NCBI GenBank assembly: GCA_902612005.1
Contig: CACMCA010000005.1
Location: forward strand, 1-64,000
Length of the DNA: 64,000 nucleotides
Origin: an uncultured Prochlorococcus sp.
GTDB taxonomy: Bacteria > Cyanobacteriota > Cyanobacteriia > PCC-6307 > Cyanobiaceae
Direction of reading: 5' to 3'
Shown here: positions 1 to 64,000 of the stretch, in pieces
How positions within the stretch are numbered: the stretch's first letter is position 1
How the letters are laid out: every line of letters begins with the position of its first letter
Notes under the pieces: model-generated
Told to the model about the DNA's origin: nothing
The model's database searches: none
Seen by the model: only the letters and a program-made list of their open reading frames with translations
Translations under genes and position numbers: made by a program

Positions 1-1547
1 GTAGCCTCATCTAATATTAATATTGGAGCATCCTTTAAGACAGCTCTAGCCAATGCGATTCTTTGGCGTTGACCTCCTGAGAGCCTTTGCCCTCTTTCTC
101 CTACTATAGTTTTATAACCTTCTGGCAATTGTTCAATAAATTTATGAGCTTCCGCGATCTTTGAAGCTTTAATGATATCTTTAACATTTGGTTTGATTGA
201 GCCATAAGCAATATTTTCTTGTACACTACCATGAAATAAATAAGTCTCTTGACTCACTAAAGAAATACACTTTCTTAAATCCCTCAAATTTATTTCTTTA
301 ATAGAAATGCCATTCAAGGTTATTGACCCATTATTACTATCGTAAATCCTAAGTAGAAGTTTTATTATTGTACTTTTTCCAGAACCTGTTAAACCAACAA
401 TTCCTAATGTTGAGTTATTTTCAATTTTGAAATTTATGTTTTTTAAAGTTAAATCTCGTCCAGGATAATTAAAATTTACATTATTAAAAATAATTTCTCC
501 TTTGATATCTTTAGGTTCAATTTTTACTTTTCCATCTTTTATTTTTATAGGCGTATCTATGAGATCAATTACCCTATCTATTGAAGCCATAGATCTCTGA
601 AAATCATCTAAAACATGCCCTAAAGTAGTTAAAGGCCATAATAGTCTTTGTGTAATAAAAACCAAAAAACTATAGGTTCCCACATCAAGTGTCTTATTCC
701 AAGTTTGGAAACCTCCAATTAATAGAATCGCTATAAAAGCAAATAAGATTGCAAATCTTATAAGCGGGATAAAAGCAGAAGATAATTTTATGGCAGCCTT
801 ATTACTTCTTTGATATTCGAGACTTTCTTTATTTAATCTATTTAGTTCCCATTTTTCTTTAGTGAAACTTTTTATGGTTAGAATTCCACTTAAATTATTA
901 TTAAGTCTTGATGCCAACAATCCAGCTTTATTTCTAACATCTCTATATTTTGGAGCAAGCTTCCTTTGAAATTTAATTGATCCAAAAAATATGATTGGTA
1001 TAGGAAAGAATGCAAATAAAGCGATTTTTGGGGCGACAAAAATCATAGTGCCCCCAATTATTAATACAGTTATAAATAACTGAATAATCTGATTAGCCCC
1101 TTGGTCTAGAAATCTCTCGAGTTGATTTATATCATCATTCAAAATAGATAATAGTCTTCCAGTATTATCATTTTCAAAAAAATCCATATCTAATTCTTGG
1201 ATATGCTCATAAGCTTTAATTCTTAATTTATGCTGCGATACCTGAGCCAAATTTCTCCACAAAATCGAATATAAATATTCAAAGGAGGATTCACCAGACC
1301 AAACTACTCCTGAAGCAAATGCAAGAAAAATCAATTGTGCTGGAACTTCTTTTATCCCAAAACCAGCAATCCATGAATTCTGTTCCTTTACAACGATATC
1401 AACTGCAAGACCAATTATTACAGGGGGAGCTAAATCTAATATTTTATTAATTATGGAACTAAGAAAAGCAAAAAATAGTAACCTTCTTTCTTCAATGAGA
1501 TTTAAATAAAGTCTAATTATTGGATTTTGATTGTTTTTAGACCTCAT
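1..1547 (-). CDS. ABC transporter, fused permease/ATP-binding (MsbA-like), C-terminus cut by window start
   Basis: Minus-strand reading frame starting MRSKNNQNPIIRLYLNLIEERR with TM region, Walker A (GLTGSGKSTIIKLLL) and LSGGQRQRIALA-type signature; runs off window edge. Confidence 0.85.
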   Translation of the reverse strand, partial: MRSKNNQNPIIRLYLNLIEERRLLFFAFLSSIINKILDLAPPVIIGLAVDIVVKEQNSWIAGFGIKEVPAQLIFLAFASGVVWSGESSFEYLYSILWRNLAQVSQHKLRIKAYEHIQELDMDFFENDNTGRLLSILNDDINQLERFLDQGANQIIQLFITVLIIGGTMIFVAPKIALFAFFPIPIIFFGSIKFQRKLAPKYRDVRNKAGLLASRLNNNLSGILTIKSFTKEKWELNRLNKESLEYQRSNKAAIKLSSAFIPLIRFAILFAFIAILLIGGFQTWNKTLDVGTYSFLVFITQRLLWPLTTLGHVLDDFQRSMASIDRVIDLIDTPIKIKDGKVKIEPKDIKGEIIFNNVNFNYPGRDLTLKNINFKIENNSTLGIVGLTGSGKSTIIKLLLRIYDSNNGSITLNGISIKEINLRDLRKCISLVSQETYLFHGSVQENIAYGSIKPNVKDIIKASKIAEAHKFIEQLPEGYKTIVGERGQRLSGGQRQRIALARAVLKDAPILILDEA

Positions 1548-1557
1548 AAAATAATAA

Positions 1558-1851
1558 TTAAATTTTTCTATTATGATTTAAATTTTCTTTAGTTTCTAAT
1601 TTACATTTTGTTTTTGCATCTTGATGACTTGAAGTTTGTGTAAATTCTGAGTAGTAACAATCACAAGTTTCATTAGCAATTTCTTCACTATATACCATAT
1701 CTGCTTTCAACATCTCCTCTTTGACACTCTCAAGACAAAATAATTTTATGATTGAATTGTGTTTCGTTTGAGCTAGATAATAACTATTAAAAGAGTTGAA
1801 TAGGATTATCAGATTCACAAAAATAAAGAATTTACATTTGCTAACTTTCAT
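1558..1851 (-). CDS. hypothetical secreted/anchored protein
   Basis: ORF with hydrophobic N-terminus; no recognised domain. Confidence 0.5.
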   Translation of the reverse strand: MKVSKCKFFIFVNLIILFNSFNSYYLAQTKHNSIIKLFCLESVKEEMLKADMVYSEEIANETCDCYYSEFTQTSSHQDAKTKCKLETKENLNHNRKI

Positions 1852-1860
1852 TCACTATAC

Positions 1861-3642
1861 CTAGTTTCTGAATTTAATTTTTTTTAATTTATTTTTTGTT
1901 TCTCTATGCAGATCTCTGGGTAAATCTACTAAGCAGTAATCATTAAAAATCTGTATTTTGCCTATGGATCTACCATTTATATTAGTTGAATTACAGATTG
2001 AGGATATAATATTTGCAACTCTAACCCCATCAAATTTACCAAAGTTAAATTTGTAGGTTTCAAAAGAATCATTTTGATAATTATTTCTTCTATTTGAATT
2101 TCTCATACGAGTATTACTATTTCTATTTGATCTATTTCGATCAGTATTATTTTGTTTATGAATCCAAGAATCATCTTCATTAACAAAAAATGATTTATTA
2201 CCTATTACTAAATTAATCGCCGCCATTGCAATATTTGAATCGTCCATAGAGTATTTTTCTTTTAAATTATCTAGTACATCAATAATCAAAGCTTTATTTT
2301 CTTCATTTTCATCTTTAGCTAAAGAACTAACATTAACATTCTCTATAAGTTTCTCCATCCTTTTTTCATTTATTATTTTATTACTTGGTATATTAATTTC
2401 TTCAATCTTGGTTCTTATTGAGTTCTCTAAGTTTCTTAGAAAATGTTTTTCTCTTTGATTAACAAATAAAATTGCTTCTCCTGATCTACCTGCCCTTCCA
2501 GTTCTTCCAATTCTATGAGTATATGTTTCCTTATCAAAAGGAAAATCGTAGTTAACAACAAGTTTTATCCTCTCAACATCTAATCCTCTAGCTGCGACAT
2601 CAGTCGCAACAAGGATATTAATAAATCCTTTTTTTAATCTATCTACAGTATTTTCTCTTTGATTTTGAGGTATATCTCCATTAAGTACTGCCACAGTATG
2701 ACCTGAATTCTCTAAAGCTTCAGCTATTGAAGTAGTAAGTAGTTTTGTCCTCACAAAAATTATTACTCCCTCGTTATTAAGTTCTAATATTCTTTTTAAT
2801 GCATCTAACTTATGATGCCTTTGTACATATAGAAATTTTTGCGAAATTAATTGAGTTTCTTTTTTGACACTTTTAATTAATATTTCGGCGGGATCATTTA
2901 GATATTTTTTTGCTATATTCCTTATCTCACTAGGCATTGTTGCTGAAAACAATACCATCTGCTTATTATCTGGGAGTTGATCTATTATCCATTCAATATC
3001 TTCAAGAAAACCCATATTTAACATTTCATCTGCCTCATCTAAAACAAGACAATTTATATCTTTGATTTTAAAAGTTCCCTGCCTGATATGATCCATTATT
3101 CGGCCAGGGGTCCCAACTACTACGTCAACTTTTCTTTTCAATACAGATATTTGATTTCGATAATCGGTACCGCCATATATTGCAACCGTCTTAAAATTAC
3201 TAGATTCAGAACTATAACTTTTAAAAGATTCTGCCACTTGAGTTGCTAATTCTCTTGTAGGAGTCATAACTAAAACTTTGGCATTTAATTCTTTATTATC
3301 AGCAAGTTTTTCTATTAATGGTAGTGCGAAAGCTGCAGTCTTTCCCGTTCCTGTTTGTGCTTGGCCTAGTAAATCTCTGCCTAACATTAGTTCCGGAATT
3401 GCAGCTTTTTGGATGGGAGTTGGGTTTATATATCCTTTATTTCTTAACGAATTTAATATCGATTGATTAAACCCAAAATCGCGAAATCCATTCTCATAAT
3501 AATTTCTTTTCGATACTTCCAATGATTGAGATTCAATGTCTTTTTTGTTCTCTAACTTCTTTAACTCCTGGAGGGAAGTATCTTCATTCTGAGTTTTTTC
3601 CTGCTCACTATCAAGGGAGTTAATATCTTTTTTTAAAGCCAT
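1861..3642 (-). CDS. deaD: DEAD-box ATP-dependent RNA helicase
   Basis: AQTGTGKTAAFALP, PTRELA, VLDEADEML, SATMP, HRIGRTGRAGR motifs. Confidence 0.95.
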   Translation of the reverse strand: MALKKDINSLDSEQEKTQNEDTSLQELKKLENKKDIESQSLEVSKRNYYENGFRDFGFNQSILNSLRNKGYINPTPIQKAAIPELMLGRDLLGQAQTGTGKTAAFALPLIEKLADNKELNAKVLVMTPTRELATQVAESFKSYSSESSNFKTVAIYGGTDYRNQISVLKRKVDVVVGTPGRIMDHIRQGTFKIKDINCLVLDEADEMLNMGFLEDIEWIIDQLPDNKQMVLFSATMPSEIRNIAKKYLNDPAEILIKSVKKETQLISQKFLYVQRHHKLDALKRILELNNEGVIIFVRTKLLTTSIAEALENSGHTVAVLNGDIPQNQRENTVDRLKKGFINILVATDVAARGLDVERIKLVVNYDFPFDKETYTHRIGRTGRAGRSGEAILFVNQREKHFLRNLENSIRTKIEEINIPSNKIINEKRMEKLIENVNVSSLAKDENEENKALIIDVLDNLKEKYSMDDSNIAMAAINLVIGNKSFFVNEDDSWIHKQNNTDRNRSNRNSNTRMRNSNRRNNYQNDSFETYKFNFGKFDGVRVANIISSICNSTNINGRSIGKIQIFNDYCLVDLPRDLHRETKNKLKKIKFRN

Positions 3643-3646
3643 TTAA

Positions 3647-3675
3647 AATGCCTAATAATCTTCTGATTAGGCATT
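3647..3675 (-). promoter_or_regulatory. 10-bp perfect hairpin in the deaD 5' leader, about 4 nt before the start codon
   Basis: aatgcctaat-aatcttctg-attaggcatt; lies between recD stop and deaD ATG (3642). Confidence 0.6.
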
Positions 3676-3780
3676 CAACAAATATCTAAATTGACTTGAA
3701 TTGTTGACTAGCCTTACAGAGCCGAATTATTAATCTAACATCTTGGGGTTAAGATCTTACTAATTTCTCAAAAATAAGAT

Positions 3781-5484
3781 TTAATTTAAATAATATATAT
3801 CTAGAAATTTTTTCGCCCTTGTAACAGCAGTATAAAATAACCTTCTTTCAAAATTATCTCTGCAAAAGATATTTTCACTTTCTTTTTTTTCTTTTAGAGC
3901 ATATTGATTTCTTCTATATTTTTGTGACCACAAAATGCTTACTTTCTCAGATTCACTTCCTTGAGATTTATGAATAGTAATGGCTATTGCTGGGACAACA
4001 TTTTCTAAATTAGATGGATCAATTAATGAGATAATTTCTTCGTTATTATCATTAAATTTTCTAAAAAGATATTTTCTTTTATTTTTTAAACCTATAGTTA
4101 CTCCAATATCCCCATTTGACAATCCAATTTCATTATTATTTTTAGTACACATTATGGGAACACCCTCGTTTAGATTTTTAAGGTCATATGGTTTCTTTTG
4201 ACCAAAAATAATTTCATTCAAATATTCAACACTCCATATTCCAGAATTTTTTTCACATAAAATCAAGTGGCTTTGTAAATCCAGGAATATCTTGTCTACT
4301 AAATCTTTTTCATTAAGCAATAAATTATCAATACCCTCATCAAATATATATTTTTTTTTACTTAAATTTGAAGTTGAAAGATTTAACTTATTTAGATGAC
4401 TTGTAATCGAAACAAATAGCTCTTTTGGAATATCTTTTTCTCTACTTTTTGAAATAGTAACTTCTTTTGAATTGTTATTTTTTTCTAATTCTTTTATCTT
4501 TTGATTTAGTAAAGAATAATCTTTATTAAATATTAAACTACTAATTAATGCTATATCTCCAAAATTTCTATAAGTTTTTTCTAAATTTACTACAGAAGGT
4601 TTAATTGAACTATTTTCACCATATTCAAACAAATAATTCCAGATAGAACAGTTATTAACTGGAGACAATTGGTTTTTATCTCCAACTAAAATAATTTTAC
4701 AGTCCTTTGCTAATAAACTTAAAACTGATTCAATCAAATCGATATTAACCATTGACATTTCATCAATTATGAAAATATCAAGTTCTTTTAGTTTAAATTT
4801 CAAATTAAGAGATTTATTTTGATAATTTAAAATCCATCTATGTAAGGTTTGAAATTCTATTTGGTCTAGAAATTTGCTAAATGAAATATTTTTTTTATCA
4901 TTAAGAGCTTCTTTTAGACGAGCTGTAGCTTTACCAGTTGGAGCAGAGAAACCAATATTTAAAAAGTTATCAATTCGAAGGAGTTCTAGTATTAAATTTA
5001 TTATTAAAGTGGTTTTCCCAGTACCAGGTCCTCCTTGGATGAAAACTAAGTTTGAATATTTAAATATATTTTTAATTTGATCAATTTTATTATGATCTTC
5101 ATAAATTATCGAGTTCATTAAATTATCGTTATCTATTTTTTTTAAAAATAAATTCATAACTCTTTCTATCTTTTCTGACCATTTTAATAGGGATAATTTT
5201 CTATTTATTAATACGAATGGAGAATTAAGGGAACCTATCAAGCCTATATTTTTTAGAACATCTATATGTTTATTAGGCCAGCCATCTTCTAATAATTCAA
5301 AGATTATTAAACTATTATCTACATCAATAATTGTTTCACCATTTTTTTCAAACTCTAATAAGATTCTTATTGCATCTTTTACGAAATTTCCATATTTTTT
5401 TTCATTGAATTTGAAAATACCTAAGATTAAATTAAATATATGATCATATTGGAACTTTTCAATATCCGTATTAGTTTTAGGCAT
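3781..5484 (-). CDS. recD: exodeoxyribonuclease V alpha subunit (RecD)
   Basis: QGGPGTGKTTLIINL Walker A, superfamily I helicase motifs, C-terminal AITIHKSQGSE and FYTAVTRAKK; next to recB/recC. Confidence 0.92.
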   Translation of the reverse strand: MPKTNTDIEKFQYDHIFNLILGIFKFNEKKYGNFVKDAIRILLEFEKNGETIIDVDNSLIIFELLEDGWPNKHIDVLKNIGLIGSLNSPFVLINRKLSLLKWSEKIERVMNLFLKKIDNDNLMNSIIYEDHNKIDQIKNIFKYSNLVFIQGGPGTGKTTLIINLILELLRIDNFLNIGFSAPTGKATARLKEALNDKKNISFSKFLDQIEFQTLHRWILNYQNKSLNLKFKLKELDIFIIDEMSMVNIDLIESVLSLLAKDCKIILVGDKNQLSPVNNCSIWNYLFEYGENSSIKPSVVNLEKTYRNFGDIALISSLIFNKDYSLLNQKIKELEKNNNSKEVTISKSREKDIPKELFVSITSHLNKLNLSTSNLSKKKYIFDEGIDNLLLNEKDLVDKIFLDLQSHLILCEKNSGIWSVEYLNEIIFGQKKPYDLKNLNEGVPIMCTKNNNEIGLSNGDIGVTIGLKNKRKYLFRKFNDNNEEIISLIDPSNLENVVPAIAITIHKSQGSESEKVSILWSQKYRRNQYALKEKKESENIFCRDNFERRLFYTAVTRAKKFLDIYYLN

Positions 5485-5485
5485 T

Positions 5486-8400
5486 CTAAAAAAGGTTATC
5501 TAAATAATTAATTCTCTTTAAAGGTGCTTTTCCAATAAAAATACCTGGAGATATATCTTTCAACTTAGATTTTTCAAATAATTCAAAATCTGGCAATCCC
5601 TTTAGAAACAAATAAATATATCCTCCCAGATGTTTATGTGGTTGATAATTTTTAAGTCGCCAATTTAATAATCTATGCAATGCTAATAGATAAAGATGAG
5701 ATTGCAATGGATAATGATGTTTAATCATTTCATTTCTCATATTTTCATAGTTATAGTTTCTTGGTAAACAATCACTATTATCACTTCCAGAAATCAAATT
5801 ACTTTTCCAATCAATTACCCACCATTTACTATCTTCTAATTTATTACCTACAGGGAAAATACAATCAATACATCCTGAATGAAACCCTTTATTCATAATA
5901 GGAAGATCACTTATTTTTTTTGCATAGTCTCCACCAAATTCATATTCCTCATCCAATAGAAAGCATTTTGATATATCATTAGAATTAATATTTCTACCTT
6001 CATAAGATAGAGTTAAATCATATTTAAGCTCCTTAATTAAGTATTGATTTGGAATATCAACTAGTTTCTTGTTTTGTAATTCACTTCCTAAAGATAAATT
6101 TATAATTCTCAAAATCGCATCTTTTACTTTAAAAGTAAAAGAAGTATCGATTTGATGAAAGTTTAACTCCTCAATAATTAAATCAATTAATTCTTGATTA
6201 TTATCGTTTCTGAATTCAAATCTTTCTATTATTTTGTGTAGGCAAGTCCCAGCGATAGTTCCTTTTGGAAATTCACTTAAGGGATTTGGATAAGAAAAAT
6301 AATTAGGATAATTTTTTGCTTTCCTAAGATTAGAATCTTTGATAATTGATATATTATCTTCATAATCCTTATATTGATTAATAACTGTATCTATATTTTT
6401 ATCCTTACGTATCCAAGAAGAATAACTTGAATAAGAAATAAATTGATTAGAATTGAACTCCTTAGATATTTTTTTATTAAAGTTATAGATTTTCCAAAGA
6501 TTATTATTTAATATATTGGTTTGGGACTTAGAAATAATTTCTTTTATTTTCTCTTTTTCTATCCTGTCTTCAAAAGTAGTCTTATGAATATTAATATTTT
6601 CCAAATTATTAAGTAAATCATTATTTAAAATATTATTTGTATCTTCTAAATCATTAAAAACTATAAGTTTATATTTGCTTCTTGTAAGTGCTACATAAAT
6701 TAACCTCTCACTCTCTTTAAATAAATCTTCTTCTTCTATTAATTTTAATTTTTCGACCTTCGCGTAATTATTAGAAATATTAATGTATATGTTTCTATCA
6801 ATATTTGATTTCCAAATAGGTCCTTTTATTTTATTTGACTTATTTGAAATAATTGAGAGATATGGACATAGGACCATTTCAAATTCTAGACCCTTACTGC
6901 TATGAATAGTAGAGAGATTTAATCCATTTTGAAGATTATAATCTTTCGTTAAAAAATCTTCTCCGGTACAAATTCTTAAAATATGATCTAACTGATTTTT
7001 ATACCAGTTGAAAACTTTATTGAGATTAAAATCATTATTCATTAACTCTATTTCAACAATTTCTGAAAGTTGAAATAAATTTGAATTTAAATCTAAATCT
7101 TGAATAATCGATGATGACTTGTAATTTATAAGGAGTTCATTAACAATATTTAAAAAACCTTTTTCTCTAAGTTCCTTGGACCAAGTAACGCATTTATTAA
7201 TTAAAATTTGTAAATTATTACTAATTCCCTCATTAATTCCATCATCAAGTAATTCTTCTAATTCTATCTCTATAAACTTTGAAGCAGCAAGCAAATTTAT
7301 ATTTTTTAAAAACCTAGGATTTAATAAACATTTAATGAATAAAAATAGTAAAGAACTTGCTTCTGTATCAAAAATATTTTGTTTATTTTGAATTTTGCAT
7401 GGGAGGTTAAACTGATTTAATTTTTTTTTAAGATTTAAGCATTGCGAATTATTTAATGTAAGAATCGCAATTTTATTAATATCAATTTCTTTATTATTTA
7501 GAATAAAATTAACTATGTAATGAGTTACAAGATCGTCTATATCAGTTTCTTTTTTTGAAAATTCTACAATTTCAAATACATCCTTATATTTTAATTGAGA
7601 GTTAATATTTTCATTAATTCTGGATGTTAATTTACGATAGTTAAGTTTTGATTTTTTAAGTCCATTCTTATAAAGTTTATTAAGAACATCGATTAAATTT
7701 TTTGAGGATCTATAGTTATCTGTAAGACTTAAAACTTCAATAGCATTAGATTTAGCATCTAAGTAAGTTTCAATATCTCCACCTCTAAATTTATAAATCG
7801 CTTGTTTTGGATCACCTACACAAAGTAAAAAATGATTTTTATTATTAAAGAACTTTTTTATTAAATTCCACTGACTATTATCTGTATCTTGAAACTCATC
7901 TACTAAGACACATTTAAATCTTTTTTGAATTTTAGATAGAGTAATACTATTAGTAATATCTGAATCAAGAAATGTATTTTCTATTGTCTTTATAAGATCA
8001 TTGAAGTTGAAAATAGAAAAACTTTTCTTTAATTCAATTAATTTTATATAAGCTAATTGGGTAAATATTCTTACAAATTCCGTATAGAAACCTTCTTTTA
8101 TTTTATAAATTTTATCTTGTAATAAATTAAATTTGGTAAAATCTAGTTTTATATTATGTTTATTAATTTCTTTAGAAATATTTTCATTGTAAAAATATTT
8201 AGATAAAAGGTCATCTTTAGAAATATGATAGATAAAATCAATCACATTATTCGGATTAAGCCTTTTGTTAATTTCTTCAATCCAACAAGTTATTTGATTA
8301 AACTTATCATTTCTTGGTTTTGCAGCATATATTTGACTTTTACCACCACTCTCCTTAATTAATTTTCCCAACTCAATGAGTTGCAAATATAACTCCTTAC

Positions 8401-9124
8401 CTTTCTTATTCCATTCAATACAAAACTCGTTCCAATTTAAATAAAAAAATTCATTAAAATAATCACTTAAATCAATAATCTTATATTTATTATTGATTCG
8501 AAATTTATAGATATTTTCTTGATCTATATTTTTTAAAATTTCTACAAAAAATGACTTATTGATCCTACTTCCAAATCTAGAACTTATTTTTTTTTTGTTG
8601 ACTGCTGAAATAATCTCATGATTAAGATTCAGAAAATCATCAATCCACAAATTATCTATTACGTCTTTATATAAATTATCTATATTATTCTCAATGTATG
8701 GATCTTGAGTTACACCTATTTCAATACTATATTCTTCAATAATATTATTGCAAAAAGAATGGAATGTAGTTACTTGTAAATTATAAATTTCATTAACAAA
8801 ATTATCAATTTCAGATATAATTTTTTTCTTAGATTTTTCCTTCTCCTTAAATTTTAGATACCAATCCTTAAGGGTATTATCTATGTTACTTTCATTATGA
8901 TTTAGCAAATATAGTTTTAAATCCTTAAATCTCAAAAGTATTTTATCTCGTAATTCAGAACACGTATTTTTTGTAAAACTTAATAAGAGTATCTCACTTG
9001 GTTTGATTTTTTTCTCCAAAACATTTCTTAAAACCAGGTGAGCCAAAGTGAAACTTTTTCCAGTTCCTGCACTTGCTTCTACTAATCTAAATTTGTTGTC
9101 TAAATTAATTTGATTAATATCCAT
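5486..9124 (-). CDS. recB: exodeoxyribonuclease V beta subunit (RecB)
   Basis: VEASAGTGKSFTLAHLVLR, VDEFQDTD, STIHSSKGLEFEMV, YVALTRSK, C-terminal nuclease motif GCIDCIF...WWVIDWKSN. Confidence 0.95.
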   Translation of the reverse strand: MDINQINLDNKFRLVEASAGTGKSFTLAHLVLRNVLEKKIKPSEILLLSFTKNTCSELRDKILLRFKDLKLYLLNHNESNIDNTLKDWYLKFKEKEKSKKKIISEIDNFVNEIYNLQVTTFHSFCNNIIEEYSIEIGVTQDPYIENNIDNLYKDVIDNLWIDDFLNLNHEIISAVNKKKISSRFGSRINKSFFVEILKNIDQENIYKFRINNKYKIIDLSDYFNEFFYLNWNEFCIEWNKKGKELYLQLIELGKLIKESGGKSQIYAAKPRNDKFNQITCWIEEINKRLNPNNVIDFIYHISKDDLLSKYFYNENISKEINKHNIKLDFTKFNLLQDKIYKIKEGFYTEFVRIFTQLAYIKLIELKKSFSIFNFNDLIKTIENTFLDSDITNSITLSKIQKRFKCVLVDEFQDTDNSQWNLIKKFFNNKNHFLLCVGDPKQAIYKFRGGDIETYLDAKSNAIEVLSLTDNYRSSKNLIDVLNKLYKNGLKKSKLNYRKLTSRINENINSQLKYKDVFEIVEFSKKETDIDDLVTHYIVNFILNNKEIDINKIAILTLNNSQCLNLKKKLNQFNLPCKIQNKQNIFDTEASSLLFLFIKCLLNPRFLKNINLLAASKFIEIELEELLDDGINEGISNNLQILINKCVTWSKELREKGFLNIVNELLINYKSSSIIQDLDLNSNLFQLSEIVEIELMNNDFNLNKVFNWYKNQLDHILRICTGEDFLTKDYNLQNGLNLSTIHSSKGLEFEMVLCPYLSIISNKSNKIKGPIWKSNIDRNIYINISNNYAKVEKLKLIEEEDLFKESERLIYVALTRSKYKLIVFNDLEDTNNILNNDLLNNLENINIHKTTFEDRIEKEKIKEIISKSQTNILNNNLWKIYNFNKKISKEFNSNQFISYSSYSSWIRKDKNIDTVINQYKDYEDNISIIKDSNLRKAKNYPNYFSYPNPLSEFPKGTIAGTCLHKIIERFEFRNDNNQELIDLIIEELNFHQIDTSFTFKVKDAILRIINLSLGSELQNKKLVDIPNQYLIKELKYDLTLSYEGRNINSNDISKCFLLDEEYEFGGDYAKKISDLPIMNKGFHSGCIDCIFPVGNKLEDSKWWVIDWKSNLISGSDNSDCLPRNYNYENMRNEMIKHHYPLQSHLYLLALHRLLNWRLKNYQPHKHLGGYIYLFLKGLPDFELFEKSKLKDISPGIFIGKAPLKRINYLDNLF

Positions 9125-9135
9125 ATCTTTATTGA

Positions 9136-9609
9136 TTAATATTTGACCTCATTTTTATAAAGTAAGTAATTCTTAAATATATTGTTTAAATAATGCTCTT
9201 CTAAAGCAATCTTAAATTTAATTATTAAACCCAGACTTATCAATAAAAATAAATAATAAATAGATAGCTTTGTTACAAAAACTCCAAACGAAATAAATAT
9301 TAAAGAATAGTACATAGGATGACGCATAAATCTATAAATACCTGTAGTTACAAGATTGCTATTTTTTATAGGTCTTGGGAAAGGGGATAAATTTCTACCT
9401 AAGTCTTTAATTGCAACTAACAATATTATTAAAGCGATTATGATAATTAAAAACCCAACTAAATAAGATAAAGTACTAACTTGAATTATTTGTTTTTTTG
9501 GAATAAATTCCCATTGAAAAAAATGGAGACTAATAATAAAGAACTGTAAAAAGACAAGGATTATTTCATAAGCAGCTTTTAAAAATATTTTTAACTGAAA
9601 TTTAGTCAT
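9136..9609 (-). CDS. isoprenylcysteine carboxyl methyltransferase / phospholipid methyltransferase-like membrane protein
   Basis: TM segments plus GIYRFMRHPMYYSLIFISFG motif typical of the family. Confidence 0.7.
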   Translation of the reverse strand: MTKFQLKIFLKAAYEIILVFLQFFIISLHFFQWEFIPKKQIIQVSTLSYLVGFLIIIIALIILLVAIKDLGRNLSPFPRPIKNSNLVTTGIYRFMRHPMYYSLIFISFGVFVTKLSIYYLFLLISLGLIIKFKIALEEHYLNNIFKNYLLYKNEVKY

Positions 9610-9612
9610 TAT

Positions 9613-12600
9613 TTATTTATTTAATGCACTAATAAGAGGACCATATAATCTGAACGTTAATTTATCAAAATTATTATTTTCCAAAAAGAAATCTGGTTCT
9701 TTTTCATTTCCAAAACATAATTTCATTTCGATAGTATCTCTTTCTCCTTTAGAAAAAGATTTATTGCCAATCCATCTATCCGTAAAAGCTTTTTTCTCAT
9801 TTTTTGATTTTATTTTTGCTTCAATATATTTATAAGCACTTTCTGGAGGGAGAGGAAAACATTTTTCAGAATAATTTTTAAAAATATTTATGTATTCCTC
9901 CAAAATTAAATTTGCCTCAATTACTCCGGGTGATTGAATAATTTGCGATTTATAATAATTTTCTGTTCTAAAAATTATTTTAGTCTTTTTAATATTCTTT
10001 TTTAATGAAGTAATGAAGAGTAATTTTATCCAAGCCTCTTTCAAACGAATTAAACTTAGTTTCGAATGAATTAATTCAATAACGGTATCATCTGAGATGA
10101 AATATTCTTCTTTATTTGCATTTGATTTAAGATATATTCTATTAATCTTATTATGTTGACTCAAACTTATACATAGACTTTCTAATAAATCCTTAATTTC
10201 TTTTTCTTTTATAAACGTACTATTTTTGGGCATAATAATACCATTTTCAACCAATTTAGAATTGATATTCAAATTTTTTATATCATCAAGAACATTATGA
10301 TTATCAATCTCTAATTCCTGGATTATTTTTGTAATTAGTTGCGTCTTCTGCAAATTACTTACATACTCCTCATCTGGATGATGATTAAATATTTCCTTGG
10401 GAGAAATATTTTTTTTGTTTAACCAATATTTTTGTGGAGTCTTGAACCAAAAAATCAGTTCTGATAATTTATAGTTTTTAACATCAAATTTTTTTTCATT
10501 CCAATCTATATCTTCTACTAAAGAATAATTACTTTCAATTATCTCAGAACTATCAAGATTAACTATTTCTTTTTTATTTAAATCAGAATATTTAATTATT
10601 AGTTCTCTTTGAGATTGGTTAAAGAAACCATCAAAAAAAGAAATTAACTCTTTTATAGGAAAAGAAACATCTAATTTTTTATTGTTTTTGTCATTCTTTA
10701 CCCAAGAAACTATAAATTTATCTCTACAGGAAATTAATAACTCAAGAAATGAATATTTCTCCCTTTCAAGAACTGATGGATCGCCAAGGTAATATTTATT
10801 ATTTAACAAATTAATACTTTCATTCTTTGATAATTTTGGATAATAAACACTGTTCATGTCTATAAGGAAGATAACCTTGTGTGGAATATGCCTTGAATTT
10901 TCAATATCACTTACAAGGATCTTGTTGATACGTAATTTGCTTTGAGATTTAGCTTCATTTATGCAAGAAATTAATATCTCTCTAAAAACATTTAACAAAA
11001 TAAGATCATCTTGTATTAAGGGTATTGCGTGATTATCAAGAATTCTATTTATTTCACTTATTTCTAAATTAAAATTCGCATTAGAATGAGCAATACTTTT
11101 TAATATAAACTTTATCTTTTCAACCCAACTTGAGTAAGAAAAAGATCCTCTTAGCAAATTAATATATTTTTTAAAATCAAGTAATAATTTAACCCATTTA
11201 TTCAAATCCAAACTTATATTTTTTAAGCTAAAAGGTTTTAAATTAAAAGTACCTAAATTAACTTCTTTTTCATAAATTAAGCCTAAAGTAATTCTATTTA
11301 TACACCACTCTAGAGTATTTTTTTCTTCGCCTAATCTTTCATTAGCATCTAATCCCCAATGAAAACCAACTTGTGTAAGTAAGAAAATAATTTCATCCTT
11401 CTCAGTAATATCAAAATCAAAAATATTCTGAGTTACTTTTTTTGAAAGAAAATAATCTATTTTTTCAAGTGTAATTTTCTCATTTGCTAATTCAGTGATG
11501 TCAGTTAAAAATTTATAAATATCTGGAGAATCATAATTATCATCATCTGTAAAAAAATAAGGTATCTTATCACCATTAATTAATTCATTATTAAAGATAT
11601 ACTTTAGATAAGGCTTGATTTGATTAGTTTGTGGAGATAAAACAGCAATATCACTATATTTAATATTCTCGCAGGAATTTATTATTTCTATAATTTTATT
11701 TCTTATATATTCTAATTGACTATTCTGATTAACATGCTCACAAAGTAATATTGAATCATCCCTTTCATTTACTATAAAATCATTGCTATTATTATCAATT
11801 AGTCTTTTTTGTATTTGATTAAGAAGAGGAATATCTTTCTTCTCATAAAAATTAATTGTTGGATCAACATATATTAAATTATTATTTAAATTTATACCTT
11901 CTTTATAAATATTTTCCTCAATTAATTTCTGAAAGTTTGCTCCAAATTTACCAAATATTTTCTCTATATTTGTATTTTTTAAATTCAATTTACTTTCAAA
12001 ATCATCAAATTCCAACTCACCTTCAAGACAGTTAATTCTATTCCAAAAATCATCTCCTGCAGATAATAAATATAAATTTACCTTTGTAAATTTTGAAAGT
12101 TCTGAATAAAAATTAATATGTAGTTTAGATAAGTTATTATCTGAAATAATATAAATTTGCTTTGGTACTTTAATTTGAAAGTTTTTAACTTTTGTTAAAT
12201 GCTTTATTAATTTAATCATGTATAAACAAGAGGGCTTTTCAGATATCTTTTTCTCTAATAATTTGTATAAAATAGGTTGCCAAAATTGATCTGAATTTAA
12301 ATTCATAAATAGATTACTTGAATTAATTTCATATTTATTCCATTCAGCAATCATTTCGGGTCTAAAAATTAGATAATTAATGAAATTATTCGTGATCTTT
12401 TTTGTGAGGTTATATAGGTCTCCATCAATTGTTTTTTCATTATCCAAATATTTATTGATCCAAATTTTAAGCGGAAATGATTCTTTAAAGCTATTTAATT
12501 CTTCTAATGAATCAATAATGCCCCATTTAATTGACTCAAAATTCCATAAACTCATATCAATTCCGGGGAAAAAATTTGTTAATAATGATTCGGTGTAACT

Positions 12601-12795
12601 TGATATTGTCTTAAATTCATAAAGAGCACTTATTTTATTTTTTATAGTTATTTGTTCTCTTAACCACTTGCCCAAAAAATAATTAGGAACAGCAATTTCT
12701 AAATTATCTATCATGAGAGGAGGACATATTTTTAGTTCTTCTGCCAACAGCTCACTAATTACCTCAATTTTGTTTGACTTATATAAATTAAGCAA
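9613..12795 (-). CDS. recC: exodeoxyribonuclease V gamma subunit (RecC)
   Basis: 1060 aa, MLNLYKSNKIEVISELLAEEL N-terminus, IFLIDMNSVYYPK; upstream of recB/recD. Confidence 0.88.
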   Translation of the reverse strand: MLNLYKSNKIEVISELLAEELKICPPLMIDNLEIAVPNYFLGKWLREQITIKNKISALYEFKTISSYTESLLTNFFPGIDMSLWNFESIKWGIIDSLEELNSFKESFPLKIWINKYLDNEKTIDGDLYNLTKKITNNFINYLIFRPEMIAEWNKYEINSSNLFMNLNSDQFWQPILYKLLEKKISEKPSCLYMIKLIKHLTKVKNFQIKVPKQIYIISDNNLSKLHINFYSELSKFTKVNLYLLSAGDDFWNRINCLEGELEFDDFESKLNLKNTNIEKIFGKFGANFQKLIEENIYKEGINLNNNLIYVDPTINFYEKKDIPLLNQIQKRLIDNNSNDFIVNERDDSILLCEHVNQNSQLEYIRNKIIEIINSCENIKYSDIAVLSPQTNQIKPYLKYIFNNELINGDKIPYFFTDDDNYDSPDIYKFLTDITELANEKITLEKIDYFLSKKVTQNIFDFDITEKDEIIFLLTQVGFHWGLDANERLGEEKNTLEWCINRITLGLIYEKEVNLGTFNLKPFSLKNISLDLNKWVKLLLDFKKYINLLRGSFSYSSWVEKIKFILKSIAHSNANFNLEISEINRILDNHAIPLIQDDLILLNVFREILISCINEAKSQSKLRINKILVSDIENSRHIPHKVIFLIDMNSVYYPKLSKNESINLLNNKYYLGDPSVLEREKYSFLELLISCRDKFIVSWVKNDKNNKKLDVSFPIKELISFFDGFFNQSQRELIIKYSDLNKKEIVNLDSSEIIESNYSLVEDIDWNEKKFDVKNYKLSELIFWFKTPQKYWLNKKNISPKEIFNHHPDEEYVSNLQKTQLITKIIQELEIDNHNVLDDIKNLNINSKLVENGIIMPKNSTFIKEKEIKDLLESLCISLSQHNKINRIYLKSNANKEEYFISDDTVIELIHSKLSLIRLKEAWIKLLFITSLKKNIKKTKIIFRTENYYKSQIIQSPGVIEANLILEEYINIFKNYSEKCFPLPPESAYKYIEAKIKSKNEKKAFTDRWIGNKSFSKGERDTIEMKLCFGNEKEPDFFLENNNFDKLTFRLYGPLISALNK

Positions 12796-12803
12796 TTTAA
12801 TGG

Positions 12804-13130
12804 TTAGTTATATTCCTCAACTTTAAATGGATCAGTTATTTCTGCATTAGGAAATTCGAATTCCCCAACAGCAACAAACTCCAAACGCAGCTTTAAGAAA
12901 GTTATAAATTTTTTATCCGTCGATAAAATAGCTGCGGGGGGTGATGGAATCTTTGCTTTTAGATCAACAAATTGGGTGGTTTGCAAAAATGATGGATTTT
13001 TTAAAAGCCAAAAATCTATTTCTTTATTATTTTCTTTATAGTTCCTCACCCTCTCTTTCAAAATCTCCTCAATTGGTTCTTCAACAGTTAAAAACTTTTC
13101 ACTTGCCGCTACGAAAAAATATTTTGTCAT
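12804..13130 (-). CDS. ycf54: Ycf54 family protein (Mg-protoporphyrin IX ester cyclase accessory)
   Basis: MTKYFFVAASEKFLTVEEPIEEILKERVRNYKE...FWLLKNPSFL...; family recognised from sequence. Confidence 0.85.
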   Translation of the reverse strand: MTKYFFVAASEKFLTVEEPIEEILKERVRNYKENNKEIDFWLLKNPSFLQTTQFVDLKAKIPSPPAAILSTDKKFITFLKLRLEFVAVGEFEFPNAEITDPFKVEEYN

Positions 13131-13138
13131 TTTGAAAT

Positions 13139-13855
13139 TTAACTTGATGTAATAAGGGACTTCATTTCACGTACAGACTCTTCTAATCCTATAGCTAAAG
13201 CCCTTGCAACAATACTATGCCCTATGTTTAACTCGTTAATATTGTTAATTGATGCAATTTTTTTAACATTAGTGTAGTTAAGGCCATGCCCAGCATTAAC
13301 AACTAATCCAAGGTCATTTGCAAAATGTGTAGACTCTATAATCCTTTGGAGCTCTTTATTCTTTTCAGAGCCTGATAGTTCAGCATATTTTCCAGTATGT
13401 AATTCTATAATATCAAACCCTATGTTTTTGGAATAATTTATCTGTTCACCATCAGGATCAATAAAGGCGCTAACTTCTATATTTGAATCCTTTAAATTCC
13501 TAACAAAATTTTTAAGGTATTGCACATTACTTTTTAAATCCAACCCTCCTTCAGTCGTAACTTCCTCTCTTTTCTCGGGTACAAGCGTTACATAATCCGG
13601 AAGAGTTTTTTTGGCAATTTCTAACATTTCATCTGTGGCAGCCATCTCTAAATTGAGTTTTGTTTTTATAGTCTCTTTCAGAAGAAATACGTCTCTATCT
13701 TGTATATGTCTTCTATCTTCTCTTAGATGCACTGTTATTGAGTCTGCTCCTCCTAATTCAGCTAAAAAAGCAAATTGCACAGGGTCAGGCTCGACTGTTT
13801 TCCTTGCTTGCCTTACATTTGCAATATGATCAATGTTTACTCCTAAAGTAGCCAT
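13139..13855 (-). CDS. pdxJ: pyridoxine 5'-phosphate synthase
   Basis: MATLGVNIDHIANVRQARKTVEPDPV...; supplied ORF (to 13993) is over-extended, start placed at this Met. Confidence 0.93.
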   Translation of the reverse strand: MATLGVNIDHIANVRQARKTVEPDPVQFAFLAELGGADSITVHLREDRRHIQDRDVFLLKETIKTKLNLEMAATDEMLEIAKKTLPDYVTLVPEKREEVTTEGGLDLKSNVQYLKNFVRNLKDSNIEVSAFIDPDGEQINYSKNIGFDIIELHTGKYAELSGSEKNKELQRIIESTHFANDLGLVVNAGHGLNYTNVKKIASINNINELNIGHSIVARALAIGLEESVREMKSLITSS

Positions 13856-13955
13856 AATTTTGAAAATCTTATTTTCTAGACAATCTAGTAACCGCCCAAT
13901 AATAGCTAATAAAAAAAGGCAAACACTTAAATTATTAATATATGATAAATAGAAC

Positions 13956-14630
13956 TTGAAGAAACATCCCTTAAATATTTGGCATAAAATCAACCCTCTA
14001 TTGGGATTTATTGCGATGTTCGTTACTCAGGACGTTGTTTTAAGGTTCTTTTTTAGAAAAAAGAAAATATTAAAAAATGGTTTTTCGATTCCCATAAATT
14101 CCTCTATCATTTTGGCTCCAACCCACAGATCAAGATGGGACGGCTTAATACTCACAATGGCAATGGGTAGAAGGGTAACAAAAAAGGATTGTAGATTTAT
14201 GGTTACTAAATCCGAAATGAGAGGAATACAAGGTTGGTTTTTAAAAAGACTTGGATGTTTTTCAATAAATCAATTATCGCCATCTCTCTCAGCATTAAGA
14301 TATGCAATTGATCTTATAGAAAAAGGCGAACAACTAGTTGTTTTCCCTGAAGGAAAGATTAATAAATATGGGAAAAAATTAGTTCTCAAAGAAGGACTTT
14401 ATAGATTAGCTAGATTAGCCTCAAAAAAAACAAACTCCATTGTTGTTGTTCCAATTGGAATTGCATATAGCAAAGTACCTCCAAACTTTAGGGGCGAATT
14501 TTGTTTATCCTTTGGAAAACCAATAGCAATAAATAATTACTCAAACTTCAATATCAAGGATTTTAATATATTTCTAAATGAAAAAATGAACCTAGAGGAA
14601 GAAAAAGCATTAAAATATGTAGGTAGATGA
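13956..14630 (+). CDS. 1-acyl-sn-glycerol-3-phosphate acyltransferase family
   Basis: PTHRSRWDGL (NHX4D-like) and VVFPEGKINKYGK motifs. Confidence 0.85.
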   Translation: MKKHPLNIWHKINPLLGFIAMFVTQDVVLRFFFRKKKILKNGFSIPINSSIILAPTHRSRWDGLILTMAMGRRVTKKDCRFMVTKSEMRGIQGWFLKRLGCFSINQLSPSLSALRYAIDLIEKGEQLVVFPEGKINKYGKKLVLKEGLYRLARLASKKTNSIVVVPIGIAYSKVPPNFRGEFCLSFGKPIAINNYSNFNIKDFNIFLNEKMNLEEEKALKYVGR

Positions 14631-14673
14631 ATCTGTAATAAGTTACTATAAATTTTAATAATGAAATAAGAAA

Positions 14674-15189
14674 ATGAAATTCTTAAAATTAATCCCTATA
14701 TTAATTATATTTTTTGGAAATATTTCTTACAAAAATGAAGTTCATGCAGAAATAAAGAATACAGAAGATTTCAGAGTTCTATCAAGTAAGAGTAAAAAAC
14801 TTTCAATTTCAAACGTAGAATATTTCATAAAACAAGGTGATGATTATATTAAAAACGGGGATTTTGAAAAAGCTAAGAATTCTTATTTAGATGCTAGAAA
14901 ATTAGCAAAGCAACTCGCGTCTTTTTATTCTGATCTAAATTCATCTTTCAAAGGACTTGATGCAAGAATACCTAATGAAATGCAAAGAAAAGGTAAGCAA
15001 ACATTACAAATTTTGGCAGAATCAAATGAGAGATTAGCCTCTTTATATATAAAAACTGAAAAGCCTGAGGTTGCAGTACCCTTACTTGTTGAAACAATTA
15101 GAATAATGTCACCTAATAGCCCTGAAGGTAAAGAAGCTTATGAAAGATTGATTCAACTAGGATTTGTTGAGACAAAATACAAGGGTTAA
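14674..15189 (+). CDS. TPR-like secreted/anchored protein
   Basis: Signal-like N-terminus, one TPR-like helix pair (FIKQGDDYIKNGDFEKAKNSYLDARKL). Confidence 0.6.
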   Translation: MKFLKLIPILIIFFGNISYKNEVHAEIKNTEDFRVLSSKSKKLSISNVEYFIKQGDDYIKNGDFEKAKNSYLDARKLAKQLASFYSDLNSSFKGLDARIPNEMQRKGKQTLQILAESNERLASLYIKTEKPEVAVPLLVETIRIMSPNSPEGKEAYERLIQLGFVETKYKG

Positions 15190-15201
15190 TTAAAATTAGT
15201 T

Positions 15202-15432
15202 ATGATTACTAAAGCAGAAGTCATCAATTTAATCACTAAAAAAATTCCAAGTTCCCAAGTTTTTGTTGAAAACCTCAAGGGAAATGATCATTTGCAAGTA
15301 ACTGTAATTGCATCTGAGTTCAATGGATTATCATTAGTTAGACAACACCAGCTAGTCTATTCTGCTTTGAAGGAAGAATTAGCTTCAGAGGCTATCCATG
15401 CACTGGCATTAAAAACAGAAACTCCAAATTGA
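15202..15432 (+). CDS. BolA family protein
   Basis: DHLQVTVIASEFNGLSLVRQHQLVYSALKEEL; directly upstream of grxD. Confidence 0.9.
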   Translation: MITKAEVINLITKKIPSSQVFVENLKGNDHLQVTVIASEFNGLSLVRQHQLVYSALKEELASEAIHALALKTETPN

Positions 15433-15435
15433 ATT

Positions 15436-15759
15436 ATGGACAACCTAACAAAAGATAAAATACAAAAAATGATTGACGCTAATCCAGTAATGGTTTTCAT
15501 GAAAGGGACAAAAATAATGCCTCAATGCGGTTTTTCCAACAATGTAGTTCAAATACTTAATTCCTTAGGAGTAGAATTTAGTACGTTTGATGTTTTAAGC
15601 GATTACGCAATAAGAGAAGGTATCAAAGAATATTCAGATTGGCCAACAATTCCTCAAGTTTATTTAAAAGGAGAATTTCTTGGTGGATCAGACATTCTTA
15701 TCGAGATGTACAACTCAGGATCTCTTAAAGAAAAAATAGAAATTGAATTAGCGTCTTAA
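15436..15759 (+). CDS. grxD: monothiol glutaredoxin (Grx4 family)
   Basis: VMVFMKGTKIMPQCGFSN, WPTIPQVYLKGEFLGGSDI. Confidence 0.95.
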   Translation: MDNLTKDKIQKMIDANPVMVFMKGTKIMPQCGFSNNVVQILNSLGVEFSTFDVLSDYAIREGIKEYSDWPTIPQVYLKGEFLGGSDILIEMYNSGSLKEKIEIELAS

Positions 15760-15807
15760 GACAAATAGTAAGTATAAATACTGAATTGATTAATAAAAAT
15801 TAATATT

Positions 15808-16077
15808 TTAAATCCTTTTTTTATCAAAAAAACCTTTATTTCCATCTCCATTTGGATCAATAAAACTTGACGGATCAAGAATCCATCTTTCAATTAATTT
15901 TTCTAATTTCTCTTGATCCTTTTGCTCTAAACTACTGCAATTCCTTAAGGCTTGGAGATAGCCATCACTATATAATTTAAGATCAGATGGCGTATGGAAA
16001 CGAGTAACTAAGTCCTGGCAACTATCGCAAATTGATTGAAAGTGACGAATTGCTTTAGGATTTTCAAAAGATGTCAT
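15808..16077 (-). CDS. conserved hypothetical, small
   Basis: Cysteine-containing 89 aa ORF; cyanobacterial conserved type. Confidence 0.65.
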   Translation of the reverse strand: MTSFENPKAIRHFQSICDSCQDLVTRFHTPSDLKLYSDGYLQALRNCSSLEQKDQEKLEKLIERWILDPSSFIDPNGDGNKGFFDKKRI

Positions 16078-16163
16078 AATTCGATAGATTCTGATTTTTA
16101 TTTAGCATTTGTTATACCTTATTAAGGATGATTAAAAATTGCCTGGCCAAACAGTAATTAAGA

Positions 16164-16901
16164 ATGCAATCAACTGAGCAAATCTTAGCTTCAACTCCTG
16201 GCAGTTCACAATTGCCTCAGAGCTCTCAAACTCCCTCTAGAGTTCTAGTTGTTGAACCTCACCCCACACTTAGAACGGTCCTTGTGCAAAGACTTCGCCA
16301 AGATGGCCATTTAGCTGCGGCAGTAGGAACAGCTGCAGAAGCTATTGACTTATGCAGAGAACAATCACCTGACCTATTAGTCAGCGCAGAAATACTTGAG
16401 CAGAATACTGCAATGAGACTAGCCCAACAATTGGGTTCCTCTGTCATAGTTTTAACCGCAAGATCAGGTGTTGAAGCACTAGTAAATTTATTTGATGAGG
16501 GGGCAGATGATGTTCTTAGGAAACCTTTTGGCCTCGAAGAGCTTGCAGCACGATGTAGAACACTTTTAAAAAGGGGGAGGATAGGATTACAAGAAAAAGT
16601 TGAAGTTGGACCTCTAGAGGTTCATCTTCTTTTAAGGCAAGTTACTCTTAGCGAAAAGCCCGTGGAATTAAGTCCTAGGGAGTTTGCACTGCTTTGTGCC
16701 CTTTTAATGCCACCTGGGATGGTTAGGAGTCGTCAAGAGCTCTTAAGGATGGCCTGGCCGCCCTTCAGTGGAGGCCCAAGGTCTGTTGATACTCAGGTGT
16801 TAACTTTGAGGAGAAAGCTAGAACAGGCTGGATTGGGAGAAGGTGGGGGAATAACCACTGTTAGACAACAAGGTTATCGATTCAGTATCGATAATATTTA
16901 A
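16164..16901 (+). CDS. OmpR-family response regulator, degenerate receiver plus winged helix
   Basis: C-terminal RSRQELLRMAWP...RSVDTQVLTLRRKLE; receiver has KPF lysine but lacks the canonical acidic pair and phospho-Asp. Confidence 0.88.
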   Translation: MQSTEQILASTPGSSQLPQSSQTPSRVLVVEPHPTLRTVLVQRLRQDGHLAAAVGTAAEAIDLCREQSPDLLVSAEILEQNTAMRLAQQLGSSVIVLTARSGVEALVNLFDEGADDVLRKPFGLEELAARCRTLLKRGRIGLQEKVEVGPLEVHLLLRQVTLSEKPVELSPREFALLCALLMPPGMVRSRQELLRMAWPPFSGGPRSVDTQVLTLRRKLEQAGLGEGGGITTVRQQGYRFSIDNI

Positions 16902-17404
16902 CTTAGAAAAGCAAAAAGTTCACCAACAATCATTAAAACTGATAGTAATGTTAGTAATTTATATGTCCATAAAGGTGATATGTAAGAAATTTCATTAATA
17001 GAAATCCCAGTATTACTGGAAACAATCAATAAAAATTTTTCAAAGTTTTCCACTCTTTGTGGGACAAGAAAATTATCACCTTGAAAAGTATTAAAGTAAT
17101 AGACTTTACTACCCTGACTGGTTGGCAAAGATTTGATTAATTTAATATCTTTCCAAGAAATCTCCCAATTTTTTTTTCCTAAGGATTTAGAAATAAAGCT
17201 ACTTTTATATGAAATTTTATTACTGCAAGTTTCGACATAATCACTAGTGATATTGATTATCAAATAAAGTCCCAAGGCAAAAATTATTATAGAGGGGATT
17301 TTTAATTTTTCGATTGAAATAAATGGTAAAGGAATTGTAAGCGCTAAATAAAGAGAAATTAACGAACTTTTCACAATAAGAAGAGTTTTAAATTTTTCTA
17401 TCAT
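16898..17404 (-). CDS. membrane protein of unknown function
   Basis: Hydrophobic segments at both ends. Confidence 0.6.
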   Translation of the reverse strand: MIEKFKTLLIVKSSLISLYLALTIPLPFISIEKLKIPSIIIFALGLYLIINITSDYVETCSNKISYKSSFISKSLGKKNWEISWKDIKLIKSLPTSQGSKVYYFNTFQGDNFLVPQRVENFEKFLLIVSSNTGISINEISYISPLWTYKLLTLLSVLMIVGELFAFLS

Positions 17405-17419
17405 TTCAGAAGAATACTT

Positions 17420-18964
17420 TTAATCGGGCAATTTAAAATTGTTTATGTTTAACTTCGCACCTATTTTGTGAGCGCATGCGTATCCACTAAAAGCAACTGC
17501 ATTTAAGCCTTGGCCAGGGAAGCATGAGTCCCCTACACAATAAAGGTTTTGAATTTTTGTAGTATTGAAAGGCATTGGCAAAAGTCCAAGCAACTTTTTA
17601 CTAGGAATTGGCCCATAACTACCTTCATATCTTCCAAGAAACTTTTTATGAGTTTTGGGAGTACCAATTTCTTTGTGATCAATATTTCGTTCAAGGTTAG
17701 GAAGAATAGTTGATATTTTTTCAACAATAAAAGAAAAATATTTTTCTTTCTTTTGCAAATATTCTTTCCTTGATAGGCCTTCCCATTCACTCATCGATGA
17801 AGGAGTAAATGCATGTACGATATGTTTACCTTCTGGAGCCAAAGACGAGTCAAGCAAAGTAGGTATAGAAACAAAAATAACTCCCTTTTCGCTTTCTAAT
17901 TCATCCCAATTTTCAACGATTATATGATGACAATTAAAATTATCAGATATTAGATTTTTTTCTACTCCAAGGTGAATCGAAACAAAAGAAGGTGAGGGTT
18001 TATAAGTTTCTGACCACTTATATTCACTTTTTGGCACGTTTTTACTAGAAATTAATCCTTTAGTGTTATCTTTTAATCCAAATGTATCCCATCTAGTGGA
18101 GTTGGATACAATAATATTTGAATATATCTCTTCCCCATTTGAGAGCTTAACTCCTACCGCTTTCTCATCCTTTAATAGGATTTCAGTCACATTGGCTTTA
18201 TATCTAACTTTTCCTCCTAATTTTTCAATACCAGAAACAAACTTCTCTGCTATTTTCCCAACTCCCCCTTTTGGATAATTTATCCCCCCAGCATGCCTAT
18301 CTGTAAATACCATTCCCGCATTAATCATAGGGGTTTTTAGAGCTGGCATTACAGACCAACAAAAACATTCGATATCGATAAATTTTAAAAGTTTAGGATC
18401 TTTTATAAACTTTCTCGCAACATCTCCTGCATTTACTGGTAACCATCTAGCTAACCCTAAACAGGATAATGGAGATTTAAAGAAAACTTTAAAAAGATAA
18501 CTTGGATCCTCTATTGATAAAAGAGGCATTGAATCTAAACATTTAAATACACTTGCACAAGTATCATAAAATTTCTTGATACCTTTTTTTTCCTCGGGGA
18601 AACTAGCTGATAATTTGCTTATAAATTGCTCATAATTTTTATCTACAGAAATATTAAAGTTTTGTGGTAAGTGATATTCCAGTTGAACAGGGTCGGGAAT
18701 AGTTTCGCATTTTTCATTAACATCTTTCAAAGCACGAGTTAATAAATTGGTATAACCTTTCTCTCCAAATCCAAAAATCATTGAAGCCCCTACATCAAAG
18801 GTATAGCCTTTTCTCTTAAAGGAGCCTCCACTCCCGCCGGGAATAATATATTTTTCAAGAACTAATACTTGAGCTCCTTTCGCCGCCAATTGTGAAGCAG
18901 TTACTAAACCTCCTATTCCTGAGCCAATAATAATTGCATCAAAATTTTCTTTATTAGATTTCAT
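17420..18964 (-). CDS. crtH: carotenoid isomerase
   Basis: DAIIIGSGIGGLVTASQLAAKGAQVLVLEKYIIPGGSGGSFKRKGYTFDVGASMIFGFGEKG. Confidence 0.9.
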   Translation of the reverse strand: MKSNKENFDAIIIGSGIGGLVTASQLAAKGAQVLVLEKYIIPGGSGGSFKRKGYTFDVGASMIFGFGEKGYTNLLTRALKDVNEKCETIPDPVQLEYHLPQNFNISVDKNYEQFISKLSASFPEEKKGIKKFYDTCASVFKCLDSMPLLSIEDPSYLFKVFFKSPLSCLGLARWLPVNAGDVARKFIKDPKLLKFIDIECFCWSVMPALKTPMINAGMVFTDRHAGGINYPKGGVGKIAEKFVSGIEKLGGKVRYKANVTEILLKDEKAVGVKLSNGEEIYSNIIVSNSTRWDTFGLKDNTKGLISSKNVPKSEYKWSETYKPSPSFVSIHLGVEKNLISDNFNCHHIIVENWDELESEKGVIFVSIPTLLDSSLAPEGKHIVHAFTPSSMSEWEGLSRKEYLQKKEKYFSFIVEKISTILPNLERNIDHKEIGTPKTHKKFLGRYEGSYGPIPSKKLLGLLPMPFNTTKIQNLYCVGDSCFPGQGLNAVAFSGYACAHKIGAKLNINNFKLPD

Positions 18965-18987
18965 TTTTGAATATTTAATAATTTATC

Positions 18988-20400
18988 TTAGTAAATTTTG
19001 CTAAGTAAGTGGTCTTTTTCAAAAAAAGCATCAAGCGTATTTATAAAGTCATTCATGGCTTCTGTAGATCTTTCTTGATAGGCTTTATATCTTAATCTTT
19101 TATCTTTTATTCTTTTAGATAGTTCGGGAACCAAGCCAAATGAAGCGGGCATTGGTTGGAATTTATTCTTTTTCTGATTAGACAATATTTGATTTTTGTT
19201 GCTGATGAAATTTATTAGAGAACCAATCATTGATTCCCTTGGAAAACTTACTGGTTTTTTACCCTTAGCTAATAAGGATGCATTTATTCCTGCAAGCAAT
19301 CCTCCTGCTGCTGCTGCTGCATAACCTTCCGTCCCCGTTATTTGACCTGCAGCAAAAAGATTTTCTCTTTTCAAAAATTGCAATGTTGGCAAAAGTAATT
19401 TTGGTGATTCTAAAAAAGTATTTCTATGCATTACTCCAAAACGCACAAACTCAGCCTTTTCTAAACCAGGAATCATCCTAAATATTCTTTTTTGCTCTGA
19501 CCATTTGAGGTTAGTTTGAAAACCTACCATATTTAACAATTTCCCTTCTAAATCTTCTTTCCTTAATTGGACCACTGCGTAAGGTCTCTTTTTTAATCTA
19601 TTTCCCTTATCAAATAAATCTCCCCATTTTGGATTCCACAACCCGATAGATTTCAATGGCCCATATCTCATTGTATCAACTCCTCTTCTAGCAATTTCTT
19701 CAATTGGTAAGCAAGCTTCAAAGAAATTAGCTGATTCTTTCTCAAAGCCTTTTAAATTAGCTTGTTCCCCTTCTATTAGTTCATTTCTGAAATTAATGTA
19801 ATCATTTTTATCCATAGGGCAATTGAGATATGCCGGATCTCCTTTGTCGTATCTACTAGCTTTAAATACAATCTCTTGATCAATAGTATCTCCATAAATA
19901 ATAGGACTAGCAGCATCAAAAAAATGACATTCATCGATACCTGTAAAAGCTTGAATTTTGTAGGACAACTCATCAGCAGTTAGTGGTCCAGTTGCGAGGA
20001 TCGTTATATTTTCTTTGCTTGGCAGATCCAATTGCTCAAATCTCTTAATTTCTATTAAAGGATGATTAGATAAAGCTTCAGTCAAAGCAGTACTAAATTT
20101 AGATCTGTCAACCGCCAATGCACCTCCTGCTGGAACCGCAAATTTGTCTGCCGTTTGAATTATTAATGATTTAAAAATTCTAAGTTCTTTTTGCAATAAA
20201 CCAGCCGCTCTATCAGGACTTAGAGCTCCAAAACTATTACTACAAACCAATTCTCCAAATTCACTAGTATGATGCGCTGGAGTTGATTTGATTGGTCTCA
20301 TCTCAACTAATTTAACAGGTATGCCAGAATTTGCTACTTGCCATGCAGCTTCAGATCCTGCAAGACCAGCTCCAATAACTATTACTTCTTTATCTATCAA
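18988..20400 (-). CDS. trmFO: methylenetetrahydrofolate-tRNA-(uracil-5-)-methyltransferase
   Basis: [45 protein letters not shown]. Confidence 0.95.
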
Positions 20401-20406
20401 ATTGGA

Positions 20407-20523
20407 TTAATCCTTACCCAAAAAGTCTCTATTGAATTGCTCTCTAGCTGGTTTTTGTATATTAAATACAACCCAAGCTAAAGCAGCGATTATGGGGGCA
20501 AAAACTACGATCGTTCTGAGCAT
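20407..20523 (-). CDS. psbY: photosystem II protein PsbY (38 aa)
   Basis: Own translation: [38 protein letters not shown]; missed by ORF track. Confidence 0.85.
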
Positions 20524-20700
20524 TTTAGAAATTATTTTATTTATTAAATCATTTTAACTTTTAACTGCAAATTTAGAGAGAAATTTTAATTTTTTATTTC
20601 ATAAGTTAAGAATTGTTTTTCTATTGTTCAACTTGAGATAAAAAGTTGTTTTTTTTACCTTAAAAAGGGATAATTTCAAATGTACTCAATTTTACAAAAT

Positions 20701-20772
20701 GGGTCGCTAGCTCAGCGGTAGAGCATCCGGCTTTTAACCGGCTGGTCCTGAGTTCGAATCTCAGGCGACCCA
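20701..20772 (+). tRNA. tRNA-Lys(UUU)
   Basis: GGGTCGC/GCGACCC acceptor stem, TTT anticodon in ccggcttttaaccgg, GTTCGAATC T-loop. Confidence 0.95.
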
Positions 20773-21246
20773 CATTTTTTAAATTGAGTAAAATTTTGGA
20801 ATAATAGAGATATCCACCAAAAATTAACTAAAACCAAATTAAACCAACTAAATTTATATGTTGCCTTTTTAGATGATTCTTAAGATTTGTTGTTTGGAAC
20901 AAATTAAATTTGTGAGCAAAAAAAATAAATCAATATATTTGAGATCTCAAATGATTCTTAATATTTATAAGTCTTTAGATTAATCATGAATTATTAAGTA
21001 AGCGGATCAAATTTCAAAAAACATTACCCAACCTTATTTAATCGCAGAAAATATTGACATTACTTTTTTATGTAGAAACTCAAATTCAAATGAGAATTAC
21101 TTCAATAAAATCCTTAAAGAAATTATTTAAATAAACTGCATTAACACATTTATGTATCATTTTTGCTTTTTTTTGCTTTTTTTTTTAAAAAAATCTCAAA
21201 AAAAATTAAAAATAAAAAAAATACTTTACAAAGCTTCATAAATGCT

Positions 21247-21264
21247 GTTACAATTATACACAAA
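21247..21264 (+). promoter_or_regulatory. HLR1-like RpaB site (imperfect) upstream of hli
   Basis: GTTACAAT-TA-TACACAAA, 16 nt before the hli ATG. Confidence 0.45.
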
Positions 21265-21280
21265 TACATTTTTTTTTATC

Positions 21281-21388
21281 ATGACTCCAGAAGCAGAACG
21301 TTTTAACGGCTGGGCAGCAATGCTAGGTTTTGTTGCAGCAGTAGGTGCATACGTAACCACAGGTCAAATAATCCCAGGATGGTTTTAA
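21281..21388 (+). CDS. hli: high-light-inducible protein (35 aa)
   Basis: MTPEAERFNGWAAMLGFVAAVGAYVTTGQIIPGWF, ExxxGRxAMxGF-like Hli core. Confidence 0.92.
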   Translation: MTPEAERFNGWAAMLGFVAAVGAYVTTGQIIPGWF

Positions 21389-21672
21389 GATTTTTTAGAA
21401 ATTTATTAGTATTCTTCTAACAAACAGTTTTAATTAACCTCTCAAGATTCTTTAACCTTTTAAATTAAAGATAAGTTAACAATTGTATTTATTGAAAGCT
21501 CAAAAATCATACTTTTTGTTCAAAAAATAATTCATAGTTTTTCTATAATCTTAAATTAATTGTTGAAAACTAATACCAAACTATTTTTGTTAGTCTTTTA
21601 CTTACATTTATTATTCTAAAAAAACTTCGTCAAATTATCACAAGTTTACTTTGGTTTTTGAGTAACATCATA

Positions 21673-21828
21673 CTAGATCTTAACCTTGATATCATCAAGG
21701 TTTTTTTTGTCTTTATCGATATTGTCTAAGCATGTTGAACATAAAAGATGACCCTTTTTAATCCAAAAAGTCTTAGTTGATCTCTCAATATCTTTTCTAC
21801 AAATTAAACACTTAAATATTGGTGACAT
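21673..21828 (-). CDS. small protein with two CxxC motifs (zinc-ribbon-like)
   Basis: MSPIFKCLICRKDIERSTKTFWIKKGHLLCSTCLDNIDKDKKNLDDIKVKI. Confidence 0.6.
   Translation of the reverse strand: MSPIFKCLICRKDIERSTKTFWIKKGHLLCSTCLDNIDKDKKNLDDIKVKI
21682..21708 (+). terminator. intrinsic terminator-like hairpin
   Basis: aaccttgat-atc-atcaaggtt followed by T-run. Confidence 0.65.
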
Positions 21829-21942
21829 TAAATTAATACAAGAATAAGTTTTTGTAGAATTTATTTATTTTTTTTTAATAGTTTTACTTATGAATATAAA
21901 TATAACAATACAATCAGTTCTTGCAAATTAATCTTTCAAAAA

Positions 21943-21970
21943 AAAAGACCTGCAATTAAGCAGGTCTTTT
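21943..21970 (-). terminator. intrinsic terminator of porin 1
   Basis: AAAAGACCTGC-TTAATT-GCAGGTCTTTTTTT on minus strand just after stop. Confidence 0.85.
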
Positions 21971-22010
21971 AATATGTAGTTTTTTTCTAAACTTATTATT
22001 TAGAAGTTTT

Positions 22011-23111
22011 TTAGAAACTAAAGCTTGTAGTTACAACTACACCTGTTTCATCCTCACCAGCAGTTTCAGTAATGAAAACACCAGGAGTAATAGTCATACC
22101 ATCATTTAGTGGATATGCGTATGAAAGTTCATACTGATAGTAATCATCAGCATCTGTAGCTGTTGAAGCCATTCCTAAACTTACTGATCCAGGACCTACT
22201 TCTTCGAATGTAAGACCTGCGAAAATTGCATCAGCATCATCGTCATCAGTTTCGTAACCAACACTTATAGAAGGGAAGCCTTCTGGGGCAACCATTGCTT
22301 GAAGACTCCAGTATGTAGTAGCTTCATCATCTGTGTAAGCAACTGAGAAACCATAGGTATCAGCTGTATAAGCAGCCTCTATACCAAAAGAACTAGCATC
22401 TTCTTCAGTGAAGAGACCATCTGTTTCATCAGTGTCACCAACACCACCAGCAGCACCACCAGCTAAGGTGAAGCCATTACCGAAGTCATATCCGATAGCA
22501 AAACCAGAGTCGCCAGAACCGCCAAGCTCGTTGGATCCACAGTCACCTAAAAGATCAGTGAATGCACTGTATGCACATGCTCCAGTGTTCATGTCGTCAG
22601 GTCCTACGCCATCACCAACAATCACTGTTGCTGATCCTAATGGGAATGTATAAGAAACTCCATCAAGTTCTAGAGCATCTGAAGTTCCGTCTCCACCCAT
22701 GATGTCATCAACAGATGTAACATCGGCGTTTCCACCAATAATTGCTACGTCAAGTGAATCTTCACCAGTAAATGATGTTGATAGATCAAGTGCAAAATCA
22801 TAAGTGAAAGTAGTAGCTTCACCTTCTGATCCATTTTCTACAGATCCTACATAAAAAGTAGATCCAAATGATGCAGATGTTGTTTCAGAAAATGAAGTCT
22901 CATCGAAAGACTCCTCAACAAGACCTTCCCCACCAGATAAAAGTACAGGTTTTTGATCTGAATTTGGTTTAAAAGAGTTTAAATCAAGATCAATTTCGTT
23001 TTGATTGTAGTTAGAAATAGTACCTAGATCAATCTCATTAGATTGTGCAGCTATAGGTGTTAATAAACCCAATAATGCTGGTGCTACCAGCAAGCTTTTA
23101 AAAAGCTTCAT
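22011..23111 (-). CDS. porin-like outer membrane protein (copy 1)
   Basis: MKLFKSLLVAPALLGLLTPIAAQS signal peptide, acidic beta-barrel-like repeats, C-terminal aromatic residue (TSFSF). Confidence 0.8.
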   Translation of the reverse strand: MKLFKSLLVAPALLGLLTPIAAQSNEIDLGTISNYNQNEIDLDLNSFKPNSDQKPVLLSGGEGLVEESFDETSFSETTSASFGSTFYVGSVENGSEGEATTFTYDFALDLSTSFTGEDSLDVAIIGGNADVTSVDDIMGGDGTSDALELDGVSYTFPLGSATVIVGDGVGPDDMNTGACAYSAFTDLLGDCGSNELGGSGDSGFAIGYDFGNGFTLAGGAAGGVGDTDETDGLFTEEDASSFGIEAAYTADTYGFSVAYTDDEATTYWSLQAMVAPEGFPSISVGYETDDDDADAIFAGLTFEEVGPGSVSLGMASTATDADDYYQYELSYAYPLNDGMTITPGVFITETAGEDETGVVVTTSFSF

Positions 23112-23208
23112 AAATTCCTCACACAGAATATCATTTGCATAATAACAAGGATCTAAGAAAAGATTAAGGGCATGTATGACAAATCCAACATAGGCACAAA
23201 ATAAAAAA

Positions 23209-23236
23209 AAAAGACCTGCAATTAAGCAGGTCTTTT
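23209..23236 (-). terminator. intrinsic terminator of porin 2
   Basis: Same GACCTGC/GCAGGTC hairpin plus T-run. Confidence 0.85.
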
Positions 23237-23276
23237 GGTGTGTAGTTTTTTTCTAAACTTATTATTTAGAAGTTTT

Positions 23277-24335
23277 TTAGAAACTAAAGCTTGTAGTTAC
23301 AACTACACCTGTTTCATCCTCACCAGCAGTTTCAGTAATGAAAACACCAGGAGTAATAGTCATACCATCATTTAGTGGATATGCGTATGAAAGTTCATAC
23401 TGATAGTAATCATCAGCATCTGTAGCTGTTGAAGCCATTCCTAAACTTACTGATCCAGGACCTACTTCTTCGAATGTAAGACCTGCGAAAATTGCATCAG
23501 CATCATCGTCATCAGTTTCGTAACCAACACTTATAGAAGGGAAGCCTTCTGGGGCAACCATTGCTTGAAGACTCCAGTATGTAGTAGCTTCATCATCTGT
23601 GTAAGCAACTGAGAAACCATAGGTATCAGCTGTATAAGCAGCCTCTATACCAAAAGAACTAGCATCTTCTTCAGTGAAGAGACCATCTGTTTCATCAGTG
23701 TCACCAACACCACCAGCAGCACCACCAGCTAAGGTGAAGCCATTACCGAAGTCATATCCGATAGCAAAACCAGAGTCGCCAGAACCGCCAAGCTCGTTGG
23801 ATCCACAGTCACCTAAAAGATCAGTGAATGCACTGTATGCACATGCTCCAGTGTTCATGTCGTCAGGTCCTACGCCATCACCAACAATCACTGTTGCTGA
23901 TCCTAATGGGAATGTATAAGAAACTCCATCAAGTTCTAGAGCATCTGAAGTTCCGTCTCCACCCATGATGTCATCAACAGATGTAACATCGGCGTTTCCA
24001 CCAATAATTGCTACGTCAAGTGAATCTTCACCAGTAAATGATGTTGATAGATCAAGTGCAAAATCATAAGTGAAAGTAGTAGCTTCACCTTCTGATCCAT
24101 TTTCTACAGATCCTACATAAAAAGTAGATCCAAATGATGCAGATGTTGTTTCAGAAAAACTACCGGCTTCAAAGTTGTTTAGTCTTGCTTCTAAACCGTC
24201 TACTCGACTGTTAGTGATAGCAAGTTCTTCAGCAGGGTTGAAGTCATTAATAGTAACTTCGTTTGCAGTAGCAGACATAGGCGCAAGTAAGCCTAAAGTC
24301 GCAGGTGCTACTAGCAAGCTTTTGAAAAGCTTCAT
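23277..24335 (-). CDS. porin-like outer membrane protein (copy 2)
   Basis: C-terminal ~300 aa identical to copy 1; start placed at MKLFKSLLVAPATLG (supplied ORF over-extended to 24365). Confidence 0.8.
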   Translation of the reverse strand: MKLFKSLLVAPATLGLLAPMSATANEVTINDFNPAEELAITNSRVDGLEARLNNFEAGSFSETTSASFGSTFYVGSVENGSEGEATTFTYDFALDLSTSFTGEDSLDVAIIGGNADVTSVDDIMGGDGTSDALELDGVSYTFPLGSATVIVGDGVGPDDMNTGACAYSAFTDLLGDCGSNELGGSGDSGFAIGYDFGNGFTLAGGAAGGVGDTDETDGLFTEEDASSFGIEAAYTADTYGFSVAYTDDEATTYWSLQAMVAPEGFPSISVGYETDDDDADAIFAGLTFEEVGPGSVSLGMASTATDADDYYQYELSYAYPLNDGMTITPGVFITETAGEDETGVVVTTSFSF

Positions 24336-24514
24336 AAATTTCCTCACACGAAATTTAAAGTACACCTCAAGATAGTGTATTTAGGTATACAAAATCAAGT
24401 ATTAACGGCTACATTTTTCATATATTTGTGCCACTTTCTAAAGTTATACAATCAGTTTTTAATGCTAATCAAGTTTTTTTCTATATCTTTTATATAAGAA
24501 ATTGATTGGATAAA

Positions 24515-24679
24515 TTATATTTTTTTGGAAATTTTGAAAGAAACTTTTTCTGTTTTATATTTTTTCTTTTTTCTATTATCAACTGAATCAACATACCACC
24601 CAGAAGCCAACCTAGTATCTATTTCCTCGTAGCTTACTTTTTGATTTAATTTATTTAAGGATTTCTTTTTATAATCCAT
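24515..24679 (-). CDS. small basic hypothetical protein
   Basis: MDYKKKSLNKLNQKVSYEEIDTRLASGWYVDSVDNRKKKKYKTEKVSFKISKKI. Confidence 0.5.
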   Translation of the reverse strand: MDYKKKSLNKLNQKVSYEEIDTRLASGWYVDSVDNRKKKKYKTEKVSFKISKKI

Positions 24680-24910
24680 AAACTCTCATTAATTTAAATT
24701 GATAATAAAAAATATAGCATTTAAAGAGAATTTGAGCAGTAAATAAATTTATTTAAGAATTTTTTATTAGCATTATGATAATTATTTTCTTTTAGGATTT
24801 TATTTTCCTGAAATCTTTAGAAAAAAGAAAAAAAGACTTTAATTTCCCTCAACAGAAAAAATAATTAGTTATATTTCTAAAAAATTTAAACCTGAGGAGC
24901 ACAAGGTCAA

Positions 24911-25015
24911 ATGACTCATTTCAATTTATTTGTAAATTCTCTACCTAGAGATTTACTTGAATTTGCTTTTTTTATTGCAGTTGGTTTTACAGCAGGATCT
25001 ATAGGAATCATATAA
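24911..25015 (+). CDS. 34-aa membrane microprotein
   Basis: MTHFNLFVNSLPRDLLEFAFFIAVGFTAGSIGII; paralogue at 47294..47407. Confidence 0.65.
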   Translation: MTHFNLFVNSLPRDLLEFAFFIAVGFTAGSIGII

Positions 25016-25138
25016 GCCTATTCAACCCAACAATTTAATCCTATATCAAATCTAAAATCAAAATTTCGTAAATTTGTTAATTGTCAAAAAACATATTTCC
25101 AAATAATCTTCTTAACCTATTTTTACTACCATTATCTT

Positions 25139-25651
25139 TCAAAACGAAATGATTGACTGAACTGGGAAATCTAGTTTCGATCTTCCCCCCAATTTCTTCA
25201 ATTCAACAACGGTTATTAAGCCTAGAACTTTCTTCCCTTGATCTTGAAGCAACCTTGAGACACAATTTACAGTTCCTCCAGTAGCTAACAAGTCATCTAT
25301 GATTATAAAAGAATTGAATTTTTTTATGGAATTACTTTGTATTGAAAGAGAATTTTTTCCATATTCCAAATCATATTCTCTTGTTAATATTTGCCCTGGT
25401 AGTTTTCCGGGTTTTCGTGCAACAATCATAGGCTTAGATGATTCTAAAGCGACTGCAGAACCAAAAATAAATCCCCTCGCATCTATAGAAATTATTGCAT
25501 CAGCATTTTTTAAAAATTTGTTAGAAGACATTTTTAAAATTAGGTCTTGAAAAATATCTGGATTTTGAAGGATTTCAAGAACGTCCTTAAAATAAATCCC
25601 TTTTTTGGGAAAATCTTTATATGTGATAATCAAATCTTCTAATTTTTTCAT
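25139..25651 (-). CDS. apt: adenine phosphoribosyltransferase
   Basis: KDFPKKGIYFKDVLEIL, IDARGFIFGSAVA, PRPP motif IIIDDLLATGGT. Confidence 0.95.
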   Translation of the reverse strand: MKKLEDLIITYKDFPKKGIYFKDVLEILQNPDIFQDLILKMSSNKFLKNADAIISIDARGFIFGSAVALESSKPMIVARKPGKLPGQILTREYDLEYGKNSLSIQSNSIKKFNSFIIIDDLLATGGTVNCVSRLLQDQGKKVLGLITVVELKKLGGRSKLDFPVQSIISF

Positions 25652-25917
25652 ACTTCAAATTCTCGAAAGCAATTCGAATGCATATCCTTATGGAATTCTA
25701 TTTATATTATAAATATGTCGTAATTTAATAAAATTTCAAAGCCAACTTATAAGTAATTTCTTGATTTGGATAAACTAATTTATAAAATTAATTAAACTGT
25801 TTTTTTGCTGAAAAATAATAACTAAAATCATTTTCTAGCCTTGAAAATTATTTTTTATAAAAAATTTAGGAATTTAATCTTTATATAGATGCATGTTATG
25901 AACTAATATCTTTTGAG

Positions 25918-25956
25918 CGGGGCGTGGCGCAGTTTGGTAGCGCGGGTGACTTTGAG
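25918..25956 (+). pseudogene. truncated 5' half of tRNA-Pro
   Basis: cggggcgtggcgcagtttggtagcgcgggtgactttg matches intact tRNA-Pro at 26882 then diverges in the anticodon loop. Confidence 0.85.
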
Positions 25957-25968
25957 ATAATTTTATAT

Positions 25969-26610
25969 CTAGGTAATAACAAGTCCTACTGCTCTTGAAA
26001 GAGTTAATCCAAAGATATCTAAAACTACAAACCCATTAAGAATTCGAATCATTCGGGCCACGTCTGTTTCACAAACACCATGCTCTGTCGTATCGCTAAC
26101 AACAATAGAAGCGGTTTTTGCAAAATAACTAAATGCAGTTGGCTTTTTATCAAAAGTAATCGCTTCTTTACCTTTGCCTATTCTTGATAAATGATTCAGT
26201 CTCCAGTACCACCATGAAAATCCTATCAATACTATTGGAACAAATAAAACTAATTCAACTAGAAGTAAAACTGGATCTTTAAGCGGTGAAACTAGAAGCA
26301 AATTCATCGATACAAGTTCCATAAACCATGCAAAGCTCAAAATTGTGCCATAGATATCACTAGCCAATCTTGATTCCTTACCCAAAAGTCCCCAAATTAT
26401 TAAACCAATAATAAAAATCAAAAATATAGCTCCTAGAGGATGTTCATAGTTAGTAAATGAATCCAAAATTAGATGTATATTTTCTAAAAGTTTTTTAACT
26501 GGGGAGTCTTCAACATCATCAAGGTTTAAATTCCTGTCAAAAGAGACTGAAAAGAAGAAAGCTACCGTGAGGATATATATCTCCAGTGGTTTAAAAATTC
26601 TTTTAACCAT
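25969..26610 (-). CDS. multi-pass membrane protein, unknown
   Basis: Several TM segments; abuts truncated tRNA junction. Confidence 0.65.
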   Translation of the reverse strand: MVKRIFKPLEIYILTVAFFFSVSFDRNLNLDDVEDSPVKKLLENIHLILDSFTNYEHPLGAIFLIFIIGLIIWGLLGKESRLASDIYGTILSFAWFMELVSMNLLLVSPLKDPVLLLVELVLFVPIVLIGFSWWYWRLNHLSRIGKGKEAITFDKKPTAFSYFAKTASIVVSDTTEHGVCETDVARMIRILNGFVVLDIFGLTLSRAVGLVIT

Positions 26611-26881
26611 TAAAAAAAATAATTACAATACTATAAATTAAGTTATCTAATAAAAAGATTAAATTAATACAGTTTAGAACCGCGACGTAAAAATTAAATT
26701 GCTTTATTTATTTATTAAGGCTTCACTAAAGTTACATATTTATTTCTGGCGACAAAACGCTCATTTCTCTAGAGACAAAAAAGCGGCAAAAATTATTTTC
26801 AAGCCTCAAAAGTGATTTTTTATAAAAAATTTAGCAATTTGGTCTTTTATAGATGTCTGTTATGAATTAAGATCTTATGAG

Positions 26882-26955
26882 CGGGGCGTGGCGCAGCTTG
26901 GTAGCGCGGGTGCTTTGGGAGCACTAGGTCGCAGGTTCGAATCCTGTCGCCCCGA
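26882..26955 (+). tRNA. tRNA-Pro(UGG)
   Basis: CGGGGCG/CGCCCCG acceptor, loop TTTGGGA (anticodon TGG), GTTCGAATC T-loop. Confidence 0.95.
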
Positions 26956-27068
26956 TCAGTCATACCAACGGATTAGAAATAATATTGCTTGTCTCATATT
27001 GCGAAAGGGGAGCTAGAGGGGGAGCTAGAGTACAACCAAAGCGATCGTGGATTACTTTTCTAGTGCCT

Positions 27069-27596
27069 TTAACCGTTGCAATCAAATTTCGATTGTATTC
27101 TTCCGCCAAAACTATTAGTAGCAGAATAAACGATAACTCCAGTTCGCATTTGATCAAGAATACTATTTACCTCTTTGAAGCTACTAGGATCTTTAAGACT
27201 TGCCTTTAGGATCTCTTTACACATAATCATCTTCCCAAGAAGTGCGTCCTGTTTTGCTTGTTCTTCAGCTCTTCTTCTTTTTTCCTCAGCTTTTTTCTTT
27301 TCTTTGGCTTCTTTTATTACAGCTTCTTTCTTAAATTTTTCTGTTAAGTAAGGATTAGTAATCTTGGCTTTATCACTTTCACTTTCAAGATAAGAACTCC
27401 AATCATTCTCAAGCTCCTTGCAAGCTTCGATTGAACCATTATTGCATTCCTCTATTAAACGCTTAACCTCTTTGCCACCCCATATAGAAGATACTATTAC
27501 TAACAAAATCAAGCCAAATAAAAACCTATACCTTTTCTTTTGATGAAACTTTCTTTCGTCTTTCTTTTTTTCTTCTTTCTTCTTTTCGTCACCCAT
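27069..27596 (-). CDS. single-TM charged hypothetical
   Basis: Lys/Glu-rich N-terminus, TM FLFGLILLVIVSSIWGG, coiled-coil-like middle. Confidence 0.55.
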   Translation of the reverse strand: MGDEKKKEEKKKDERKFHQKKRYRFLFGLILLVIVSSIWGGKEVKRLIEECNNGSIEACKELENDWSSYLESESDKAKITNPYLTEKFKKEAVIKEAKEKKKAEEKRRRAEEQAKQDALLGKMIMCKEILKASLKDPSSFKEVNSILDQMRTGVIVYSATNSFGGRIQSKFDCNG

Positions 27597-27631
27597 AACT
27601 CTAAATTTCTATTTATATAGAAAAGAATACT

Positions 27632-27744
27632 TTATTCTGCTTCTACATCAATAATTCGTTTACCTTCCAACGCATTTATTCTCTCTTCTTGAAATTCAAT
27701 AGCTTCTTTAATTTATTTAATAGGTGCAAGTAGTAAGCGTTTTA
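27632..27744 (-). pseudogene. decayed secreted-protein gene beginning KRLLLAPI with in-frame stop
   Basis: AAACGCTTACTACTTGCACCTATTAAATAA... reads KRLLLAPIK*IKEAIEFQEERINALEGKRIIDVEAE*. Confidence 0.55.
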
Positions 27745-27993
27745 TCAAAATCTTAAATCACATCTATTAGCGTAATTTTTGACTTCTCTTTTAAGACTAC
27801 TTGAAGTCGTACCATATATTTCAGGAGAATTAGCTGCAAGTATTGCCATTGAAACCATAGTGCAAGCCATATCTTTATTACCCACATTAAAATTCATATC
27901 AGCAGCATTAAGGCTGTCATTAACATGAGTATTTGCATTAACAGCAGTGGGTAAAGCGAGGACTGCTAGTAGTGGGAGTAGTAAGCGTTTCAT
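27745..27993 (-). CDS. secreted small protein
   Basis: Signal peptide MKRLLLPLLAVLALPTAVNA. Confidence 0.6.
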   Translation of the reverse strand: MKRLLLPLLAVLALPTAVNANTHVNDSLNAADMNFNVGNKDMACTMVSMAILAANSPEIYGTTSSSLKREVKNYANRCDLRF

Positions 27994-28478
27994 TAAAACA
28001 TAGTTTTCTTAGGGGTTGATTTTATACAAGTTCCCCTGCTTTCTAAAATAATTGCACCTCCTAATAATTTAGCTTGTCTAAAAATAGAACCATCAATTCT
28101 ACTAATCTCATAAACATCTGTATTTTTTTCATATTCTTTATATCCCCCACTAGGATTAGAAATTAAAATAGATTCTGGCTGAAAATTAACAAAAGCTAGT
28201 TTCTTTGTTAAACCACTATGAGAAAAATATACAGACCCTTTTTGATCTTCTTCGTTAAGAGTAAATTTAATAATTGATTGTTTTGTACTTTTTCCCCAAT
28301 CAGTAAATGTTGAATTAGGGTTTTCGACCACCGTTATTTTTCCGTTAATAAGTTTAGATTCGCCTGCAGAATAATTTGACCTATTTTCACTAAGATCGCA
28401 AGTTAAATATGTAGGTGAAGCAATCGTTTCAACAGGCAAAGCGAGAGCAGCTAATAAAGGTATTAAAAATCTTTTCAC
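27993..28478 (-). CDS. secreted protein, unknown
   Basis: GTG start VKRFLIPLLAALALPVETIA; the supplied N-terminal extension is translation of the upstream repeat element. Confidence 0.6.
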   Translation of the reverse strand: MKRFLIPLLAALALPVETIASPTYLTCDLSENRSNYSAGESKLINGKITVVENPNSTFTDWGKSTKQSIIKFTLNEEDQKGSVYFSHSGLTKKLAFVNFQPESILISNPSGGYKEYEKNTDVYEISRIDGSIFRQAKLLGGAIILESRGTCIKSTPKKTMF

Positions 28479-28508
28479 AAAAAAGGAGCTAATTAACACA
28501 TATTGTAG

Positions 28509-28521
28509 ATCGACTGTCAAT
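28509..28521 (-). repeat. dyad element ATTGACAGTCGAT (copy 1)
   Basis: atcgactgtcaat. Confidence 0.75.
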
Positions 28522-28619
28522 AATTACTCCTTAATCAAACGCTATAAAGTACTATAGGAATTACGGACGTTACGAAAGAAATCTTAAAATTGATTGATAT
28601 GAATGACGTTTCGAGATAT

Positions 28620-28692
28620 GGGGCCATAGCTCAGCTGGTAGAGCACCTGCATGGCATGCAGGGGGTCAGGGGTTCAAATCCCCTTGGCTCCA
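28620..28692 (+). tRNA. tRNA-Ala(GGC)
   Basis: GGGGCCA/TGGCTCC acceptor, cctgc-atGGCat-gcagg anticodon arm, GTTCAAATC T-loop. Confidence 0.95.
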
Positions 28693-28951
28693 TTAAATTT
28701 TAGTATTGATAGCAATATATTCGAGCGATTATGACCAAGTAGTTCAATAAAAAAATTAGATGAGTTATTGATGATTTAAATTATCGACAAAACATGGTTT
28801 ACGGAATTATAAAAGAAAGATCAGCTCCATCCTTCTCTTATTCAGTTCAGAGCCTTCCATTTCTAATTAGTCCCTTACAGGAGCTTTCATAGAAGCAAAA
28901 GTAAATTTTTTGATATAAATTTTTAAGGCATTAAGCACTAAAGTTTAATTA

Positions 28952-29191
28952 TCAAAGAGCTAAATCGCAATAATTTCCAGCACTCATATTTACTGAATTT
29001 TGTGAAGTAATTCTTTCTAAGTTTTTATTTAAATTATTAGCTTGATTAGAAGCCGAATAAAATCCAACTGTTAAAAAAACAAGTGTGATAGAAGTTACGA
29101 TTGTGCTGAACTGGATAACTCCATCTGCCAGAATAGCTGGAGTTTTTAGAGATAAAATAGCTTTTTTTCTCTTTGCTTTTGATTTTGCCAC
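28952..29191 (-). CDS. small TM protein
   Basis: Basic N-terminus, APAILADGVIQFSTIVTSITLVFLTVGF; resembles 38982..39266 product. Confidence 0.5.
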   Translation of the reverse strand: MAKSKAKRKKAILSLKTPAILADGVIQFSTIVTSITLVFLTVGFYSASNQANNLNKNLERITSQNSVNMSAGNYCDLAL

Positions 29192-29478
29192 AATGTTAAC
29201 CTTTACTTAAATTTTTCTTAAGTTATTTTTAATAATAAGTAAAAAAAATAATTTGTCAGTTAGTAAATTTACTCATTTTGATGAGTCGTTCGAATCGAGA
29301 AATCTTAATATTTTCAACTATTAATTTATATTGACCTTAAAATTAATAGCTTCTTTAAATTTTTAAGCGTCTTGACTTTCTTTAAACAAATTTATTTTTA
29401 AATTAATTACCTCTTGATTTTCGTTACTTATTTTAAATTTATCGACTAAATATTGACGCCTTATTTAGCTGATTTCAT

Positions 29479-29778
29479 ATGAACAAATTAAATATTTATA
29501 AAACAAAAACAATAAACTTTTTAAGAAAATATTCATTAAATATTTCTATGGCTATTGTAGCTATCAATTCATATTCTATTTCAAGTACTCTTAAAGAAAA
29601 TAGAAATATTTTAAATGAAAATGTAAAGTTACTAAGATATAAAGAGATTTGCGCGAGATATTATACTTTTTATTCTTCTGGAACTGATGAGCAGGCAGAA
29701 AGTAGAGAGGAATTGACAGCTTCTTTGTTAGATGTTCCATTGGAGCTTGTTGATACTTTTTGCCAAAGGATGATATAG
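29479..29778 (+). CDS. small membrane-anchored hypothetical
   Basis: 99 aa ORF, one hydrophobic segment. Confidence 0.45.
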   Translation: MNKLNIYKTKTINFLRKYSLNISMAIVAINSYSISSTLKENRNILNENVKLLRYKEICARYYTFYSSGTDEQAESREELTASLLDVPLELVDTFCQRMI

Positions 29779-29994
29779 ATATTTTTCTCTTAATAAATTG
29801 AGAATTTTTAAAAAGTTTTTTGCACCGTATTGAAAATGAAATGTATTATTTTAAATTTTTGCAGATAGTTATGATTTAATTAAACGTTTATAATTTTATT
29901 ATCGTATTTTTTAAAATTAAATTTAAAAATGGTTTAATTATCAAAATATATGATGTAATTTTAAGTAAATTTAAAAAAATTATATATTTTTAAA

Positions 29995-30786
29995 ATGTCA
30001 ATTAAGGGTCTAATTCTATTCGATATAGATGGAGTTATTAGAGATGTTTCGAATAGCTATAGAATGGCAATTATAAAAACAGTAAAGCATTATTGTTTTT
30101 GGGAACCAAGTATTTTCGAAATTGATGAAATAAAAAATGAAGGGATTTGGAACAATGACTGGGATTTAAGTTTAGAACTAATAAAAAGACACATAGTAAG
30201 CAATAGATTAACTATTACACCTCCAACAAGGAAAGAATTAGTTTGCCATTTTGAAAATTTATATTTTGGTTTGAAATCACCTCTAGAATCAGAAATTTGG
30301 ACAGGATTTATAAAAAACGAAAAAATTCTTATCGAGAAAAATATTTTTAGCGAACTAACTAAAAATAGTATTTTGTGGGGTTTTGTAAGTGGAGCAGAAA
30401 GGGCATCAGCTGAATATATATTAAAGAATAAAATAAAACTTCTGAATCCTCCGCTAGTCGCGATGGGAGAAGCTCCAGATAAACCTGATCCTAAAGGTTT
30501 TATTTATTTATCTAAAAAATTACTTAATCAAGAGCTTGGAAGATCAGCTCCTCCCATCGCATATATTGGAGATACGGTAGCAGATGTTAAAACAATTATT
30601 AATTCAAGAAAAATAATTCCAGAGCAGAAATTTATAAGTCTTGCTGTCGCTCCACCACATTTGCATTTAAAAAACAGTTTAAAAGCGAGAGAAATATATG
30701 AATCCAAACTAAAGATTGCAGGAGCAGATTTCATACTGAATTCAGTAAATGATATAAAAAATATTTTTAAAAATTTATTTTTTTAA
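29995..30786 (+). CDS. HAD-superfamily (IA) hydrolase
   Basis: LILFDIDGVIRDVSNSYR motif I; YIGDTVADVKT motif IV. Confidence 0.8.
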   Translation: MSIKGLILFDIDGVIRDVSNSYRMAIIKTVKHYCFWEPSIFEIDEIKNEGIWNNDWDLSLELIKRHIVSNRLTITPPTRKELVCHFENLYFGLKSPLESEIWTGFIKNEKILIEKNIFSELTKNSILWGFVSGAERASAEYILKNKIKLLNPPLVAMGEAPDKPDPKGFIYLSKKLLNQELGRSAPPIAYIGDTVADVKTIINSRKIIPEQKFISLAVAPPHLHLKNSLKAREIYESKLKIAGADFILNSVNDIKNIFKNLFF

Positions 30787-30799
30787 AATAAATTAGTAT

Positions 30800-31354
30800 T
30801 TAGATTAAATCATAAACTTTAAAAAAAAAGGCTATCGTAGCTGAATCTTTTATTACTCCAGAGTAAATTAAATCTCTGATTTTCTCTTTACTAAAAAATA
30901 AAACTTCGATTTCCTCATCATCATCTTTATCTAATAAATTAGCCTCTTTAAAAATATTGTTAGCTAAAAATAAATGTATTCTTTCATTAGAATAAGATGG
31001 CGACTCAAAGATTTCTCCAAAATATTTGAAACTTTTTGAAGAATAGCCAGTCTCTTCTATGAGTTCTCTTCTTATAGTCGATATTGGCTTTTCATTATTT
31101 TTAATAGTACCTGATGGGAATTCTAAAATATATTCTTCAACTGGAAATCTATATTGATTTAAAACAATTATCTTTTCTTGTTCATTCTTAGCTATCACCA
31201 TTGTTGATCCATTATGGTCAATAGAACCATATCTCCCTATGGAGGAATTATTTAGCTTTAAATGTTCGATTTTTAAATTTACATTTTTAGTGGTTTCAAA
31301 AATTTCTCTCTTAAAAAAAATATGATTTTTTCTGGATTCGGAATCTGATTTCAT
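30800..31354 (-). CDS. NUDIX hydrolase
   Basis: Nudix-box-like IRRELIEETGYSSK, preceded by EFPSGTIKNNEKPISTI. Confidence 0.85.
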   Translation of the reverse strand: MKSDSESRKNHIFFKREIFETTKNVNLKIEHLKLNNSSIGRYGSIDHNGSTMVIAKNEQEKIIVLNQYRFPVEEYILEFPSGTIKNNEKPISTIRRELIEETGYSSKSFKYFGEIFESPSYSNERIHLFLANNIFKEANLLDKDDDEEIEVLFFSKEKIRDLIYSGVIKDSATIAFFFKVYDLI

Positions 31355-31410
31355 TATTTCATATTATATAAATTATTAACCTTTATTTTAATAAGATATA
31401 TTTTAAGGAA

Positions 31411-31989
31411 ATGGCACATCTTAATTTGATGAAAAATATAAATTTAAAGGATAAAAAAGAATTCTTTAGAATGATTAATTATTTATTTTCTCAGAAAGGT
31501 AAAGAACAATATGCAGGTGAGGAAATAACAGTCTCAGATCATATGCTTCAATCCGCTACTCATGCGGTAAATAACGGTTTATCAGATGAAATCATTATCG
31601 CATCCCTTTTTCACGATGTAGGTCATTTACTTCTTGATCAAGATATCTATTCTAAATATAATGATCATGAAAAAATAGGTGCAGAATTTATTAAGGACTT
31701 TTTCTCAGATAAAATTTTTAATTGCGTAAGAATGCATGTTGATGCCAAAAGATACCTATGTACAAAAGATTCTTCTTATTTTGCAAAACTTTCATCAGCT
31801 TCAGTAGCATCATTGAAGGTTCAGGGAGGTGAAATGAATAAGGAAGAAATAAAAAGTTTTGAAAAAAATCAGTTTTTTAATGAAATTTTATTGGTTAGAG
31901 AATTAGATGAAAAGGCAAAAGATACTAATTTTAAAAACCTAGAATTGGAATTTTTTATTACAAAAATTGAAAGTATTTTTTTAAGCTAA
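31411..31989 (+). CDS. HD-domain protein of the phosphonate-operon / PhnZ-like diiron oxygenase type
   Basis: QYAGEEITVSDHMLQSA, LFHDVGHLL, NDHEKIGAEFI, RMHVDAKRYL, RELDEKAKD. Confidence 0.75.
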   Translation: MAHLNLMKNINLKDKKEFFRMINYLFSQKGKEQYAGEEITVSDHMLQSATHAVNNGLSDEIIIASLFHDVGHLLLDQDIYSKYNDHEKIGAEFIKDFFSDKIFNCVRMHVDAKRYLCTKDSSYFAKLSSASVASLKVQGGEMNKEEIKSFEKNQFFNEILLVRELDEKAKDTNFKNLELEFFITKIESIFLS

Positions 31990-33134
31990 AAATTTAAATA
32001 TTCTTCAGCTATTTCTTCTGCGAGTCCAAATGAATGGGTCATTCCAGCACCGCCCAAACAATTGACTATTAGGATTGAATCATCAACTTCTTTTATTAAC
32101 TCAGTTCCTCCTATTAACTTAGGATATATTCCGTTCCATCTTGAGGCTATCTCAATTGAAGGAAGACTTATAAAACTCTTAACTTGATCGACAATAAATT
32201 TATTTATTTCTTCATTATTAAAAGGATCAAAAGTTAATCCATACTCATGAGAATCTCCCAAAATAATTTCACCTAATCCATTTTGAGAAATCATAATATG
32301 TATTCCGTTTTCAATTGCAAAAGGGAACTCTTTTTTATATCTATCTTTTAAAGAATTAATTGATGAACATTCAGCAAAAGAATCATAATGCGTTAATGTA
32401 AAACCTGAACAAAGTGCAGGTCCTAACTTAAAGTTTTTAGGTTGACTAATTGTTCTTAACATTTGAAGCTTGCTTTTGGTTGTATGAAATTTCTTATATT
32501 CTTGAGGAAATAATGATTCAAAATCGGCTCCTGAACAAATTATACTTTTTTTTGTATTAATCTTATTACCATCACTTGTAACTACTAAATTTGGCTCAAC
32601 ACTTGAAACTGTTGTACCAAAATTAAATTCAACTCCATATTTATTCTTTAATAAAATTGTAATCTTTTTAATTGCCTCTCTAGGATCAACAATCATTTCA
32701 GTAGGACTCCACAATCCTCCAATTAATCCTTTACTTAAAACATAAGGGCTAAGATTAAAGATTTGCTTTATTGAAAGTAATTCTGCACTTGAATTTTTAA
32801 ACTTAGACAAATCACAATATTCTTTCATAACCTGAAATTCATCTTCTTTATATGCCAAAATAATTGAACCAACTTGATCTAAAAAAAAGTCGCTGCTTTG
32901 GGCTGTCTCAATCCATATTTTTCTAGAATTAAGAGCTCTACTATATAGCTTTCCAAAAGGTTGACCAATTGGCCATATCATTCCAAAGTTTCTTATTGAA
33001 GCTCCAATAGCTTTTTCTTCTCTCTCAAAAACTTTTACACTAAAACCTCTTTTTGCAGCTGACAATGCATGAGCAAGACCTACAATACCTGCTCCAATAA
33101 TAGCTATATCAGTTTTACAATTTTTAGACATCAA
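31986..33134 (-). CDS. FAD-dependent oxidoreductase (DadA/HpnW-like, phosphonate-linked family)
   Basis: DIAIIGAGIVGLAHALSAAKRGFSVKVFERE dinucleotide fold, RNFGMIWPIGQP; C-terminal GGAGMTHSFGLAEEIAEE. Confidence 0.75.
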   Translation of the reverse strand: MMSKNCKTDIAIIGAGIVGLAHALSAAKRGFSVKVFEREEKAIGASIRNFGMIWPIGQPFGKLYSRALNSRKIWIETAQSSDFFLDQVGSIILAYKEDEFQVMKEYCDLSKFKNSSAELLSIKQIFNLSPYVLSKGLIGGLWSPTEMIVDPREAIKKITILLKNKYGVEFNFGTTVSSVEPNLVVTSDGNKINTKKSIICSGADFESLFPQEYKKFHTTKSKLQMLRTISQPKNFKLGPALCSGFTLTHYDSFAECSSINSLKDRYKKEFPFAIENGIHIMISQNGLGEIILGDSHEYGLTFDPFNNEEINKFIVDQVKSFISLPSIEIASRWNGIYPKLIGGTELIKEVDDSILIVNCLGGAGMTHSFGLAEEIAEEYLNF

Positions 33135-33855
33135 TAAATTGATTTAAGTAAGATGAAAATTCATTTAAGGAAGAAAAAAGTCCATCATTTTTATAAGCCT
33201 CAAGCTGTTCTTTTGAATGAGTTCCATTTGTGACTGCAAAAGATTTTAAACAGCCTGCACTTACTCCTGATTTCAAATCAGATGGGGTATCACCTATAAC
33301 AACTACTGATTTAGGATCATCAATTCCTAAAACATACATTGCCTTTTGAATCATATATGGAGAAGGACGGCCTTCGTTATTATAAATTTCTGAAGGGGTT
33401 ACTGATACATCAATAATTGAAGATGAGCCTCCCACATAATTATCATTAAGTCCTAAATCCCATCCAAGATTTTTAAGTATTATGTTTGTTACTTTTCTAT
33501 AAAAACCTGTGTTTAATCCAATAAAAATATTTTTTGTTTTTAAGGATCTAAATAACTCAAGACAGCCTTCTGTTGGTTCAATATCAGTAGATAAATAGTG
33601 ACTTTCTAAGATATCCTTAAAAGTTTCAAAAGATTTATTCACATAAGTTTCAAATTTATTACTACCTTTACCAATTCTCTCTTCCCATAATAATTGAAAG
33701 ACCTTCTTTTTTGGAATGCCATGTAATCGATCAACTTCATTTTTATTAGTATTTAAACCTGTTCTTGAGGCGGCCTCTAAAAAACATCCAGTAACTTCAT
33801 TTTTATCCTTCACAGTAGTGCCAGCCATATCAAAAATAACAAGTTTTATTTTCAT
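33124..33855 (-). CDS. phosphonoacetaldehyde hydrolase-like (PhnX-like) HAD hydrolase
   Basis: LVIFDMAGTTVKDKNEV; GRPSPYMIQKAM; VVIGDTPSDLKSG. Confidence 0.8.
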   Translation of the reverse strand: MKIKLVIFDMAGTTVKDKNEVTGCFLEAASRTGLNTNKNEVDRLHGIPKKKVFQLLWEERIGKGSNKFETYVNKSFETFKDILESHYLSTDIEPTEGCLELFRSLKTKNIFIGLNTGFYRKVTNIILKNLGWDLGLNDNYVGGSSSIIDVSVTPSEIYNNEGRPSPYMIQKAMYVLGIDDPKSVVVIGDTPSDLKSGVSAGCLKSFAVTNGTHSKEQLEAYKNDGLFSSLNEFSSYLNQFIDV

Positions 33856-33906
33856 ATTTTTTTTTCTTCATAATATTGATTTTATTCATTTAAGTTTAAG
33901 TAGTGT

Positions 33907-35667
33907 TTAAGTTTCTAATGGATTAATCCAAACAGAAGATTTTTTCGAAACATTCCTAGAAGTAAATTCATAAATTAACCTTACGAATAGACTTGTTAAA
34001 ACGATAAGAGTAGACATTGCAGCCGCTGATGCTGTATCTCCTGCATCATCCATGTTTACAATTGAAACAGATGAAACTGGTATTTTTGCTGGGTAGAGAA
34101 AAATAATAGCTGATACAGTTATCATTGAATTAACAAAATAATAACTTCCTATCTCTAAGATTGTTGGGAGTGATAATGGTATCGTTATTCTTAAAAAGGT
34201 TTTATAAAAAGGAACTTTTAAAGACTCTGATACCTCTTCAAATTCCTTATCAATTTGTTTTAAAGTTGTTGTTGCTGATATAAAACACACTGTGAAAAAA
34301 TGTATGATATTAGCTAATACAAGGATTCCCATTGTTCCATAAAGTAATGAGAAAGGATTAAATATTTGAAAATCTAAAAAGGGTACAGAGAAAGAAGGTT
34401 TATTAAAAAAAAGAATATAGGATAAGCCAAGTACTAAGCCAGGAATTGCAATTGGTAATGTTGAAAAAAAGTATATTAGCATTCTTATTTTTTTTAATGG
34501 TTTAAATTTTTCTACTAAATAAGCTGTAAAAAATACAAATATAGTCCCAAATATTGCAGTATAAATTGACATGAAAACAGTATTAAAATAAGGTTCATAA
34601 CCATTTCCAGCTACATTTGAAAATCTAAAGTTTTGTAATGATAGAGAAATATCGTATGGCCATATTTTTATTAGCGAGGCTAATACTATAGATGAAAAGA
34701 CCCCAATTACTAAAATCAAAATTAAACTGCAAAAAATAAACATTATTGAATCAACTATCAGATTCTTCCTTGGTTTAAACGGTATAGATTTTCCCGAAAT
34801 TAGAGATGCTTCATTCTTTTGGAAATTTTTATCAATTAGAAAAGCCAAAATTGAGGGTACTAAAAGATAGATGCTAATAGTTGCTCCCATGGCAAAATTT
34901 TGTTGACCAACAACTTGTTTATAAATATCTGTAGCAAGTACATTAAAGTTCCCCCCAACAACTTTAGGAACTCCAAAATCCGTAAAAGATAAAATAAAAC
35001 ATATAAAAAATGAATTCATCAGTCCATATTTGATATTGGGTAAAGTAATAGTTAAGAATTTTCTAAGTGGAGATGCTTTCAGAGATTCTGCTGCTTCATA
35101 TAATCTTTGATCACTAAGATTTAATGCTGACACAAGAATAATTAGAGCTTGAGGAAAGCAGTAAAAAATTTCACCTATAATTATTCCATTAAAACCATAT
35201 AGATTTATATCAAATCCAGGAATAGTCCCAAAAAATCCTTGAGTAATTAAACCTTGTTTTCCAAAAATATAAATTAAACCTATGGCAACAGCCAGGGGTG
35301 GAATATATAAAGAAAATAAGCTAAAAGTATTGAAAAATTTTTTTAATGGTAATCTTGTCCTCGTGAGAGCATAAGCATAAATAAATCCAATTAATACAGA
35401 AAAAAAAGTCGTAGTAATTGCCACCTTTAAGCTATTTATAAAGGATTGCGTTAAGGATGGATTTTGAATATAGTTTATAAAATTTTCTAATCCTATAAAA
35501 TTATTTTTGTTATCACTAAAGCTTTTTAAGAATAATGGAAGTAAAGGAATTATGATAAAAAAGCTAACTAATATAAATACAAAAATAATTAAAATTCTTA
35601 ATAATAAGATGTTAAAACTTTTGTTAAAATTTTTTTTAAAATACATTGACTTATAAATTACTTTCAA
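33907..35667 (-). CDS. ABC transporter permease, fused two-domain (2-AEP/iron type)
   Basis: ~12 TM segments, two binding-protein-dependent permease (EAA) loops. Confidence 0.85.
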   Translation of the reverse strand: MKVIYKSMYFKKNFNKSFNILLLRILIIFVFILVSFFIIIPLLPLFLKSFSDNKNNFIGLENFINYIQNPSLTQSFINSLKVAITTTFFSVLIGFIYAYALTRTRLPLKKFFNTFSLFSLYIPPLAVAIGLIYIFGKQGLITQGFFGTIPGFDINLYGFNGIIIGEIFYCFPQALIILVSALNLSDQRLYEAAESLKASPLRKFLTITLPNIKYGLMNSFFICFILSFTDFGVPKVVGGNFNVLATDIYKQVVGQQNFAMGATISIYLLVPSILAFLIDKNFQKNEASLISGKSIPFKPRKNLIVDSIMFIFCSLILILVIGVFSSIVLASLIKIWPYDISLSLQNFRFSNVAGNGYEPYFNTVFMSIYTAIFGTIFVFFTAYLVEKFKPLKKIRMLIYFFSTLPIAIPGLVLGLSYILFFNKPSFSVPFLDFQIFNPFSLLYGTMGILVLANIIHFFTVCFISATTTLKQIDKEFEEVSESLKVPFYKTFLRITIPLSLPTILEIGSYYFVNSMITVSAIIFLYPAKIPVSSVSIVNMDDAGDTASAAAMSTLIVLTSLFVRLIYEFTSRNVSKKSSVWINPLET

Positions 35668-36757
35668 ATAATTTAATTTTTTCTTTTTTTAATTTAATAT
35701 CTATAAAATCTCCAATTTTTAAATTATTAGAGATCACTTGATTAGAAATAACGTCTACAAAAATATTTTCTTCTAGCTTAGATTCTAAAACTACTGTTAA
35801 TCTAAAAATTGTTCCTAAATAAGTAATTTCTTTTATTTTTACTCTAAGAATATTTTCTTCCTTTTCTATATTTTTTCTGAACTTAATAATTTCAATATCT
35901 TCAGGTCTAATACCAAGCAAGCAGTTTTCTAAAAATGAATATTCTGTATTCTGTGAAATTAAAAATCTATTATTAAGATAATAAAAAACACAATTTTTCT
36001 TATCATATTTACCTTTTAACAAATTCATCTTCCCTATGAAATCAGCAACAAACGGTGTAATTGGATTTTCATACAATTCAAAAGGTGTTCCAATTTGAGC
36101 AATATGACCTCTTTCCATGACTACAACTCTATCTGCCATAGATAAAGCTTCAGTTTGATCATGGGTAACCATGATAGTAGTTAAATTAAGTTTCTTTTGT
36201 ATTAGTTTAATTTCATTTCTTAATTTTGATCTAACTTGAGCATCTAGGGCTGAAAGAGGTTCATCTAATAAAAGTAAACCAGGAGATAATGCCATGGCTC
36301 TCGCCAAAGCCACTCTTTGTTGTTGACCTCCAGATAATTGAGATGGAAATTGGTCAGAATATTTTTCTAATCCAACCAAACGAAGTAAATTATTAGTTCT
36401 TTTTTCAATTTCTTTTTTATTTATTTTTTTATTTTCAAGACCATAAGCTATATTTTGTTTTGCATTAAGGTTTGGAAATAATGCATATGACTGAAAAACA
36501 ATTCCAAAGTCTCTTTTCTCAGTGGGGGAATTAGAAATTAAAAGCCCATCTTGAACAATATCGCCATTTGTTTGTCTCTCTAAGCCAGAAATTATTCTTA
36601 GCAGAGTTGTTTTTCCACAACCACTTGGTCCTAATAAACATAAAAATTCTCCCTTAAAAACATCCAAGTGAATATTTTTCAAAACGAATGTTTCCCCAAA
36701 GTTTTTACTGATATTTTTGATTTCTAAATATTTAAAACTTCCTTCTTTTTTAATCAT
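35651..36757 (-). CDS. ABC transporter ATP-binding protein (2-AEP/iron type)
   Basis: GPSGCGKTTLLRIISGLE, LSGGQQQRVALARAMA, LLLDEPLSALDA; TOBE-like C-terminus. Confidence 0.9.
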   Translation of the reverse strand: MIKKEGSFKYLEIKNISKNFGETFVLKNIHLDVFKGEFLCLLGPSGCGKTTLLRIISGLERQTNGDIVQDGLLISNSPTEKRDFGIVFQSYALFPNLNAKQNIAYGLENKKINKKEIEKRTNNLLRLVGLEKYSDQFPSQLSGGQQQRVALARAMALSPGLLLLDEPLSALDAQVRSKLRNEIKLIQKKLNLTTIMVTHDQTEALSMADRVVVMERGHIAQIGTPFELYENPITPFVADFIGKMNLLKGKYDKKNCVFYYLNNRFLISQNTEYSFLENCLLGIRPEDIEIIKFRKNIEKEENILRVKIKEITYLGTIFRLTVVLESKLEENIFVDVISNQVISNNLKIGDFIDIKLKKEKIKLFESNL

Positions 36758-36838
36758 TAAATTTAAAATAATTATTCATCTAGATGATAAATTCCATGAA
36801 TTGCTAATTCATGGAATTTATTTATATGCTTTTAATTT

Positions 36839-37891
36839 TTACTTAGGAGCAGATTTGCCATCATAGCGTTTTGCCCACTCTGCTAGTATTCTCTCCCTAT
36901 TTACAGCAGCCCATTGTAAGTCATTTTTTGCGAGCTGTTTCTCTGGATTAGAAGGGAAACCTTTAGGAAGCGGAACATCAGTTTCAACAGCTGTTATTGC
37001 AAAACTTTTTGCATATTCTCTTGAGACTTCAGGAGAAATTGCCCAATCAAGAAAAGTCTTAGCAGCAGGTTTTATTTTATCTTTTTTGATAAGGGCATTA
37101 GCTTCTACATCCCATCCAGAACCTTCCTTAGGAAAAACAGCCTCAATTGGTTGCCCCATATTTACCTGTTTTACAGCTCTGTAACCAAATGAAACCCCTA
37201 TTGGATACTCTCCTTTACCTGCAGCCTTACAAGGCTTAGATCCAGAATGCATATACTGAGCAATATTTTCATGAAGTGCATCAAGGTAATTCCAACCATC
37301 CTCTTCAGAAGGTAAATTTTGTAATCTTGAAGCTACTGACAAATAACCTGTTCCAGAGGAAGCAGGGTTAGACATAACTATGTGACCTTTGTATTCTGGT
37401 TTTGTTAAATCTGCCCAAGATTTAGGTATTGATAGCCCGTTTTTTTGAGCCTCAATTTTATTAACACAAAAAGCAGAAATCCAAGAATCAATTCCAACCC
37501 ATGAAGGTTTTTTTGCAGGATCCCTAAAGCTTGGTTTAACATTCGAGAGGCCTTTTGGAGCATAACCTTGAATCAAACCTCTATCATTAGCTACTAATAA
37601 ACTTGAAGCAGCTAAACCCCAAACCACATCTGCCTGTGGGTTTTCAGCCTCAGCCAATAATTTCGCAGTAACTATACCTGTTGAGTCCCTAACAATATTA
37701 ACTTCTATATTAGGGTAATCTCTCTCAAAGGATTTTAGATAATTTGGTATTTGGTCATCTTCTAGAGCAGTATAAACAGTAATTGAAGCCTTTTCAGAAC
37801 CTTTTTTACCCCACCACCATGCATTTGCTGAAGGTGCAAGTGCTGTTCCTATAACAGCTGCCCCCATTGCAAAAGAAAATAACTTTTTCAT
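36839..37891 (-). CDS. periplasmic substrate-binding protein (2-aminoethylphosphonate/Fe3+ class)
   Basis: Signal peptide; [45 protein letters not shown]. Confidence 0.85.
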
Positions 37892-38104
37892 TTAGTTTGT
37901 ATTACTAATTACAATATGCAAAATTGTATGATTTTTGTTTTAAAGAAAAATATAAATTCTATATAAGGTTTGGTTAAGTAATTTCTAATCTTGTTAAATT
38001 TCATTTAAGCAGTAAGCACAAATAGATTGATTAATAAAACTTTTTTCAGATTTAATTGCATATTTTTTAGTTTAAAAAAACCGTTTATATTTTTTGTTTA
38101 TCTA

Positions 38105-38320
38105 TCAATAAGAAGGCCCGCTTAATTTATCAAGTAATTCATATTTATCTCTTTTTTCATACCAATCATTTAAATCTTTTTCACTTATTGTTCTGAATAA
38201 AAATAACGATATCTTCTCCAGGTAATCAGCAATATAAATTCTTGAAATTGGATTAAAACAAATAAAAACAACAAAAATTGAACCTAACAAAAGTATTGTT
38301 TTTAATAAGCGTCCCCTCAA
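38105..38320 (-). CDS. 71-aa membrane microprotein, paralogue of 51518..51730
   Basis: Shared NPISRIYIADYLEKISLFLFRT core. Confidence 0.6.
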   Translation of the reverse strand: MRGRLLKTILLLGSIFVVFICFNPISRIYIADYLEKISLFLFRTISEKDLNDWYEKRDKYELLDKLSGPSY

Positions 38321-38340
38321 ATTTCCCTCAAATTTTCTAG

Positions 38341-38742
38341 TTAAGCAGCATCTAGATTTAATTCTTCTTGTTCAAAATTTGCTTTATTTTCCTTAATTTC
38401 TTGATTAGCCCATTGCAATAATCTTATAGATAATATTAAGTCTCCATCTAACCATGCTCTAATAGCCATAGCTCTTCTAGGATCATAAAATTTTTTCTTT
38501 CTATACCAATCAAAAACATTCTCATCTGATTTGTCTCCATTGCATGAAAGACAAGCTGGAACACAATTTTCTGTTAAGTTTAAACCTCCTTTACTTCGTG
38601 GCAATATATGATCAATAGATTCTGAAGGTTTTCCGCAATATATGCATCTTTTGCTCGTAAATGTATGAATAGACTTTCGCCAGAATCTTAATTTGAGCTT
38701 AGGGCATAAATCCTCTAAAAACACTGCATCATCAATATGCAT
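38341..38742 (-). CDS. HNH endonuclease
   Basis: CIYCGKPSESIDHILPRSKGGLNLTENCVPACLSCN. Confidence 0.9.
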   Translation of the reverse strand: MHIDDAVFLEDLCPKLKLRFWRKSIHTFTSKRCIYCGKPSESIDHILPRSKGGLNLTENCVPACLSCNGDKSDENVFDWYRKKKFYDPRRAMAIRAWLDGDLILSIRLLQWANQEIKENKANFEQEELNLDAA

Positions 38743-38981
38743 TAAGATTATTCAATTATCTATATTTATGTCATATGAAATTTAAAAATAATTTAAGAAA
38801 ACGTTATCTTTAAGAAATTAAATTATTTTCAAAAACCAATCACAAAATAATTAATTTCAAATAAATTTTTAATTAATTTTCTCATCACTTTTTCTACTTT
38901 TTAGTTTGAGCTTTTCCTCTTCAGAATTTGGTTATGGGATTAACAATATACATTTAACTTTAAAACTCACCTTTTCTTTAT

Positions 38982-39266
38982 GTGGAGTCTAGTTATTTAG
39001 TTGAATATAATAAGCTAAGAATTTCAAAAAAAATGTCTGATAAAAAGAAAGATACAAAAAAAGATTTTAAAAAGAATAAAGCTATGCTTGCTTACGGAGT
39101 GATACAACTAGGATCAGCAGTTGTATCAGCTGTTGCCTTAGTAGCTATTGCACTAAGCTTTTGCTCATTAAAAAAAGAATCAAAGTTCTTTAATGAATGT
39201 GTTGAAGAAATGAAAGCGACTGGTTCGCCAACAGCTGATGCGGTTCGTTTCTGTACTGGTGGTTAG
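38982..39266 (+). CDS. small TM protein (likely start at internal MSDKKKD)
   Basis: Lys-rich N-terminus, AYGVIQLGSAVVSAVALVAIALSF. Confidence 0.5.
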   Translation: MESSYLVEYNKLRISKKMSDKKKDTKKDFKKNKAMLAYGVIQLGSAVVSAVALVAIALSFCSLKKESKFFNECVEEMKATGSPTADAVRFCTGG

Positions 39267-39421
39267 CATTAGGTAAATTAAGTGTTCCGATATTTTTATA
39301 AATAATATTTAATTTGTCTTAGTTCATATTAACCATAAATTAATTTTTTCTTATTTTCCCCTTAGTAAAACTAATAAATAAACTAACTAAAATTTAAGTG
39401 GTTATAAATTTAGAAAAATTT

Positions 39422-39574
39422 ATGAGTGGAGATTATGAGACATTAGAAATCAATCAACCTAAGATTTCTTATTTTAAAAAGAGATCAGAAGATAATACTT
39501 TATGGCTAGAGGAAATGATTAAAGAGATTGAAAAGATTGAAGATACGAATAACAATATCTCTGATGCTGCTTAA
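39422..39574 (+). CDS. 50-aa hypothetical
   Basis: MSGDYETLEINQPKISYFKKRSEDNTLWLEEMIKEIEKIEDTNNNISDAA. Confidence 0.4.
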   Translation: MSGDYETLEINQPKISYFKKRSEDNTLWLEEMIKEIEKIEDTNNNISDAA

Positions 39575-39591
39575 TCTACGATGGTTTATGA

Positions 39592-39711
39592 TTAATGATA
39601 TTTATTGAGTAATCGATTATAAATTACCAACAATAATATTATTCCACCTATACCAAGAATTGCATGGTATGGGTCATAATGATTCTGCCAAAGCTCCTTT
39701 AAAAATTCCAT
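39592..39711 (-). CDS. 39-aa single-TM microprotein
   Basis: MEFLKELWQNHYDPYHAILGIGGIILLLVIYNRLLNKYH. Confidence 0.45.
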   Translation of the reverse strand: MEFLKELWQNHYDPYHAILGIGGIILLLVIYNRLLNKYH

Positions 39712-39816
39712 TAATTTAGTCTTTGGGTCGAGTTAATATCAAGCATTTATTTGTTTTATTGGAAGAATTACCTAAGGAAAAAATATTAGAAGAATTAGGA
39801 AATTTATTAGATGGAT

Positions 39817-40494
39817 TTAAAATCCTTTATATAACTTTAAATAATAAATAATTTCTGATAAATCATTAATTTTTTGAATCTTTTCTTGGTTAAATTCATT
39901 TATTAATTTATTTAGTATTTCAATATCTTTTGAAAAAAACATTAAATTACATTCCGCTTTAAGTCCTGAGATAGATCCTGCATATGAGTCTTCTATAACC
40001 CATGATTTCCTTGGATCTACATCCAATATTTTTAATGCTCTCAAATAAGGATCAGGCGAAGGCTTGCCATCAGAAATGAATTTATCATCTCCAAGAACCT
40101 TTGTATTGAATAAATTTAACCAGGGATTTGCAGAGCTTTTTATTTTAAAACTTTCACTACTACTACTTGTTACTAGTGCAATAGGTAATTTTGTATTTAT
40201 ACAAAATTTGATTAATTCTATTGCTCCTTTAAAAGGTTTTGCTTTAGTAAGTACTTTATCTACTTTTAACTTTTGAGTAATGAGTAATTCTTCTATTGTG
40301 ATTTCTTCATTTATCCATTTGAAAACTTTTTTTGCGCAATCTATTCTTCTTCTTCCTTTTAATTCTAGTAATTTATCGTTTGATAAATAGTAATTATATT
40401 CTTTTGCGGTTTCATACCAGGCATTAGCTAGTAATGGTTCTGTATCTAGTAATACCCCATCTAAATCAAAAAGAATTGCTTCTGGTAATTCCAT
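39817..40494 (-). CDS. HAD hydrolase, beta-phosphoglucomutase-like
   Basis: AILFDLDGVLLDTEPL; SDGKPSPDPYLRAL; VIEDSYAGSISGLKA. Confidence 0.85.
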   Translation of the reverse strand: MELPEAILFDLDGVLLDTEPLLANAWYETAKEYNYYLSNDKLLELKGRRRIDCAKKVFKWINEEITIEELLITQKLKVDKVLTKAKPFKGAIELIKFCINTKLPIALVTSSSSESFKIKSSANPWLNLFNTKVLGDDKFISDGKPSPDPYLRALKILDVDPRKSWVIEDSYAGSISGLKAECNLMFFSKDIEILNKLINEFNQEKIQKINDLSEIIYYLKLYKGF

Positions 40495-40586
40495 CTTTAT
40501 AGAAATATTTTTTTATTTGCTTTTAAAATTTCGAATATCTTTTTAAAGATAGCTAATTAAAAGGGGATAATTGCCCCTTATTTTAG

Positions 40587-40599
40587 ATCGACTGTCAAT
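40587..40599 (-). repeat. dyad element (copy 2)
   Basis: atcgactgtcaat with hairpin aaggggataattgcccctt adjacent. Confidence 0.75.
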
Positions 40600-40672
40600 C
40601 AATCAAAAGTTAATACTATGTTTACGCAGTGCGGTTATTTTAGGGGCTTTGGTGCAGCCTACTCCTCTTTTT

Positions 40673-41038
40673 TTATCTATTTCTTTCAATTATTCGAAAA
40701 TTCATATCTAAAGCTTCTTTTCTTAATGGAATTAATTCTTGATATGGTCCTTCATAACAATCAATTGCTGCTTTTTTACTAGGGAATTGTGAAAGTACAG
40801 AGAAAGGCCCGTCATATCCCTCTCTAACATCAGTCTCGAAATCAACTGATAATGTCTTTGCTCCGCAACCTTTAACAACGACATCATTTACTTTTGAAAA
40901 GTATTTACCTGCTTGTTCTGGATTTGTAACCCTGCCAGAAATCATTACATAACCAACATTCTTGTCTTTTGGAACTTTATAACCAATTGCAAGCCCTGCA
41001 ATGCCAGCAATTAAACCAATTAAAATAGTTTTTTGCAT
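40673..41038 (-). CDS. DUF1330-like membrane-anchored protein
   Basis: GYVMISGRVTNPEQAGKYFSKVNDVVVKGCGAKTL. Confidence 0.6.
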   Translation of the reverse strand: MQKTILIGLIAGIAGLAIGYKVPKDKNVGYVMISGRVTNPEQAGKYFSKVNDVVVKGCGAKTLSVDFETDVREGYDGPFSVLSQFPSKKAAIDCYEGPYQELIPLRKEALDMNFRIIERNR

Positions 41039-41105
41039 TAAAGATTTTGATTTTTACAAATGATATACGATTCTTTCTAAATTGGCTCTCAATTATTAAC
41101 TATTA

Positions 41106-41130
41106 GCGGTGCAAGTAGTAAGCGTTTCAT
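41106..41130 (-). repeat. orphan signal-peptide-start cassette (ATGAAACGCTTACTACTTGCACCGCT)
   Basis: gcggtgcaagtagtaagcgtttcat without following ORF. Confidence 0.6.
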
Positions 41131-41148
41131 TTAAAAACCATAAGTGAC

Positions 41149-41643
41149 TTAATCGCATTTTTTCTTTCGATATATTTTCTTCATTTCTTTTTGTTCTGAT
41201 AAATAATCTTCTTTTGCTTGTTTATTAATTTGATCATATTTGGCTTTAAATTCTTCTTTGATAGCTTGAGCATTTTGTCTTCTTTCTTCTGCCATGAAAT
41301 CAAAATCACCATCACTATAATTTCCACTTTTTAAGATAGTTTCAAACAAATAACATTCACTAGATAAATCAATATCAAATTCTTTTATTAAGAAATATTC
41401 ATTACATAAACTTTCTATTTCATAAGGACTATCAAAAAGATCCTCCCATTTTGTCTCTATTGCATATATTTTGGTAATTTTATCATTAGCAAATTCTTTG
41501 CTTTGTTTTGCAAATGATATTTCTTGCTGATAATCATTTTTTGATTTATTTATTGCAAATTTAAGGTCTTCGCATAATCTTGCTTTATCGTTTCCAAAAC
41601 CAAATATAAGTGGGAAAACAATAAATAAAGCTAAGCGTTTCAT
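41149..41643 (-). CDS. secreted hypothetical
   Basis: MKRLALFIVFPLIFGFG signal; Lys/Glu-rich. Confidence 0.5.
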   Translation of the reverse strand: MKRLALFIVFPLIFGFGNDKARLCEDLKFAINKSKNDYQQEISFAKQSKEFANDKITKIYAIETKWEDLFDSPYEIESLCNEYFLIKEFDIDLSSECYLFETILKSGNYSDGDFDFMAEERRQNAQAIKEEFKAKYDQINKQAKEDYLSEQKEMKKIYRKKKCD

Positions 41644-41874
41644 TTAATCGTTGACTTTTTGGTCTAATAATTCTTTTAATTCCTTTGGTAAGTTTAAAAA
41701 AGAATCTCTTAAATTTTCATTCTTTTCTCCTACATGTAGTATCCACTCTCTAAATTCTTCTGCTATTGCATAACTGTCTTCATATCTTTCTAAATTATCC
41801 ATAACAGAAATTCTTTTAGTAGCCCAACAAGTAGATATATCAATTCTTTTTTTTTGTTTAGTATTTACTGCCAA
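41644..41874 (-). CDS. hypothetical (TTG start)
   Basis: 76 aa ORF overlapping the preceding small gene. Confidence 0.4.
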   Translation of the reverse strand: MAVNTKQKKRIDISTCWATKRISVMDNLERYEDSYAIAEEFREWILHVGEKNENLRDSFLNLPKELKELLDQKVND

Positions 41875-42029
41875 AATTCATCTAATGCATCAAACACTCT
41901 GTTGAGATAATCGTTTGCTCCTATACATTCCCATTTTCCCTTTTCACCAATCGCACATTTGTAATGCAGTTCTCTCTTGAGTTGCATTAGTTTATTGGTC
42001 ATAGCAACCTTGTCTAGTCTTCCGTTCAT
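41865..42029 (-). CDS. 54-aa hypothetical
   Basis: MNGRLDKVAMTNKLMQLKRELHYKCAIGEKGKWECIGANDYLNRVFDALDEFWQ; overlaps neighbours at both ends. Confidence 0.5.
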   Translation of the reverse strand: MNGRLDKVAMTNKLMQLKRELHYKCAIGEKGKWECIGANDYLNRVFDALDEFWQ

Positions 42030-42229
42030 AGTAATTCCCTAGCTTCTGTCAATATTTGATTCTTTAAAAAAACAAGAGCGTCTAGTTTTTCTTCTTTTTC
42101 TTCATAATTTTCAAATTTCATTTCTGCAATTTCAACAATTGCTTTATCAACCTTTTTAAGCTGTTTCTTAATAACTCCCTTTTTAAGTTGTTTTTTAATA
42201 ATCCTTTTTGGGATTTTGGTTGATTCCAT
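42026..42229 (-). CDS. small basic coiled-coil protein
   Basis: 67 aa, internal KKQLKKGVIKKQLKKV repeats. Confidence 0.45.
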   Translation of the reverse strand: MESTKIPKRIIKKQLKKGVIKKQLKKVDKAIVEIAEMKFENYEEKEEKLDALVFLKNQILTEARELL

Positions 42230-42363
42230 TGGAATTACCTTTTTTCTTTATATTCTCTTTCTTTTCTTCAAAATGCGAGTCCCTCACTTTAAATTCTGGT
42301 TAAATTATCTACATAATATCGTTAAGAATATAGTTACCGCTCTTTTAATTTAATTTAATTTAA

Positions 42364-43413
42364 TCAATCATTGGGTTTTTCATTCTTTCTGATCAATTGG
42401 TCTAAAGTTTTTTGATCTGAGACGACAATAAAATCATCAAAATGGATAGATTGATCGGGGTATTCAATTCCAATTTGTTTTCCCGAGTGTCTATAAACAC
42501 CTATTCTTACATTAGTACCAGTGTATTTTCCTTTCCAGTCAGATGTTATACCTTTGTAATCAAATATTAATTTCTTATCTTTGAAGACTTTTACAAAACC
42601 ATCATCATCCTTTGTATTATAGATTCCAATTTTATACGTGCTCCATTCACCTAATTGAGTCACACTAAATGTTTTGTTCGGTGTGAGTTTAAAATTATTT
42701 TTTATTTTTTTTTCACCTCTAGTTTTTTCATTACGCACAAACCAATATGAATCATTTTTTTTATATTTTATATCAATGCGATGCTTAATATTATCTTCTT
42801 TATTCCTTCTATTGAAACCAGTACCGGCAGTATTACCTGCTATTTTTAATGTTTTTCCAGTGTCATCAAAACTTATTCTTACAAGAGGATGCGTTCTCAT
42901 ATATACATGTCGATTTTTAAATTCAAAAAACGTTACTCTGCCATCTGTATGTTTAAAATCTTTAGGAAGTCTTGTTTTAAAACCAATCCATATTTCTTTA
43001 TTTAAAGTGCTTCTTTGCTTTGTCTCAAATATTGCTCTTTCTGTTTCTTTTCCTGAACCTTCTTTAAGAGGATCATTATTCCATCCATGTTTCACTGTAA
43101 CTTCAAGATACTTATTGCCATCAAGATCTTTTTTAATTCTAAATGGTTTTAAACCTGCTCCCTTATCGTAGATTCGAAATATTTGGTTGAATGATTTTTC
43201 TGTACCCCCACCAGAAGGAAAATTTGAGGATGAAGGGTTAGGGTTGACAACTTTTAATTTTCCTTCTTCTTGATTTTCAAAGTCTTCAGAAAAATTCCAA
43301 GGAGATTTTGTTTTTTTATCTACAGAATCTGGAACAGGTACCTTTTGCCATGAGTATGAATTGCCAGTGGTAAAAGACATCAATACTAGAAAAATGTATA
43401 ATAATTTTTTCAC
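42364..43413 (-). CDS. secreted polysaccharide-lyase-like protein (heparin lyase I / jelly-roll type)
   Basis: GTG start VKKLLYIFLVLMSFTTGNS; WIGFKTRLPKDFKHTDGRVTFFEFKNRH, GIYRHSG-like VRIGVYRHSGKQ. Supplied longer ORF reads through the upstream repeat. Confidence 0.6.
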   Translation of the reverse strand: MKKLLYIFLVLMSFTTGNSYSWQKVPVPDSVDKKTKSPWNFSEDFENQEEGKLKVVNPNPSSSNFPSGGGTEKSFNQIFRIYDKGAGLKPFRIKKDLDGNKYLEVTVKHGWNNDPLKEGSGKETERAIFETKQRSTLNKEIWIGFKTRLPKDFKHTDGRVTFFEFKNRHVYMRTHPLVRISFDDTGKTLKIAGNTAGTGFNRRNKEDNIKHRIDIKYKKNDSYWFVRNEKTRGEKKIKNNFKLTPNKTFSVTQLGEWSTYKIGIYNTKDDDGFVKVFKDKKLIFDYKGITSDWKGKYTGTNVRIGVYRHSGKQIGIEYPDQSIHFDDFIVVSDQKTLDQLIRKNEKPND

Positions 43414-43445
43414 AAAAAGAGAGGGTTTTATCTCTCCAATTTTAT

Positions 43446-43458
43446 ATCGACTTTCAAT
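43446..43458 (-). repeat. dyad element (copy 3)
   Basis: atcgactttcaat followed on minus by TATAAAAT and GAGAG/CTCTC hairpin before GTG 43413. Confidence 0.65.
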
Positions 43459-43599
43459 CACCGTACCTAGTCTATTGGCCATAACAAATACATTTACCCC
43501 CTTTCCAGTTTGAACATTTTTTCTTTTTACATTTCTTTTTCTTTTTCTTATCAGCCATCCCAAAAACGTTGACTAGTATTTAAATCTTTTTTTAATTAT

Positions 43600-44568
43600 C
43601 TAATTTTTTATGTCATAAATCCTTTCAGCATTTAAGTAAGCAATCTTTTTAGAAACTTCTTCAGGTAATTGATTTAAAATATCACGATATAACTTCACTA
43701 TTTTTGAATATTTTTTCCAACGGTGCTTTTTATGCGCATCAGTGGCAAATAACAATTTATTTTGATACTCGATTAAGATTTTTTTCCATTCATCTTTTAA
43801 TTGCTTTTTATCATTTAAAAATCCAGATCCAAATTTAGATTGTTTAATAGGATCAGAGATGTTTCCTTTATCTCTACTTTTTTTCGATATTGTCATATAT
43901 ACATTATCATGAGTTGAAAGGATTGATCTAACCTGTTTTGGACTCCCAAAACCCATGTGAGGTATTATGAATTTTTGATTTGGGAAATCAAGGAAAAGTT
44001 TAGAAAATTTAGGCCAATCTCTTTCCCAATCATAAAACTCCCAATGTGTCATAACAGGAATATTCTTTGAAGAAAACTTCACTAAAAAGTCAGTAAACCC
44101 TTTTCCTGATGGGTCTAAATATGTTTCTCCTGATTCATGCTGTCTACCATGAGTCTTATCTGTATGAGTGAATAAGATTTCTCCTACAAAAGAATATTTA
44201 TATTTATCAATATTTTTCAAAGTTCGCTTTGTGAAGGATTTACCAATGTCATTTTCATGCAAAAAATACTTTGGTGCACCAAGCACTATTAAATCTTTGT
44301 TGTCTCTATGCAAATTGAGTAATGCTTTTTCATTTTCACCTAAGTATTTTCTACTTCTGGCAAAAAGAGCAATCTTATAAATTCCAGCATCTCTCACTCT
44401 AGTAATGGATTTTTCAAATCCTGGTCTTTCATCTAATTGGGCCATTGCATCAAAAAGCGGGCCTTCATAACAATAGACTTCAAAGGTGGATAAAAGGGCA
44501 GTAAATATCCCAATTTTGAATAACCTTTTAAGGTTTGAAAAAGTATCGATATAAAATTGCTTTAGCAT
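43600..44568 (-). CDS. amidohydrolase-2 family metal-dependent hydrolase, membrane/secreted
   Basis: Hydrophobic N-terminus; PVMTHWEFYDWE, FIIPHMGFGSPK, NKLLFATDAHKK. Confidence 0.7.
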   Translation of the reverse strand: MLKQFYIDTFSNLKRLFKIGIFTALLSTFEVYCYEGPLFDAMAQLDERPGFEKSITRVRDAGIYKIALFARSRKYLGENEKALLNLHRDNKDLIVLGAPKYFLHENDIGKSFTKRTLKNIDKYKYSFVGEILFTHTDKTHGRQHESGETYLDPSGKGFTDFLVKFSSKNIPVMTHWEFYDWERDWPKFSKLFLDFPNQKFIIPHMGFGSPKQVRSILSTHDNVYMTISKKSRDKGNISDPIKQSKFGSGFLNDKKQLKDEWKKILIEYQNKLLFATDAHKKHRWKKYSKIVKLYRDILNQLPEEVSKKIAYLNAERIYDIKN

Positions 44569-44573
44569 CCGAT

Positions 44574-44726
44574 TTAAGCAAAAAAATTATCCTCTTCATA
44601 TGGAGTTGTATCAATCCATTCTGGAGGATAATCCCCAAGTTTGACGTATTGATAAAGCTTATCTAAATCTGGATCATAATAAGTGTCATTAATTCTTGGA
44701 TCAGTTATTACTTTGCCTGGATGCAT
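44574..44726 (-). CDS. 50-aa hypothetical
   Basis: MHPGKVITDPRINDTYYDPDLDKLYQYVKLGDYPPEWIDTTPYEEDNFFA; missed by ORF track. Confidence 0.5.
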   Translation of the reverse strand: MHPGKVITDPRINDTYYDPDLDKLYQYVKLGDYPPEWIDTTPYEEDNFFA

Positions 44727-44811
44727 AATTAATTACTCATATTTTATTTATAGATTATTTAGTTTAAAGGAGCTTTAAATCTCATTTAAAATTTCCATAG
44801 CTATAAAAATA

Positions 44812-44855
44812 AAGCGGGCTAAAGTCTGTACACTCCACGAGGATTTAGTCCGCTT
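44812..44855. other. long hairpin, candidate ncRNA/regulatory structure
   Basis: aagcgggctaaa ... tttagtccgctt, 12-bp stem with one G-T pair and ~20-nt loop. Confidence 0.45.
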
Positions 44856-44881
44856 GCCTAAAGGTAATAAGTCCATTCTTA

Positions 44882-45064
44882 GTGAAGACTTGTCCACATG
44901 ACAGTACTACCATGTCAACAAACAATAGGTACATAAAGGGATTAATAAAGACTATCCGTGGTCATGTGGACTTAAAGTGGGATATTGGACAAAAGATGGA
45001 CGACAATACAGCGGTAAAACCAATTAAAAAGTTAAAAAAAAGGATAAAACTATTTAACGAGTAA
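44882..45064 (+). CDS. hypothetical basic small ORF
   Basis: 60 aa ORF only. Confidence 0.25.
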   Translation: MKTCPHDSTTMSTNNRYIKGLIKTIRGHVDLKWDIGQKMDDNTAVKPIKKLKKRIKLFNE

Positions 45065-45083
45065 TTCAGAGGAAAACTTTAAT

Positions 45084-45299
45084 ATGAGTAAAGCTAGTGA
45101 ATCATGACTCACAGACTATTTAAGTAGATATCACAGACTAGGCAAAGCTGGCTTAGGTTTAATTTCAAAAGAATCAGATCCAAAAGATAAAAGGAGAACA
45201 CATTTGAAACTAACCAGGAAAGGAAAGGATTTAATAGAAAAGTCTTTTAGTACCCTTTATGAAGACGTAAAGGATTATAAAATAGATTATGAGGAGTAA
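45084..45299 (+). pseudogene. MarR-type winged-helix regulator fragment with in-frame TGA at 45105
   Basis: MSKASES*LTDYLSRYHRLGKAGLGLISKESDPKDKRRTHLKLTRKGKDLIEKSFSTLYEDVKDYKIDYEE. Confidence 0.6.
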
Positions 45300-45489
45300 T
45301 TAATACTTGCAACTCTATTAATTCCATAGCCCTTGGAAAACTTTTAAAGAAATATAATTTAACTCCCAAGAATAAGCAGAAAGTGATTTTATTAGCCCAA
45401 CGGAAAACCGCAACATGGTCTGGTCTCAATAGACATGCAAGAAAACTAGAATTTAAACAGTCAGTAGCTAATCAACAGCAGCAACAGTA

Positions 45490-45789
45490 ATGATGGAATT
45501 ATCTACCACTTCACCTACTACAGTCTTAGAACCAAAGACTGCAAAACAAAAATATCCAGAAGCAAGAGTGATAGTTCTGGATGATAACTTTAATACGTTT
45601 CAACATGTAGCAAAATCCCTTTTGTCAATAATTCCAGGAATGAGTGAAAAGAGATCATGGGATCTAGCCATTAAAGTAGACAATTCAGGTTCCGCAGAAG
45701 TATGGAGGGGTAATTTTGAACAGGCTGAATTTTATCACGAGCAACTAGTCAGTAAAGGTTTAACTATGGCTCCAATTGAAAGAACTTAA
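45490..45789 (+). CDS. clpS: ATP-dependent Clp protease adaptor ClpS
   Basis: VIVLDDNFNTFQHVAKSLLSIIPGMSEKRSWDLAIKVDNSGSAEVWRGNFEQAEFYHEQL. Confidence 0.9.
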   Translation: MMELSTTSPTTVLEPKTAKQKYPEARVIVLDDNFNTFQHVAKSLLSIIPGMSEKRSWDLAIKVDNSGSAEVWRGNFEQAEFYHEQLVSKGLTMAPIERT

Positions 45790-45920
45790 AATTTAATTGA
45801 GAGTAATGTAAGAATTTACTTTAGTAAATTAAGCAAAGACAAATAAAAAGTTAAATTTCTGGGGTTTGTTGTAAAAGCATTTTATAAATTGAATCGAAAT
45901 CAAATATTTGGAGAAGATGT

Positions 45921-46094
45921 ATGGAAAATAAAAAAGCGATAAAAGTTGAACCATTGAATTTTTACTCAAATGATATGACTCTAACTAAAGATCAGCTAGT
46001 TCATAATCACTTGAAGTTGACATATCAAAAAAACTTAGTTTCTGATCTAGATCAAAAACATAAAACATGGGCTAAAGAAGATGCAGCGAGTTAA
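45921..46094 (+). CDS. 57-aa hypothetical
   Basis: MENKKAIKVEPLNFYSNDMTLTKDQLVHNHLKLTYQKNLVSDLDQKHKTWAKEDAAS. Confidence 0.45.
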   Translation: MENKKAIKVEPLNFYSNDMTLTKDQLVHNHLKLTYQKNLVSDLDQKHKTWAKEDAAS

Positions 46095-46210
46095 TTTTAC
46101 TTGTGATGAGGGTGTTTTAATATATTTAATTTCTAAAAATTAATGGTTTACTTTTTGATGATTTATATTAACTAAGTATATTTTTATTTTAAAAAGAAGG
46201 GTTAGATATT

Positions 46211-46708
46211 TTGAATAAGATTTTTGCTTTTATATTAATTCTAATATTACCTGCATATGCTTACGCTGGCTTTCCAGAAGGTGAGAAGGGTTACGATTTA
46301 AATAAAATAGAAAAGTCATTTAAACTTCCATGTAGTGAAATTGGAAATGATCAATGTCTTGCAAGAGTAGTAGCTATGGGAGGTTGTATTTATAGTTTTG
46401 AGATTAACAAAGGGAAAGAAAATGAAGACGCCTTAAAAAAATCAGATGAAGTTTTAATTGCTCTTTTAGATGGAAACAGTTTGGATATAAATAATATATT
46501 TGAAAATGATGGATCAATTAAAAATGATATTAGATCTGAAGTAATTAGCAGAATAAATTCTTGTCGTGAAGCTACTAAAAAAGCAATACCTAATTTAGTT
46601 AAGTTACCTGAAGGGATGGAAATGACCGAAGAGAGACTTGAAAGTTTGACTAATACTTATCCTCAGTACTATCTATACATGTTTGAACAAATGAGAAATG
46701 GCAAATAA
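46211..46708 (+). CDS. secreted hypothetical
   Basis: TTG start, signal peptide IFAFILILILPAYAYA. Confidence 0.6.
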   Translation: MNKIFAFILILILPAYAYAGFPEGEKGYDLNKIEKSFKLPCSEIGNDQCLARVVAMGGCIYSFEINKGKENEDALKKSDEVLIALLDGNSLDINNIFENDGSIKNDIRSEVISRINSCREATKKAIPNLVKLPEGMEMTEERLESLTNTYPQYYLYMFEQMRNGK

Positions 46709-46819
46709 TTATTTCTTATTCTTAAATATTATTTTTATACATATATGTAACAGAAATGTATAGACATTATATAAATATAAGCATTTATAGCCAATTTCTT
46801 TACATTAATTAATATTAAT

Positions 46820-46837
46820 GTTACATTAGTTTACATA
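46820..46837 (+). promoter_or_regulatory. HLR1-like RpaB binding site
   Basis: GTTACATT-AG-TTTACATA, full match to (G/T)TTACA(T/A)(T/A)NN(G/T)TTACA(T/A)(T/A), 17 nt before hli ATG. Confidence 0.75.
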
Positions 46838-46854
46838 AATCACCCTTTATAAAA

Positions 46855-46962
46855 ATGACTCCTGAAGCAGAAAGATTTAACGGTTGGGCAGCAATGCTCG
46901 GTTTCGTTGCAGCTGTTGGCGCATACGTAACAACTGGTCAAATTATTCCTGGTTGGTTCTAA
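46855..46962 (+). CDS. hli: high-light-inducible protein (35 aa), identical protein to 21281..21388
   Basis: MTPEAERFNGWAAMLGFVAAVGAYVTTGQIIPGWF. Confidence 0.93.
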   Translation: MTPEAERFNGWAAMLGFVAAVGAYVTTGQIIPGWF

Positions 46963-47096
46963 TGACAAACACAAAAACAGTTGAGAAGGAAAAAGTTATA
47001 GCTGAGAAGCTTAACGGCAGATTTGCAATGATGGGCTTTATTGCTCTTATTGGCGCTTATCTAACAACAGGACAAATTATTCCAGGCTTTGTGTAA
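46962..47096 (+). CDS. hli: high-light-inducible protein
   Basis: MTNTKTVEKEKVIAEKLNGRFAMMGFIALIGAYLTTGQIIPGFV; ATG overlaps upstream TAA; supplied ORF extended upstream out of frame with hli. Confidence 0.93.
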   Translation: MTNTKTVEKEKVIAEKLNGRFAMMGFIALIGAYLTTGQIIPGFV

Positions 47097-47278
47097 TGCT
47101 CGAGGCAGGAATTAACACTTGGATTAACAATATACTTTTTCCTTTTATGCCAGTCATAACAGTATTTCTTGTTAGTGGATTAATGTTGAGTGATTTGCCA
47201 TGGAATGATGATGATGACGATGATGATGGCGGCGGATTAATTTCCCCGGTGTATAACTATGTTCCCCAAGGTGCTTAG
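47096..47278 (+). CDS. membrane protein with poly-Asp tract, in hli operon
   Basis: TM plus PWNDDDDDDDGGG; ATG overlaps upstream stop. Confidence 0.65.
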   Translation: MLEAGINTWINNILFPFMPVITVFLVSGLMLSDLPWNDDDDDDDGGGLISPVYNYVPQGA

Positions 47279-47293
47279 AGGACATGTATCAAA

Positions 47294-47407
47294 ATGATTT
47301 TCATCTCATCTTTATTTAACTCAGTTCCTTCAAGTGCTAAAGACCTTTTAGAGTTTGGTTTCTTTCTTACTGTGGGTATTACAGCAGGAAAAGTAGGACT
47401 CTTATGA
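47294..47407 (+). CDS. 37-aa membrane microprotein, paralogue of 24911..25015
   Basis: MIFISSLFNSVPSSAKDLLEFGFFLTVGITAGKVGLL. Confidence 0.65.
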   Translation: MIFISSLFNSVPSSAKDLLEFGFFLTVGITAGKVGLL

Positions 47408-47490
47408 AAACATATCTAATTGCCATATCACTATTTGGCATTGCAGTAATTACTACTGCGATAGCACCAAGTATTGCTTACGCACTATAA
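47404..47490 (+). CDS. 28-aa hydrophobic microprotein
   Basis: MKTYLIAISLFGIAVITTAIAPSIAYAL; overlaps previous stop (TTATGA). Confidence 0.5.
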   Translation: MKTYLIAISLFGIAVITTAIAPSIAYAL

Positions 47491-47525
47491 AAATTTAATC
47501 ACTCTTATTAACGAACAATTAAAAA

Positions 47526-47654
47526 ATGGAAAACTCAAAACCAACTTATTGGCAAAATGCCGAGAGAACCAATGGAAGAATGGCAATGATGGGTTTATTC
47601 GCATTGGTTGTAAACTACGGTCTTTTTGGCTGGATCATCCCAGGTATTTTTTAA
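47526..47654 (+). CDS. hli: high-light-inducible protein (42 aa)
   Basis: MENSKPTYWQNAERTNGRMAMMGLFALVVNYGLFGWIIPGIF; track ORF 47474..47659 is a different, wrong frame. Confidence 0.92.
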   Translation: MENSKPTYWQNAERTNGRMAMMGLFALVVNYGLFGWIIPGIF

Positions 47655-47655
47655 A

Positions 47656-47751
47656 ATGAATATAGATATTTTCTTAATCTCTTTCTTTACATATCTATTA
47701 GTGCCAGTGGTAATGGTTGCTAAGGGTAGAAAAAAAAAGGGGGCATTTTAA
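47656..47751 (+). CDS. 31-aa membrane microprotein
   Basis: MNIDIFLISFFTYLLVPVVMVAKGRKKKGAF. Confidence 0.55.
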   Translation: MNIDIFLISFFTYLLVPVVMVAKGRKKKGAF

Positions 47752-47752
47752 A

Positions 47753-47932
47753 ATGTCTTATTTCGCAAAAAATAATTATATAAAATATGACAAATGGTTT
47801 GATGAGAATATTTCTCCACTTGATTTAAAATTTTATTACGAAGAAAAACGATTCTCAAATACTCTTCATGAAAAATTTTATTTATTGTCAACCTCAAAAA
47901 TATTTATTGGGGGGTCTGAAAAAAATGATTAA
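47753..47932 (+). CDS. small hypothetical
   Basis: MSYFAKNNYIKYDKWFDENISPLDLKFYYEEKRFSNTLHEKFYLLSTSKIFIGGSEKND; start placed downstream of track start. Confidence 0.45.
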   Translation: MSYFAKNNYIKYDKWFDENISPLDLKFYYEEKRFSNTLHEKFYLLSTSKIFIGGSEKND

Positions 47933-48170
47933 TATAAAATATTTTTTTAATTACTGCCCCTAATAAAATTAAAGAAAAATAAGGTAAGTGCTTATTTTAT
48001 CCACAAAAAAAGGACGTTAGATACGTCCGATTAAAAAGCTTGATAATCCCCATCACCCAGCCTTTTTAAAATAATAGCACTACATATGGTGTTTGTATGT
48101 AATAAATTTTACCTATTGATGGGGTTGTAAGTTTCCATTTATTTTGTCATTATAGAAATCCCCATCACCT

Positions 48171-48194
48171 AGGCTCGCAAGAGTCTTTTTTTTT
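48171..48194 (+). terminator. intrinsic terminator with GCAA tetraloop
   Basis: aggctc-gcaa-gagtct plus T-run. Confidence 0.65.
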
Positions 48195-48260
48195 GCTAAA
48201 AATAACCTTTACGTGAAGGTTTCTAACAGCAAAATAAAACAGTCTATTTAGATACACAAA

Positions 48261-48361
48261 AGAATGAAGAAAAACGTCTTTCTCTTAACGCTTTACAAAC
48301 AAAATCTACATTTAACCAATTAATGAATTTTGGATATAAGCTACGAAAAAGTAAGTTCTAA
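48261..48361 (+). repeat. gene-end remnant, copy A (also at 50907)
   Basis: KNEEKRLSLNALQTKSTFNQLMNFGYKLRKSKF*. Confidence 0.65.
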
Positions 48362-48879
48362 TTTTTAAAGGATATATTTTACTGAGATCAAACTCTGGTT
48401 TTACATAATTAATAAGAAACGGAGAGCTAGCGGCAACCACATACATAGAAGAAGCATTAGTAAAAGTGTAATAGCATGCACATTTGGAATGTAATGCTCT
48501 TTAAAAACTTTAGTCTTCATGATCTATCTAGCTTTCTTTAATTTTATCTCTCTTCTAATTAGTAAAGCTATAACAATTACACACATATTCATTAGAAATA
48601 CGTCTAATGGCATTAAATAAAAATGTATTTACTTTATTGATAGCAAGAATGCTAGTCTGCAAATATTAAGATTTACTGATAGTGAGAGAGAAAAAACATC
48701 AAACATGGGTGGGGAAAAGATGCAAAAAGTTAATTACTTGTTGAAAGAAATTAAATTTTAGAAAGGGTAACTACTTAAAGGATATTGATGAATTTGTCTC
48801 ATAACTGTGACAGATTGTTTTAGTTTATTTAAAAATTTAAGATAAATAGTGATATTACTTTACAGTAAGTAATATAAAT

Positions 48880-48897
48880 GTTATATTTGTTTACGTA
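48880..48897 (+). promoter_or_regulatory. HLR1-like RpaB site (imperfect)
   Basis: GTTATATT-TG-TTTACGTA, 16 nt before hli ATG. Confidence 0.6.
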
Positions 48898-48913
48898 AGA
48901 TTCCATTTTTCTT

Positions 48914-49069
48914 ATGAACTCAAAAAAAGTTAAAGTTCTCGAAACAAAAACAGTTGAGAAGGAAAAAGTTGTTGCAGAAAAGCTCAACGGCAGATTTGCC
49001 ATGATTGGCTTCATAGCTGCTATAGGTGCTTACTTAACAACAGGTCAAATTATTCCTGGATTCATCTAA
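48914..49069 (+). CDS. hli: high-light-inducible protein (51 aa)
   Basis: MNSKKVKVLETKTVEKEKVVAEKLNGRFAMIGFIAAIGAYLTTGQIIPGFI; missed by ORF track. Confidence 0.93.
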   Translation: MNSKKVKVLETKTVEKEKVVAEKLNGRFAMIGFIAAIGAYLTTGQIIPGFI

Positions 49070-49180
49070 ATGGACTTTATTTCTAAACGCCAAGGATACG
49101 TTCCTTTTAAGGTAGTCCCTTACATTTTCTTTATTTCTGTAATTTTAAGTATCACTACGGCAACAGAAGTGTTCGTCTAG
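49070..49180 (+). CDS. 36-aa membrane microprotein
   Basis: MDFISKRQGYVPFKVVPYIFFISVILSITTATEVFV directly after hli. Confidence 0.55.
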   Translation: MDFISKRQGYVPFKVVPYIFFISVILSITTATEVFV

Positions 49181-49204
49181 ATTTTCAACAAACTTAGTCA
49201 TGAG

Positions 49205-49239
49205 AGCTTGCTTCTAGGGATATAAGCGAGCTTTTTTTT
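49205..49239 (+). terminator. intrinsic terminator of hli unit
   Basis: agcttgctt...aagcgagct + T-run. Confidence 0.8.
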
Positions 49240-49381
49240 CTATCTGTGATGAGTGTGTTCATAAAAAAGTTTAGATTGTCTATCAATCAAAAAAGTTAGA
49301 ACGAGAATTATTAGCTATTAATTAATAAAAGATATTAATGAACCTAAAAATTAATATAAATTTCTTAGAAAAATAAATTTT

Positions 49382-49686
49382 GAAGCAGAGCACCCTTTCT
49401 ATTCACGTATAGAAGAATGGACTAATAAAGAGCACAATAAATATAGATTTACGACTGTTCAAGCTTTGGTTAATAGCGGTTGTCGAAATGATGAACATGT
49501 AACAGATAAAGATGTGAAAGAGGCCGCAGATTGCCTAAGAAAATTAGGCCATGATAAAAAGCAATACAGATTTGGGGGGGGGGGAGAAAAACTTATTATT
49601 GGTTTCATCCAGAATGGTCTATTGAGCAAAAGAAAAAGGAACCAAGACTCATAAAGTTGAAAGATAAAGGACATTATGAGATTTAG
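49382..49686 (+). pseudogene. VapE/VirE-like mobile-element protein C-terminus, frameshifted at 11-nt G run
   Basis: EAEHPFYSRIEEWTNKEHNKYRFTTVQALVNSGCRNDEHVTDKDVKEAADCLRKLGHDKKQYRF then frame change then RKTYYWFHPEWSIEQKKKEPRLIKLKDKGHYEI*. Confidence 0.5.
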
Positions 49687-49848
49687 TGCCTTATGAGTCT
49701 TGGCAGAATAATGTTTTTCCAAGATACCAAAAGAATGGATGCGACTTGGATTTAAAAGAATGTCTTATGTCTTATCTATATTCACTAAAAATAATCATCT
49801 ATTGGTGAAATAATTCTCAAATTAATTGATAACGAGTTTAAAGATAGA

Positions 49849-50223
49849 TTGTTTTTGTACAATAAAGTTCCAACATGTGGTTATTTTTTAGATTTTGTAA
49901 TTTACGATAAACTTACCAAAAAAGCTTTAGGGCTTGATCTTGACGGTAAACATTATTTTAGTTCTGATAATAATCTTTTCGATGAACATCTTGAGAGAAC
50001 TTATTCTCTTAAAAGAGCTGGTTGGAATGTTCAAAACATAAAATATTGGGATTGGTTTACAAATGATTGGATAGAACCAGAGGAAATAATATTAAAAAAT
50101 TTAAGAAATTACTTTGTTAAATATTTTGTAGAGAGTAGGAATATAAAAGAAGAATATAGTGGAAAAGATATTTCAAAAGAATTTAATGAAAATAATTTTT
50201 TATCAATCAATACTCTAGATTAA
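49849..50223 (+). CDS. PD-(D/E)XK-like nuclease domain protein, probably N-truncated
   Basis: GYFLDFVIYDKLTKKALGLDLDGKHYFSSDN...LERTYSLKRAGWNVQNIKYWDW. Confidence 0.5.
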   Translation: MFLYNKVPTCGYFLDFVIYDKLTKKALGLDLDGKHYFSSDNNLFDEHLERTYSLKRAGWNVQNIKYWDWFTNDWIEPEEIILKNLRNYFVKYFVESRNIKEEYSGKDISKEFNENNFLSINTLD

Positions 50224-50237
50224 TTCAAATTAAAAAT

Positions 50238-50651
50238 ATGAAAAAATTATCTTACTTCGTTCTTTTGTTCTTATCTTTAAATAATATCTTGTTTATGAAA
50301 TATTTGGAAGCAAATAATTTCACAGATGTAAAAATCATTAGTTGTTACGATGGTGATACATGTACTACATCCGAAGGAGAGAAAATTAGACTTGCATGTA
50401 TTGATACCCCAGAAATAAGAGGTAATGAAGTCAATCTAGAGAAAGCATTGTTTGCAAGAGATTACTTGAATTCTAAAGTAAAGGACAAATCCATAATTTT
50501 AAAACGAATTACTACTGATAGATATAATCGGACTGTTGGAGAACTTTATGCAGATAATATCAATATCCAAGAATTACTCTACAAAAAAGGACTTGCAAGA
50601 ATTTATAAAAAATATGCTTATCAATGTCCCTGGACAAATAAGTATATTTAA
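50238..50651 (+). CDS. secreted thermonuclease (SNase-like)
   Basis: Signal peptide; CYDGDTCTTSEGEKIRLACIDTPEIRG...DRYNRTVGELYADNINIQELLYKKGLA. Confidence 0.85.
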   Translation: MKKLSYFVLLFLSLNNILFMKYLEANNFTDVKIISCYDGDTCTTSEGEKIRLACIDTPEIRGNEVNLEKALFARDYLNSKVKDKSIILKRITTDRYNRTVGELYADNINIQELLYKKGLARIYKKYAYQCPWTNKYI

Positions 50652-50712
50652 ATTTATTGATAAAGTCTAAAAATAATTATTTATGCAAATAACTTTTTAT
50701 TTATTTCTAACT

Positions 50713-50930
50713 TTTTAAACTTTGCTTTCAAATTTCTCACTAAAAGAATCAAAAGCATTCTCTAACTCTTTTGTATTGAATCTTGAATAACTTTTTAAAT
50801 GTGTTTCCAGATCATATCCCATGGCATCAGCTATTTGCTTTGGTGCTCTATAAGTTCCATTTTTGTTGATCCTATTGTGAGCAACATAGGCGTATCTATG
50901 CCTGAAAGAATAAGGAGAAACGTCTTTCTC
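50713..50930 (-). pseudogene. tyrosine recombinase/integrase C-terminal fragment
   Basis: VSPYSFRHRYAYVAHNRINKNGTYRAPKQIADAMGYDLETHLKSYSRFNTKELENAFDSFSEKFESKV*; HxxR-type box and terminal Tyr context. Confidence 0.7.
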
Positions 50931-51007
50931 TTAACTCTTTACAAATAAAATCAACTTATAATCAATTGATGAATTTTGGATATAAGTTACGAATAAGCAA
51001 GCTCTAA
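50907..51007 (+). repeat. gene-end remnant, copy B of 48261..48361
   Basis: KNKEKRLSLNSLQIKSTYNQLMNFGYKLRISKL*. Confidence 0.65.
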
Positions 51008-51058
51008 TTTTCTTTTTGATTTAAAGTAATAATCATCAGAATCGCAAAGTAATAGTAA

Positions 51059-51346
51059 CTAATTATTTCTATTAAATTTATTATATTTTTTATTGTTGGG
51101 TCTGTCTCTTTTCTCAGCCTCGTTGACCCTTATCTCTCGTCCCATCCATTCAACATCTTGAAGATCATCAATGGCTATTTTCTCAGAACTTTGATCATTT
51201 AAATCTACAAATGCAAACCCTCTTTTTCTTCCTGTTTCCCTGTCGAGGGGTAAATAACATTTCTTGACTACTCCATAATTACTAAAAAGCGATTCAAGAT
51301 CTTCTACTTCAGTATCCCAAGATAAATTTCCAATAAAAATAGTCAT
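51059..51346 (-). CDS. RRM RNA-binding protein
   Basis: IFIGNLSWDTEVEDLESLF (RNP2) and RKRGFAFVDL (RNP1). Confidence 0.93.
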   Translation of the reverse strand: MTIFIGNLSWDTEVEDLESLFSNYGVVKKCYLPLDRETGRKRGFAFVDLNDQSSEKIAIDDLQDVEWMGREIRVNEAEKRDRPNNKKYNKFNRNN

Positions 51347-51505
51347 TTCTTTTTGTCCTTGTGTAATATTTTCGAATAGTTAGCAAGGACCAGCGATAAA
51401 AGACCAATGCAAGATACTACTTTATTTACAATAACTCTTGGTAGGTGAGATTCAGTATTAATAGACCTAACCGTTAATAAATAAGTTATTTGCCTCTTAT
51501 TTTAG

Positions 51506-51518
51506 ATCGACTGTCAAT
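51506..51518 (-). repeat. dyad element (copy 4), overlapping a stop codon
   Basis: atcgactgtcaat; last base pairs with TGA of 51518..51730. Confidence 0.75.
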
Positions 51519-51730
51519 CAATAAGCAGCGCCTCCTAAGTCCTCGAGTAATTCATTCTTCTCTCTTTTCTCATACCACTTATTTAAATCTTCATCACTTA
51601 CTGTTCTAAATAAAAATAAGGATATCTTTTCCAAATAATCAGCGATATAAATTCTTGAAATTGGGTTTAGAGAAACATAAATTATGGTAATTAAAACTAA
51701 TAAAAGCTCAACAAGGAGTATGCGTTTCAT
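51518..51730 (-). CDS. 70-aa membrane microprotein, paralogue of 38105..38320
   Basis: NPISRIYIADYLEKISLFLFRTVSDEDLNKWYEKREKNELL. Confidence 0.6.
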   Translation of the reverse strand: MKRILLVELLLVLITIIYVSLNPISRIYIADYLEKISLFLFRTVSDEDLNKWYEKREKNELLEDLGGAAY

Positions 51731-51738
51731 TCAGAAAT

Positions 51739-52308
51739 TTAAATTGAATTTCCTTTTTTGAGCTTTGACGAGGAATCATTTTCTGGAAAAATCTGTTTTA
51801 TATTTTCTGGAAAGAAAAACTCTAATTGCCTCCTTAAATCACCTTCATATAAATAGTCTTTTGTTGAGACTTTAAAAGTATCTCTTACTAATCGAACATT
51901 TATTTTTTCCTTTTTACCTGCCTCATTAATTCTTGATAAAACTAATTTAATTGGCTTATCTTTTGGTCCTTTTATGAGAGAAACAGCTTCATTTAGACCC
52001 ATTCCTTTAGTTGATTTGCCATCTATTTTTATGATTACATCATTTGGTTTAATGTCAGCTGAAGCAGCAGGTGAATCATTTATTACAGATTGAATAGTTA
52101 ATTCAGCATTATCACTATTAAGAAAAAGCCTTATTCCTATCCCAGATATTTCTTTATCTTTTTTGCGAGAAAATTGTTTATTAGTATTCACGCAACCTGC
52201 ATAATCTCGTGCTTCTAAACATTTCTTATGTAATTCATCAGATATTCCAGCATTAACCGTAGTAGGCAAAGCCAGGGCAGCTAGTAATGGGAGTAGTAAG
52301 CGTTTCAT
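51739..52308 (-). CDS. secreted PDZ-domain protein
   Basis: MKRLLLPLLAALALPTTVNA; GIGIRLFLNSDNAELTIQSVINDSPAASADIKPNDVIIKIDGKSTKGM. Confidence 0.85.
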   Translation of the reverse strand: MKRLLLPLLAALALPTTVNAGISDELHKKCLEARDYAGCVNTNKQFSRKKDKEISGIGIRLFLNSDNAELTIQSVINDSPAASADIKPNDVIIKIDGKSTKGMGLNEAVSLIKGPKDKPIKLVLSRINEAGKKEKINVRLVRDTFKVSTKDYLYEGDLRRQLEFFFPENIKQIFPENDSSSKLKKGNSI

Positions 52309-52721
52309 CTAGGAAGTATTCTATTTAATTCGGGATATTCAATTCTTAATTCTTCTATAAATGCATCAACGGTCTTTGATATCTCGTCAGTAGTATTCAA
52401 AATAGAATTTTTATATTTTAGATATTCGGAAACTTGAAATAATTTCATAGTTGATTTTGTTAAAAGTAATGTTGCAAGAGGAGATTTATCTGCCAATTTA
52501 GTTGAAGGAAAATATTTTATAGTTTCAGGATAAGTTTTTTCCATATCCTCAATATAGTCTTCTATCTTTTCATTTAATTCATCATATTTTGATGATAAAA
52601 ACTTTTTGGTATTTAAATATTCAAAACCTGCGAATAAAAAACCAATAGGAAAACTTAAAAATAATATTGAAAGAGAAAGCCTAAGAAGATTTTGGGAAAA
52701 TTTTTCCATAGAAATAATCAA
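52305..52721 (-). CDS. membrane-anchored hypothetical, overlaps PDZ gene start
   Basis: TM SLSILFLSFPIGFLFAGF; 4-nt overlap with downstream gene. Confidence 0.5.
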   Translation of the reverse strand: MIISMEKFSQNLLRLSLSILFLSFPIGFLFAGFEYLNTKKFLSSKYDELNEKIEDYIEDMEKTYPETIKYFPSTKLADKSPLATLLLTKSTMKLFQVSEYLKYKNSILNTTDEISKTVDAFIEELRIEYPELNRILPR

Positions 52722-52825
52722 TTTAATTTATTTAAAACATATCAAGGTTAAAAGTAAGTAAAGCATGTAATATTTTTGCTTTCTTCTTCTGATCTACTGA
52801 AATATTTAATTTTTATAATTTCTAT

Positions 52826-52875
52826 ATCGACTGTCAATCGTATTTAATATAGCGGTGCAATTAGTAAGCGTTTCA
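52826..52875 (-). repeat. dyad element (copy 5) plus orphan signal-peptide-start cassette
   Basis: atcgactgtcaatcgtatttaatatagcggtgcaattagtaagcgtttca. Confidence 0.65.
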
Positions 52876-53268
52876 ATTTTTATTGTTAACTAATCCATAG
52901 ATACATAAAAGAGGATTCACTATTAAAACAATCCAGAAAGGAGGAGGGGGTCCTCCATCAACAATTGTCCCAGCGTTAAAAGTATTAAATAGAGCTACTG
53001 CCAAAAAACAAAACATCAAAGCTAATTCACCTGATAAAACTTTTCTTAAGGAGGCTTTATCTTTAATGGAACTACAAATAATCAATAAAAAACCTATTCC
53101 TAAATTACTAGCAGCTACAACATCTGCAGTACCTCTAACAAGAAGCAATGTTTCACTTGAAGCGTTGCCTGCAATAGTTTCCACTGAAAAAATTAGTAGA
53201 GAAATAATTAACAACCCCAACAGGATATGAAGAACTCCAGTAGTTTTTAAAATATTTTTTAACTTCAT
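52873..53268 (-). CDS. four-TM hypothetical membrane protein
   Basis: Multiple hydrophobic segments. Confidence 0.6.
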   Translation of the reverse strand: MKLKNILKTTGVLHILLGLLIISLLIFSVETIAGNASSETLLLVRGTADVVAASNLGIGFLLIICSSIKDKASLRKVLSGELALMFCFLAVALFNTFNAGTIVDGGPPPPFWIVLIVNPLLCIYGLVNNKN

Positions 53269-53299
53269 AAAAAAAGGAGCTAATTGCCCCTTATTGTAG

Positions 53300-53312
53300 A
53301 TCGACTGTCAAT
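53300..53312 (-). repeat. dyad element (copy 6)
   Basis: atcgactgtcaat; then TACAAT, GGGGCAATTAGCTCC hairpin, T7, ATG 53268 on minus. Confidence 0.75.
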
Positions 53313-53323
53313 CTATTTATATT

Positions 53324-53473
53324 TTAATTCTCATCCACTAACTTTCCTCCATACTCTCTTGCAATTACATCTAAACACCTAAGAATATCCTTATTTTTTA
53401 ATAGATCTGTTTTCTCTAAATAATTAAGGAGAGTTCTTATTTGTTCAATAGTATTTTCTTCTAATTCCTTCAT
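53324..53473 (-). CDS. 49-aa hypothetical
   Basis: MKELEENTIEQIRTLLNYLEKTDLLKNKDILRCLDVIAREYGGKLVDEN. Confidence 0.45.
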   Translation of the reverse strand: MKELEENTIEQIRTLLNYLEKTDLLKNKDILRCLDVIAREYGGKLVDEN

Positions 53474-53476
53474 TAG

Positions 53477-53548
53477 TTTATCTCTATTAGCTCAATCATA
53501 TATCCATCAAGATCATCTACGAAAGCTAAAACTATTGATCTTGTTGCA
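53477..53548 (-). pseudogene. glyoxalase I-like C-terminal fragment
   Basis: TRSIVLAFVDDLDGYMIELIEIN* (glyoxalase-like DPDGxxIEL ending). Confidence 0.45.
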
Positions 53549-53714
53549 TTTGTTTTTTCTTTAGTCTTTCGTATTCAACATGCAGAACACCTAAACGCCA
53601 AGCATCTTTCAATCCTTTTACACCTCCCATTAGGAGTTTTGCATCTGAAGGTGAATGTGACTTCATGCTCAAGAAATCTTTTTGCCAAGATTTTTCATTC
53701 CATTTTTTAGTCAT
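53532..53714 (-). CDS. small hypothetical
   Basis: 60 aa ORF, basic. Confidence 0.35.
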   Translation of the reverse strand: MTKKWNEKSWQKDFLSMKSHSPSDAKLLMGGVKGLKDAWRLGVLHVEYERLKKKQMQQDQ

Positions 53715-53974
53715 TCAACTATCTCCAGTTTATAAACTATATCTTTACAGTTATTAGCTTTGTCCCATTCCCTAGCCCATTCTGTATCTAACATCTTTGC
53801 GAACTCTTCTAAACATGAAACTGTATAAAAGGAATGAGACTTGTGATCATTAATTTTTACTAAATCATAATCAAATACAATTCCATCTCCTTGTTCTTTT
53901 ACCCATTGATCAACAGTCTCTGCATAATCTTTAAAAGAGCAATCAAAGGTGCAAACGATAAATAACTTTTCCAT
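53711..53974 (-). CDS. hypothetical
   Basis: 87 aa ORF preceded by degenerate dyad/hairpin leader. Confidence 0.45.
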   Translation of the reverse strand: MEKLFIVCTFDCSFKDYAETVDQWVKEQGDGIVFDYDLVKINDHKSHSFYTVSCLEEFAKMLDTEWAREWDKANNCKDIVYKLEIVE

Positions 53975-54131
53975 AAAAAAGAGAATTTTATCCTTCCAAT
54001 TTTATATCTAATGTCAAATTAAATCTCACGCAAAACTTACTCAAATCAAGATTAATTAGTCCAAATACGGCAACATTTATTTTTATAAAAATACTGATAG
54101 CAAAATAAGTCTCAGTTATAGCTTAAATCTT

Positions 54132-54181
54132 GCGGGCGCTTTGGGAGCACTTGGTCGTAGGTTCGAATCCTGTTCCCCCTA
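54132..54181 (+). pseudogene. 3' fragment of tRNA-Pro (att-like)
   Basis: gcgggcgctttgggagcacttggtcgtaggttcgaatcctgttccccct vs tRNA-Pro 26882..26955. Confidence 0.9.
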
Positions 54182-54316
54182 CTCTAATAATCCAATTCCT
54201 TGACAGGTTCCCCAGCCTTTTTTTTATTAGTCAAAATATGACCACTCTATTTGTGGTCAAATTGGTTGTTAATTAAAAGGATGTTATTAAAATTATCTTA
54301 ATTACTTAGGAATCAA

Positions 54317-55909
54317 TTGGATAATGTCCTTCTTTTCATAACAGGTGTTTTATCTGGAATTATCGTTGGTTTTATAATTAGTCGTTCTTATTCCAAAAAA
54401 TCAAGAAGTAATGATGGAAGTAAAGAAAGTTTTCTAGAAGAAAATCTATTTAAAGCTGAAAAAAACCTAGAAGAAACTTTATTAGAGCTAAATAATCAAA
54501 AAAAAGAATTAAAAATTTATCAGCATAATACACAAGATTTAAGTGCAAAAGCTGCAATAAAAGAAACAGAATTAAAAGTAGTCTCGCAAGAAAAGATTAA
54601 GTTGGAGAATAATCAAATAGAATTTAAAAAAGATTTTGAATATCTCAGAAATCAAAAGGAATTACTGGGTATTGAAATTGGAGAATTGAAAGAACAAAAT
54701 AAATCACTTACTGAAGAATCAACCCGTATCGAATCTGAAAAAGAGAAATTAGAAGAGATTTGTCAAACGGCTATCAATGATAAAGAGAGCCTTAGAACGG
54801 AAAGGGAAAAACTCAATAATCAAATTGCTGAAATAAAAGAGCAATTAAAATCTCAACAAACGCAAACTAAATTTCTTGAGCAAGCCAAGGCTGATCTAGT
54901 AACACAATTTCGTGCACTAAGTGCAAAGATGCTTGAAGGATCAAAAGATGCGCTTTTAAAAAGGACAAAAGAAGAAGTAACAGAGCCTTTTACAAAACAA
55001 GTTGAAACTCTTCGAAAACAAGTTGAATTATTATCAAAAGATTCAACAGAAAAATTAAGTGCCTTAAGGGAAACAACAATTAATTTAGATAAAAAAAGTG
55101 ATGACGTTAAAGTTGCTGCAATGCAACTTACAAGTGCACTAAGATCACCAAATGTTAAGGGTAGATGGGGAGAAGTTAACTTAAAAAGAATTTTAGAATT
55201 TGTAGGACTTATTAATTATTGTGATTTTGATGAGCAAGTTAGTGTCGAAACTGAAGAGAGTAGATTAAGACCAGATTGTGTTATTAGTATTCCTGGATCA
55301 AGAAGATTAATAGTTGACTCAAAAGCACCTATAGAAAGTTATTTAGATGCTATAAAAGCAACTGATCAAAATCTCCAAGAGAAGGCAGTGGCGGATCATC
55401 TTAAAAAGGTTCGTAGTCATATTGATCAACTAGCTAAGAAGGATTACTCAAATCAATTAAGTGAGATCGGCGAAGTAGTTGATGGAGTGGTTTTATATAT
55501 TCCAGTTGAAGGGGCTCTATCCATGGCATTGGAGCGAGATCCTAATCTATTAGAATATGCATTCGAGAAAAATATAATTCTCACATTCCCTACAAGTCTC
55601 CTCGCAATACTTAAAGGATTTTCTATGACTATCCAAAAAGCTGAAATGACAAAAAATATTAATGAGATACAGCAAATGTCAACAGAACTTTATAAGAGAT
55701 TTTTAGTCTTTGTAGAAAAATTCTCTGACGTTGGTTTAAAAATTTCCAATTTGAATAAATCTTATAATGCTGCTCAAGGTTCTTATGAAAAGAGGCTATT
55801 ACCGCAAGCAAAACGTATCGCAGAATTATCGGGACAAAATAATGAATTTCTCCCTTTATCTGAAATAGATACAAACATAAAAGAATTTAAGTCCATTGAT
55901 AACAATTAA
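54317..55909 (+). CDS. rmuC: DNA recombination protein RmuC
   Basis: Coiled-coil N-terminus; NVKGRWGEVNLKRILE, RLRPDCVISIPGSRRLIVDSKAP. Confidence 0.93.
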   Translation: MDNVLLFITGVLSGIIVGFIISRSYSKKSRSNDGSKESFLEENLFKAEKNLEETLLELNNQKKELKIYQHNTQDLSAKAAIKETELKVVSQEKIKLENNQIEFKKDFEYLRNQKELLGIEIGELKEQNKSLTEESTRIESEKEKLEEICQTAINDKESLRTEREKLNNQIAEIKEQLKSQQTQTKFLEQAKADLVTQFRALSAKMLEGSKDALLKRTKEEVTEPFTKQVETLRKQVELLSKDSTEKLSALRETTINLDKKSDDVKVAAMQLTSALRSPNVKGRWGEVNLKRILEFVGLINYCDFDEQVSVETEESRLRPDCVISIPGSRRLIVDSKAPIESYLDAIKATDQNLQEKAVADHLKKVRSHIDQLAKKDYSNQLSEIGEVVDGVVLYIPVEGALSMALERDPNLLEYAFEKNIILTFPTSLLAILKGFSMTIQKAEMTKNINEIQQMSTELYKRFLVFVEKFSDVGLKISNLNKSYNAAQGSYEKRLLPQAKRIAELSGQNNEFLPLSEIDTNIKEFKSIDNN

Positions 55910-56095
55910 TATACTTTTCAAAGTCCATTTTTATAAATAAAAATTCAAATATTGCTCAAAAAATGTTCTCGTAAATAAATCAACAAATAGATTTTCTTAA
56001 AAGATGTCTTCAAGAGATAATTAAAAGTTACTCTCTTGCCCTTTAGAGCTGATAGATTTATTTCTATTGGCTCTTTTTTGGGAGTGTTTTTATAT

Positions 56096-56142
56096 ATTGA
56101 CAATCAATTTAAAATTGGGAGCAATTAGCTCCTTCTTTATTA
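56096..56142 (+). promoter_or_regulatory. dyad element variant + hairpin leader abutting ATG
   Basis: ATTGACAATCAATTTAAAATTGGGAGCAATTAGCTCCTTCTTTATTATG. Confidence 0.65.
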
Positions 56143-56417
56143 TGGATTTTTTTGATATTGTTTTTAATTATATTTTTAATTTAACTATTACAGTCATTAT
56201 TGGATTATTGCTTAATCGCATGTTGACAGCCTTAATAAGAATAGAAAAAACTCAAACTTTAGCTCTTGCCTATTTAATTAATCCTAATGCAATGCTAGAT
56301 GGAACAAGTAGCGATTTAGTAATTGAGAATGCATTAAAACAGTCGATGAATGCAAAAGGAGAAACCCAAAGAGCGGTTAAATTTTTAAAGAATCTAAAAG
56401 CACTTACGGATGTGTAG
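56142..56417 (+). CDS. single-TM hypothetical
   Basis: MDFFDIVFNYIFNLTITVIIGLLLNRMLTALIRIEKTQTLALAYLINPNA; start after leader element. Confidence 0.55.
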   Translation: MDFFDIVFNYIFNLTITVIIGLLLNRMLTALIRIEKTQTLALAYLINPNAMLDGTSSDLVIENALKQSMNAKGETQRAVKFLKNLKALTDV

Positions 56418-56433
56418 AAAATCTTATAGGTAT

Positions 56434-56482
56434 TGAATGCTTACTACCTGCACCGCCATATAAATATGATCGACAGTCGATC
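56434..56482 (+). repeat. orphan cassette plus perfect palindrome GATCGAC-A-GTCGATC
   Basis: tgaatgcttactacctgcaccgcc...gatcgacagtcgatc. Confidence 0.65.
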
Positions 56483-56613
56483 TTATTTAATTAAAGTCTG
56501 CTATAACCTAATTTTGTTGAAATACTTTGCTATGGTAAATTTCAATTTTTCGACACCACCGAATTAACAGGAGGAAGAATAAAAGATATGGACAACTTAG
56601 TTTTTTTTACAAT

Positions 56614-56654
56614 TGGCATGCAGGGGGCCAGCGGTTAGAGTCCGCTTGGCTCCA
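56614..56654 (+). pseudogene. 3' fragment of tRNA-Ala (att-like)
   Basis: tggcatgcagggggccagcggttagagtccgcttggctcca vs tRNA-Ala 28620..28692. Confidence 0.85.
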
Positions 56655-56834
56655 CTTAATTTGTATTCATAACGAAAGTTTTCAAAGTTCGTTTAGTAAT
56701 AAAATAACTTTTGCGCGTACTAATCCAAGCTTGTTTAAACAATTCTGCACCCAAAAAAGCGCTTATAAGTTTTTATTTTACGAAGGATTTTTATCAATTT
56801 CTGCGTTAATGATATATAGATATAAAGTATTTTT

Positions 56835-57161
56835 ATGAAAAATTTTTCATTTTTAATTTTGGCATTGACATTTTTTATTGCATTACCTTCTTATTCAAAT
56901 CCAACCGATGAGGCAAATAATAAATTTGGCAAAATGCGCAAACGTTTTGAAAGGATTGACACTGATGATGATGGACTTCTCTCAAAAGACGAAATGATTG
57001 AGGCTCACCGTAATCGAATAGATAAGATATTCTTGAAGTTTGATAAGGACGGTGATAGTAAATTGTCAAAAAAAGAATTACGCGCCGTTAGGAAGCAAAT
57101 GCAAAAAAAGATATACAAAACTCAAAAAAAGTTATATAAATTAGAGAATCTAAAATTTTAA
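56835..57161 (+). CDS. secreted EF-hand calcium-binding protein
   Basis: Signal peptide; loops DTDDDGLLSKDE and DKDGDSKLSKKE. Confidence 0.88.
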   Translation: MKNFSFLILALTFFIALPSYSNPTDEANNKFGKMRKRFERIDTDDDGLLSKDEMIEAHRNRIDKIFLKFDKDGDSKLSKKELRAVRKQMQKKIYKTQKKLYKLENLKF

Positions 57162-57170
57162 GGAAAGTCC

Positions 57171-57719
57171 ATGGATTTAAGTTCCCACATGCTTAAAGTA
57201 GCAGAGGGGGATAAAACATCGTTCCGATTCATTGCTCAGGCTTTGGGTTACAAAATGCATTCAACGGTAATTAAGCTTTTGGGTTCATCACATTTTCACG
57301 ATGCAGATGATATTGTACAAATTTCTTTAATTAAAGTTTGGCAATCAGCTCCTCGGTGGGTAAATAAAGGAAGTGTTGAAGGCTATGTTTATAAGATCGT
57401 TTTTTCAACTTGTATGGATTTTATTAGAAGATACAAAAGTTCTGAGGAATTTAAAGATAACTATTCCAATGTAGAAATAACAAATAACAAATACAATAAT
57501 AATGAATTAAGAAAAATGCTTTTAAATAATATTCAAAAACTTCCTAAACATCAAAAAGAAGCTATTTTGCTACATTATTTTTGTGGTTATAAACAAAAGG
57601 AAGTATCAACTATTTTAAACAAAAGCGACAAGGCTACTGAAAGCCTAATTATACGGGCTCGTAAAAAGTTAAAAACTATTTTGCCAAAGGATTTATTGGA
57701 GGAATTATTTTATGTCTAA
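57171..57719 (+). CDS. RNA polymerase sigma factor, ECF-type
   Basis: Region 2 HDADDIVQISLIKVW; region 4 LPKHQKEAILLHYFCGYKQKEVSTILNKSDKATESLIIRARKKLK. Confidence 0.88.
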   Translation: MDLSSHMLKVAEGDKTSFRFIAQALGYKMHSTVIKLLGSSHFHDADDIVQISLIKVWQSAPRWVNKGSVEGYVYKIVFSTCMDFIRRYKSSEEFKDNYSNVEITNNKYNNNELRKMLLNNIQKLPKHQKEAILLHYFCGYKQKEVSTILNKSDKATESLIIRARKKLKTILPKDLLEELFYV

Positions 57720-57972
57720 ATTAAAAAAGGAACGCCTTGATCAAATGATTGAGAATGCACTCACTTATAAACAAGAATCAAGAAGATTTAACTCAAATTT
57801 TTTATATAAAAGTCTAAAAGGTTTTGTTATGAAGCCAAATGTATATGCACCAACTTTTGCATCACTAATTATTGCTTGTGTGTTAATTCCTTCCATGCTG
57901 ACATCAAGGCATATAGTTGATGTAAATAAAATTAATGATTATGTGACTTTAAGTATTATTGATGATTTTTAA
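57712..57972 (+). CDS. single-TM protein, candidate anti-sigma factor
   Basis: Overlaps sigma gene by 8 nt; one TM (APTFASLIIACVLIPSML). Confidence 0.6.
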   Translation: MSKLKKERLDQMIENALTYKQESRRFNSNFLYKSLKGFVMKPNVYAPTFASLIIACVLIPSMLTSRHIVDVNKINDYVTLSIIDDF

Positions 57973-58108
57973 CATAAAAAAGCAAAAGATTATCAAACCA
58001 TTTATTACGTGAAACATTAATAATTTATAGTCAAAAATTCTATATTTTTTTAAAAAACCTATATAGAGGTAATAAGGTGATAAAGTTTATTATATTAATT
58101 TATGTACA

Positions 58109-59545
58109 TTGATAAAAAAAGTTTGTTGTATCGGTGCTGGGTATGTAGGTGGACCAACTATGTCCGTTTTTGCTGATAAATGTAAAGATATTTCTTTTGA
58201 TGTTGTTGATGTCAACCCGGATAGAATTGCAGCTTGGAATAGCAAAGATTTGTCAAAGCTCCCTATTTTTGAGCCTGGCTTAGATGAAATTGTAAAAAGA
58301 TGTCGCGGAAAGAATTTAAATTTTTCTACCGAAGTTCATAAGTGTATATCTGAAGCAGATATGATTTTTATTTCTGTTAATACCCCTACAAAAACTAGTG
58401 GTATTGGTGCAGGTCAAGCAAGTGATTTAAAGTGGGTAGAATCTTGTGCTAGGCAAATTTCAGAATATGCAAAAGGACATACTATTGTAGTTGAAAAAAG
58501 CACTTTGCCTGTGAGGACTGGTGAAGTAATAAAAGCTATTCTTGAGTCTTCACAATCTTCTTCAAATTCAAAAAACAATAATACATTTGAAATCCTATCT
58601 AATCCAGAATTTTTAGCAGAGGGAACAGCTATTAATGACCTTGAGAATCCTGATAGGGTTTTAATTGGAGGTTCTAATGAAAATGCAATTAAAGCTCTTC
58701 ATGATCTATATAAAAGATGGGTAAATGAAGACAAAATTATTCATACCAATTTATGGAGTAGTGAGTTAGCAAAATTAACTGCAAATGCGTTTCTTGCTCA
58801 AAGGGTGAGCTCTATTAATTCAATTAGTGCTCTATGTGAAGTTACTGGTGCTGATGTTCGGGAGGTCTCACGTGCAATTGGTAAAGATAGCCGAATTGGA
58901 AGTAAATTCCTAAATGTTGGACCAGGTTTTGGAGGCAGTTGCTTTAAAAAAGATATATTAAATCTTGTTTATTTAGCAAACCATTTTGGCCTGCCTCAAG
59001 TAGCTGATTTTTGGGAAAGTGTTGTTCATCTTAATAGTTGGAATCAAAACAGACTTACTAGTATAATTTTGGAAAAACTATTTGGAACCCTAACTGAAAA
59101 AAAAATTGGAATTCTAGGTTTTTCTTTCAAGGCAAATACTAACGATACTAGGGAGTCTCCAGCCGTTCAAATATGTAAGAACTTATTAAACGAAGGTGCG
59201 TATTTGAAAATTCATGATCCCAAAGTTTCGAAGGAACAAATAGCTATAGATTTAGGCACACCACCATTTGAAGATTTAAAAAAAAATAAAGAATTAGTTA
59301 GACAATATAAAAATAAAAAATGGGAAAATTCACCTTTAGAAAATGATTTTTTTGAAAATTTGGATGCGGTTATTGTTTTAACAGAATGGAAAATTTACTC
59401 TGATATAAAATGGGAAGTAGTATCAAAAAAAATGAGGTCTCCAGGTTGGGTATTTGATTCAAGATTAATAGTAGATGAAGAAAGAGTAAAAAGTTCAGGC
59501 CTTAGTTTTTGGAGGGTAGGAGTCGGCACAGTAAAGAGAAATTAA
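58109..59545 (+). CDS. ugd: UDP-glucose 6-dehydrogenase
   Basis: CCIGAGYVGGPTMSVFA, SVNTPTKTSGIGAGQASDLKW, GFGGSCFKKDILNLVYL. Confidence 0.95.
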   Translation: MIKKVCCIGAGYVGGPTMSVFADKCKDISFDVVDVNPDRIAAWNSKDLSKLPIFEPGLDEIVKRCRGKNLNFSTEVHKCISEADMIFISVNTPTKTSGIGAGQASDLKWVESCARQISEYAKGHTIVVEKSTLPVRTGEVIKAILESSQSSSNSKNNNTFEILSNPEFLAEGTAINDLENPDRVLIGGSNENAIKALHDLYKRWVNEDKIIHTNLWSSELAKLTANAFLAQRVSSINSISALCEVTGADVREVSRAIGKDSRIGSKFLNVGPGFGGSCFKKDILNLVYLANHFGLPQVADFWESVVHLNSWNQNRLTSIILEKLFGTLTEKKIGILGFSFKANTNDTRESPAVQICKNLLNEGAYLKIHDPKVSKEQIAIDLGTPPFEDLKKNKELVRQYKNKKWENSPLENDFFENLDAVIVLTEWKIYSDIKWEVVSKKMRSPGWVFDSRLIVDEERVKSSGLSFWRVGVGTVKRN

Positions 59546-59855
59546 TATTTCGAGGAAATTTTTATAAATTTCTTATTTATTAATAGATGAATGTTAATAA
59601 TGAGTTTTTATTTTAATTTTCAAATAATTTTTATAAAGATGAATTAATAATTATCATGAATCTTTTAGAAAAATCAAAAAGTATAAACTTTGAGTAAATA
59701 TCTGATTGATCAATATTGGCAAAGCAAGTTCTTGGATACAATAATTAATTAATAATTTTAAAAAGTTTTGAAGAAGGTTTAAATCTAACTATTTCAAACT
59801 ATAAATATTTAAAAAATAAAAATAAACTTTGGCAATAAACTTAAATAATGGATTT

Positions 59856-61300
59856 ATGAAAGATAAAAAAAAAAATCTAAAATTATTCCAGTAATATTAT
59901 GTGGGGGAGTAGGTACCAGGCTATGGCCATTATCTAGGAAAAGTTTTCCTAAACAATTTTTATCTATAAGTAACTTAAATGAGAAATCTTTACTTCAAAA
60001 TACTCAAAAGAGGCTTGAAGGTATAGAGAACCTACTAGAACCAATATTAATTTGCAATAGAGAACATAGATTTTTAGTAGCAGAACAAATGCGAGAAATA
60101 ATGACAAATCCTAATTCTATTCTTCTAGAACCGTTTGGAAGAAATACTGCTCCAGCAATCCTTTTAGCTGCATTTAAGTCTTTGGAGATTGAGGATAATC
60201 CTCACCTATTAATACTTTCTGCTGATCATCAAATTAATAATGATAAAAAGTTTAGAGATTTAATAGAAATTGGAATTTCATACTCTGAAAAAGACAAATT
60301 AGTAACATTTGGGGTAATCCCAAAATCACCTGAAATAGGTTACGGCTATATAAAGTCAGAAAAACCATTTAATCTTCAAAATATTGAAGGGATGAATATT
60401 TCAAAATTCATAGAAAAACCTAATCTTGAAACAGCAAAAGAATTTATAAAAGATAAATCTTTTACGTGGAATAGTGGAATCTTTTTATTCAAAGCAAAAA
60501 CAATAATTAATGAGATAAAGCATTTAAATCCGGAAATTTATGAAGCCTGTAGAAAAACTTTTAAAAATAGCGTTATTGATCTAGATTTTCAAAGACTTGA
60601 TGAAAAATCATTTGAATTTTGTCCAAACATTTCTATTGATATCGCGGTTATGGAGAAAACTAACAAAGGGATAGTTCTTCCTCTCGACGCGCAATGGAGT
60701 GATATTGGAAGTTGGAAATCAGTGTGGGAAAATTCAAGAAAAGATATTAATGGTAATGTTGAGAAAGGAAATGTATATAACCGTAATACAGAAAATTGTT
60801 ATTTACATAGTGAGAACAAGCTTTTGGTAACTCTAGGAATCAAAGACTTGGTAATCATCGATACTGATGATGCAACTTTAGTCGCGAATAAAAATCAATC
60901 TGAAAATATAAAAGATGTAGTGAGCGAATTACAAATTAGAAATATAAAAGAGGCAAATTCACATAAAAAGGGATTTCGGCCATGGGGGTTCTACATATCT
61001 ATTCTAGATGATGAAAAATGGCAAGTGAAAATAATACATGTAAATCCTGGAGCAAAGTTATCTCTTCAGATGCATCATCAAAGAGCTGAGCATTGGGTAG
61101 TTGTTAAAGGTACTGCAGAAGTAGAAATTGATGGCAAAACATTAATATTGAGTGAGAATGAAAGTACTTATATACCTCAAGGTTCTAAGCATAGATTATC
61201 AAATATTGGTAAAATTCCTCTAGAACTTATTGAAGTTCAGAGTGGGTCTTATATTGGAGAAGATGATATTGTTAGGTTTGAAGACCTCTATGGTAGATAG
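59856..61300 (+). CDS. manC: mannose-1-phosphate guanylyltransferase / mannose-6-phosphate isomerase, apparent frameshift in poly-A tract near N-terminus
   Basis: SKIIPVILCGGVGTRLWPLSRKSFPKQF in frame with 61300 stop but ATG 59856 is one base out of frame across A11 (59865..59875); cupin RPWGFY... Confidence 0.88.
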
Positions 61301-61522
61301 TATTAAATTTTTAAAATCTTTGATAAATAGCCTTTAAATTAATCCTTATAATCTAAAGTAATTTTTAAAAAAATATAATAGAACAGCTTAAATAATTTTG
61401 GAATAAATTGATTCTAAAAAATAGAATCTTAAACGATTTAAATTGTCTTCCTTTTAGCGCAAGGAAGACTATTAAACCTGTTCTTGTTTATAAATATAAG
61501 TAGATTTTTACAGTTATGAAAT

Positions 61523-62860
61523 TTAGCTAGATGATTGGCAATATCCACCTGCCTTCCAATTCGCGTGATCCTTAGAACATGCATAATCCATCAATGCACC
61601 TATATTACCTGCGCCCCAATTTTTGCCAGTTGAGTCTTTGTACTTACTTTTTGGAAAATTAGGGGTTTTCCCAAATATACTTGCCCCAAGTACATGAGGA
61701 GAGAACCAATTGTTGCCATCATCATAACCAAAACTTAGTGTTCCAACAAGAATATTGTGAGCTTTCGCACTACCATAAGTAGCTTGAAACTTTACTTTTG
61801 GGTTCATGCCAAAATTAACAATAGCTGGGCCTCCAGAAGCACCAGGACTTTGCATTGATCCCCAAACGTTTCTATTTACGGTCCTGGATTTAAATTCTCT
61901 AGCAAGAGAGTCGGTTCTAGTCATTGCTCCACCGTAGTTAGATGTAGTATCACCAATAGCAGCTGGATACCCTAATTGGGTAATTTGGTTTGATTTTATA
62001 CTTCCAAAAAGTCCGTTAGAAACGAAACCATAATTATTCCATCCATAACCGAAATAGCCAATACCATTATTCCAAGGTAGGGGTTTAGTATTTCTTTTTT
62101 TAAGTCTTATTAGGGCTATATCATTAGAGGTCCAACCACCGGTACAATTCCCTTTTACATAACAAACAGGGAAAACATACCCATCAACCTGCCATGCTCC
62201 GTAGGGACCTGTGGCACTCAAAGCCGCCAATGATGCTGTATTGGTTGTTTTGTTTGCAGACGGAACAAAATACGTTCTATATGGTGCAACACTATCTCCT
62301 TTTTTATAATTTGGAGCTTCCTTATAAGAAAATAAACAGTGTGCAGCGGTAAGGACTAATCCCCTTCCTATCATAGATGCTGAGCATCTACCCATTCCGG
62401 AATATTTACTTTGTTGAATATATAGTTTTCCCACTCTGTTGTAGGGAGAAGTAGTTGTAATTGAATCTTTAGCTGTATTCTTCTTTGCAGGCTTATAACC
62501 TCTTACTAATTGAGTAGTATGAGGGTATTTAAAAGTACCATATCTAGATGGTTCTATATTACTGAGACTAGATAAACCTCCTAGTTCTGGAGCTCCTTGT
62601 GGTGAAGATCCACTTTTTTCTTTAAAAGTTGATGTTGATCTTAATGCACTATCTAACCTAAGTTTTCCCTTTGGGAGAAAAGGCATTGGGTAAATAGGTG
62701 GCAGATTAGTTGGTGCTGTAAGTTCGTTTAATTCTTCAGAATCAACAACTTCAAATCCAACTCCTTGATTTTTCTCTTTAGCTGAGAGATAAGCTGTTGG
62801 TGAAAAAACTAAAGAAGATAATGTTAAAGTTACTAAATATTTGCGTAAAAAGACAGCCAT
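61523..62860 (-). CDS. secreted trypsin-like serine protease
   Basis: LVLTAAHCLF, SNDIALIRLK, SPGASGGPAIV triad; signal peptide. Confidence 0.88.
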   Translation of the reverse strand: MAVFLRKYLVTLTLSSLVFSPTAYLSAKEKNQGVGFEVVDSEELNELTAPTNLPPIYPMPFLPKGKLRLDSALRSTSTFKEKSGSSPQGAPELGGLSSLSNIEPSRYGTFKYPHTTQLVRGYKPAKKNTAKDSITTTSPYNRVGKLYIQQSKYSGMGRCSASMIGRGLVLTAAHCLFSYKEAPNYKKGDSVAPYRTYFVPSANKTTNTASLAALSATGPYGAWQVDGYVFPVCYVKGNCTGGWTSNDIALIRLKKRNTKPLPWNNGIGYFGYGWNNYGFVSNGLFGSIKSNQITQLGYPAAIGDTTSNYGGAMTRTDSLAREFKSRTVNRNVWGSMQSPGASGGPAIVNFGMNPKVKFQATYGSAKAHNILVGTLSFGYDDGNNWFSPHVLGASIFGKTPNFPKSKYKDSTGKNWGAGNIGALMDYACSKDHANWKAGGYCQSSS

Positions 62861-62967
62861 AAATCAAACTCTATATTTTATAAATTAACAAGGATGAGAA
62901 TATTCAACTATTTTAACAATTTTTCTGGAAAATCACTTTAAAAACAATTTTTATAAAAATAAAAAAA

Positions 62968-63534
62968 TTAGCCACCATCAATTTGACATCCTATCAGGGC
63001 GCCTGCAGTACCTCCTGCTGGTACAGCCCACCATCTGTCTTTACCCCTTGTAGCAGACATGGTTATACCTGCACCTAACAGACCTCCTATTATACTTCCT
63101 TCTTTGCAGCTATTATCATCACCTGGTGGTGGTGCAATTGGTTGGACTATTCTTGTAGATGGAGAATAATGGCTGTGACTTACACCTTTTACTGCAGATT
63201 TATGATTACTAAATGTTTTTTCCTGATAATAAAGTGAAACATCTGGACAAACTACGTCTCTTTTTACTCTTTTCTTGAGCAAGGTGCCATCAATAGCTTT
63301 TACTGATCTTACTCTTTTGCAAAGTTTCACATAAGAAATTACTTTCTTTACTTTGCCGTTTGGAAGAATTACCTTTTTTATGACTTTTTTTGTTTTTGTA
63401 GGTTTGTATTTTACAGTTACTGTTTTCTTTACATCAGCGTGAGCAATTAATATTTCTTCAGCAAATATTGGTTTAGTAGAAGCTGATAGTAATCCCAATG
63501 AAGCTAATAAAAAAAGAATTTTTTTGGGTCTCAT
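62968..63534 (-). CDS. secreted protein with glycine-zipper C-terminus
   Basis: Signal peptide, Lys-rich middle, IIGGLLGAGITM...AGGTAGALIGCQIDGG. Confidence 0.65.
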   Translation of the reverse strand: MRPKKILFLLASLGLLSASTKPIFAEEILIAHADVKKTVTVKYKPTKTKKVIKKVILPNGKVKKVISYVKLCKRVRSVKAIDGTLLKKRVKRDVVCPDVSLYYQEKTFSNHKSAVKGVSHSHYSPSTRIVQPIAPPPGDDNSCKEGSIIGGLLGAGITMSATRGKDRWWAVPAGGTAGALIGCQIDGG

Positions 63535-63645
63535 ATCAATCTAAAATTGTTTACATAATTATAACGTAATAAAGATTTAAAATCCTTCGCATAAGATTTA
63601 CAAAGTTTTATCACTTCTTCAATTTTCTTATAGCTAGTAATTATA

Positions 63646-64000
63646 TTAAGAATATCCTTTTGGATTTAGATTTTTCCATTTCCATCCATCTATACACATT
63701 TCTTCTAGTGATTTTGTAGGAGACCAATTAAGTATTGATTTTAATTTGCTGTTATCTGCTACAAGCTGACAAACATCACCTTCTCTTCTTTCGTCGAATT
63801 CGAAGGGAACGGATATGTTATTAACATTTTCAAAGGTTTTTATAAGTTCAATGACGCTAATTCCTCTACCTTTTCCAATATTCAAAGTCAACAATTGGGG
63901 ATCATTTTCAATGAGATAATTTAATGACTTTAGATGTCCTTCTGCTAAGTCCATTACATGTATATAATCTCTTATACATGTACCATCTTTTGTAGGCCAA
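63646..64000 (-). CDS. galE: UDP-glucose 4-epimerase, C-terminus (runs off window)
   Basis: WPTKDGTCIRDYIHVMDLAEGHLKSL...FDERREGDVCQLVADNSKLKSILNWSPTKSLEEM. Confidence 0.92.
   Translation of the reverse strand, partial: WPTKDGTCIRDYIHVMDLAEGHLKSLNYLIENDPQLLTLNIGKGRGISVIELIKTFENVNNISVPFEFDERREGDVCQLVADNSKLKSILNWSPTKSLEEMCIDGWKWKNLNPKGYS

Follow-up and report, generated by a model that had tools for sequence, protein, structure and literature searches.

Along this stretch of Prochlorococcus DNA, an intact tRNA-Pro, an intact tRNA-Ala, a partial tRNA-Pro and a partial tRNA-Ala follow one another, which raises the question of how the pieces of two tRNA genes came to be interleaved. The stretch analysed here (the window) comprises 64,000 nt of contig CACMCA010000005.1 from an uncultured Prochlorococcus sp. 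(assembly GCA_902612005.1, a draft of 46 contigs that is 88.5% complete). We compared it with loci of some 60 related genomes of Prochlorococcus; fragment positions were counted in a first set of 23 genomes (the window counted in) and in a replication set of 32 further loci. All loci come from one genus and hence are not independent, so that p-values are descriptive only; the arm motifs reported below were picked after inspection of the first set. Judging from this comparison, tRNA-Pro is likely to be a site at which small mobile gene cassettes accrue on both sides.

tRNA genes and fragments in the window

25918-25957 (+): 5' fragment of tRNA-Pro, positions 1-39, clean to 31 (sequence comparison)
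26882-26955 (+): intact tRNA-Pro (TGG) (ARAGORN)
28619-28693 (+): intact tRNA-Ala (GGC) (ARAGORN)
54132-54179 (+): 3' fragment of tRNA-Pro, tRNA positions 25-72 (sequence identity)
56614-56654 (+): 3' fragment of tRNA-Ala, positions 34-74

The order Pro-Ala-Pro'-Ala' of the original prediction is real, and tRNA-Pro at 26882, tRNA-Ala at 28619 and the 3' fragments at 54132 and 56614 are all on the plus strand, as had been stated. The tRNA-Pro 3' fragment matches tRNA positions 25-72 with 90% identity (E = 5 × 10−12 against the whole genome), and the tRNA-Ala fragment is 85% identical to positions 34-74 of its gene. The 15-nt anticodon stem-loop of tRNA-Pro, GTGCTTTGGGAGCAC, occurs with up to 2 mismatches only in the intact gene and in the fragment at 54132 (0.01 occurrences expected). 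A third piece of tRNA-Pro, a 5' fragment together with its promoter (25844-25957, 88% identical), is absent from the original prediction, whose start at 25918 is explained by the fragment that sits there.

A cassette on the 5' side of tRNA-Pro

25844-25917 (+): displaced native promoter region of tRNA-Pro (old P5) (identity to the working promoter)
25958-26807: U-type cassette cargo, 5' side (match to the G115 cassette)
25969-26610 (−): ORF in the U cassette, 213 aa
26808-26881 (+): promoter region of the working tRNA-Pro (match to G115)

The old promoter is 85% identical to the promoter of the working gene; the latter promoter was apparently brought by the U cassette. Comparison with the cassette at the same position in G115 shows 96.6% identity for the cassette, 98.6% for the new promoter and 100% for the tRNA. 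Outside the cassette, identity to G115 is 55% in the stretch from apt to the old promoter and 42% in the stretch after the tRNA, and the apt proteins of the two genomes are merely 62% identical. Identity to G115 ends at both tRNA cores, which indicates that cassette and promoter moved as a unit. Empty sites can be seen in 13 loci without a 5' fragment, where 254-266 nt separate apt from the intact tRNA; in the window, apt is followed after 267 nt by the 5' fragment, which accordingly lies where the intact tRNA lies in empty loci. The element's right arm, which directly follows the 5' fragment in G115, is deleted in the window, and a U cassette that lacks its right arm counts against the explanation that we favour. 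No match to the ORF of the cassette was found in Pfam and NCBIfam.

Two-sided sorting of tRNA-Pro fragments in relatives

The 5' fragments consist of the promoter and tRNA positions 1-42, and 31 of 31 are upstream of the intact gene; of the 144 3' fragments, which start at about position 25-29, 143 are downstream of it. The sorting was complete in the first set (22/22 for 5' fragments and 88/88 for 3' fragments), and 9/9 and 55/56 fragments, respectively, were on the expected side in the replication set. Every fragment is on the strand of the tRNA-Pro gene, with none on the opposite strand. A single tRNA-Pro gene can be followed by up to 11 3' fragments, the median density in relatives is one fragment per 2.5 kb, and the 3' fragments decay outwards with rank (rho = −0.56 in the first set and −0.37 in the replication set). 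What the two fragment classes have in common is the anticodon stem-loop, where crossover presumably takes place. Conserved arms stand beside this core: TTGCA[AG] is found 22-25 nt into the flank of 29 of 36 5' fragments (background 5.7%), and of 8 of 11 in the replication set, and a TATAGC-type motif precedes 63.5% of 170 tRNA-Pro 3' fragments.

Units on the 3' side of tRNA-Pro

26956-27718: D-type unit, left part, truncated (left end similar to that of units in G134, G115 and G012)
27069-27596 (−): ORF in the truncated D-type unit
27740-28532: segment with two small secreted-protein ORFs
53999-54131 (+): conserved right end (left arm of attR) of a tRNA-Pro D-type element
54180-55986 (+): rmuC unit (identity to G136)
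54317-55909 (+): rmuC, directly behind the tRNA-Pro 3' fragment

Part of the segment with the secreted-protein ORFs (27740-28007) is 89% identical to a U-side cassette at tRNA-Pro of G086. The right end at 53999-54131 contains the TATAGC motif and is 78-86% identical to the ends that precede 3' fragments in G038, G136 and G023. Behind it, the window is 92-100% identical to G136 in each 100-nt bin from 54232 to 55931, with identity at background to the left of the tRNA-Pro 3' fragment and past about 55990; the shared rmuC unit starts at the fragment, likewise a transfer border at the core. A genus-wide search with 55990-56613 returned mostly dispersed short repeats and no informative context. 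Although rmuC had been taken for a core gene, it is encoded in just 16 of 266 genomes of the genus and was rejected as a core anchor. That Pro' marks the far end of a single 27-kb island is doubtful, considering the fragment density in relatives and the presence of rmuC near a tRNA-Pro fragment in several of them. The flexible region extends beyond 56654, as the search for a core border on the right reached the contig end at 70336 without finding one.

Integrase and cargo

29995-37891: phosphonate cluster cargo (NCBIfam)
50703-50927 (−): tyrosine recombinase remnant, C-terminal part (residues 359-433 of the G043 enzyme)

The remnant is 81% identical to the G043 enzyme (E = 5 × 10−35), with a further match at 82% (E = 2 × 10−31). 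Neither an excision circle nor, in the window, an intact integrase was found, and the sole Pfam integrase match of the assembly lies on another contig, C15. In relatives, integrases lie on the D side of tRNA-Pro, and in six viral contigs an integrase stands beside the core and tRNA 3' half; a search of viral contigs for a U-type junction gave no match. No integrase was found in U cassettes; a weak match in that of G242 proved to be a secreted beta-barrel-like ORF. From the lack of an intact integrase here and of any integrase in U cassettes, we infer that mobilisation would occur in trans. The predicted tRNA-targeted, tycheposon-like island is thus supported by the fragments, the arrays of relatives, the integrase remnant and the matching integrases that relatives and viral contigs have beside that core; it has to be amended in that Pro' belongs to an entire fragment class and that the 5' side of tRNA-Pro has its own insertion.

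The phosphonate cluster comprises a Phn-HD oxygenase, a TIGR03364 oxidoreductase, a PhnX-like hydrolase and a PhnU2/PhnT2/PhnS2 transporter. The cargo at 40.5-56 kb is found at tRNA-Pro in many genomes and hardly ever at tRNA-Ala. Short repeats and cargo common to Pro and Ala islands are frequent.

tRNA-Ala and the interleaved order

28533-28618 (+): promoter region of tRNA-Ala (86 nt, also conserved before the tRNA-Ala of 7 further genomes)
28694-28740 (+): left end of an element targeted to tRNA-Ala (similar to that of a 1.5-kb tRNA-Ala element in G205)
56655-58026 (+): flank of the native tRNA-Ala site, with EF-hand, sigma factor and 86-aa genes

In the closest relative, G086, the intact tRNA-Ala lies at the place where the window has the tRNA-Ala fragment, and the flank behind the fragment is 94.9% identical to the sequence directly behind that gene. 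The intact tRNA-Ala beside tRNA-Pro was therefore probably imported or relocated, and the earlier proposal, in which the native tRNA-Ala decayed once an imported one had released it, is compatible with this position, short of proof. A single intact tRNA-Ala(GGC) was found in the whole assembly, and none of the relatives listed has intact tRNA-Pro and tRNA-Ala within 2 kb of each other. The T-arm is GGGG/CCCC in the intact gene and GCGG/CCGC in both the G086 gene and the fragment at 56614. Homology between the region before tRNA-Ala and the corresponding upstream region in G086 proved limited to 86 nt. The breakpoint of the fragment (position 34) adjoins those of other tRNA-Ala 3' fragments (positions 23-33), which argues for an attachment junction; conversely, the 60 nt preceding the fragment contain no TATAGC-type motif, and the junction may for that reason not be one. 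A RmuC-like start (MDNLVFFTIG) fused to the fragment near 56590 was a guess for which a homologue was not found.

Proposed mechanism and alternatives

In the mechanism that we propose, a tyrosine recombinase of other elements, of which a remnant is left here, would cross over in the anticodon stem-loop. Insertion of a D-type circle, made up of the core and the tRNA 3' half, would rebuild the tRNA and push the old 3' half downstream. Insertion of a U-type circle, with promoter and tRNA 5' half, would supply the tRNA with another promoter and 5' half, those in place until then being pushed upstream. The survivors in the window would be one U cassette, the truncated first D unit and a segment of the Pro array (tRNA-Pro 3' fragment and rmuC), with tRNA-Ala and its own element end inside the array and, at 56614, the 3' half as all that is left of the native tRNA-Ala. 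The likeliest course is that a block with tRNA-Ala and the phosphonate cargo entered the Pro array and that the native tRNA-Ala, by then redundant, lost its 5' half; this last step is tentative, and we give it somewhat less than even weight. Possible, if on the doubtful side, is the generalisation that the tRNA gene serves as the fixed entry of a genus-wide, two-sided, integron-like array, in which integrase-free cassettes would insert upstream as well as downstream of the anticodon core by means of a recombinase acting in trans, U-type cassettes repeatedly replacing the promoter of an essential tRNA gene.

An element with a complete tRNA-Pro could instead have split the native gene, the U and D pieces being the two ends of one insertion. 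The window, with exactly one 5' and one 3' tRNA-Pro fragment around the intact copy, would agree with this, as would the pairs present in several loci. We consider it quite improbable given the excess of 3' over 5' fragments (144 vs. 31), the several loci with no 5' fragment and up to 8 3' fragments, and the end of identity to G115 right after the tRNA, where the U cassette moved without 3'-side sequence. Homologous recombination between islands alone, with the tRNA pieces as passive repeats, could draw on the repeats and cargo that Pro and Ala islands share, but predicts neither the strict sorting nor the fixed breakpoints, fixed-distance arms and transfer borders at the core, and we give it very little credence.

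The interleaving could also reflect a single D-type insertion targeted to tRNA-Ala, 28619 and 56614 being the left and right ends of a 28-kb element that had acquired the Pro array piece (tRNA-Pro 3' fragment and rmuC). The likeness of its left end to the G205 element, the divergent T-arm allele (expected if the 3' half was element-borne) and the neighbouring breakpoints fit this reading, which nevertheless appears rather unlikely in view of the tRNA-Pro-typical cargo at 40.5-56 kb, the missing arm motif before the tRNA-Ala fragment and the mere 86 nt shared with G086 upstream of the gene. A chimeric joint at Pro-Ala, which would make the interleaving unreal, is suggested by the draft state of the assembly, by homology that changes abruptly at 27.72-27.74 kb and by the listed relatives, in which the two intact genes are never so close. 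It seems improbable, however, considering the plausible element end behind tRNA-Ala, the single intact tRNA-Ala(GGC), as expected if the native copy is the fragment, and the conserved contexts around both 3' fragments.

Two-sided accretion at tRNA-Pro, our preferred reading, matters because Prochlorococcus islands hold much of the flexible gene content of the genus. Repeated insertion into one tRNA gene, traffic in which the tRNA-Ala of the window would be caught up as well, would leave a readable record of gene arrivals in the genome, as the tRNA pieces are pushed outwards, 5' and 3' halves to opposite sides, and the outward decay of fragments would give the relative time order of arrivals at one locus. 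Judging from the 5'-side cassettes, mobile DNA may be able to exchange a tRNA gene's promoter again and again, and single tRNA fragments in such windows are better read as array entries than as the ends of one island.

Comparison with known systems

The original study of tycheposons reportedly described tRNA-bounded cargo elements of Prochlorococcus with a tyrosine recombinase and nutrient-related cargo. As far as a citing account describes them (PMC10872708), the window agrees with tycheposons in all of these features and in having a tRNA gene and a partial copy as bounds, and differs in that it encodes only a remnant of a site-specific tyrosine recombinase and in its 5'-side insertions with promoter replacement. 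The same account describes an additive island of Methylophilaceae in which recurring tRNA-Lys 3' ends separate flexible genes, as here, with 20-nt 3' repeats only and no 5' side. The signature of Islander tRNA islands (PMC4383910), an intact tRNA and a displaced fragment on the same strand and the correct side, is found at the tRNA-Pro locus, as are a presumed anticodon-centred crossover and the position of 5' fragments upstream and 3' fragments downstream. Islander requires an integrase for each island and lists 3' fragments for 3760 islands, 5' fragments for 159 and just 4 tandem arrays of at least 3; here, both kinds of fragment are found around a single gene, which may have as many as 11 3' fragments, and most units apparently have no integrase, the window itself having no intact one. 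Elements upstream of a tRNA are likewise known from Prochlorococcus and Synechococcus, where a picocyanobacterial integrase called distinct from those of tycheposons lies upstream of tRNA-Phe or tRNA-Cys (PMC10187409); these are other tRNAs and the integrase is present, whereas none was found in the U cassettes studied here. With integron arrays, the tRNA-Pro locus would share short cassettes with an attachment site, the newest beside the fixed site, and a separately supplied recombinase; the likeness is one of way of working, as the fixed site here is a tRNA gene and cassettes would enter on both sides of it.

Fragments of tRNA-Pro on both sides of the intact gene

Both ARAGORN and a repeat search bear out the original prediction of intact tRNA-Pro and tRNA-Ala genes with 3' partial copies at 54132 and 56614, all on the plus strand. 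The window corresponds to G000:C5:1-64000; the host assembly is Prochlorococcus (46 contigs, completeness 88.5%).

tRNA genes and fragments in the window
26882-26955, plus strand: intact tRNA-Pro (ARAGORN)
28619-28693, plus strand: intact tRNA-Ala (ARAGORN)
54132, plus strand: tRNA-Pro 3' fragment (repeat search, 90% over 48 nt; whole-genome search, E = 5 × 10−12)
56614, plus strand: tRNA-Ala 3' fragment (repeat search, 84% over 49 nt)
25844-25957: tRNA-Pro 5' fragment with promoter (whole-genome search, E = 3 × 10−33)

The whole-genome search also identified a tRNA-Pro 3' fragment on another contig (L037, G000:C2:42319-42364), the left arm of which resembles one near a tRNA-Ala 5' fragment in genome G111.

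In related genomes, tRNA-Pro and a series of its fragments lie behind apt. Among 23 genomes with one intact tRNA-Pro copy each, including the window, the 5' side held 22 fragments, every one a 5' piece and nearly all ending at position 42 or earlier, and the 3' side held 88, every one a 3' piece and most starting at positions 25-29; each fragment lay on the strand of the intact gene. In a second set of 32 loci, 9/9 fragments on the 5' side and 55/56 on the 3' side were of the corresponding type, and none on the opposite strand was found; this count omits 7 loci, 6 ambiguous (a second full-length tRNA-like copy) and 1 without an intact copy. The identity of 3' fragments falls with rank (rho = −0.56, p = 2 × 10−8 in the first set; rho = −0.37, p = 0.005 in the second), and that of 5' fragments runs in the same direction, not significantly; because the loci are related, these p-values are descriptive only. 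Median unit sizes are 1.5 kb on the 5' side (U) and 2.5 kb on the 3' side (D). In seven loci (L063, L115, L121, L124, L130, L133 and L142), one family of element ends forms with the tRNA-Pro 3' half a full-length tRNA-like sequence, ~90% identical to tRNA-Pro; several of these composites fold cloverleaf-like.

The 5' side as an insertion site

Where the 5' fragment is lacking (13 loci), the distance from apt to intact tRNA-Pro is 254-266 nt; in the window, apt lies 267 nt from the 5' fragment and 1231 nt from the intact gene. Judged from sequence, the 5' side of tRNA-Pro is an insertion site in its own right. Identity between the window and genome G115 is 62% in the apt protein, 55% from apt to the displaced promoter, 84% in that promoter, 96.6% in the 5'-side cassette, 98.6% in the working promoter, 100% in tRNA-Pro and 42% beyond it. 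By this profile, cassette, promoter and tRNA 5' half moved as one, bounded by the two tRNA cores (presumed crossover sites). The motif TTGCA[AG] lies 22-25 nt into the flank in 29/36 5' fragments (8/11 in the second set, part of this total), against a background of 5.7% for its occurrence anywhere in 60 nt, which is not position-restricted.

Interleaving of tRNA-Pro and tRNA-Ala

In genome G086, the intact tRNA-Ala is followed immediately by sequence that matches the 1372 nt downstream of the tRNA-Ala fragment at 95% identity; by this comparison, position 56614 is the native tRNA-Ala site. The T-arm of the fragment is also of the G086 type (GCGG/CCGC); that of the intact gene at 28619 is GGGG/CCCC, and the downstream end of this gene is similar to a tRNA-Ala element in genome G205. 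The first D unit behind tRNA-Pro is truncated at ~27.72 kb, where sequence known from the G086 tRNA-Pro U cassette starts. Cargo at 40.5-56 kb occurs at tRNA-Pro loci in many genomes, and 57-64 kb has counterparts at tRNA-Ala loci. The simplest reading is that a block with tRNA-Ala and phosphonate cargo was put into the tRNA-Pro array and that the native tRNA-Ala lost its 5' half. These observations are also compatible with a tRNA-Ala insertion covering 28.7-56.6 kb or with a chimeric assembly.

Cargo and limits of the flexible region

Genes in and beside the island
29995-37891: phosphonate uptake and degradation cluster (PhnS2, PhnT2, PhnU2, PhnX-like, TIGR03364 oxidoreductase, Phn-HD oxygenase)
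27719, 27967, 28481, 40559, 41104, 51478, 52282, 52850, 53272: unrelated small genes with a common upstream sequence (ATTGACAGTCGATC...) and/or an MKRLLLPLLA signal-peptide start
22011-23111 and 23277-24365: adjacent outer-membrane-like genes with identical C-terminal parts

Short repeats like those before the small genes have matches all over the genus. The identical C-terminal parts suggest recent duplication or conversion.

The RmuC family of the window, predicted to be core, is encoded by only 16/266 genomes of the genus and is therefore flexible cargo. In L033 (G140:C11:1732-2775), a sequence resembling an integrase N-terminus lies in frame ahead of the RmuC reading frame. Relatives share the genes left of apt. 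None of the sequence between 56.0 kb and the end of the contig (70.3 kb) matched the four comparison regions first retrieved, so no right border of the flexible region is seen in these data.

Recombinase and comparison with known systems

Four genomes (G043, G237, G044 and G042) have integrase domains on the D side of tRNA-Pro; the G043 enzyme (433 aa) starts ~120 bp from a tRNA-Pro 3' fragment, and the window holds, at 50703-50927, a remnant 81% identical to the C-terminal part of this enzyme. The tRNA-Pro 3' half is also found on 8 viral contigs, 6 of which have only the core and 3' half, with an integrase relative nearby. As no integrase was found in the U cassettes examined, we infer that a recombinase would mobilise them in trans.

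Tycheposons are the closest family to this system. We call the window tycheposon-like, not a tycheposon, because no intact recombinase was found in it. In picocyanobacteria, an integrase has been described upstream of tRNA-Phe or tRNA-Cys (PMC10187409). In Islander (PMC4383910), 3760 islands have 3' fragments and 159 have 5' fragments, and there are four tandem arrays with at least three members.
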